Shown here: in pieces, positions 1-32,400 of the stretch
Layout of the letters: every line of letters starts with the position of its first letter
Position numbering within the stretch: the first letter of the stretch is position 1
Origin: an uncultured Bacteroidales bacterium
GTDB lineage: Bacteria; Bacteroidota; Bacteroidia; Bacteroidales; Paludibacteraceae
Assembly: GCA_902774075.1 (NCBI GenBank)
Contig: CACYGT010000013.1
Location: 1 to 32,400, forward strand
Direction of reading: 5' to 3'
Length of the DNA: 32,400 nucleotides
Position numbers and translations under genes: made by a program
The notes under the pieces: generated by a model
Database searches by the model: none
Told to the model about the DNA's origin: nothing
What the model saw: only the letters and a program-made list of their open reading frames with translations

Positions 1-1
1 G

Positions 2-229
2 AACGGCCGTGAATCAGAAAGCAAACGTCTTGGCGTGAAGATCTTTGGTGGTCAATTCGCAAAGGCAGGTAACATTATCGTACGTCAGCGTGGTACCGTG
101 CATAACCCGGGTGAAAACATGGGTATGGGTAGCGACCACACTCTGTTCGCTCTCTGCGACGGAATCGTAACGTTCCGCAAGAAACGCGACAACAAATCGT
201 ACGTTTCCATTCAACCGGTAGAGGCGTAA
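2..229 (+). CDS. rpmA: 50S ribosomal protein L27, 5' end missing
   Basis: L27 is a large-subunit ribosomal protein whose N-terminal tail reaches the peptidyl transferase centre. The visible part opens in frame with [18 protein letters not shown] and continues through [19 protein letters not shown] and [11 protein letters not shown], which is the standard L27 core. The start codon and about the first 12 residues (the usual MAHKKG tail) lie before the window. The GTG at 35 is an internal Val codon, not a start. The stop is 2 bases before serS, so the two genes are probably co-transcribed, presumably with rplU upstream. Identification is from sequence recall and is very secure. Confidence 0.97.
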
Positions 230-231
230 AT

Positions 232-1545
232 ATGTTAACATTAAAACAAATTTACGACGACAAGGCGAAAGTCATTGCCGGTCTCAACAAGAAGCACTTC
301 TCAGGCGCCCAAGAGGCAATCGACGAAGTGCTTCGTCTTGATGGAGAGCGCAAGGCTGCGCAGCAACAGAAAGATGCCGCAGCAGCTGAGATGAATAAGA
401 TCAGCAAGTCGATCGGTGCACTCATGGCGCAAGGTAAGCGTGAGGAGGCAGAAACCGCCAAAGCGCAGACCGGTGCACTCAAAGCACAGATCGCGGAGTT
501 CGACCAGAAGATGGCTGCAGCCGAAGAGGCACAGACCAAACTGCTGCTGACCATCCCGAACATTCCCTATGACATTGTACCGGAAGGTGCATGCGCAGAG
601 GATAACCTGGTCGTAAAATCCAACGTACCCCACCATGGTGGTGACACTGTAGGTACATGGGTAGGTGAGGTGAATAACGACGAAGCGAAACTTCCCCACT
701 GGGAGTTGGCAAAGAAGTACAACCTCATCGACTTCGACCTCGGCGTCAAGATCTCGGGTGCAGGTTTCCCCGTCTATATCGGTCAAGGTGCGCGCCTCCA
801 ACGTGCGCTCATCAATTTCTTCCTTTCGGAAGCCAACAAAGCCGGTTATACGGAGATCATGCCGCCTACTGTAGTCAACGCCGCTTCGGGTTACGGAACA
901 GGTCAGTTGCCGGACAAAGAGGGTCAGATGTACCACTGCGAAGTGGACGACCTCTACCTCATCCCGACAGCTGAAGTGCCGGTGACCAACCTCTACCGCG
1001 ACGTCATCATCGACGAGGCTCAACTGCCGATCAAGAACTGCGCCTACACGGAGTGTTTCCGTCGTGAGGCAGGCTCTTACGGCAAGGATGTACGCGGTTT
1101 GAACCGTCTGCATGAGTTCTCCAAGATCGAGATCGTACGTATCGACACGCCCGAACATTCGGACGCTTCGCACAAAGAGATGCTCGAGCACGTAGAGGGT
1201 CTGCTCCAGAAACTGGAACTGCCCTATCGTATCCTGCGCCTCTCAGGCGGCGACATGTCGTTCACCGCAGCGCTCTGCTATGACTTCGAGGTCTATAGCG
1301 AAGCACAACACCGTTGGTTGGAAGTATCCTCCACGTCTAATTTCGACACCTATCAGGCGAACCGCCTCAAGTGCCGTTATCGTCGTGCGGAGGACAAGAA
1401 AGTGACGCTCTGTCACACCCTCAACGGCTCTGCCCTCGCTCTCCCGCGTATCGTAGCTGCGCTTCTCGAGAACAACCAATGCGAAGAAGGTATTCGTATT
1501 CCGAAGGCCCTCCAACCGTTCTTCGGAGACGATATGATACGCTAA
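232..1545 (+). CDS. serS: Seryl-tRNA synthetase
   Basis: Class II aminoacyl-tRNA synthetase that charges tRNA-Ser with serine in the cytoplasm. The 437 residues have the family layout: an N-terminal coiled-coil arm (about residues 30-110, rich in Ala, Lys, Glu and Gln) that grips the long variable arm of tRNA-Ser, then the catalytic core. Motif 2 is seen in FRREAGSYGKDVRGLNRLHE and motif 3 in LNGSALALPRIVAALLEN. The core also has the TAEVPVTN serine-site loop. Length is normal. The ATG follows the rpmA stop after 2 bases with no clear Shine-Dalgarno, as is usual in Bacteroidota. No terminator is evident after the stop. Confidence 0.97.
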   Translation: MLTLKQIYDDKAKVIAGLNKKHFSGAQEAIDEVLRLDGERKAAQQQKDAAAAEMNKISKSIGALMAQGKREEAETAKAQTGALKAQIAEFDQKMAAAEEAQTKLLLTIPNIPYDIVPEGACAEDNLVVKSNVPHHGGDTVGTWVGEVNNDEAKLPHWELAKKYNLIDFDLGVKISGAGFPVYIGQGARLQRALINFFLSEANKAGYTEIMPPTVVNAASGYGTGQLPDKEGQMYHCEVDDLYLIPTAEVPVTNLYRDVIIDEAQLPIKNCAYTECFRREAGSYGKDVRGLNRLHEFSKIEIVRIDTPEHSDASHKEMLEHVEGLLQKLELPYRILRLSGGDMSFTAALCYDFEVYSEAQHRWLEVSSTSNFDTYQANRLKCRYRRAEDKKVTLCHTLNGSALALPRIVAALLENNQCEEGIRIPKALQPFFGDDMIR

Positions 1546-1579
1546 TTTGCAAAAAAAATGTAGAAAAGAATGGCATATG

Positions 1580-1611
1580 CTTGCATATGTCATTTTTTTT
1601 GTGTAATTTTG
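1580..1611 (+). promoter_or_regulatory. Promoter for the DUF7935-like gene
   Basis: CTTG (-33 box, 1580-1583), 20 bases, then TAATTTTG (-7 box, 1604-1611), matching the Bacteroidota TTTG-N19-21-TAnnTTTG rule. The -33 box continues as CATATGTCA followed by a T-run, as at other promoters in this window. The predicted transcription start lies near 1616, giving a leader of about 23 bases. Confidence 0.75.
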
Positions 1612-1638
1612 CAGGCAAAATTTGTAAAGAGGAAAACT

Positions 1639-2169
1639 ATGCAAACAGCGTTGTGGATTATATTGACCATTGCGGTGCTGATTTTCGGGTTCTGGATGAT
1701 CCAGTACTCGGGTTTCCGCAACGAAGAGAGAAAGCGTCAGTTTGAGTTGAAACGGGAGAGCCAAAAGGCCGTTTCTCCTATACGCCTGCGCGCGTATGAG
1801 CGCCTCACGCTTCTTTTGGAACGCACGAAGCCCGAGCATATGATCTTGGAGCTGCAGCAGAAAGAGCCGGAGGCCTTGCGCACATGGACGGTGGGTCAGG
1901 TGCAGCAGTACCTGCTTCAGACCATTCGTGCGGAGTTTGACCACAACCAGAGTCAGCAGGTCTATGTGTCGGACGAGGTATGGGATCTCATCATCAACGC
2001 GCGTGACCAGATGGGTGCATTCGTCATCACCATCGCCTCTCAGTTACCCGATGACGCTACCGCGCAGACCTATGCTACGGCCCTGCTGACTGCCTTTACC
2101 AGCAACGGTACCACTCCCAGCGATAAGGCCCTTGAGGAACTGAAGAATGAAGCGAAAGAACTTATGTAA
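1639..2169 (+). CDS. Membrane-anchored DUF7935-like protein
   Basis: Function unknown. The 176-residue protein starts with one transmembrane helix (about residues 3-22, ALWIILTIAVLIFGFWMI) followed by a basic/acidic segment. A soluble domain then contains PIRLRAYERLTLLLERTKPE and IRAEFDHNQSQQVYVSDEVW. This pattern is, from memory, the conserved Bacteroidota family labelled DUF7935. The start at 1639 is preferred over an earlier in-frame ATG at 1570 because a promoter lies between them (-7 box at 1604-1611) and AGAGGA precedes 1639 at a good distance. The gene overlaps the next one by 23 bases, so the pair is likely translated from one message. Confidence 0.82.
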   Translation: MQTALWIILTIAVLIFGFWMIQYSGFRNEERKRQFELKRESQKAVSPIRLRAYERLTLLLERTKPEHMILELQQKEPEALRTWTVGQVQQYLLQTIRAEFDHNQSQQVYVSDEVWDLIINARDQMGAFVITIASQLPDDATAQTYATALLTAFTSNGTTPSDKALEELKNEAKELM

Positions 2170-2815
2170 CATATTGCTCATTGCTCTTTGTTCTTTGTTC
2201 TTTGTTCCGGCATATGCCAAGAACGATAGCATCTATCAGGCAACGCAGATCAAGTTGGATATCGCGAGTCCGATCGTAGTGCCGGCCGCGCATAAATGGC
2301 AGATACAACACTATGAGGTAGCGGTGAACGTACGACTCAAGAACCGCTTCTTCCCTACCCTCGAGTTGGGATACGCAGGCGGTAACACCACACAGGGCGA
2401 CACGGTCAGTTATAAAGGACAAGGAGGGTTCTTCCGCGTAGGATGCGACATCAACCCGCTTAAGAAAAATCCGGGGAGTCCGCATTCGTTGTTGATAGGC
2501 GTTCGTCTGGGTACCGCAGTACAGGGTTTTGACCAAGAGGTGAATAACAGTAAGTTTGGAGCACGTGAGGTGAAAGGTACGCAAGCTGACTGCTGGGGAG
2601 AGATAGTGGCGGGATGTCAGGTAGAGGTTGCCCAAGTGAACAAAACCGCTTTTTATATGGGTTGGATGGGACGACTCAAATGCCTCTTCACCCGCTCGGA
2701 AGGCAAGACAGATGAGATGAGCGTCAACACCCCCGCGGTGATCTACATTCCGGGCTTCGGTCCAAGAGACACCATCGGCTGGGGATTGAACTATTATTTA
2801 GGATGGAGATTTTAA
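2147..2815 (+). CDS. Exported DUF6048-like outer-membrane protein
   Basis: A 222-residue protein with a signal peptide (MKRKN, hydrophobic core, cut probably after AYA near residue 24). The mature part is short amphipathic strands with aromatic ends, such as FPTLELGYAGGN, SLLIGVRLGTAV and LNYYLGWRF. The terminal aromatic residue suits an outer-membrane beta-barrel. It resembles the Bacteroidota DUF6048 family, whose role is unknown to me. It begins inside the end of the preceding gene. The hydrophobic core of the signal peptide is encoded by a tandem array of 7-base units (2173-2207), which is unusual. Family name is from memory; exported barrel nature is inferred. Confidence 0.8.
   Translation: MKRKNLCNILLIALCSLFFVPAYAKNDSIYQATQIKLDIASPIVVPAAHKWQIQHYEVAVNVRLKNRFFPTLELGYAGGNTTQGDTVSYKGQGGFFRVGCDINPLKKNPGSPHSLLIGVRLGTAVQGFDQEVNNSKFGAREVKGTQADCWGEIVAGCQVEVAQVNKTAFYMGWMGRLKCLFTRSEGKTDEMSVNTPAVIYIPGFGPRDTIGWGLNYYLGWRF
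2173..2207 (+). repeat. Heptanucleotide array in a signal peptide
   Basis: Five 7-base units: ATTGCTC twice, then TTTGTTC three times. In frame this encodes most of the hydrophobic core of the signal peptide of the DUF6048-like protein. Confidence 0.85.
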
Positions 2816-2835
2816 CAAAACAAAAATACATTACT

Positions 2836-4845
2836 ATGAACAAGACACAACTTTTGAATCGTGCGGCGGATAACATCCGTATCTTGGCCGCAGCGGCAGT
2901 AGAGAAAGCTAAGAGTGGTCACCCGGGCGGTGCGATGGGTGGCGCAGACTTCATCAACGTCCTCTTCAGCGAGTTCCTGGAGTATGACCCAGAGAACCCG
3001 GGTTGGGAAGCCCGCGACCGTTTCTTCTTGGATCCGGGTCACATGGCTCCGATGCTCTATAGCCAACTCTGCCTGGCAGGTAAGTTCACCCTCGACGACC
3101 TGGCTAACCTCCGTCAATGGGGTTCGGTCACACCGGGTCACCCCGAGCGTGAGATTGAGCGTATGATCGAGAACACCTCCGGTCCGCTGGGTCAAGGACA
3201 TACCTTCGCTGTCGGAGCTGCGATCGCCGCCAAATGGTTCAACACCCGTTATGGTGCTATCCATAACCCGACGATATACGCCTTCATCTCCGATGGTGGT
3301 GTGCAGGAAGAGATCTCGCAGGGTGCAGGTCGTCTGGCCGGTCACCTCGGACTCGACAACCTCGTTATGTTCTATGACTCGAACACCATCCAGCTCTCCA
3401 CCGAGTGCGGTGAGGTAACGAGCGAAGATGTAGCAGCCAAGTACGCTGCTTGGGGTTGGTACGTACAGGAGATCCCGGGCAATGACCCCGACGCTATCCG
3501 CGAGGCCATCATCAAAGCCAAAGCAGAGAAAAACCGTCCGTCGATCATCATTGGTCATACGACCATGGGTAAAGGTTGTGTCACAGCAGAAGGTGCTAAC
3601 TGGGAAGGTAAGTGTTCGACCCATGGTGCACCGTTGAGCAAAGCCGGTGCATCCTTCGAGAAGACCATCGAGCACCTCGGTGGTGATCCCACCAACCCCT
3701 TCCAGATCTTCCCAGAAGTCAAACAACTGTACGACGAGCGTGCAGCTGAGTTACGCGAGATATGCAACAAGCGCTATGCCGCTTACTACGACTGGAAACA
3801 GGCGAATCCGCTGGCAGCGAACGAATACGAGACCTTCATGTCGGGCGAAGTGCCATGCATCGACTGGAGTCTGATCGAACAGAAACCCGGAGACGCTACC
3901 CGTAATGCCAGCGGTAAGGTGCTCTCCTTCCTGGCTGAAAACGTCGGTAACATGATCGTTTCATCGGCTGACTTGTCGAACTCCGACAAGACCGACGGCT
4001 TCCTCAAGAAGACCCATGCCCTCAAGAAAGGCGACTTCAGCGGTCAGTTCCTGCAGGCCGGTGTAGCCGAACTCACCATGGCATGCGTATGTATCGGTAT
4101 GGCCCTGCACGGCGGTATCATCCCCGCTTGCGGTACCTTCTTCGTCTTCAGCGATTATATGAAACCTGCCGTACGTATGGCTGCCCTCATGGAGCTGCCG
4201 GTGAAATTCATTTGGTCGCACGATGCTTTCCGCGTAGGCGAAGACGGTCCGACCCATGAACCGGTAGAGCAAGAGGCACAGATCCGTCTGATGGAGAAAC
4301 TGCATAACCACCATGGTGCACCCTCGATGCTCGTTGTTCGTCCGGCAGATGCCGAAGAGACGACGCTTGCTTGGCGTGCTGCAATCGAGAACACCGCCAC
4401 CCCGACGGCCCTTATCCTCAGCCGTCAGGACATCGCGCCGGTGCCCAACGTCAACCTCGAGGGTTTCCGCAAAGGTGCGTACATCGTCTCCAAGGACGAG
4501 AACCCGCAGATCGTTCTGTTGGCTTCGGGATCTGAGGTATCGACACTCCTCGCAGGTGCTGAACTGCTCCGCGCAGAAGGTATCCGTCTGCAGATCGTGA
4601 GCGTACCGAGTGAAGGTCGTTTCCGTCAGCAAGACAAGGCTTACCAGGACGAGGTGCTGCCGAAGGGTATCAAGCGTTTCGGTATGACTGCCGGTCTGCC
4701 TTGCACGCTCGAAGGACTTGTGGGCGAGAACGGCGCTATCTGGGGACTCGAGAGCTTCGGTTTCTCCGCTCCGTACAAAGTGCTGGACGAGAAACTCGGC
4801 TTCACCGCACAGAATGTTTATGAGCAAGTAAAAAAACTCTTATAA
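2836..4845 (+). CDS. tkt: Transketolase
   Basis: Thiamine-diphosphate enzyme that moves two-carbon units between ketoses and aldoses in the pentose phosphate pathway. The 669 residues match the family length. Visible signatures are KSGHPGG near the N-terminus and the cofactor-binding segment ISDGGVQEEISQGAG ending in FYDSN. The catalytic-Glu region AGVAELTMA and the SHDAFRVGEDGPTHEPVE loop follow. The cofactor motif reads SDGG where many transketolases have GDG. The start at 2836 (MNKTQLLNRAADN) is chosen over an in-frame ATG at 2803, which overlaps the upstream gene. leuS follows after 3 bases. Confidence 0.96.
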   Translation: MNKTQLLNRAADNIRILAAAAVEKAKSGHPGGAMGGADFINVLFSEFLEYDPENPGWEARDRFFLDPGHMAPMLYSQLCLAGKFTLDDLANLRQWGSVTPGHPEREIERMIENTSGPLGQGHTFAVGAAIAAKWFNTRYGAIHNPTIYAFISDGGVQEEISQGAGRLAGHLGLDNLVMFYDSNTIQLSTECGEVTSEDVAAKYAAWGWYVQEIPGNDPDAIREAIIKAKAEKNRPSIIIGHTTMGKGCVTAEGANWEGKCSTHGAPLSKAGASFEKTIEHLGGDPTNPFQIFPEVKQLYDERAAELREICNKRYAAYYDWKQANPLAANEYETFMSGEVPCIDWSLIEQKPGDATRNASGKVLSFLAENVGNMIVSSADLSNSDKTDGFLKKTHALKKGDFSGQFLQAGVAELTMACVCIGMALHGGIIPACGTFFVFSDYMKPAVRMAALMELPVKFIWSHDAFRVGEDGPTHEPVEQEAQIRLMEKLHNHHGAPSMLVVRPADAEETTLAWRAAIENTATPTALILSRQDIAPVPNVNLEGFRKGAYIVSKDENPQIVLLASGSEVSTLLAGAELLRAEGIRLQIVSVPSEGRFRQQDKAYQDEVLPKGIKRFGMTAGLPCTLEGLVGENGAIWGLESFGFSAPYKVLDEKLGFTAQNVYEQVKKLL

Positions 4846-4848
4846 TTA

Positions 4849-7623
4849 ATGGAATATAATTTTAGTGACATAGAGCGCAAATGGCAAGAGGCCTGGGCGA
4901 AGGAAGGCGTTTATACCGTCTCCAATGAATCCGACAAGCCCCATTACTACGTGCTCGATATGTTTCCTTACCCCTCGGGAGCCGGCCTCCATGTCGGCCA
5001 CCCGCTGGGTTATATCGCGAGTGATATCTACGCGCGCTACAAACGTCAACAGGGCTTTAACGTACTCCACCCGATGGGTTTTGACTCGTACGGTCTGCCC
5101 GCCGAGCAGTACGCTATCCAAACCGGCCAACATCCGGAGAAAACGACGTTCGAGAACATCGACCGTTATATATCGCAGTTGAAGAAGATCGGTTTCTGCT
5201 ACGACTGGAACCGCGAGGTACGTACCTGCGACCCCAAGTTCTACAAGTGGACGCAGTGGGCCTTCATCCAGATGTTCAACTCGTATTTCGATCCCAAGAC
5301 GCAGAAAGCACAGCCGATCAGCAAACTGATTGCCGAGTTCGAAGCCAATGACCCGAAGTGGGCGACGCTGAGCGAACGCGAGAAGCAAGAGCGCCTGATG
5401 AACTACCGTATCGCCTATCTCGCAGATACGAAGGTCAACTGGTGCCCGGCTTTGGGTACGGTGCTGGCGAACGACGAAGTGTCGGAAGGCCTCAGCGTAC
5501 GCGGCGGTTATCCTGTGGAGCAACGCGTGATGCGGCAGTGGTGTCTGCGTGTGAGTGCATACGCAGGACGTCTGCTCGAGGGACTCGACCGAATCGACTG
5601 GACGGAGAGCCTCAAAGAGACCCAGCGTAACTGGATCGGTCGCAGCGAAGGCGCTGAGATGCAGTTCAGCATCAAAGGACAAGACGAACCCTTCACGATC
5701 TTCACCACCCGTGCGGATACGGTCTTCGGTGTGACCTTCATGGTACTGGCACCGGAGAGCGAGTACGTGCAGCGTGTCGTCACCGACGAGCACAAAGAGG
5801 AAGTGGAACAATACCTCGCATGGGTCAAACATCGTACGGAGCGCGAGCGTATCGCCGACCGCAAGGTGACGGGTGTGTTCACCGGCTCGTATGCCATCAA
5901 CCCCATGACACAAGGTGAGATTCCTATCTATATTTCCGACTACGTGCTGGCTGGATACGGTACCGGCGCTATCATGGCTGTACCGGCACACGACAGCCGT
6001 GATTATGCTTTCGCCAAACACTTCAACCTGCCTATCATCCCGCTTATCGAAGGCGCGGATGTGAGTGAGGAGTCGTTTGATGCCAAAGAAGGCAAGATGA
6101 TCAACTCGGGCTTCCTCAACGGTATGGAGGTCAAAGAGGCCATCCAAGCCATGAAGGAGTTTATCACCAACACCGGCATCGGACGCGTCAAGGTTAACTA
6201 CCGCCTGCGTGATGCCATCTTCTCTCGTCAGCGCTACTGGGGCGAACCCTTCCCGATCTATTACAAGGACGAGATGCCGTATACGGTGGAGGAGAAAGAC
6301 CTCCCGCTGCTGTTACCGGAGGTGAAGGAGTTCAAGGGCGTCAACGGTCAACCGCCGTTAGGCAACGCCGAGAACTGGACCTATGAAGGTTATCCGCTGG
6401 AGCTCTGCACCATGCCGGGCTTTGCCGGTTCGTCGGCGTATTACCTCCGTTACATGGACCCGCATAACGACGAGGCACTCGTCAGCAAACAAGCCAACGA
6501 ATACTGGCGTCAGGTGGACCTCTATCTCGGCGGTAGTGAGCACGCGACGGGACACCTGATCTACTCCCGTTTCTGGAACAAGTTCCTCTACGACCTCGGT
6601 TATGTGTGCGAGGACGAACCGTTCAAGAAACTCATCAACCAGGGTATGATCCAAGGCCGTTCGAACTTCGTCTATCGTTATATCGGCGAAGGCGCGACGG
6701 GTAACCTCTATATCAGTTATAACCTCATCGAGAACCCCGAGTACAAGGACAAAGTACAACCGATACACGTCAACGTCAACATCGTCAACAACGACGTACT
6801 TGACATCAATGCCTTCCGCGCATGGATGCCGGAGTTCAAGAACGCCGAGTTCGTCTTCGCGGACGGCACGTCTTCCGAACTGACAGGTTATCTAGCCGGT
6901 CCGAAGCAGTATATATGCGGTTGGGCGGTGGAGAAAATGTCCAAGTCCATGTTCAACGTCGTCAACCCGGACGACGTGATCGCGAAGTTCGGTGCAGACA
7001 CCTTGCGTCTCTACGAGATGTTCCTCGGTCCGTTGGAGATGTCCAAACCTTGGGATACCAACGGCATCGACGGCGTGCATCGTTTCCTCAAACGTCTGTG
7101 GAACATGTACGAGAACATCGTCGATGAAGAACCGACCAAAGAGGAGTTGCGCAGCCTGCACAAACTCATCAAGAAGATCACTTGGGACATCGAGAACTTC
7201 TCGTTCAACACCTCCATCCCTGCTTTCATGATCGCGCAGAACGAGTTGAGCACCCTCAAGTGCAACAAACGCGCTATCCTCGAGCAGGTAGCCGTATTGC
7301 TCGCGCCGTATGCGCCGCATATCGCCGAGGAAATGTACCATCGATGCAAAGAAATGTCAAATGACAAATGTCAAATGTCAAATTTCGTTGTAAACGAATC
7401 GTGGCCGGAGTGCAACGAGGCATACCTCGTAGAAGACAGCCAGAAGTACCCCGTACAGTTCAACGGTAAGGTGCGTTTCACCTTCGAGTGCCCCAAAGAC
7501 ACCCCGAAGGAAAAGGTAGAGAAACTGGTGATGGCGTGCGAAGAGACGGCTAAGTACCTCAACGGAGGCACACCCAAGCGCGTCATTGTAGTCCCCGGAA
7601 AGATCGTGAATATCGTAGTATAA
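4849..7623 (+). CDS. leuS: Leucyl-tRNA synthetase
   Basis: Class Ia synthetase that charges tRNA-Leu and edits mischarged products. The 924-residue protein has the HIGH-type motif HVGH at residues 48-51, a CP1 editing domain (about 225-430) containing [17 protein letters not shown], and KMSKS at residues 696-700. The anticodon-binding domain and a C-terminal domain ending [11 protein letters not shown] follow. The loop joining these last two domains (about residues 835-846, [12 protein letters not shown]) is encoded by a tandem array of 7-base units at 7352-7386 and looks like an in-frame expansion. It follows tkt after 3 bases. A hairpin at 7625-7656 lies just after the stop. Confidence 0.97.
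7352..7386 (+). repeat. Heptanucleotide array inside leuS
   Basis: Five units of 7 bases: AAATGTC, AAATGAC, AAATGTC, AAATGTC, AAATTTC. It is in frame and encodes a Ser/Asn/Met/Cys-rich loop between the anticodon-binding and C-terminal domains of leucyl-tRNA synthetase. The same unit family occurs at 28816-28850. Confidence 0.9.
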
Positions 7624-7624
7624 A

Positions 7625-7656
7625 TCAAGGGAGGCGAGTTGCCTCGTCTCCCTTGA
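7625..7656. terminator. Hairpin between leuS and tRNA-Lys
   Basis: A 14-base-pair stem with one G-T pair: TCAAGGGAGGCGAG pairs with CTCGTCTCCCTTGA around a 4-base loop. It lies between two convergent transcripts, 2 bases from the tRNA 3' end. There is no long T-run on either side (only TTTATA on the - strand), so it is an imperfect intrinsic terminator or a 3' processing/stability hairpin. Confidence 0.65.
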
Positions 7657-7657
7657 G

Positions 7658-7730
7658 TGAACCAGCTGGGGCTCGAACCCAGGACCCCATCCTTAAAAGG
7701 GATGTGCTCTACCTGCTGAGCTACTGATTC
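7658..7730 (-). tRNA. tRNA-Lys, anticodon TTT
   Basis: On the - strand GAATCAG (5') pairs with CTGGTTC (3') in a 7-base-pair acceptor stem including one T-G pair. The anticodon stem CATCC/GGATG holds the loop CTTTTAA, giving anticodon TTT. The T arm is CTGGG-TTCGAGC-CCCAG. The discriminator base is A and the CCA tail is not encoded. It reads AAA/AAG lysine codons. The promoter at 7755-7786 closely resembles those of the two other tRNA genes here. Confidence 0.95.
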
Positions 7731-7754
7731 AACGCCTTTTTTCAAAAGCGGGTG

Positions 7755-7786
7755 CAAAAGTACTACATTTTTTTGACATACGCAAA
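7755..7786 (-). promoter_or_regulatory. tRNA-Lys promoter
   Basis: On the - strand: TTTG (7783-7786), 20 bases beginning CGTATGTCA, then TACTTTTG (7755-7762). The leader that follows (CACCCGCTTTTGAAAAAA) is shared with the tRNA-Arg and tRNA-Gln genes of this window. Confidence 0.85.
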
Positions 7787-7811
7787 TAATTTTAAAAAAA
7801 AATGCATTTTT

Positions 7812-9161
7812 ATGCAAATAAAATTAGAATATAAGCGCAGAAAGACCACAAACATACAGGTTGGAAACATTTTTTTAGGCTCCGACTACCCTATTCGTGT
7901 GCAGACGATGGCCAACACCGACACAAACGATATCGACGGTTCGGTGGAGCAAGCCAGACGTTGTATCGAGGCCGGCGCTGAACTGCTTCGGTTCACTACA
8001 CAGGGCCTTCGCGAGGTCGAATCGCTCAAAGAGATCCATGCCCAGGTGCTGACTGCCGTACCCTTGGTGGCTGACGTGCATTTCCAGGCGGACGTAGCAG
8101 ATGCGGCTGCCGAGTTTGTAGAGGCCGTGCGCATCAACCCGGGTAACTACTCCAAAGATCCTACCAAAATCAGAGAGCGTTTTATTCACCTCATGGATAT
8201 CTGCCGCGAGCACGAGACGGCTATCCGTATCGGCGTCAACCACGGTTCGCTCTCCGAGCGCATGATGGACAAGTACGGCGACACCCCGGAAGGAATGGTC
8301 GAGTCCGTCATGGAGTTTCTGCGCATCGCCGTAGAGGAGGAGTTTGACAATATCGTCATCTCTGTCAAGGCCTCCAACACGCGCGTGATGGTGGAGACCG
8401 TGCGCCTGCTCGTCAAGACGATGAACAAGGAGCATATGGCTTTCCCGCTGCACCTGGGTGTGACCGAAGCCGGGGAAGGCGAAGACGGACGTATCAAATC
8501 TGCGGTAGGTATCGGGGCATTGCTCGCAGACGGTATCGGCGACACGATACGCGTAAGCCTGAGCGAAGCGCCGGAGAACGAGATACCGGTGGCGCAGGAG
8601 TTGGTCGACTACTTCGCCGACGAAGACTCTATCCGTTATGACGGATCGGTAGTGGCCGAAGTGCTGGATAACATAGGCGGCGACGCAGAAGTGCGTTATA
8701 CGAGTTACGAGGATAACTGGGAGACTTTCGCTCTGCAAGCCGCAGCCGAATGCGGACGTCTACTCTGGGAATTCAAAGCCCGCGAACTGACGCTCGTCAA
8801 TCCCAACTTCAATGAGAACAAACTCAACTTCCTCAGTAAGGACATCCTCCAGGCCGCACGCGTACGTATCTACAAAACGGAGTATATCTCCTGCCCCAGT
8901 TGCGGCCGTACCCTCTTCGACCTCGAAGAGACCATCCGTAAGGTCAAAGAGGCCACAGGGCATCTGACCGGTCTGAAGATCGCCATCATGGGTTGTATCG
9001 TCAACGGTCCGGGTGAGATGGCAGACGCCGACTACGGCTATGTAGGCGCCGGACGCGGACGTGTGAGCTTGTACAAAGGCAAAGAGTGCGTGCTCAAGAA
9101 CATCCCGCAGGAAGAAGCCGTCGAACAACTGCTTAAATTGATTGAATCCGATAAAAACTAG
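7812..9161 (+). CDS. ispG: 4-hydroxy-3-methylbut-2-enyl-diphosphate synthase
   Basis: IspG (GcpE) reduces methylerythritol cyclodiphosphate to HMBPP in the non-mevalonate isoprenoid pathway using a 4Fe-4S cluster. The 449-residue protein has a TIM-barrel part (about 1-260, with FRVQTMxNT-type start PIRVQTMANTDT). The C-terminal iron-sulfur domain has cluster Cys residues 361, 364 (CPSC) and 395, plus the Glu of NGPGE (402). Length is intermediate: enterobacterial forms are about 370 residues, and from memory most Bacteroidota forms exceed 600 with a large middle domain. Here only about 80 extra residues (roughly 265-350) lie between the domains. ATG 7812 is chosen because an upstream in-frame ATG (7752) lies within the divergent tRNA promoter. 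The stop codon is part of a CTAG repeat. Confidence 0.95.
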   Translation: MQIKLEYKRRKTTNIQVGNIFLGSDYPIRVQTMANTDTNDIDGSVEQARRCIEAGAELLRFTTQGLREVESLKEIHAQVLTAVPLVADVHFQADVADAAAEFVEAVRINPGNYSKDPTKIRERFIHLMDICREHETAIRIGVNHGSLSERMMDKYGDTPEGMVESVMEFLRIAVEEEFDNIVISVKASNTRVMVETVRLLVKTMNKEHMAFPLHLGVTEAGEGEDGRIKSAVGIGALLADGIGDTIRVSLSEAPENEIPVAQELVDYFADEDSIRYDGSVVAEVLDNIGGDAEVRYTSYEDNWETFALQAAAECGRLLWEFKARELTLVNPNFNENKLNFLSKDILQAARVRIYKTEYISCPSCGRTLFDLEETIRKVKEATGHLTGLKIAIMGCIVNGPGEMADADYGYVGAGRGRVSLYKGKECVLKNIPQEEAVEQLLKLIESDKN

Positions 9162-9193
9162 GGTCCTAGTATCCTAGGTCCCTAGTATCCTAG
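9158..9193 (+). repeat. CCTAG repeat, period 8
   Basis: CCTAG occurs four times at 8-base spacing, alternating TAT and GTC spacers, preceded by CTAGG that includes the ispG stop codon TAG. The units are near-palindromic, so the region could also fold into hairpins. No T-run follows. It lies 33 bases before pfp. Confidence 0.8.
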
Positions 9194-9226
9194 ATAACTA
9201 TAAACAACACTAAATAATTAACCATT

Positions 9227-10879
9227 ATGCAAAAATCTCCATTACAGATTGCCCGTCAGAGCTATCAGCCGAAGATGCCGGTAGCGTTACAGGGCGCAGT
9301 ACGCCTGGTAGAAGGCGAGAAAACACACTCCGTAGCAGACCAAGAAGAGATCAAGAAACTCTTCCCGAACACCTATGGTCTGCCGCTCATCACTTTTGAG
9401 CCGGCTGAGGGCAAACCCCAAACGACCGAGCCGTTCAATGTAGGTGTGATCCTGTCGGGTGGTCAAGCCCCTGGCGGTCATAACGTCATCTCCGGTCTGT
9501 ATGACGGACTGAAGGCGCTCAATCCGAACAACAAACTGTACGGTTTCCTCGGCGGTCCTTCGGGTCTGATCGACGGTAAGTATCAGGAGTTGACCGGCGC
9601 TATCATCGACGAGTACCGTAACACCGGCGGTTTCGATATCATCGGTTCGGGTCGTACCAAACTGGAAGAGACCTGGCAGTTCGACAACGGTATCGAAGTA
9701 TGCAAACAACTGGGTATCAAGGCGGTAGTCATCATCGGTGGTGACGACTCCAACACCAACGCATGTGTGCTCGCTGAGTACTACCTGCAGAAACAGTGCG
9801 GTATTCAGGTCATCGGCTGCCCGAAGACCATCGACGGTGACCTCAAGAACGAGATGATCGAGACCTCCTTCGGTTTCGACACCGCTTGTAAGACCTATGC
9901 CGAGCTCATTGGTAACATCCAACGTGATGCCAACTCCGCGAAGAAATACTGGCACTTCATCCGCCTCATGGGCCGTTCGGCTTCGCACATCGCCCTCGAG
10001 TGCGCCCTGCAGAGCCAACCGAACATCTGTCTTATCTCCGAGGAGGTAGAGGCAAAGAATATGACCCTCAATGATATCGTAGAAGATATCGTGAAGGTGA
10101 TCGTTGACCGCGCTAACGCAGGCCTTAACTTCGGTACAATCCTTATTCCGGAAGGCCTTATCGAGTTCATCCCGGCAATGCGTATCCTCATTCAGGAACT
10201 CAACGACATGCTGGCTGCTAACGAAGAGTTCACATCTCTCGACGGTGACGATGCAAAACGCGAGTACGTCAAGAGCAAACTGAGCAAGGCTTCCTGCGAC
10301 CTGTTCCGTTCATTGCCGAAGGGTATCGCGAAACAGCTCACCCTCGACCGCGACCCGCACGGAAACGTGATGGTATCGCAGATCGAGACCGAGAAACTGC
10401 TCATCGAGATGGTTGGCAAACGTCTGGCTCAACTCAAAGCCAACGGCGAGTACAGAGGTAAATTCAGCGCCCTCAACCACTTTTTCGGATACGAAGGCCG
10501 CTGCGCGATGCCGTCGAACTTCGATGCCGACTACTGCTACTCGATCGGTGTGAACGCTACCCACCTCATTGCAGCAGGCAAGACGGGTTATATGTCACTC
10601 GTTCGTAACCTCACCAAACCGGCCGCTGAGTGGCTCGCAGGTGGTGTACCTATCACCATGATGATGAACATGGAGAAACGAAACGGTAAGATGAAACCTG
10701 TGATCCAGAAAGCCCTTGTGAAGCTCGACGGTGCACCGTTCAAGTACCTGCAGGCACACCGTGCTAAATGGGCAGACGCGAACACGAGTTATATCTACCC
10801 GGGGCCGATCCAGTATTACGGACCGAGCGAAGTATGCGACCAGCCTACACGCACACTCTTACTCGAGCGCGGCAAGTAA
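9227..10879 (+). CDS. pfp: Pyrophosphate-dependent 6-phosphofructokinase
   Basis: Phosphorylates fructose 6-phosphate with pyrophosphate instead of ATP; the reaction is reversible and serves glycolysis and gluconeogenesis. The 550-residue protein is the long plant-type form. GGDDSN at residues 171-176 carries the Asp that replaces Gly in ATP enzymes, and PKTIDGD at 199-205 carries the Lys typical of PPi users. The substrate site [14 protein letters not shown] is also clear. The leader (9194-9226) is AT-rich with no recognisable TAnnTTTG box, so it may be transcribed with ispG. The downstream gene overlaps its end by 46 bases. Confidence 0.96.
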
Positions 10880-11421
10880 TTGCAGCACTCTGCATCTGTA
10901 TGTCTCTATCCGCACAGACCACTGCTGCGGATAGAGACCTTTTCGATGCGTACAATGCCGAGGATATGTCGATATGGAAGACCTATATCGACACTGCTGC
11001 GGTCACGCCGGCACTGCTCTCGTATGAGTACGGTTACTGCGGCGCCATGACGGACAGCAAGGACAGCACGGCCCTCACCTATATCCAACGTTTCCGCCGG
11101 CATATCGAGTGTCTCAAAGACCAGCTGCCGGCCGGGCACTACGAGATGTACATGAGTGCGGTCTATGTGTACGAACTGCGACTGCATGCCTCTTTCCACC
11201 CTGTCACAGCCATGACGATGGCCAAAGAGGCTGTCAACAAAGCGCCGGAAGACCCGATGACCATTTGCTATTACGCGACCGCGCTCTACTATGCCCCAAA
11301 GGCGTTTGGGGACAAGAACAAAGCCAAACAATTGTTTGAAAAAGCGAAGGAAAAGTTCCAAACACCGGCTTATCTGTACAGCTGGTGGAGACCTTTCTGT
11401 GAACTTCATTTATCCAAGTAA
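10834..11421 (+). CDS. Exported TPR-like protein, unknown function
   Basis: A 195-residue protein. The start at 10834 gives a plausible signal peptide ([14 protein letters not shown], then [14 protein letters not shown], cut near residue 28). An earlier in-frame ATG (10768) would bury this. The mature part is mostly helical with TPR-like spacing: [20 protein letters not shown], then [20 protein letters not shown] and [10 protein letters not shown]. It overlaps pfp by 46 bases in another frame, so translation is probably coupled. It is likely a periplasmic helical-repeat protein. I do not recognise a specific family, and the start codon is uncertain. Confidence 0.72.
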
Positions 11422-11448
11422 AGGAAAAATAGAATATTTCTGTCTAAT

Positions 11449-11487
11449 GCAACAAAAAATTGCATGTTTTGGCATGCTTTTTGTTGC
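11449..11487 (+). promoter_or_regulatory. Imperfect hairpin upstream of the export operon
   Basis: GCAACAAAAA (11449-11458) pairs perfectly with TTTTTGTTGC (11478-11487). Inside it GCATG (11462-11466) pairs with CATGC (11473-11477), with three unpaired bases on one side and a 6-base loop. It lies 31 bases before the TolC-like gene. No T-run follows, so a terminator is less likely than an operator or leader structure. No TAnnTTTG promoter is clear here. Confidence 0.5.
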
Positions 11488-11518
11488 GGTATACGGCGGA
11501 AAAAAAACTACAAATAAG

Positions 11519-12943
11519 ATGACAAAACGCTTATCATTTATTTTGATGGCATGTGCGCTGACGGTGGCCGCATACGGTGCGGACACGCTCCGATACACGC
11601 TGAAGGACTGCCGTGAGATGGCCTTGACCAGAGGTACATCTGCACAGACCAAGGAGGAAATGCGTCTGGCCGCCGAGTATAACCGCAAGGCAGCCTTAGC
11701 GGCGATGTTTCCGCGTATCAGCGCCAACGGCGGATATATGTGGAACTCCAAGAACCCGCATCTGTTAGCCAATTCGTCGGAGTTGTCGTATGGTACGGCA
11801 ACGGTGAACCAGGACGGAACGGCATCGTGGACATGGAAAGACGGCGCGACGGGAACGATTCCTGATGCGGTAGGACAGACGATAGCGGATGTATACAAGA
11901 CGGTGTATGACAAGTTGACCCTCGACCTGCAGCATGTGGTCGTAGCGCAGGTGGGTATCACCCAACCGATCTACACCGGCGGACGTCTGACACAACTCTA
12001 TAAGATCGCCAAAGCCACAGAGACAATAGCTAAGATCGAGTCGGAGGCCAAGCATGACGAGATCGTCTATGCCGTCGATGAGGCCTATTGGCGTGTGGTG
12101 TCTGTGGGTCGTAAGAAAGGCTTAGCCGAACAGTATTATAACCTGCTGTGCCAACTGGAGAAAGATGTGCAGGAGGCAGTGAACGAAGGTGTTGCTACGC
12201 AGGCAGACCTGCTGAAGGTCGTCACCAAACGCGGTGAGGCGGAAGTAAAGAAACTGCAAGCCGAGAACGGACTGACGCTCTCGCAGATGGCTTTGGCGCA
12301 GGTCTGCGGACTGCCGCTCGGTTCGGTCTTCCAATTGGACGAGAGCGAACTGAGTAATATCAGTCTTCCCGCTGTAGATGCTGACGCAGCCGTATCCAAC
12401 CGCAGCGAGTTACGAATGCTGCAGGAGTCGGAGAAGATCGCCAAATACAACGCCAAACTGATGGCAGCCGGGCTGCAACCGAACATCGTAGCATCGGCCG
12501 GATATATCTACACCAACCCGAATGCGGATAACGGTATGAGCAGTAACTGGGACGGCACAGGATTCTTCTCAGCCGGTGTGGTAGTGAACGTACCTATCGC
12601 GCATGCGGATGATATCCTGCGCTATAAAGCCGCCAAGCATGCCGCCAATGCGGTTAAGTTACAGACGGAACAGACACGCGAACTGCTAACCTTACAGACC
12701 ACACAGGCGAATCAGAAACTGGCAGAAGCACAGCAGAAGATTGCACTGGCACGTCTGACGCAGAACAATGCCGCTGAGGTACTGCGTATGGCCGAAGCAT
12801 CGTACGAAGCCGGTATGATCACCGCCTCGGAACTGATGCAGGCGCAGACCGCTTGGTTAGCCGCAGCCACAGACCTCGTGGATGCCGAGACAGAAGCCAA
12901 GACAACGGAAACACAACTACGTAAATATTTAGGACAACTATGA
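11519..12943 (+). CDS. TolC-family outer-membrane efflux protein
   Basis: Outer-membrane channel of a tripartite export pump. The 474-residue protein has a signal peptide (MTKRLSFILMACALTVAAYG) and then the duplicated TolC pattern of long helices rich in Ala, Glu and Gln. Typical strings are GGYMWNSKNP, VGITQPIYTGGRL, QADLLKVVTKRGEAEVKKLQAENGLTLSQ split across the first repeat, and VVVNVPIAHADDI in the second. The start at 11519 gives a clean signal peptide; earlier in-frame ATGs do not. It overlaps the next gene by 4 bases (ATGA), so it is the first gene of a four-gene operon. Confidence 0.93.
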   Translation: MTKRLSFILMACALTVAAYGADTLRYTLKDCREMALTRGTSAQTKEEMRLAAEYNRKAALAAMFPRISANGGYMWNSKNPHLLANSSELSYGTATVNQDGTASWTWKDGATGTIPDAVGQTIADVYKTVYDKLTLDLQHVVVAQVGITQPIYTGGRLTQLYKIAKATETIAKIESEAKHDEIVYAVDEAYWRVVSVGRKKGLAEQYYNLLCQLEKDVQEAVNEGVATQADLLKVVTKRGEAEVKKLQAENGLTLSQMALAQVCGLPLGSVFQLDESELSNISLPAVDADAAVSNRSELRMLQESEKIAKYNAKLMAAGLQPNIVASAGYIYTNPNADNGMSSNWDGTGFFSAGVVVNVPIAHADDILRYKAAKHAANAVKLQTEQTRELLTLQTTQANQKLAEAQQKIALARLTQNNAAEVLRMAEASYEAGMITASELMQAQTAWLAAATDLVDAETEAKTTETQLRKYLGQL

Positions 12944-13932
12944 TGAATAAGGAGAAAGAAGGAAGTCTGCTATTGGGTCTGATCGCCCTGCTGGCAGTCG
13001 TAGTTATTGTCGCTTTAGTAGGCGTACTGGCGCTTCGTCCGGAGAAGACACTTATCCAAGGCGAGGCAGAAGCCGCAGAGTACAGGGTTTCGGGTAAGGT
13101 GCCGGGACGTATTGAGATGTACCTGTACGAAGAAGGCGAGAAAGTGAAGAAAGGCGATACCTTGGTCATCATCTACTCGCCGGAAGTGGAAGCGAAGAAA
13201 GCGCAGGCGTTGGCAGCTCGTGAGATGGCAGAGGCGGTGAACCAAAAGGCCAAGAATGGCGCGCGCAATGAGCAGATCCAGGGTGCGTATGAGTTGTACC
13301 AGAAAGCGAAAGCGGGAGAGGAAATCTATCGCAAGAGCTATGAACGTGTGCAACGACTGTATGAGAAGGGCGTTGTAAGCACCCAGAAACGCGATGAGAC
13401 AGAAGCGCAATACAAAGCGGCCGAGGCGACCGTCAAGGCAGCACGCAGCCAGTACCAGATGGCTTTGTCCGGCGCTCGGGAAGAGGATAAAGCAGCTGCC
13501 GAGGCACAGGTTGCGCGCGTGGACGGTATCTTAAAAGAAGTAGCAGCAGCCGAGGCGGAGCGTTATCTGCTCTCCCCCTGCGACGGTGAGGTGTGCGAGC
13601 GATTCCCGAAAGTCGGCGAGTTGGTAGGCCAAGGCAGTCCGGTGATGTCCGTCGTGGACCTGGACGATGTATGGTTCACGTTCGCCGTACGCGAAGACAT
13701 GCTCAACCATTTCATGGTAGGCAGTATGATTCAGGTACGTATTCCGGCCCTGGGCAATGTCATTTATCCGTTGCAGGTGACGCATGTCAAAGCGATGGGC
13801 ACGTATGCTACTTGGCGTTCAACCAAGCAGAACGGCGGATATGACGTGCGCACGTTCGATGTCAAATGTCGTCCGACGATGACTATTCCGAACCTCCGCC
13901 CGGGTATGAGTGCGCTGATGGTGGAGAACTGA
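12940..13932 (+). CDS. HlyD-family membrane fusion protein
   Basis: Periplasmic adaptor linking an inner-membrane exporter to a TolC channel. The 330 residues comprise an N-terminal membrane anchor (about residues 10-30), a lipoyl-like half (EYRVSGKVPGRIE, VKKGDTLVIIYSPE), and a long coiled-coil hairpin (about 75-205). The second lipoyl half (YLLSPCDGEVCERFPKVGELVGQG) and a beta-barrel follow. It resembles YbhG/YhiI adaptors. The start ATG (12940) overlaps the upstream stop; ATG 12943 is an equally possible start. The stop codon lies inside a heptanucleotide repeat at 13924-13951. Confidence 0.92.
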   Translation: MMNKEKEGSLLLGLIALLAVVVIVALVGVLALRPEKTLIQGEAEAAEYRVSGKVPGRIEMYLYEEGEKVKKGDTLVIIYSPEVEAKKAQALAAREMAEAVNQKAKNGARNEQIQGAYELYQKAKAGEEIYRKSYERVQRLYEKGVVSTQKRDETEAQYKAAEATVKAARSQYQMALSGAREEDKAAAEAQVARVDGILKEVAAAEAERYLLSPCDGEVCERFPKVGELVGQGSPVMSVVDLDDVWFTFAVREDMLNHFMVGSMIQVRIPALGNVIYPLQVTHVKAMGTYATWRSTKQNGGYDVRTFDVKCRPTMTIPNLRPGMSALMVEN

Positions 13933-13951
13933 GAACTGCAAATTGAAAACT
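13924..13951 (+). repeat. Heptanucleotide array at a gene junction
   Basis: Units GAGAACT, GAGAACT, GCAAATT, GAAAACT. The array supplies the TGA stop of the HlyD-like gene (13930-13932) and the TTG start of the first permease gene (13943-13945). Confidence 0.85.
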
Positions 13952-15118
13952 GTTTTCCAAAATATTTGGCAGGTGCTGCTGCGTGAGTTGAAGCAGATGT
14001 TCGCGCGGCCGCTGTACTTGTTCGCGTCGGTAGGTGTGATGGTACTCTCTACCTTCTTCTTCATGACGCTGATGAAAGGCGGCGCGGCGGAGCAGATGCC
14101 GGTAGCGGTGGTTGATATGGACCAGACCACTATCTCCCGCAGGCTCATTCATGAGATGCAGGCGACACCTTCGGTGGATATAATCCTGACGACCAACTCC
14201 TATCCGGAGGCGCGCGAGGCAATGCAGCAGGGACTTCTGTACGGTATCTTGGTCATCCCGGAGGGGTTCTATGACGACCTCGTATCCTTCAAGCGCCCGC
14301 AGATGGACTTCTATGTGACAAACGCTTACACGGTAGGCGGCAACACAGCCTATAAGCAGTTCCTGACGATGGTCAATCTTACTTCCGGAGCGTTCCAACG
14401 CGAGGTGCTGCGTAAGAAAGGTATGACGGACGATGTCATCATGCATCGTATCCAACCGCTGGCTATCGATGCCCATATGATCGCCAACCCCTGGAGTAAC
14501 TACTCCGTCTATCTGGTGAGTACGATCCTGCCGGGTATCTTAGGCTTGATATGCCTGATGCTGACCATCTTCGCCATCGGTTTTGAGTTGAAGACCAAGA
14601 CTTCGCATGACTGGCTTCGTGCGGCGGGTGGTAACTACACGGTCGCGATGATTGGCAAACTCATTCCGTACACGCTTATCTACCTCATCCTGGGTATCGG
14701 GTGTCAGTTGATCCTGTACCGTTTTGCGGGCTTCCCCGTTTATGGCAGTTACGGCCGTCTGTTCATGGGTCTGCTGCTGTTCATCTTCGCCATGGAGTCG
14801 TTGGGTATCCTCATGATCGGTCTGCTACCGACCTTGCGCGACGCCCTCTCTATCGGTGCTTTGTACTCGATGTTAGGCTTCTCACTCTCCGGTTTTACCT
14901 ATCCGCAGATGTCGATGTTAGCGCCGGTGAAAGCGCTCAGTTATCTGGAGCCGCTGCGCCATTATTACCTTATTTATGTGAACGAGGCACTGATGGGAGC
15001 CCCGGTACAGAACAGCCTGCCATCTGCCTTTGCGTTGGTAGCCTTCATGATAGCCTCTCTGCTGGTCGCACCGCGGCTGCATAGAGCGCTCATCTATCAA
15101 AACTATCCCTCGAAATGA
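13943..15118 (+). CDS. ABC-2 type permease, first of pair
   Basis: Inner-membrane permease of the exporter, 391 residues. One transmembrane helix near residues 25-44 follows the cytoplasmic RELKQMFARPLYL segment. A large periplasmic domain (about 45-185) starts PVAVVDMDQT. Five or six C-terminal helices follow (about 190-380), with ALSYLEPLRHYYLIYV in the last part, as in YhhJ/YbhR-type proteins. The TTG start is chosen because the N-terminal cytoplasmic segment before the first helix is normal for the family. The first ATG (13997) would leave only a few residues before that helix. The TTG lies in a repeat and has no clear ribosome site. Confidence 0.9.
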   Translation: MKTVFQNIWQVLLRELKQMFARPLYLFASVGVMVLSTFFFMTLMKGGAAEQMPVAVVDMDQTTISRRLIHEMQATPSVDIILTTNSYPEAREAMQQGLLYGILVIPEGFYDDLVSFKRPQMDFYVTNAYTVGGNTAYKQFLTMVNLTSGAFQREVLRKKGMTDDVIMHRIQPLAIDAHMIANPWSNYSVYLVSTILPGILGLICLMLTIFAIGFELKTKTSHDWLRAAGGNYTVAMIGKLIPYTLIYLILGIGCQLILYRFAGFPVYGSYGRLFMGLLLFIFAMESLGILMIGLLPTLRDALSIGALYSMLGFSLSGFTYPQMSMLAPVKALSYLEPLRHYYLIYVNEALMGAPVQNSLPSAFALVAFMIASLLVAPRLHRALIYQNYPSK

Positions 15119-16326
15119 TATCACGTCATCTATATCATTATTGGTTGCAGTTCAAAGAGTCGGGATGGATCTTCGCCAATGAACTCAAGCGCATCTTCCG
15201 CGATCCGGGAGTGGTCGTTATCTTCATTGTCGCTACCCTTGCTTACCCGCTCATCTATAAGGCTTTGTACTGGAACGAGCAGATCACCAACGTGCCTGTG
15301 GCTGTCGTGGACATGAGTCAGACGCAAGAGAGCCGTGCTTTCCTGCACCGCTGGAATGCCGCACCGGATATCAAACTGTGCTATTCCTGTGCCTCGATGG
15401 CCGAAGCGGAACAGTTGCTCCGAGACCAGAAGGTACACGGCATCATCTATTTCCCGCGGGACTTCTCCAAGCAGTTAGCCGACCCGCTCGGACAGGCGCA
15501 TATATCGCTCTACTGCGACATGTCGTCGTTCCTGTACATGAAGGCGATCTACCTCAGTTGCAACAAAGTGATGCTGGAGTCGATGCAGAATATCCAGATT
15601 GACCGATACGAGAAAATGGGTATTGACAAGGAGTTCGCTTGGGCCCTGGTACAAGACGCGCCCTATTCGGAGACGGCACTCTTCACGCCCACAGGCGGCT
15701 ACGGCTCGTTCCTCATCCCTGCCGTGCTGGTACTGATCCTGCATCAGACGCTCTTCTTCGGTATCTGTATGTTAGGCGGTACGGCGCGCGAGGAGAACAA
15801 AGAGCTCTACCGTATCCCCGGTCGGCGTCGAGGCATATCCGTGCTGCGTATTGTGTTAGGTCGTGCTGGAGCTTATTTCGTACTGTACTACGCACTGGCA
15901 GCTATCCTGTTAGGTTTCTTCCCGCGTCTGTTCGATATCCCGCATATAGGGGCGATAGAAGATATCCTGCGTCTGAATGTACCGTATATCCTGGCTACCA
16001 TCTTCTTCTCGATGTGTATCAGCGTGTTCATCCGCAACCGCGAATCGGGTCTGGTACTGCTGATATCGTCCTCGCTCATCTTCCTGTTCATGGCCGGTAT
16101 ATCATGGCCGAAAGAGATGATCCCGGAGGCTTGGCGGTATGTAGCGGCGCTCATTCCATACACCTGGGGGTCGCATGGCTTTATTCACATCAACTCGATG
16201 GGGGCATCCCTGTGGACAACGAGAACGGAGTATATCGCCTTATGGATTCAGACCGGAGCGTATTTTGTGCTGGCATGCGTCTTATTGTACCTCAGCGGAT
16301 GGCTCTCTGAGCGCAAAAAAGCATAA
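15115..16326 (+). CDS. ABC-2 type permease, second of pair
   Basis: Paralogue of the preceding permease, 403 residues, overlapping it by 4 bases (ATGA). The same plan is seen: cytoplasmic ANELKRIFRDPG, first helix about 35-52, periplasmic domain starting NVPVAVVDMSQT, then C-terminal helices including FLIPAVLVLILHQTLFFGI and GLVLLISSSLIFLFMAGISWP. The two probably form a heterodimer. No ATP-binding subunit is encoded in the operon, which is common in Bacteroidota operons of this type, so the energy source must come from elsewhere or differ. No strong terminator is seen before the tRNA-Arg promoter region. Confidence 0.9.
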   Translation: MISRHLYHYWLQFKESGWIFANELKRIFRDPGVVVIFIVATLAYPLIYKALYWNEQITNVPVAVVDMSQTQESRAFLHRWNAAPDIKLCYSCASMAEAEQLLRDQKVHGIIYFPRDFSKQLADPLGQAHISLYCDMSSFLYMKAIYLSCNKVMLESMQNIQIDRYEKMGIDKEFAWALVQDAPYSETALFTPTGGYGSFLIPAVLVLILHQTLFFGICMLGGTAREENKELYRIPGRRRGISVLRIVLGRAGAYFVLYYALAAILLGFFPRLFDIPHIGAIEDILRLNVPYILATIFFSMCISVFIRNRESGLVLLISSSLIFLFMAGISWPKEMIPEAWRYVAALIPYTWGSHGFIHINSMGASLWTTRTEYIALWIQTGAYFVLACVLLYLSGWLSERKKA

Positions 16327-16342
16327 AAACGCAGTTATTTTG

Positions 16343-16410
16343 CATTTTTTTGCAAAAATATTTGCTCATGTCAAAAAAAAGCAGTACTTTTGCACCCGCT
16401 TTTGAAAAAA
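16343..16410 (+). repeat. 68-bp inverted repeat, left copy
   Basis: Identical in reverse complement to 17292-17359. It contains the whole tRNA-Arg promoter and most of its leader, from CATTTTTTTGC to CTTTTGAAAAAA. Together the two copies enclose tRNA-Arg, the HAD gene and most of tRNA-Gln's surroundings. Confidence 0.92.
16361..16392 (+). promoter_or_regulatory. tRNA-Arg promoter
   Basis: TTTG (16361-16364), 20 bases beginning CTCATGTCA, then TACTTTTG (16385-16392). The leader CACCCGCTTTTGAAAAAA follows, as at the other two tRNA genes. Confidence 0.87.
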
Positions 16411-16426
16411 CGAAGTAAAAAGCAGC

Positions 16427-16500
16427 GGTCCATTAGCTCAACTGAATAGAGTACCACACTACGGATGTGGGGGTTGCAGGTTTGAATCCTGCATGGATCA
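16427..16500 (+). tRNA. tRNA-Arg, anticodon ACG
   Basis: Acceptor stem GGTCCAT pairs with ATGGATC (one G-T pair). The anticodon stem CCACA/TGTGG holds the loop CTACGGA, giving ACG, which after A34-to-inosine editing reads CGU, CGC and CGA. The T arm is TGCAG-GTTTGAAT-CCTGCA-like. The discriminator is A and CCA is not encoded. Two unpaired bases separate the leader from the shared promoter block. Confidence 0.95.
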
Positions 16501-16504
16501 CAAG

Positions 16505-16534
16505 AGAGTGCAGCCGAACAGGTTGCACTCTTTT
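16505..16534 (+). terminator. Terminator after tRNA-Arg
   Basis: AGAGTGCA (16505-16512) pairs perfectly with TGCACTCT (16524-16531), followed by TTTTG. The loop is 11 bases. It lies 16 bases before the HAD gene start, so part of the tRNA transcript may read through into that gene. Confidence 0.7.
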
Positions 16535-16549
16535 GTTGATAGAAAAGGC

Positions 16550-17173
16550 ATGAAAAAAGATACGATTGTTTTTGATTTAGGCGGCGTGCTGATCAACCTG
16601 GATGTGCCGCGTTGTGTAGCGCACTTCAAACGTCTGATGCCGGAGGAGTATATCCGAACGGTGCTGGGCATCAATGACGAAGGCGAAGGAGTGGTAGCGG
16701 TGAGTGCAGCGACCAAGCAGTTGATGCATGATTTCGAGTACGGAAACATCGCGTCGGAGGATTTTCTGAGGACGATACAGGCCTTTTGTCATCCGGGTAC
16801 AACCGTCGAGCAGATACAAGAGGCGTGGATGAGTATGCTGGAGGACCTGCCGCAAGAGCGTCTGGACTATATCGCATCACTGCGGAAGAAAGGCTATCGA
16901 ACGATCCTGCTGTCCAATACGAATGATCTGCATTGGCAGTATATATGGGAGCTGTATCACTTAGGAGACTTTTTCGATGTTGTGTTCGCTTCGCACCTCT
17001 TGCATATGGCTAAGCCTAATAAGGATATATTCGATCATGTGACGCGTGAGACCAAAATAGACAGCGCCAAGACGATCTACGTTGATGACCTGGAGAAGAA
17101 CCGCAAGGCAGGTGAGCTGTTCGCCGGATGGCAGACATGCGAAAGTATAGAAGAGTTAAAGACCATTCTCTAA
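16550..17173 (+). CDS. HAD superfamily hydrolase (YihX-like)
   Basis: Probable sugar-phosphate or nucleotide phosphatase of HAD subfamily IA, 207 residues. Motif I is VFDLGGVLIN, the DLG(G/N)V type seen in E. coli YihX. Motif II is ILLSNTND, motif III is the Lys of MAKPNKDIF, and motif IV is the acidic pair of IYVDDLEKN. A helical cap lies at about residues 15-90. ATG 16550 is chosen because an earlier in-frame ATG (16493) lies inside tRNA-Arg. No separate promoter is evident, so expression may depend on read-through from the tRNA promoter. Substrate cannot be told from sequence. Confidence 0.9.
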   Translation: MKKDTIVFDLGGVLINLDVPRCVAHFKRLMPEEYIRTVLGINDEGEGVVAVSAATKQLMHDFEYGNIASEDFLRTIQAFCHPGTTVEQIQEAWMSMLEDLPQERLDYIASLRKKGYRTILLSNTNDLHWQYIWELYHLGDFFDVVFASHLLHMAKPNKDIFDHVTRETKIDSAKTIYVDDLEKNRKAGELFAGWQTCESIEELKTIL

Positions 17174-17175
17174 CG

Positions 17176-17205
17176 AAAAAAGACATCTGAAAGGATGTCT
17201 TTTTT
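17176..17205. terminator. Bidirectional terminator, HAD gene / tRNA-Gln
   Basis: AAAAAAGACATC pairs with GATGTCTTTTTT (last T at 17205) around a 6-base loop. It has a T-run on both strands and lies between the convergent HAD gene and tRNA-Gln, so it can serve both. Confidence 0.9.
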
Positions 17206-17208
17206 ATG

Positions 17209-17279
17209 TTGCCGAACCAGGACTCGAACCCAGACAGACAGAACCAGAATCTGTAGTGCTACCATTACACAATTCGGCA
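17209..17279 (-). tRNA. tRNA-Gln, anticodon CTG
   Basis: On the - strand TGCCGAA pairs with TTCGGCA. The anticodon stem ACAGA/TCTGT holds the loop TTCTGGT, giving anticodon CTG for codon CAG. The T arm is around GGGTTCGAGTCC. The discriminator is A and CCA is not encoded. The first base is T, as in many glutamine tRNAs. Confidence 0.93.
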
Positions 17280-17291
17280 AGATATAGTGCC

Positions 17292-17359
17292 TTTTTTCAA
17301 AAGCGGGTGCAAAAGTACTGCTTTTTTTTGACATGAGCAAATATTTTTGCAAAAAAATG
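17292..17359 (-). repeat. 68-bp inverted repeat, right copy
   Basis: Reverse complement of 16343-16410 without a mismatch. It contains the tRNA-Gln promoter and leader. Sequence similarity to the tRNA-Lys promoter region is also high but not perfect. Confidence 0.92.
17310..17341 (-). promoter_or_regulatory. tRNA-Gln promoter
   Basis: On the - strand TTTG (17338-17341), 20 bases beginning CTCATGTCA, then TACTTTTG (17310-17317). Same block as the tRNA-Arg promoter. Confidence 0.87.
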
Positions 17360-17404
17360 TCATTTTTATGTGTTTTTGTGCAAAAACGAACAAAAAAGCC
17401 CCTT

Positions 17405-17432
17405 CTTTAAACTTTAAACTTTCAACTTTCAA
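17405..17432 (+). repeat. Heptanucleotide array in a promoter region
   Basis: Units CTTTAAA, CTTTAAA, CTTTCAA, CTTTCAA, then a degenerate CTATTTT. It covers the position where the -33 box of the GH53 promoter would lie (CTTT at the right distance). Confidence 0.88.
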
Positions 17433-17450
17433 CTATTTTGCGTACCTTTG
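17419..17450 (+). promoter_or_regulatory. Promoter of the GH53 gene
   Basis: TACCTTTG at 17443-17450 is a good -7 box. Twenty bases upstream is only CTTT, inside the heptanucleotide array, so the -33 box is weak. The expected transcription start (about 17455) is only a few bases before the ATG at 17459, so the message would be nearly leaderless. TTTGCACCCG after the box matches the tRNA promoters. Confidence 0.65.
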
Positions 17451-17458
17451 CACCCGTT

Positions 17459-18517
17459 ATGAAAAAGATTCTCTTTATCGGCATGATCGGTCTGTTGCTG
17501 ACCGGATGTTACGCCAAGACGGACAGCCCGCGTGGAACTTGGGCAAAAGGAGCCGACCTGAGTTGGCTCAGTGAGATGGAGCATGATAGCATGTTCGCGT
17601 ATGATTGTATGGAGCGCATGCGCGCGGAGGGCATGAATGCCGTTCGCCTGCGCGTGTGGGTCAACCACAAGACCGGCTGGAGCAACAAACCCGACATGGT
17701 CTCTCTTGCCAAACGAGCTGCCAAAGCCGGACAACGCATCATGATCGATATCCACTACTCGGATTTCTTTGCCGACCCCAGCCATCAGACCATCCCCGAG
17801 GCATGGCGCAACTACGACTACCCCACCATGCGCGAAGCCGTCAGCGAGCACACACGCGACGTGCTCTATGCCCTCAAAGAGGCAGGTGTCCGTCCCGAAT
17901 GGGTGCAGATAGGCAACGAGACGCCGAACGGCATGTTGTGGCCCATGGGCAAGGTCCATCAGGCCGAAGGCAACTGGGACGAGTACGCCGGTTTTACCGC
18001 TGCAGGATACGCGGCGTCCAAAGAGGTCTTCCCGGATATCATCGTCATCGTCCATGTCGATAATGCCTACGAGCAACGCGACTGGTTCTGGGAGTCAATG
18101 CAGGCGCATGGCGGCAAATGGGACATGATCGCTCTGAGCCACTACCCGATGATGAGCGCCTGGAACGGAGGTAAGAGTTGGCAGGAGATGAATGAACTGG
18201 CCGAGACCAATATCCGTCGTCTGATCCGTCAGTGGCACTGCCCCGTCATGGTAGCGGAGATCGGTATGTTCGCCAATGACAGCACGTCCTTGACCGTCAT
18301 GCAGGACTTCATCAGCCGCGCCACTGCCATCGACTCCTGCGCCGGTATCTTCTATTGGGAACCCGAGGTGTACGGCAACTGGCGACCGGCGGAGTATATC
18401 CCTCTCGGCTGGGGCAGTTATGACATGGGCGCCTTCACACCCGAAGGCCAACCCTCCGAGGTCATGCAAACGCTCCTGCGTTCCTCTTCGCCCTATTCTC
18501 TGCCAGACGTCCGTTAA
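17459..18517 (+). CDS. GH53 endo-beta-1,4-galactanase lipoprotein
   Basis: Cleaves beta-1,4-galactan side chains of pectin. The 352-residue protein has a lipoprotein signal (LLLTGC, lipidated Cys17) followed by YAKTDS. That lacks a clear acidic surface-export signal, so it may face the periplasm. The GH53 TIM barrel is evident: KGADLSWLSEME, NAVRLRVWVN, MIDIHYSDFFADP, VQIGNETPNGMLWP (acid/base Glu154) and VMVAEIGMF (nucleophile Glu267). The spacing of 113 residues fits the family. ATG 17459 follows the -7 box closely; an in-frame TTG at 17438 overlaps the promoter. It stands alone, without SusC/SusD genes. Confidence 0.93.
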   Translation: MKKILFIGMIGLLLTGCYAKTDSPRGTWAKGADLSWLSEMEHDSMFAYDCMERMRAEGMNAVRLRVWVNHKTGWSNKPDMVSLAKRAAKAGQRIMIDIHYSDFFADPSHQTIPEAWRNYDYPTMREAVSEHTRDVLYALKEAGVRPEWVQIGNETPNGMLWPMGKVHQAEGNWDEYAGFTAAGYAASKEVFPDIIVIVHVDNAYEQRDWFWESMQAHGGKWDMIALSHYPMMSAWNGGKSWQEMNELAETNIRRLIRQWHCPVMVAEIGMFANDSTSLTVMQDFISRATAIDSCAGIFYWEPEVYGNWRPAEYIPLGWGSYDMGAFTPEGQPSEVMQTLLRSSSPYSLPDVR

Positions 18518-18522
18518 GAAAC

Positions 18523-18540
18523 AAAAAAGTTTACTTTTTT
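18523..18540 (+). terminator. Weak terminator after the GH53 gene
   Basis: AAAAAAG pairs with CTTTTTT across a 4-base loop, directly before the next promoter. The stem is almost only A-T, so it is a weak candidate. Confidence 0.45.
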
Positions 18541-18572
18541 CTTGCATATGTCAAAAAAAAGCAGTATCTTTG
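18541..18572 (+). promoter_or_regulatory. Promoter of the seven-gene operon
   Basis: CTTG (18541-18544), 20 bases beginning CATATGTCA, then TATCTTTG (18565-18572), followed by CAGCCG. The start site is expected near 18577, giving a leader of about 24 bases before the YtxH gene. No other TAnnTTTG promoter of this quality was found before 31480 in the gaps between genes. Confidence 0.82.
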
Positions 18573-18600
18573 CAGCCGTAACAATTTAAATCTAACGAAT

Positions 18601-18900
18601 ATGAACAACTTATTCAAAGGCGCCGCTCTGTTTGTAGGCGGTATTCTCGTAGGCGCAGCAGCTGCGCTATTAGTGGCTCCCAAGAGCGGAGAAGAGTTAC
18701 GTAATGATCTGGCAGACCTTGCTGCAGATGCGAAGAAACGCACGCAGGAGTACTGCGAGCAGATGGAGGCAAAGGTAAAGGCTGAGGTAGAGAACCTGAA
18801 GGCCAAAGTAGAACAAGCAACGGCTCAACCTGCACCCGCTAAACCGGCTGCTAAACCGAGACCGCAGCATAAGCACCCGCAACCCAAGAAGGAGGCTTAA
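18601..18900 (+). CDS. YtxH-domain protein
   Basis: A 99-residue protein of the YtxH type, a small family often linked to general stress in Firmicutes and common in Bacteroidota. It has a glycine-zipper transmembrane segment (about residues 6-27, GAALFVGGILVGAAAALLVAP) followed by the typical KSGEELRNDLADLA. A charged coiled coil (about 30-78) and a Pro/Ala/Lys-rich tail complete it. It starts an operon with the holin-like gene, one base after its stop. The function in envelope maintenance is inferred from family context. Confidence 0.9.
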   Translation: MNNLFKGAALFVGGILVGAAAALLVAPKSGEELRNDLADLAADAKKRTQEYCEQMEAKVKAEVENLKAKVEQATAQPAPAKPAAKPRPQHKHPQPKKEA

Positions 18901-18901
18901 G

Positions 18902-19393
18902 ATGGAAAACGGTTTCTTCAATCAAATCAAACAAGAACTGACCCAATACGGCCAATCGTTAGGTGAGGTAGGTCAACTGCGTCTGGTGGGTCTCATCAGC
19001 CGTCTGTTGGGTCTATTCCTGCTCATCTTCACGCTTGTCCTTTGCGTGCTGGCATTCTTCACCTTCGGTGCGGTAGCCCTTATCGACATCCTTGCGCAGT
19101 ACATGGCGGTATGGCAGGCTGCCCTCATCGTAGGCAGCGCCTATGTGCTTCTTATCGTCATTGCCATCCTCTGCCGCAGACCGCTCTTCATTCACCCGTT
19201 CATCAAACTGCTCACCAAGCAGATCAAGACCGAGGAAGAGTTGGAGCTGAAGATCATCGAGGCGGAGCATAAGGCCGACGTACAGCGCGTACGTATGGAG
19301 TGCCAGGTAGAGAACGCTACCCGCGAGTTTGATTTCTACATCAACCTCATCTCCCGCGTTTGGGACCTTATCAAAGGCTGGCTGCGTAAATGA
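18902..19393 (+). CDS. Holin-X-like membrane protein
   Basis: A 163-residue protein with two transmembrane helices (about residues 35-63 and 72-97) in a helical hairpin, preceded by an amphipathic helix and followed by a charged helical tail. It resembles the phage-holin/Actinobacterial Holin-X type family that follows YtxH genes in many Bacteroidota; no lysis function is implied. AGGAGG (18890-18895) lies 6 bases before its ATG, unusually strong for this window. It overlaps the next gene by 4 bases (ATGA). Confidence 0.85.
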   Translation: MENGFFNQIKQELTQYGQSLGEVGQLRLVGLISRLLGLFLLIFTLVLCVLAFFTFGAVALIDILAQYMAVWQAALIVGSAYVLLIVIAILCRRPLFIHPFIKLLTKQIKTEEELELKIIEAEHKADVQRVRMECQVENATREFDFYINLISRVWDLIKGWLRK

Positions 19394-20256
19394 CCCGGAG
19401 GGCCAAGTACACATGCCTAGTGCTGTTATCCTGCGCGTTGCTCATTCCGGCACACGCGCAGGACGAGGTATTAGTGAGTCCCGACCGACCTGGAACAGGT
19501 ACCGGTTCGGAAGTCCTCGGAGCCGGTTGTATCCAATGGGAGACCGGCTTCGAGTGCTTGCATGTGTTAGGGACACACATCCTGGCCATGCCCACCACCC
19601 TCTTTCGTTTCGGTGTGCACCGACGCGTTGAGCTGCGCATGGAGTACACCGGTGTCATGGCGGTCTTTGACCACCCGGACGATGACCCTTCCTCTCAGGA
19701 TGAGCTACTCTATACGCCCGAGCATCTGTTACTGGGCACCAAGATCCTCTTATGGGACCATCGCGGCGGGACGCTCAACCAAGCATGGGTCCCCCGCACT
19801 TCCGTCTTGTGTTACCTCGGCTTGCCGATGACTACGATCATGGCACAGACTTGGCCTGTGGTCGGTTCGATAGACTTCCTGTTTGAGAACAACGTCACCG
19901 ACTGGCTGTCCATCGGTTATGACCTTGGCGTGCGATGGAACGACTGGGCCCCCACACCCGATATCTTTGCGTCCTTAGGTCTCAATTTTGCCCCCACCGA
20001 CCGTCTGGGCCTCTTCGTTGAGTGTTTTAATCTCTTCGATCCCGATGCGATAGAACTGACTACGGGCAAGACCTATACGCATTGCCATGTCAACCTCGAT
20101 TTCGGCCTTACCTATGCCGTACACCCGCGCGTGCAGTTGGACGCCTATGCGGGTTTTAACGTCTATAACTCCGAGCAGATTCTCTCCCAACCGCAGAACT
20201 ACGCTTTCTTCGGTTTCGGGGTGACTTGGCTCATCAGTCATCGCCCTCAAATATAA
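19390..20256 (+). CDS. Putative outer-membrane beta-barrel protein
   Basis: A 288-residue protein with a signal peptide (MTRRAKYTCLVLLSCALLIPAHAQ). The mature start SPDRPGTGTGSEVLGAG with WETGFE is the hallmark of the family labelled putative MetA-pathway/outer-membrane transporter (PF13557, from memory). Alternating strands such as FFGFGVTWLI run to the C-terminus, as in a beta-barrel. It overlaps the holin-like gene by 4 bases, and the PP2C regulator follows after 13. Substrate is unknown; whether it serves the downstream peptide pathway is open. Confidence 0.83.
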   Translation: MTRRAKYTCLVLLSCALLIPAHAQDEVLVSPDRPGTGTGSEVLGAGCIQWETGFECLHVLGTHILAMPTTLFRFGVHRRVELRMEYTGVMAVFDHPDDDPSSQDELLYTPEHLLLGTKILLWDHRGGTLNQAWVPRTSVLCYLGLPMTTIMAQTWPVVGSIDFLFENNVTDWLSIGYDLGVRWNDWAPTPDIFASLGLNFAPTDRLGLFVECFNLFDPDAIELTTGKTYTHCHVNLDFGLTYAVHPRVQLDAYAGFNVYNSEQILSQPQNYAFFGFGVTWLISHRPQI

Positions 20257-20269
20257 TTTTTAGACCCTT

Positions 20270-22273
20270 ATGAAAAAGTCCCTTCCGATAGTATGTGCAG
20301 TGTTTCTCGTGATCGCGATGACGGTACAGTTCTTCGTGTCCTATAACCGAGAGAAAAGAGACCTGATGCAGCAGATCGAGTACAAGATGGATCTGTCGCA
20401 GAAGGATTTTCTGTTTGAGGTGTACGACGTGCATGAGGCGACGGATGAGATCACCCATTTCTTTCCGGAGTTTGAGAACAACACGAACGACTTATACGCG
20501 CTGTTAGAAACAGTCCTTGCGCATTATCCGGACCTGTATTGCTGTTATCTCACCTTCCCTCCCGAGACTTCGCCGCACCGCGGTCAATGGTCCTGTCTGA
20601 CGGCTTTTCGCGTGCAGGGAGACTCGATCATCACGTATGATGCCAAGCACACCATCCATTATGAGCAGCGCGATTGGTACCAGGGTGCGCTAGAGAGCGA
20701 GGAGGACGGTTATTGGAGCTTACCCTATAACGACGGCACGCACGAAGACCCGGTCTTTACCTACTCGCAGAAGATCTACGACAGCCGGGGCAAACTGGTC
20801 GGTGTAGCCGGTGTCGATTGCACCTTGGCTTGGACAGCCCAACTCTTAGAGGGCATCAAACCCTATGACGATGCCGTCTGTCAGTTGTTCAGCGACGACG
20901 GCACACTCATCGTCGGTTGCGGTCATAAGGCCGATCAGCACGACCGGATCATCTTCGAGAAAACACTGTCTCCGACCGACATGCGTATGGTAATCACGGT
21001 GCCTAAACGCCATATCCGCAGAGGTATCGCCGGTGTCAGCCTCATCACCCTCTCGGTCCTCCTGTCCGGTATATTGATCATCGGCCTGCTGCTCCATCAT
21101 ATCAAGAAAGAGCAGGATGCGTTCACCCGCATGGAGACCACCAACAAGCTGATGGAGAAAGAGATGCAGATCGCCCATGATATCCAGATGGGTATCCTAA
21201 AAGGGAACAATGGACAATGGACAATGGACGATGGAGGCATCGATCTGTATGCGTTGCTGATCCCGATGCGCGAAGTGGGAGGCGACTTGTATGATTTCTT
21301 CCGCGAAGAGGACAAACTATGGTTCATCATCGGCGATGTGAGCGGCAAGGGCGTCCCCGCAGCGATGTTCATGAGTGCAGCCGTCAACCTCTTCCGCGCA
21401 GCAGGCGCACATTCCGACTCGCCCAAACAGATCATGGAGAAGATGAACGCTGTCTTGAGCGAAAACAACCCCTCCCTTACTTTCGTCACCGCTTTCATCG
21501 GTCGACTGCATATACCTACCGGCGAACTGCTCTACTGCAATGCCGGCCATTGTCAACCGCTCAAGGTGACGGGTGACGGGGCACAGGTGACCGGATTAGA
21601 GATCGAGCCGAACATACCTTTGGGCTACAAGGGCAACTACTCGTTTGTGGAGCAGGGAACCATGTTAGGCCAAGACGAGACCCTCGTGCTCTACACAGAC
21701 GGCATCACCGAAGCGCGCAACACCAAACGGGAGATGCTCGGTATGAAACGCTGGGAGAAGATCGTAGCTAAGGAAAAAGATCTGCCTAAAGCCATCAAAC
21801 AGTATACCGGATCGGCAGAGCCGACGGATGACATCACCCTTATGACCATTCGCAAGACCGGCGCGGTGGAGCCGCTGACCTTGCGCGTAGAGAACCGCAT
21901 GGACTGCTGGCCTCAGATGCGTACGGCCTTGCATGAATATGGGCTGTGTGCCGGTTTGGACTTGCGCACGCTCAAGAAAACCGAAGTGGCCATCGAAGAG
22001 GCGGTGGTCAATATCGTCAACTACTCGCAGGCAACTTGGATGGAATTAAAGGTGAAAGGTGAAAGGTTAAAGGTGAAAGGTTTAGAGATTACTCTTTCTG
22101 ATAACGGCATCGCTTTTGACCCGACGAAGCAGGCAGAAGTGGACACCGAGCAAGTGACGGCCGAGCGGCAGATAGGTGGCTTAGGAATAGCCCTGCTGCG
22201 TAAGATAACCGACGAAGTGCGATACGAACGTACCAACGACATCAATGCTTTGACAATAACAAAAAACATATAA
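20270..22273 (+). CDS. Cache-PP2C phosphatase fused to HATPase (RsbU/RsbW-like)
   Basis: A 667-residue sensor-regulator. Transmembrane helix 1 is at about 5-25, an extracytoplasmic Cache-like sensor at about 35-245 (YEQRDWYQGA, YSQKIYDSRGKLVGVAGVD), and helix 2 at about 250-275. A short coiled linker leads to a SpoIIE/RsbU PP2C domain (about 320-525) with EVGGDLYD (metal Asp339), IGDVSGKG (Asp356) and YTDGITE. A C-terminal GHKL domain (about 535-667) has EEAVVNIVNYS, LSDNGIAFDP and GGLGIALLRK, as in anti-sigma kinases. It therefore holds both the phosphatase and the kinase of a partner switch, with the STAS target encoded 3 bases downstream. Three heptanucleotide arrays lie in frame within it. 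Confidence 0.92.
   Translation: MKKSLPIVCAVFLVIAMTVQFFVSYNREKRDLMQQIEYKMDLSQKDFLFEVYDVHEATDEITHFFPEFENNTNDLYALLETVLAHYPDLYCCYLTFPPETSPHRGQWSCLTAFRVQGDSIITYDAKHTIHYEQRDWYQGALESEEDGYWSLPYNDGTHEDPVFTYSQKIYDSRGKLVGVAGVDCTLAWTAQLLEGIKPYDDAVCQLFSDDGTLIVGCGHKADQHDRIIFEKTLSPTDMRMVITVPKRHIRRGIAGVSLITLSVLLSGILIIGLLLHHIKKEQDAFTRMETTNKLMEKEMQIAHDIQMGILKGNNGQWTMDDGGIDLYALLIPMREVGGDLYDFFREEDKLWFIIGDVSGKGVPAAMFMSAAVNLFRAAGAHSDSPKQIMEKMNAVLSENNPSLTFVTAFIGRLHIPTGELLYCNAGHCQPLKVTGDGAQVTGLEIEPNIPLGYKGNYSFVEQGTMLGQDETLVLYTDGITEARNTKREMLGMKRWEKIVAKEKDLPKAIKQYTGSAEPTDDITLMTIRKTGAVEPLTLRVENRMDCWPQMRTALHEYGLCAGLDLRTLKKTEVAIEEAVVNIVNYSQATWMELKVKGERLKVKGLEITLSDNGIAFDPTKQAEVDTEQVTAERQIGGLGIALLRKITDEVRYERTNDINALTITKNI
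21206..21233 (+). repeat. Heptanucleotide array between linker and PP2C domain
   Basis: Units AACAATG, GACAATG, GACAATG, GACGATG. In frame it encodes an Asn/Gly/Gln/Trp/Asp-rich stretch directly before the PP2C core. Confidence 0.88.
21565..21592 (+). repeat. Heptanucleotide array in the PP2C domain
   Basis: Units GGTGACG, GGTGACG, GGGCACA, GGTGACC, encoding VTGDGAQVTG. It is nearly the same as the array at 30124-30151 in the TonB receptor gene (25 of 28 bases by eye) and is read in the same frame. Confidence 0.88.
22045..22086 (+). repeat. Heptanucleotide array in the HATPase domain
   Basis: Six units: ATTAAAG, GTGAAAG, GTGAAAG, GTTAAAG, GTGAAAG, GTTTAGA. It encodes a Lys/Val/Gly/Glu-rich beta-hairpin-like segment between the N-box and the G1 box. 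Confidence 0.9.
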
Positions 22274-22276
22274 ACT

Positions 22277-22579
22277 ATGCAAGTGAACATTCAACCGAAC
22301 GGTCAGGAGTATACCGTTCAACTTATCGGTGAGTTAGACACCATGGCAACCACCGAACAGGCAGACGAGTTACAACAAGTGCTGAACATCGCCGACAAGG
22401 CCCTGCTCATCGACTGCAGCGAGATGGAGTATATCTCTTCGGCCGGACTGCGATTCTTTATGCAACTCAAACGCGAATCCGAAGCCAAAGGCGGTTCGAT
22501 CCGCATCGCACATCTCAACGAAGATGTAGCCGATATCTTCCGCATGAGCGGTTTCCAGAATATTTTTACGATTGAGTAA
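22277..22579 (+). CDS. STAS anti-sigma factor antagonist
   Basis: A 100-residue SpoIIAA/RsbV-like protein. LLIDCSEMEYISSAGLRFFMQL is the phosphorylation-site region; Ser55 aligns with the phosphorylated Ser of RsbV/SpoIIAA (DS-x-GL in those proteins, SSAGL here). In the usual scheme the kinase domain phosphorylates this Ser, the PP2C domain removes the phosphate, and the unphosphorylated form frees a partner. The upstream gene encodes both activities. The NRPS starts 12 bases downstream. No sigma factor is encoded nearby, so the final target is not visible. Confidence 0.93.
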   Translation: MQVNIQPNGQEYTVQLIGELDTMATTEQADELQQVLNIADKALLIDCSEMEYISSAGLRFFMQLKRESEAKGGSIRIAHLNEDVADIFRMSGFQNIFTIE

Positions 22580-22591
22580 ATAGCAATAACC

Positions 22592-25500
22592 ATGAAAAGT
22601 CCGTTGAGTCAAGCGCAGGGAGGCGTGTACTATGCCTGTGAGACGTCTGTTTCAGACGAGTATAACTACCAAAACCCCGTCCTTTTTACGCTTCCGGAGG
22701 ATGCCGATCTGGGGCGCCTGCAGCAAGCTGTACAGAATGCCCTTGCCGCACACCCGTATCTGGGAAGTAAGGTGGTGGTGAACGACGAAGGAATCCCCGA
22801 GATGGAGTCTAACGTTGAAGGTGTAGCGTTTAAAGTGGAACGTTTTGAGGTTTCCGAAGCAGAGTGGAAAGCCGCACAAGAGACCTTCGCCCAAACCATG
22901 GATATCCACTCCGACAAGCTCTATCGCGCGGAGATCTATTCGGTGAACGGTAAGAGTTATCTGTACATAGATCTGCATCACGTTCTCGCAGATGGTTTCT
23001 CTGTCACCCTGCTGCTGCGCGATATCGAGCGTTTGTACAACGGCAAGAAACCTGCCGGCGAACTGATGGACGGTGCTGCGATTGCCAATGACGAAGCGGC
23101 ACAGCGTGCGGACGAGGCACTGATGGGCGAAGCTAAAGAGTGGTATGCCAAGACCTTCTGCGATGCCGCCGACACCGACTCGTTGCCAATACCGGAACCC
23201 ATCTTAGCGCTCAGCGATCAACCTGCCGAGAGCCGCTATCAGATGTTCCCGCTGGCAGTCAGCAAGGACGAGATACAGACCATCGAGAAGCGCTTCGGAG
23301 CGAAAGAGAGCGTCATCATGCAGACGGCCTTCGCACAACTCTTAGCCACCTACAGCGCCGAAGAAAAAGCGTCGTACTGCACCGCTTTCTGGGGACGCAC
23401 CGACCGCCGTACCTTGGGCTCCATCACCATGATGGTGCATACGCTACCGGTCTTCCTGCAGACCAAAGCCGACACACCTATCGCCGACATGCTGGCTAGC
23501 ATGGACGAGCAGTTGCACCTCACGCAGAAATACCAGTTCTATGCCTACCCAGATGCCGTACGCGACTTAGGCCTCAACAACCAAGTCATGTTCGTTTATC
23601 AGGGCGCTGTGCTGGCCGACAAACGCGGTCTGCACCTCGGCGAGACGCTTGTGCCTTATACGGACCTGCGCAAACCGACACCGGGTTGGAAACTGTGCGC
23701 CGAGCTCTTCGAGACCGACGGACAGTATGCCCTCAAACTCAGTTATAACACCGCCGACTATTCGGAGGCATTCCTGCAGCAGTTGGCCGCAGCCTACAGT
23801 ATGATCCTCCGTTCGATGGTGACGGCTGAGTGCGTCAAGGAGATCGAGTACTGCGCTGAAGAGCAGATAACTTGGCTCGATGCGCTCAACCCCAAAGACC
23901 CGCAACCGTCCAAAGGCAGTCTGGTGGCGCGCTTCAAAGAGCATGTTAAGAACCAACCGAACGCGCTGTGCATTGTGGCCGGAGACAAACGCCTCACCTA
24001 CGCCGAAGTGGACAAACTGTCCGACAGCCTTGATCCGCAATACACCCAACGCTGCGGAGAGCATGTGATCGGTTATTCGGTTCCGCGCAACGAGCAGATG
24101 ATCATCGTGCCGCTGTCTATCGCCAAAGCCGGCATGACCGCCATGCCCTTGGATAGTTCGTATCCCGCAGAGCGTCTCGATTTCATGCGCTCCGATGCCG
24201 CCCAGTACGAAGGCGGCGAGGCCTTCATCCTCCTCTATACTTCCGGCACAACCGGCACCCCGAAAGGTGTGATGCTCAGCGAACAGAACATCCTCACTTT
24301 CTGCGATTTCCATACGAAACGCATCGGTCTGACGAACGAGAGCCGTTATGCGACTTATGCCGGATACGGCTTCGATGCCTTCATGTGCGACCTCTGGGGC
24401 TGTATGACCGCCGGCGCGTCGATGTACGTCATCGGCGACGATATCCGTTTTGACCTCGATGCCATCCACGACTATATCCTCAGCGAGCAGATCACCCATA
24501 TCTTCATGACCACTCAGGTGGCGACACAACTCGTACAGAACTTCCCCGATATCCCGTGTCTGCAACATCTGGGCACCGGTGGCGAGAAGCTCATGTCCCT
24601 TGATCCGCCGACATATAAGCTGCAGAACGCCTACGGTCCGACGGAGTGTACGGTCTATGTCAGCTGTTATTATGTGCACCAAAACGAACCCAATATCCCG
24701 ATCGGTAGTGCCAATGACTCGGCACAACTGTTCATCGTCAACAAGTACGGTCACCGTGTGCCTTGGGGTGCAGCAGGCGAACTGCTTATTGCCGGTCCGC
24801 AAGTCGGTATCGGTTATCTCAACCAACCGGAGAAGACCGCGCAAGCTTTCGTCGAGTGGAACGGCAAACGCGTCTATCGTACAGGCGATATCGTTCGCTA
24901 CCGTCATGACGGTGAGATAGAGTTTGTGGGCCGTAAGGACGGACAGGTCAAGATCCGCGGTTTCCGTATCGAACTCAAAGAGGTAGAAGCCGTTATTCGT
25001 CAGTTCGAAGGTATCAAGGATGCTACTGTGCAAGCCTTCGACTACCCGAGTGGCGGTAAGTTCATTGCGGCTTATATCGTCAGCGATCAGAAGATCGACA
25101 TCCAGGCTTTGAATGCCTTCATCATGGACCAGAAACCGCCGTACATGGTGCCGGCGGTGACCATGCAGATCGATGCCATCCCGCTCAACCAGAACCAGAA
25201 AGTGAACAAACGGGCCCTGCCCGAGCCGAAGGCGCAGACCGATGATACGCCCAAAGAGGCGGCACCGCTCAATGTGCTCGAAGAGCAACTGGCGGATATT
25301 GTAGCCGGTATCGTCAACAACCGCGATTTCGGTATCACGACCGATTTGCGCTATGTGGGCCTCAGTTCGATCTCGGCCATCAAACTGGCCACACAGGTCT
25401 ATAAGCGTTTCGGTGTCCAACTCGATGCCAAACTGCTCGTCAAGGGCGCCAATATCCAAACGATCGAAAACGAGATCCTCGTGGCTATGTTGGGCGGTCA

Positions 25501-28500
25501 TCGGGATACCGTGATACCGGAATCCTGGGATACCGAAGAAGATTTGACCGCCCCTTATCCTCTCAGCCACGCCCAGACAGGTGTCTATTTCGAGTGCATG
25601 AAGAACCCCACTTCTACACTCTATAATATACCTATGCGCGCGAGACTGCCGCTGGAGATTGAGAACGAGACCCTCCGCGCAGCAGTAGAGCAAGTGGTCA
25701 ATAACCACCCCGAACTCTTCGTTCATTTCCGCACCAACGATACCGGCGTCGAGCAGATCGTCGAGCAGCAAGAACTGAAAGTTGAAAGTTTAGAGTTGAA
25801 GGAATCCGAACTCGAAGCCTTCCGTGCGGAGTTCGTTCGGCCGTTCAACTTGAGCAAAGACCTGCTGTGCCGTTTCGCCATCGTGCGCACCGAAGTGGCG
25901 CTCTACCTCTACTGCGACATGCACCACCTCGTTTGCGACGGCGCGTCGTACGATGTGTTCTTCAACGAACTCTGCGCCCTGCTCGACGGCGGAGCCATCG
26001 ACAAAGAGATGTGCTCGTACGCCCAGTTCGTAGCTGATGAACAAGCTGCCAAAGACGGCGAGGAATATGCATCGGCGAAGGAGTTCTTCCATTCGCAACT
26101 TGCACAGGTAGAAGGTATTACCGAACTCGCACCGGACCTCACCAATCCCAAAGACGGAGAGATAGGACAACTCTATGCGCCGATGGATATCAAGGCCGCG
26201 GAGAGTCTGGCTAAGATCGCAGGCGTCACCCCCGCCGGTGCGACCCTCGCCGCGGTCTTCTATACCCTCGCGCGCTTTGCGAACGCTGACGACCTCTGTA
26301 TCACCACCATCTCCAACGGACGCTCTAACCTCAAGATGGCGAACACCGTCGGCATGATGGTCAACACCCTCGCGCTAAGCAGTAAGATAGCCGACCAGAC
26401 CGTCGAGGACTTCGTCCGCGAGACCGGAACACATTTCGAAGAGACCCTCGCCCACGAGAACTACCCGTTTGCGCAAATCGCAGCCGACTACGACCTCACG
26501 GCGGAGATCATGTTCGCTTACCAACTTGGTGTACTCTCTGAGTACAAGATCAAGGGACAAGCCATCACGACCGAGAACATGGAGCTCAACGTGCCCAAGT
26601 TCAAGATTGCGTTCTATATCGTCGAAGTGGAAGGCCAACCGAGCGTCGCTATCGAGTACGATAACGGCCGTTACAGCCGCGAACTGATGCAGTCGCTCGC
26701 GCAGTCGGTAAGCAACGCCCTCAGTGCCTTTGCCGCTCAGCCGAAGGCTACCCTGCGCTCGATCTCGCTCATGGGCGAAGCGCAGACGAAGCTGCTCGAC
26801 AGTTTCAACGAGACCGCTGTGCCCTACGATAACACGCAGACCATCCTCTCGCTCTTCAAAGCGCAGGTAGCCAAGACCCCCGATGCCCTCGCGCTCGTCT
26901 ATACCGACAAACGCTTCACCTACCGCGAGGTCGATGAACTGTCCGACCGCATCGCCGCGGGCTTGCACCCGACGACCAACGTCATCGCCATCAAAGTGCA
27001 GCGCAGCGAGTGGATGGTACTCGGTGCCTTAGCCGTCCTCAAGACCGGCTGTGCCTACCTGCCGCTCGACCCCTCGTATCCCGAGGAGCGCCTCGCTTAC
27101 ATGCAGCAGGATGCCAACAGCTGCATGCTCCTGACCGAAAAAGAGTTCGAGGAGCTTCAGAATACTCCCGTAACCGGTAAACCCTTACCCGTAACCGCTA
27201 AGCCCTCCGACCTCTTCATCTTGTTGTACACGAGCGGCTCGACAGGCGTGCCTAAGGGCGTCCAGCTCGAGCACGGTAACCTCGTCGCGTTCTGTCACTG
27301 GTACCAGCGGTACTACGACCTGCATGTCGGTCATAAGGTAGCGGCATACGCCTCCTTCGGTTTCGATGCCTGCATGATGGACCTCTATCCGGCGCTGACG
27401 TGCGGCGCAGCCGTTTATATCGTGCCGGAAGATCTGCGTCTTAACCTGCCCGAACTCGGCCGTTATTTCGATGCCGAAGGCATCACGCACTCCTTCATGA
27501 CCACCCAGATTGGCTATCAGTTCGCGACGAACGTGGACTGTCATTCGCTCCTCCACCTCTCCGTGGGCGGCGAAGCCCTCTCGGCACTCAACCCGCCGAC
27601 GAACTACAAGATGCACAACGGTTACGGTCCGACGGAGTGTACCATCTTCACAACAACCTACCTCCTCAACGAATACGAGCAACATATACCTATCGGCAAA
27701 CCGCTTGATAACCTGCAGCTCTTCATCATGGACACCAACGGCCAACGTCTGCCGCTCGGTGCTACCGGCGAACTCTGGGTCAGCGGTCCGCAGGTCAGCC
27801 GAGGATACCTCAATCTCCCCGAGAAAACCGCCGAGACCTTCGTCACATGGAACGGCAAGCGTTGCTACCGAACCGGTGACATCGTGCGTTACCTGCCCGA
27901 CGGCAATATCCAGTTTGTCGGCCGTCGTGACGGACAGGTTAAGATCCGCGGTTTCCGTATCGAGCTCAAAGAAGTAGAGGCGGTCATCCGTCAGTTCGAC
28001 GGCATCAAGGATGCCACCGTTCAGGCCTTTGACTACCCCAACGGAGGTAAGTTCATCGCTGCCTATATCGTCAGTGACCAACAGATTGATATCCAGGCGC
28101 TCAACGCCTTCATCCGCGAGCGCAAGCCGCCGTACATGGTGCCGGCGGCTACGATGCAGATCGACCTCATCCCGCTCAACCAGAACCAGAAGGTCAACAA
28201 ACGTGCCCTGCCTGCGCCGAAGATTCAGGCAGACGACCACGACTACGTAGCGCCAGCCAACGATACCGAGAAACTCTTCGCGGATATCTTCGCGTCTGTC
28301 CTCTCGCTCGACAAGGTCGGTGCCACGGATAACTTCTTCGAGCTGGGCGGTACCTCGCTCATGGTGACGCGCGTCATCATCGAGGCCGACAAAGCCGGCA
28401 AGCATATCGCCTATGCCGATCTCTTCGCCCACACTACCCCGCGCGAACTGGCGACCCTCGTGGACGGACAGGGAGCGGCGGACGAAGGCGAGACCGTCGA

Positions 28501-29698
28501 TCGCGAGATCACCGAGTTCGACTATACCGCTATCAACAACATCCTTCAAGCCAACAGCCTCGAGACCTTCAAGGCCGGCGAGCGCCAGGACTTGGGCAAC
28601 GTCCTCCTCACCGGAGCGACGGGTTACCTCGGTATCCATGTGCTCAAAGAGCTCATCGACTCCGACGCCAAGACCATCACCTGTCTCGTGCGCGGTAAGA
28701 GTCATGAAGATGCGGAGCGTCGTGTGCGTAACCTGCTCTTCTACTACTTCAGCCGTCGCTTCGACGAGCTCTTCGGCACGCGTATCTTCGTCGTCCAAGG
28801 CGATGTCACCAGTGATTTCAAATTACCAATGACAAATGACAAATCACAAATAGACACCGTCTTCAACTGCGCGGCCAACGTCAAGCACTTCTCCAAGGGT
28901 ACGGACATCGAAGATGTCAATATCGGCGGCGCACAGCGCTGTGTGGACTTCTGTCTCGCTACAGGCGCGGCACTCGTCCATGTCTCCACGACCTCGACGG
29001 GTGGTGTCTGGATCGGCAATAACATGCCGGCACCGACCCTCACGGAGCGGAACATATGGTTCGGACAGTACCTCGGCAACCAGTACATGCACTCGAAGTT
29101 CTTGGCTGACCGCCTCATCCTTGATGCGGTCGCTACCAAGGGTCTGCGCGCTAAGATCATGCGTGTCGGTAACCTCGCCGCGCGTAGCTATGACGGAGAG
29201 TTCCAGGTTAACTTCTCCACCAACAGTTACATGGGACGTATCAAGATCTTCAACATGCTCGGTTGCTGTCCGTACGACCAGTACGATAACCCCACAGAGT
29301 TCTCGCCGATCGACCAGACGGCCAAAGCGATCGTGCTGCTGGCAACCACGCCGAAAGAGTGTACGGTCTTCCAGCCGTATAACACCCACACGCGTCTGTT
29401 AGGAAACGTGCTGCAGGTACTCGACAAACTGGGTACCGAGATGCAGTTCGTTGAGCCCGAGGCCTTCGGTATGGCCATCCAGCAAGCGGCTCTGGATCCA
29501 CAGAAAGCGCCGTTATTAACGACGATGCTGGCGTACCAGAACATCGCGCACGGTCAACCGACCCAGATAGTAGACCGCAACAACGAATACACGTCTCAAG
29601 TACTGCTGCGTCTCGGTTTCCGCTGGACCGAACCCGATAACGAGTATATCGGTCGCATGCTGACCGCGATCAGCCAACTGGGATTCTTTGATGTATAA
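22592..29698 (+). CDS. Dimodular NRPS, C-A-PCP-C-A-PCP-reductase
   Basis: Non-ribosomal peptide synthetase of 2368 residues. C1 about 1-430, HHVLADG at 129-135 intact; A1 about 445-885, with YTSGTTGTPKG from 549, YGPTECT, YRTGDIV and the Lys of NQKVNKRAL; PCP1 about 890-965, carrier Ser926 in VGLSSI. C2 about 985-1420, HHLVCDG at 1111-1117; A2 about 1425-1870, YTSGSTGVPKG from 1546; PCP2 about 1885-1955, Ser1922 in ELGGTSL. The terminal reductase is about 1990-2368, with TGATGYLG from 2007 and YMHSK (Tyr2165, Lys2169). All core residues are present. A reductase end implies release as an aldehyde or alcohol. The N-terminal C domain without a loading module suggests N-acylation. Three heptanucleotide arrays lie in frame, all near domain linkers or loops. 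Confidence 0.95.
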   Translation: MKSPLSQAQGGVYYACETSVSDEYNYQNPVLFTLPEDADLGRLQQAVQNALAAHPYLGSKVVVNDEGIPEMESNVEGVAFKVERFEVSEAEWKAAQETFAQTMDIHSDKLYRAEIYSVNGKSYLYIDLHHVLADGFSVTLLLRDIERLYNGKKPAGELMDGAAIANDEAAQRADEALMGEAKEWYAKTFCDAADTDSLPIPEPILALSDQPAESRYQMFPLAVSKDEIQTIEKRFGAKESVIMQTAFAQLLATYSAEEKASYCTAFWGRTDRRTLGSITMMVHTLPVFLQTKADTPIADMLASMDEQLHLTQKYQFYAYPDAVRDLGLNNQVMFVYQGAVLADKRGLHLGETLVPYTDLRKPTPGWKLCAELFETDGQYALKLSYNTADYSEAFLQQLAAAYSMILRSMVTAECVKEIEYCAEEQITWLDALNPKDPQPSKGSLVARFKEHVKNQPNALCIVAGDKRLTYAEVDKLSDSLDPQYTQRCGEHVIGYSVPRNEQMIIVPLSIAKAGMTAMPLDSSYPAERLDFMRSDAAQYEGGEAFILLYTSGTTGTPKGVMLSEQNILTFCDFHTKRIGLTNESRYATYAGYGFDAFMCDLWGCMTAGASMYVIGDDIRFDLDAIHDYILSEQITHIFMTTQVATQLVQNFPDIPCLQHLGTGGEKLMSLDPPTYKLQNAYGPTECTVYVSCYYVHQNEPNIPIGSANDSAQLFIVNKYGHRVPWGAAGELLIAGPQVGIGYLNQPEKTAQAFVEWNGKRVYRTGDIVRYRHDGEIEFVGRKDGQVKIRGFRIELKEVEAVIRQFEGIKDATVQAFDYPSGGKFIAAYIVSDQKIDIQALNAFIMDQKPPYMVPAVTMQIDAIPLNQNQKVNKRALPEPKAQTDDTPKEAAPLNVLEEQLADIVAGIVNNRDFGITTDLRYVGLSSISAIKLATQVYKRFGVQLDAKLLVKGANIQTIENEILVAMLGGHRDTVIPESWDTEEDLTAPYPLSHAQTGVYFECMKNPTSTLYNIPMRARLPLEIENETLRAAVEQVVNNHPELFVHFRTNDTGVEQIVEQQELKVESLELKESELEAFRAEFVRPFNLSKDLLCRFAIVRTEVALYLYCDMHHLVCDGASYDVFFNELCALLDGGAIDKEMCSYAQFVADEQAAKDGEEYASAKEFFHSQLAQVEGITELAPDLTNPKDGEIGQLYAPMDIKAAESLAKIAGVTPAGATLAAVFYTLARFANADDLCITTISNGRSNLKMANTVGMMVNTLALSSKIADQTVEDFVRETGTHFEETLAHENYPFAQIAADYDLTAEIMFAYQLGVLSEYKIKGQAITTENMELNVPKFKIAFYIVEVEGQPSVAIEYDNGRYSRELMQSLAQSVSNALSAFAAQPKATLRSISLMGEAQTKLLDSFNETAVPYDNTQTILSLFKAQVAKTPDALALVYTDKRFTYREVDELSDRIAAGLHPTTNVIAIKVQRSEWMVLGALAVLKTGCAYLPLDPSYPEERLAYMQQDANSCMLLTEKEFEELQNTPVTGKPLPVTAKPSDLFILLYTSGSTGVPKGVQLEHGNLVAFCHWYQRYYDLHVGHKVAAYASFGFDACMMDLYPALTCGAAVYIVPEDLRLNLPELGRYFDAEGITHSFMTTQIGYQFATNVDCHSLLHLSVGGEALSALNPPTNYKMHNGYGPTECTIFTTTYLLNEYEQHIPIGKPLDNLQLFIMDTNGQRLPLGATGELWVSGPQVSRGYLNLPEKTAETFVTWNGKRCYRTGDIVRYLPDGNIQFVGRRDGQVKIRGFRIELKEVEAVIRQFDGIKDATVQAFDYPNGGKFIAAYIVSDQQIDIQALNAFIRERKPPYMVPAATMQIDLIPLNQNQKVNKRALPAPKIQADDHDYVAPANDTEKLFADIFASVLSLDKVGATDNFFELGGTSLMVTRVIIEADKAGKHIAYADLFAHTTPRELATLVDGQGAADEGETVDREITEFDYTAINNILQANSLETFKAGERQDLGNVLLTGATGYLGIHVLKELIDSDAKTITCLVRGKSHEDAERRVRNLLFYYFSRRFDELFGTRIFVVQGDVTSDFKLPMTNDKSQIDTVFNCAANVKHFSKGTDIEDVNIGGAQRCVDFCLATGAALVHVSTTSTGGVWIGNNMPAPTLTERNIWFGQYLGNQYMHSKFLADRLILDAVATKGLRAKIMRVGNLAARSYDGEFQVNFSTNSYMGRIKIFNMLGCCPYDQYDNPTEFSPIDQTAKAIVLLATTPKECTVFQPYNTHTRLLGNVLQVLDKLGTEMQFVEPEAFGMAIQQAALDPQKAPLLTTMLAYQNIAHGQPTQIVDRNNEYTSQVLLRLGFRWTEPDNEYIGRMLTAISQLGFFDV
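25773..25800 (+). repeat. Heptanucleotide array in NRPS C2 domain
   Basis: Units AACTGAA, AGTTGAA, AGTTTAG, AGTTGAA. It encodes a Glu/Leu/Lys/Val/Ser-rich segment before the HHLVCDG part of the second condensation domain. The unit is the reverse complement family of the array at 17405-17432. Confidence 0.82.
27167..27201 (+). repeat. Heptanucleotide array in NRPS A2 domain
   Basis: Units CCCGTAA, CCGGTAA, ACCCTTA, CCCGTAA, CCGCTAA, encoding TPVTGKPLPVTAK just before the YTSGSTG motif. In reverse complement it belongs to the GGTTACG/GGTGACG family of 21565-21592 and 30124-30151. A1 lacks this stretch entirely. Confidence 0.87.
28816..28850 (+). repeat. Heptanucleotide array in NRPS reductase domain
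   Basis: Units TTTCAAA, TTACCAA, TGACAAA, TGACAAA, TCACAAA, encoding FKLPMTNDKSQ in a loop of the reductase after the VVQGDVT strand. Same unit family as the leuS array. Confidence 0.88.
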
Positions 29699-29703
29699 GG
29701 AGG
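29698..29703 (+). promoter_or_regulatory. Strong Shine-Dalgarno before the TonB receptor
   Basis: AGGAGG overlaps the last base of the NRPS stop and lies 7 bases before the ATG at 29711. A full match to the anti-Shine-Dalgarno is rare among the genes of this window; the only other is before the holin-like gene (18890-18895). Confidence 0.6.
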
Positions 29704-29710
29704 TAGAGGT

Positions 29711-31480
29711 ATGTTCTTTTTGAGCATCTTATTGGCTGTCTCGTTGCTACTGGACGAAGTGAGTGTGACGGGACACCGTGCTGAGGTGGAATCGGACAAC
29801 ATGCGTCTGGTGATGACGCTGAACGCAGAAGACGTACAGTTATTGCCGGTGAAGACGGTGGCGGACTTGCTCCAATACCTTCCCGGCATCGACGTACGTC
29901 AACGCGGCGCCAGCGGGGTGCAGATGGACCCTTCTGTTCGGGGAGGCTCCGCAAAACAGGTCAAAGTGCTGCTCAACGGCATCGACATGACCGATCCCCA
30001 GACCGAGCACTACTCGATGGATATCCCCATCGATCCCCTCGTCATCGAGCGTATCGAAGTGCTGCAAGGCACCAACTACGCCATCGATGCCTTCTCCGGA
30101 GCGATCAATATTGTGACCAAAGCGGTTACGGGTGACGGGGTACAGGTGACGGGTCAGATGACGGCCGGAGAGTACGGTTTGGCCCATCCGGTGATGGCGG
30201 TGCGGGCGCATAAAAACGAATGGTACGTCAACAGTTCGGCTTCGTACAACCGATCGGACGGCTATGACCACAACACGGATTACCAGATCGTCAACGCTTT
30301 TGTGCAGACCGGTTACCAAGGGCTGGATATCCAGGCAGGCGCGCAGTTCAAGGATGCAGGCGCAAACAGTTTTTACACTACCAAGTATCCCGATCAGTTC
30401 GATGCCACACGCATGGCTTTCGGTTCGATAGCCTATCAGCACCGTTGGCAGAGCGGTTGGGCGGTGCACACCCATGCCTATTACCGCACTCACTATGACC
30501 GGTATGAGTTAGTCCGAGGTACGCCGCTTAACCGCCATTGGACCCACACGGCCGGGGTGCATGCCGAAGGCAGTTGGTCCAACGAATGGTCCAAGACGAT
30601 GGCGGGTGTGGAGGTAAGAAACGAGTATATCCGCTCCACCAACATAGGTATCCATAACCGCACCCAACTGCGTTATTTTGCCGAGCAGCGTTTCTTCTGG
30701 CGCGGCCTGAGTGCCGCCGTAGGTGCTGCAGGCATCTGGAACACCCAGTTCGGACACGATTGGTCGCTGGGCGCCAACATAGGGTATGAACCGATAGCGG
30801 GTCTGCATCTCTTTGCGAACGTCAACCGGGCTATCCGTGTACCGACGTTTACCGACCTCTATTACCATGCCGCCACCCAACAGGCGGACTCGCTCACCAA
30901 GCCCGAGAAAGCGCTGCAGGTGGAGTTGTCCGCGCAGTACAGCAAGGGACATTGGTTCGCCTCTGTGGCCGGTTATTACCGATGGGGAAAAGATATCATC
31001 GATTGGATCAAGGCCCCCGACCAGGAGGTCATCGTCTGGCGCAGTACCAACAACTCCCGCGTCAATGCGGCAGGTGTCGAGGCGACGGTAGGAGTACAGG
31101 GCTATGAATGGATCAAACGTATCGAACTCAGTTATGCTTTCTGCGATGTACAGGCAGATGCGGGCGGAATGATGTCGCTCTATGTGCTGGATTACCTGCG
31201 CCACAAAGCCACCCTGCGTATCGAGCATCGCATCTACAAAGGCTTTGGTGCCTCATGGGCCCTGTCTTTCCGCCAACGTGAGGGAACCTACACCTCCCGC
31301 GAGGGTACAGTAGAACACTACCATCCTGTGTGGCTCTTGGACGGCAGTGTCTATTGGCATAATGAGTTCTTAAAAGTGAGTGTGGACGCCAAGAACATGG
31401 CAGACCAACGCTACTATGACTTCTCAGGTGTGCTCCAACCGCGCCATTGGGTCAGCGCCACCGTACAGTTCACTCTCTGA
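29711..31480 (+). CDS. TonB-dependent outer-membrane receptor
   Basis: A 589-residue receptor for TonB-driven uptake. A short hydrophobic leader (MFFLSILLAVSLLL, with no basic residue) precedes a likely TonB box (DEVSVTGHR). The plug domain (about 35-135) has VADLLQYLPGIDVRQRGASGVQ, PSVRGG and IERIEVLQGTNYAIDAFSGAINIVTK. The 22-strand barrel follows and includes NRAIRVPTFTDLYYH and the C-terminal VSATVQFTL. Size and plug resemble BtuB/FepA-like receptors rather than SusC. It follows the NRPS by 12 bases, suggesting a link to its product, but cobalamin or another substrate is equally possible. One heptanucleotide array lies right after the plug. Confidence 0.92.
   Translation: MFFLSILLAVSLLLDEVSVTGHRAEVESDNMRLVMTLNAEDVQLLPVKTVADLLQYLPGIDVRQRGASGVQMDPSVRGGSAKQVKVLLNGIDMTDPQTEHYSMDIPIDPLVIERIEVLQGTNYAIDAFSGAINIVTKAVTGDGVQVTGQMTAGEYGLAHPVMAVRAHKNEWYVNSSASYNRSDGYDHNTDYQIVNAFVQTGYQGLDIQAGAQFKDAGANSFYTTKYPDQFDATRMAFGSIAYQHRWQSGWAVHTHAYYRTHYDRYELVRGTPLNRHWTHTAGVHAEGSWSNEWSKTMAGVEVRNEYIRSTNIGIHNRTQLRYFAEQRFFWRGLSAAVGAAGIWNTQFGHDWSLGANIGYEPIAGLHLFANVNRAIRVPTFTDLYYHAATQQADSLTKPEKALQVELSAQYSKGHWFASVAGYYRWGKDIIDWIKAPDQEVIVWRSTNNSRVNAAGVEATVGVQGYEWIKRIELSYAFCDVQADAGGMMSLYVLDYLRHKATLRIEHRIYKGFGASWALSFRQREGTYTSREGTVEHYHPVWLLDGSVYWHNEFLKVSVDAKNMADQRYYDFSGVLQPRHWVSATVQFTL
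30124..30151 (+). repeat. Heptanucleotide array in the TonB receptor gene
   Basis: Units GGTTACG, GGTGACG, GGGTACA, GGTGACG, encoding VTGDGVQVTG at the plug-to-barrel border. Near copy of 21565-21592, same orientation and frame. Confidence 0.88.
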
Positions 31481-31483
31481 CCG

Positions 31484-32110
31484 CTACGCAGCCATGCTGC
31501 GGATATAGGCGAGGATGAGGTCTACGGCCGCGTCCTCGTTTATCTCGTCCATGTTGATGACGAGCTGGTAGTTGCGGGTGTCATAACGCGATGTGCCGGT
31601 GAACTCACGTACGTAGTTCTCGCGCATCTGATCCACTTTCTCGATCACCAGGCGCGCTTCCTCTTTGGACATGTTCTGTTCCCTCGCCACACGAGCCATG
31701 CGGCTGAGCATCGAAGCTTGGATGAAGATATTGAGGTGGTTCGGATGGTCACGATACATATAGAACGCCGTACGACCGGCGATGACACAGGAACTATCCT
31801 TGGCCAGCGCCTTGAGGATATTCGTCTCCGCGCGGAAGACATCTTCGGTTTCAATACCGGTCTGGTTCAGGTCGTAGCCCGAGTCCGATAAAGTCATCAT
31901 ACGCACGAACTCAGCTAACCAGCTCTGCTTGCGACCTTTTATTTCTTCTATATCCTCAGCAGAGAGGTTATAGCGCTCTTGCAATGCCTTGATGACAGCT
32001 TTGTCGTAGTACTCCACACCTAATTTTTCAGCCAACTTACGGCCGACCGTGCGACCGCCGCTTCCTAACTCACGATTGATCGTGATGACAAATTTATTAT
32101 TGATATTCAT
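31484..32110 (-). CDS. Cytidylate kinase-like protein
   Basis: A 208-residue P-loop protein of the cytidylate kinase-like family (PF13189, from memory). FVITINRELGSGGRTVGRKL carries a P-loop variant with Gly16-Ser-Gly-Gly-Arg20. VEYYDKAVI, SSCVIAGRTAFY and a C-terminal lid-like helical part (MARVAREQNMSKEEARL) follow. True CMP kinases differ in the substrate site, so the substrate is unknown. It converges on the TonB receptor gene with only 3 bases between the stops and no room for a terminator. Its leader of about 90 bases contains a period-8 repeat. Confidence 0.92.
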   Translation of the reverse strand: MNINNKFVITINRELGSGGRTVGRKLAEKLGVEYYDKAVIKALQERYNLSAEDIEEIKGRKQSWLAEFVRMMTLSDSGYDLNQTGIETEDVFRAETNILKALAKDSSCVIAGRTAFYMYRDHPNHLNIFIQASMLSRMARVAREQNMSKEEARLVIEKVDQMRENYVREFTGTSRYDTRNYQLVINMDEINEDAAVDLILAYIRSMAA

Positions 32111-32165
32111 ATTGAAAAATTATTTCTGGTATTTTTGTATAATAACAGCATTCCAAGACATAAAA

Positions 32166-32196
32166 GGTTAAGCTGTTTAATCGTTAAGCTGTTAAC
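32166..32196. repeat. Period-8 repeat in the kinase leader
   Basis: On the + strand TTAAGCTG, TTTAATCG, TTAAGCTG, TTAAC: four imperfect 8-base units. They lie between the promoter and the start of the cytidylate kinase-like gene. Confidence 0.7.
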
Positions 32197-32206
32197 AAAA
32201 CCGCTG

Positions 32207-32238
32207 CAAAGGTACGCAAAAAAAATGACATATGCAAT
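32207..32238 (-). promoter_or_regulatory. Promoter of the cytidylate kinase-like gene
   Basis: On the - strand ATTG (32235-32238), 20 bases beginning CATATGTCA, then TACCTTTG (32207-32214), followed by CAGCGG. It diverges from the promoter at 32253-32284. Confidence 0.82.
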
Positions 32239-32252
32239 ATTTTTTGCATTTT

Positions 32253-32284
32253 TTTGGATATGTCAGATTTTTTTTGTACCTTTG
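32253..32284 (+). promoter_or_regulatory. Promoter of the truncated right-end gene
   Basis: TTTG (32253-32256), 20 bases beginning GATATGTCA, then TACCTTTG (32277-32284). The -33 boxes of the two divergent promoters are only 14 bases apart. Confidence 0.85.
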
Positions 32285-32305
32285 CGGCAAAATTGACTCA
32301 CAGAT

Positions 32306-32400
32306 ATGAAAACGGCTGTATTAATCAATCTTTACCAGAGTTATAGTGACCGCGGGGCATTTGTCCAGAAAGGCGTGTGGCAGAGTACGGAAGTAGATGA
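32306..32400 (+). CDS. Truncated gene at the window end, unknown
   Basis: An open frame starts at ATG 32306, about 17 bases after the expected start of transcription, and runs off the window. The 31 visible residues begin MKTAVLINLYQSYSDRG. They are not enough to recognise a family. Confidence 0.7.
   Translation, partial: MKTAVLINLYQSYSDRGAFVQKGVWQSTEVD

Follow-up and report, generated by a model that had tools for sequence, protein, structure and literature searches.

Why should one stretch of DNA carry so many short tandem arrays of seven-base units, several of them inside genes whose reading frames nevertheless stay intact? The window, a stretch of 32,400 nucleotides, had been credited in an initial annotation with at least thirteen such arrays, two of them with 8-base units. 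Lag scoring (+1/-1) supported twelve of the thirteen listed; the expectations per 32 kb come from 60 Markov surrogates, whose scores were recorded from 8 upwards. The lag-7 scores were 12-24 for the arrays at 2173, 7352, 13924, 17405, 21206, 22045 and 28816 (0.00 expected per 32 kb), 11 for those at 21565, 25773 and 27167 (0.08 expected per 32 kb), and 10 for the array at 30124 (0.25 expected per 32 kb). The array at 9158 was borne out as a period-8 array (score 12; 0.02 expected per 32 kb), but the second presumed octad array, at 32166, reached no more than 5 (lag 8) and 4 (lag 7). Stricter scoring (+1/-2, at least 11) kept six of the thirteen (2173, 7352, 17405, 21207, 22048 and 28821), and the six supported arrays that it lost are degenerate, short or of period 8. 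The arrays and the genes concerned are as follows.

2173..2207, + strand: period-7 array (ATTGCTC/TTTGTTC) in the start of a DUF6048 protein, a part that looks by eye like a signal peptide
4849..7623, + strand: leuS, leucine--tRNA ligase (TIGR00396), host of the best-studied array
7352..7383, + strand: period-7 array AAATGTC/AAATGAC in leuS, adding a net 24 nt to the empty loop; relatives carry other families
8936..8975, + strand: ispG site, array-free in the window, with arrays of differing families in the genomes G073, G129 and G142
9158..9193, + strand: period-8 array with a CTAG core, starting at the ispG stop codon
13924..13952, + strand: short degenerate period-7 array (score 12) at the junction of an HlyD-like gene and an ABC-2 gene
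17405..17434, + strand: intergenic period-7 array of 30 nt, identical to an array of the same genome at L009:8794
20270..22273, + strand: RsbU-like phosphatase gene with three array sites
21207..21235, + strand: period-7 array ACAATGG, site 1 of the RsbU-like gene
21565..21594, + strand: degenerate period-7 array GGTGACG, site 2 of the RsbU-like gene; other families there in relatives
22048..22081, + strand: period-7 array AAAGGTG with one GGTTAAA unit, site 3 of the RsbU-like gene
25776..25797, + strand: degenerate period-7 array in an NRPS-like gene (score 11)
27167..27214, + strand: degenerate period-7/21 array in an NRPS-like gene (lag-7 score 11)
28815..28851, + strand: AAATGAC-like period-7 array in an NRPS-like gene, NAD_binding_4 part
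30124..30154, + strand: degenerate GGTGACG-like period-7 array in a TonB-dependent receptor gene (score 10)
32166..32196, + strand: claimed octad array, not supported by the lag scores

To place these arrays in their genome, a sample of 432.4 kb was analyzed (the window and 20 further stretches of 20 kb each, together 24% of the 1.80 Mb). It contained 89 period-7 runs, where one order-2 Markov surrogate had 0, and the next basic periods were 8 (n=10), 9 (n=9) and 11 (n=9); one 50-kb stretch of E. coli K-12 gave 0 runs at each period from 4 to 15. The arrays consist of tandem degenerate 7-nt units at many loci, in 42 unit families, and both family tallies and exact-match scans confirmed that unit families recur on both strands, as had been proposed. 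Of the 89 arrays, 51 lie in crude ORFs, 19 partly in and 19 outside; these ORFs, a part of which must be spurious, take up 94% of the sample, and the arrays are over-represented outside genes yet abundant inside them. A codon-matched comparison, suggested in the initial annotation, gave a clear excess: inside 321 crude ORFs the 51 arrays compare with a mean of 1.40 and a maximum of 4 in 20 synonymous codon shuffles, the ORF calls behind both the in-gene counts and this control being crude.

How a gene accommodates such an array can be followed best in leuS. The leuS of the window has an open reading over its full length, and no internal stop occurs among the full-length LeuRS matches listed. 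When 29 relatives were compared, the 16 read in the right frame all lacked the 8-residue insert; the other 13 were read in the wrong frame, and two of them, G036 and G007, proved to bear arrays. A wider survey read 91 loops from 113 genomes, of which 52 are empty, 21 hold period-7 sequence (score of at least 8) and 18 are otherwise filled; 22 loops went unread, seven of these being open and empty by another reading. All 91 keep the frame, in a reading that would miss broken ones. A low-confidence AlphaFold2 model of a 295-residue fragment (mean pLDDT 60.9) places the insert after a helix (residues 194-207), for the most part in a region below 50 pLDDT, which weakly suggests that it forms a loop.

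The sequence at this site is not the same from species to species. Its period-7 arrays fall into at least seven families, and a loop length of 84 nt is common to five of them in 11 species (AAATGTC, CGCTMAA, AATCAGC, the related CCRTCAG, and AATTCAC), while the AAAGTCG and CCAAGTA families are found in loops of 87 and 75 nt. The comparison turned up no recent insertion flanked by near-identical sequence: full-length matches to positions 6600-7700 of the window reach 83% identity at best, and two partial ones 86%. The flank TTCGTTGTAAACGAA was considered as part of a mobile unit and rejected, as it has at most one copy per genome sample, in leuS only.

The RsbU-like gene, ispG and other sites behave like leuS; the ispG site, for example, is longer by 15 nt in each of G073, G129 and G142 than the best empty site. 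An orthologous site was found for 66 of 326 arrays, giving 296 pairs (counted in both directions, with leuS much represented). The site was empty in 122 pairs, held a different array of equal length in 63 and a different array of other length in 48; the remainder were of equal length and similar (18), had a unit in common (9) or were without period 7 (36). This alignment of orthologues with and without arrays, a check that had also been suggested, revealed lineage-specific insertions, and the exchange of an array for another family at the same site goes beyond the insertion-only view of the initial annotation. Its statement that arrays inside genes keep the frame held as well, with leuS open throughout, because net insertions are mostly multiples of three: this is so in 21 of 31 best empty-site comparisons, a set that also counts arrays outside genes, single loci seen repeatedly from several genomes, and two leuS rows displaced by alignment edges.

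Could the arrays simply have grown in place? Local slippage only would start from chance duplications and extend them in 7-nt polymerase steps, with composition bias giving like units at separate loci. In its discussion, PMC4692102 cites a connection of heptamers with polymerase active-site size and slippage, and units are homogenised within an array at one RsbU site, where several units differ as TTG against TCG between G141 and G147. The presence of periods 8, 9 and 11 fits as well; they occur at a lower rate, in some cases where relatives have period 7 at the same site. Array density runs from 3 to 32 per 100 kb in 17 genomes of the genus. A unit was in common in 537 of 46691 between-genome array pairs (1.15%), which is above random, as bias would yield, and in 208 of 5959 within-genome pairs (3.5%), a level reached by 0 of 2000 label shuffles. 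Yet these values are about 5 times and about 15 times those of random units, respectively, and a 20-mer of the AAAGTCG family has exact matches in 66 of 178 genus genomes (incomplete drafts), on both strands and with 0 to 48 per genome, against 2 matches in all for its backwards control; the other 112 genomes have none. The backwards control was unclean for AATCAGC (about 98 matches against about 65, with 51 lying in G071 and G134) and, outside the genome of the window, for AAATNTCx3 (21 matches against 30). Preferred end points in G147 (see below) also speak against slippage alone, as does the fact that a single-unit step breaks the frame of an essential gene, yet families differ at constant length. 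We therefore disfavour this reading and hold it to be unlikely.

Another possibility is that loop alleles, together with their arrays, have been shuffled between species by short-tract homologous recombination, in which case the leuS pattern would need no dispersal within genomes. In a leuS tree built without the loop, a quick tree with 19 of 50 inner branches open, the loop states are scattered. The same allele occurs at separate positions, CCAAGTA in G149, G034/G136 and G073, and AATCAGC in G129, G075 and G074 (support partly below 95); G129 groups with the empty G002 and G004 (SH-aLRT 99). G000, G074, G068 and G088 agree in all of the 30 nt that follow the insert, although G000 sits elsewhere on the tree and the neighbouring blocks of G000 and G074 are 63-90% identical. 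Moreover, in G074, G075, G129 and G082 the AATCAGC array of leuS is the sole exact 20-mer match in the genome, so that its source was not a family abundant there; G168 likewise has an AAAGTCG-like leuS array yet 0 exact AAAGTCG matches. Such exchange creates no new families, however, and leaves unaccounted for the dozens of copies that one family can have at unrelated places in a single genome. G147, with the most AAAGTCG matches of the 178 genomes (48), carries this family in both leuS and the RsbU-like gene, where other species carry other families. That a leuS array belongs to the common family of its own genome holds for G147 and is suggested, through small samples, for G000 and G007, but does not hold for the four AATCAGC carriers and G168. 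As the whole explanation, allele shuffling seems to us a rather poor candidate.

The copies in G147 have a stereotyped form. At 27 loci, drawn from the first 30 of the 48 matches, ten share an identical perfect 30-mer, 14 perfect runs begin with AGTCGAA and 15 end in AAAG, and the flanks are unrelated save for neighbours, a few short matches and one duplicated stretch. Such 30-nt copies with preferred ends might point to a dedicated system, mobile or templated, that fixes the length of different arrays and inserts them independently at the same tolerant sites. The leuS site also contains an octad array and palindromic inserts, and the octads of G155 make a loop of 87 nt, just as the heptads of G147 do. 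On the other hand, no carrier enzyme or template RNA was identified in this analysis, no target duplication of the kind left by insertion sequences and miniature transposable elements was seen by eye in the empty-site and RsbU comparisons (the relatives being distant), and the left edge CAAG common to several leuS families (by eye) suggests overwriting inside one older insertion. We regard a dedicated system as quite improbable.

Copying of whole imperfect arrays was also considered. Several loci in each of G000, G015 and G030 carry the AAAGGTG array with its single GGTTAAA unit, and its 23-nt core is found in 41 of 178 genus genomes, with 0 matches for the backwards control. An imperfect 21-mer in common was found for 93 of 335 arrays, against 10-29 when changes were placed at random. 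When units were re-dealt within genome and family (20 deals), however, 26-51 arrays had an imperfect 21-mer in common within a genome against 52 observed, barely above shuffled units, and whole-array copying is therefore not rated as strong evidence. The perfect 30-mer was found in 21 IMG/VR contigs, and the imperfect AAAGGTG core had no IMG/VR match. Seven of these contigs have a common open frame of 134 residues over the 30-mer, with the relatives found 99-100% identical; when seven frames were scanned against PHROG, six had no match and one had a weak holin match. The contigs probably represent one phage repeated, and are uninformative on phages as array carriers.

The observations to be explained are many unlinked insertion places, favoured families per genome, the same tolerant sites filled in many species, and filled sites that may hold wholly different families between species, in many cases with the frame kept and the length the same. 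Given the lineage-specific insertions, the genome-specific families and the changes of family at one site, blocks appear to be dispersed and replaced. We consider it fairly probable that the arrays are a dispersed class of heptad blocks of about 30 nt, often about four heptads and a few bases, which are copied between arrays and into new sites and then selected. Copying would proceed by recombination needing little homology, with ectopic gene conversion or microhomology template switching as candidate routes, and some site alleles may also cross between species. Selection would then retain mainly in-frame blocks without stops in the used frame, in loops, linkers, signal peptides and intergenic DNA, while in-place slippage may supply new unit variants without being the main carrier. 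The loop states scattered over the leuS tree speak for this reading; the AATCAGC carriers and G168, the outcome of re-dealing the units, the two unclean backwards controls and the failure to find a carrier enzyme or a target-site duplication speak against it. The initial annotation had proposed that a single mutational process or mobile class keeps inserting arrays. A dispersed class entering tolerant places agrees with the lineage-specific insertions and genome-specific families, but a single process is only a possibility, other periods sometimes standing where relatives have period 7.

Phase-variable simple sequence repeats, known as contingency loci, are short tandem repeats inside genes; unlike them, the arrays described here keep the frame in the leuS loops read, lie in housekeeping genes and change unit identity besides number. 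The initial annotation knew of no formal description, a view that the literature does not support: heptameric repeats have been described as over-represented in many bacteria, and classes of them have been named in cyanobacteria, Xanthomonas and Beggiatoaceae, with five Bacteroidetes. According to three papers, short tandemly repeated repetitive (STRR) sequences occur in filamentous cyanobacteria, and in the P6b element of the Nostoc trnL intron, with its heptad classes, one whole repeat class has repeatedly been replaced by another at a fixed locus (PMC4476775, PMC3488679, PMC2670836). Our arrays share with these the degenerate seven-base units at many loci, more than one class, recurrent families per genome, a tolerant loop of a functional gene and class replacement. 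In P6b, as described there, the repeats pair in an intron hairpin, whereas the hosts here are protein genes of Bacteroidales, of which one or more are essential; families are also far more numerous here, and each genome has many loci. The TAACTGA repeats reported from Beggiatoaceae, Cyanobacteria and five Bacteroidetes (PMC4679880) are likewise dispersed heptads, patchy over distant phyla and partly within ORFs, but in the account cited they have one dominant unit and lie mostly a few bases upstream of start codons, whereas here units are many and many arrays are in genes. Their canonical form AACTGAT is absent from the 42 families of the window's genome sample and forms one array in the relative G017. 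The heptads GGGAATC and GGGGA(C/T)T of Xanthomonas and Nostoc (PMC4692102) resemble ours in period, in a preference for about four units, in dispersal and in variable length and sequence between close species; as portrayed in that source, those heptads are G-rich quadruplex formers with a strong non-coding bias, whereas ours are mostly A/T-rich and often genic. A search by title and start of abstract, with subscription literature mostly outside it, returned no account of heptads being replaced in protein genes, or in Bacteroidales. What seems to be new here is block replacement at the same site in protein genes; heptad repeats as a class, and replacement in a Nostoc intron, were known.

To our knowledge, heptad repeats have been known for decades with no accepted origin. 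With genomes from 178 species of the genus, many arrays in each, and both empty and differently filled sites, the birth, spread and replacement of heptads become countable. In a bolder version, which we regard as doubtful, a copying process of the genus places blocks of about 30 nt (four heptads, with preferred ends) at tolerant sites and exchanges one for another there; if true, loops of essential proteins would be written over time and again with whatever 'word' is current in each genome. The arrays offer a possible route by which protein loops may gain or change several residues at once with the frame intact, which bears on protein evolution, on annotation, and on studies that equate tandem repeats with slippage.

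The tandem arrays of this genome (a 1.80-Mb draft in 95 contigs, the window being contig C13) are dominated by period 7. A 432.4-kb sample of it contained 89 period-7 runs against 0 in one Markov surrogate, and 10, 9 and 9 runs at periods 8, 9 and 11 (periods 14, 21 and 28 were treated as harmonics of period 7). When codons were shuffled synonymously in 321 crude ORFs, 51 period-7 runs stood against a mean of 1.40 and a maximum of 4 in 20 shuffles, and period 7 was thus commoner than in codon-matched random sequence. Scanning 50 kb of E. coli K-12 gave zero period-7 runs. Among 17 genomes sampled in the genus (at least 66 kb each, the window's genome being one of them) the density ranged from 3 to 32 runs per 100 kb. 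Arrays of period 11 are likewise spread over the genus, and several have a CGACNGTCAAC-like unit (loci L055, L059, L064 and L070).

The initial annotation had claimed thirteen micro-arrays in the window, of which 12 were supported and the 8-mer array at 32166 was not. A stricter score was passed by 6 of the 12; the remaining 6 would be weak if taken alone: they are degenerate or short, or have period 8. The hosts include leuS, an RsbU-like phosphatase, a TonB-dependent receptor, a DUF6048 protein and an NRPS-like protein that ends in a NAD_binding_4 domain. The arrays needed here are:

7352–7383 (+), array in leuS
9158–9193, period-8 array built on a constant CTAG core, beginning at the ispG stop codon
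17405–17470, intergenic array (17405–17434) and, immediately after it, a TACCTTTG motif

CTAG-core arrays of period 8 and period 9 are also found at loci of relatives G036 and G015. The TACCTTTG motif resembles the Bacteroidetes -7 promoter element and is a putative promoter.

The window's LeuRS is 92% identical to that from the genome of "uncultured Bacteroidales bacterium isolate RUG715", which makes a gut-type Bacteroidales the most likely source (RUG denotes a rumen genome). Its array occupies a loop that reads HRC-GNES-FVV in many relatives, and the insert was absent from 16 relatives read in the right frame (29 in the comparison). Within the genus set of 178 species, leuS matched at the DNA level in 149 genomes, 113 were surveyed and 91 loops were read: 52 were empty (60 nt), 21 carried period-7 sequence and 18 another filling. 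The reading pattern, which requires an intact frame, missed 22 further loops; seven of these are empty in alignment, and frame-breaking cases could sit among the missed loops. The loop is exactly 84 nt in 11 species, with different families.

Filling of the leuS loop by length, unit and genome
84 nt, AAATGTC: G000 (the window's genome)
84 nt, CGCTMAA or close: G036, G007, G159
84 nt, AATCAGC: G074, G075, G129, G082
84 nt, CCRTCAG, related to AATCAGC: G144, G160
84 nt, AATTCAC: G142
87 nt, AAAGTCG: G168, G147
75 nt, CCAAGTA
87 nt, octad array: G155

Slippage alone would not easily produce such arrays, being a poor fit to constant length with differing families in an essential gene. A quick tree built from the leuS fragment, with the loop left out, showed the loop states scattered; one 13-row clade (SH-aLRT 98), in which several forks are open, mixed four families of heptads with two palindromic inserts, a longer form and 2 empty rows. 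GC-rich palindromic inserts take the place of heptads in the leuS loop, one and the same in G068 (L153) and G041 (L321); further loci with such inserts are L333, L353 and L146, and comparable ones occur at other array sites of relatives. The 30 nt after the insert (window 7384–7413) are identical in G000, G074, G068 and G088. This stretch carries an inner inverted repeat, TTCGTT-GTA-AACGAA, and the adjoining leuS DNA is less alike between carriers.

Empty and filled states occur at ispG and other sites as well. Among the relatives fetched, orthologous sites were found for 66 of 326 arrays with enough flank, giving 296 pairs, many of them the leuS site counted from several genomes: 122 were empty, 36 lacked period 7, 63 held a different array at equal length and 48 at other length, 18 were similar at equal length and 9 had a common unit. 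One ispG site carries three families in three species, each 15 nt longer than the best empty site. The window's array sites in the RsbU-like gene hold other families or degenerate heptads (by eye) in G043, G059, G003 and G021, and likewise in G147, G141 and G001. CCTTTCA in G015 and CAATTTA in G030 share a site with a net length difference of 0, and octads in G034 and G168 (by eye) share one with heptads in others. G015 and G030 also have TTTTCTCAA-like period-9 clusters in common (L056:14618-14800, L062:982-1173), one pair differing by one whole 9-nt unit, slippage-like.

Families proved to be genome-specific. Excluding ten leuS arrays, units were shared by 208 of 5959 array pairs within a genome (178 of 5256 between different stretches); the corresponding figures are 537 of 46691 for pairs from different genomes and 0.23% for random units, and 0 of 2000 label shuffles reached the within-genome value. 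The AAAGTCG 20-mer occurred in 66 of 178 genomes (up to 48 matches each, ~470 summed), against 2 for the word scanned backwards. AATCAGC occurred in 40 of 178 (~98 matches vs ~65 backwards), and 51 of the backwards matches lay in G071 and G134, where the reversed word looks like a heptad family in its own right. The 48 overlapping AAAGTCG matches of G147 represent ~42 separate arrays; 30 loci were sampled, 27 after dropping overlaps and one duplicated stretch. An identical perfect 30-mer was present at 10 of the 27, and perfect runs started with AGTCGAA in 14 and ended with AAAG in 15; the flanks are unrelated except for neighbours, a few short matches and the duplicated stretch. Slippage alone also fits poorly with such common units at unlinked loci. 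Most of these arrays lie in long open frames; the AAAGTCG repeat is stop-free in all six frames and the 30-nt block is divisible by 3, which may be why it is tolerated, and other families, e.g. AAAGGTG, have stops on one strand. The exact 30-nt AGTCGAA block was also seen in 21 viral contigs (IMG/VR, L422-L442), seven with the same open frame around it.

The exact 21-mer AAATCTCx3 matched at least 119 stretches in the collection of genomes (an uncontrolled count), and the matches listed came from Cyanobacteria, Bacteroidota, Planctomycetes, Verrucomicrobia, Patescibacteria and other taxa. At 58 loci among those matches (80 listed of at least 119), picked for carrying an array, period 7 was the commonest of periods 5-11 in each of seven groups formed by record title, even with the matched array excluded. 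In 296 sampled Bacteroidota genomes, AAATNTCx3 had 52 matches in the window's genome vs 6 backwards; elsewhere it is unremarkable, since 14 of 295 genomes had 1 to 6 matches, 21 summed, vs ~30 backwards.

STRR in RNase P RNA were reportedly treated by Vioque in 1997. Over-representation of heptamers and the slippage idea are published (PMC4692102), as are TAACTGA repeats, including five Bacteroidetes and some in ORFs (PMC4679880). In the Nostoc trnL intron, whole heptad classes were repeatedly replaced (PMC4476775); both there and here one class or family replaces another at a fixed site, but here in protein genes rather than an intron. Since heptads and the trnL replacement are published and the protein-gene case was not found in the literature searched, it is heptad replacement in protein genes that appears to be new, heptad repeats themselves being already known.

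Arrays are inserted and dispersed, form genome-specific families and replace one another, family for family, at a site. We infer that they would be copied from one another via low-homology recombination. Counting against copying, AATCAGC leuS carriers lack any other exact copy in the genome, sharing among imperfect arrays barely exceeds that of units dealt randomly within a family, and neither a carrier nor a target duplication was found. Besides copying between arrays, loop alleles would also pass between species, as suggested by the identical 30 nt after the leuS insert, and selection would then retain in-frame blocks.
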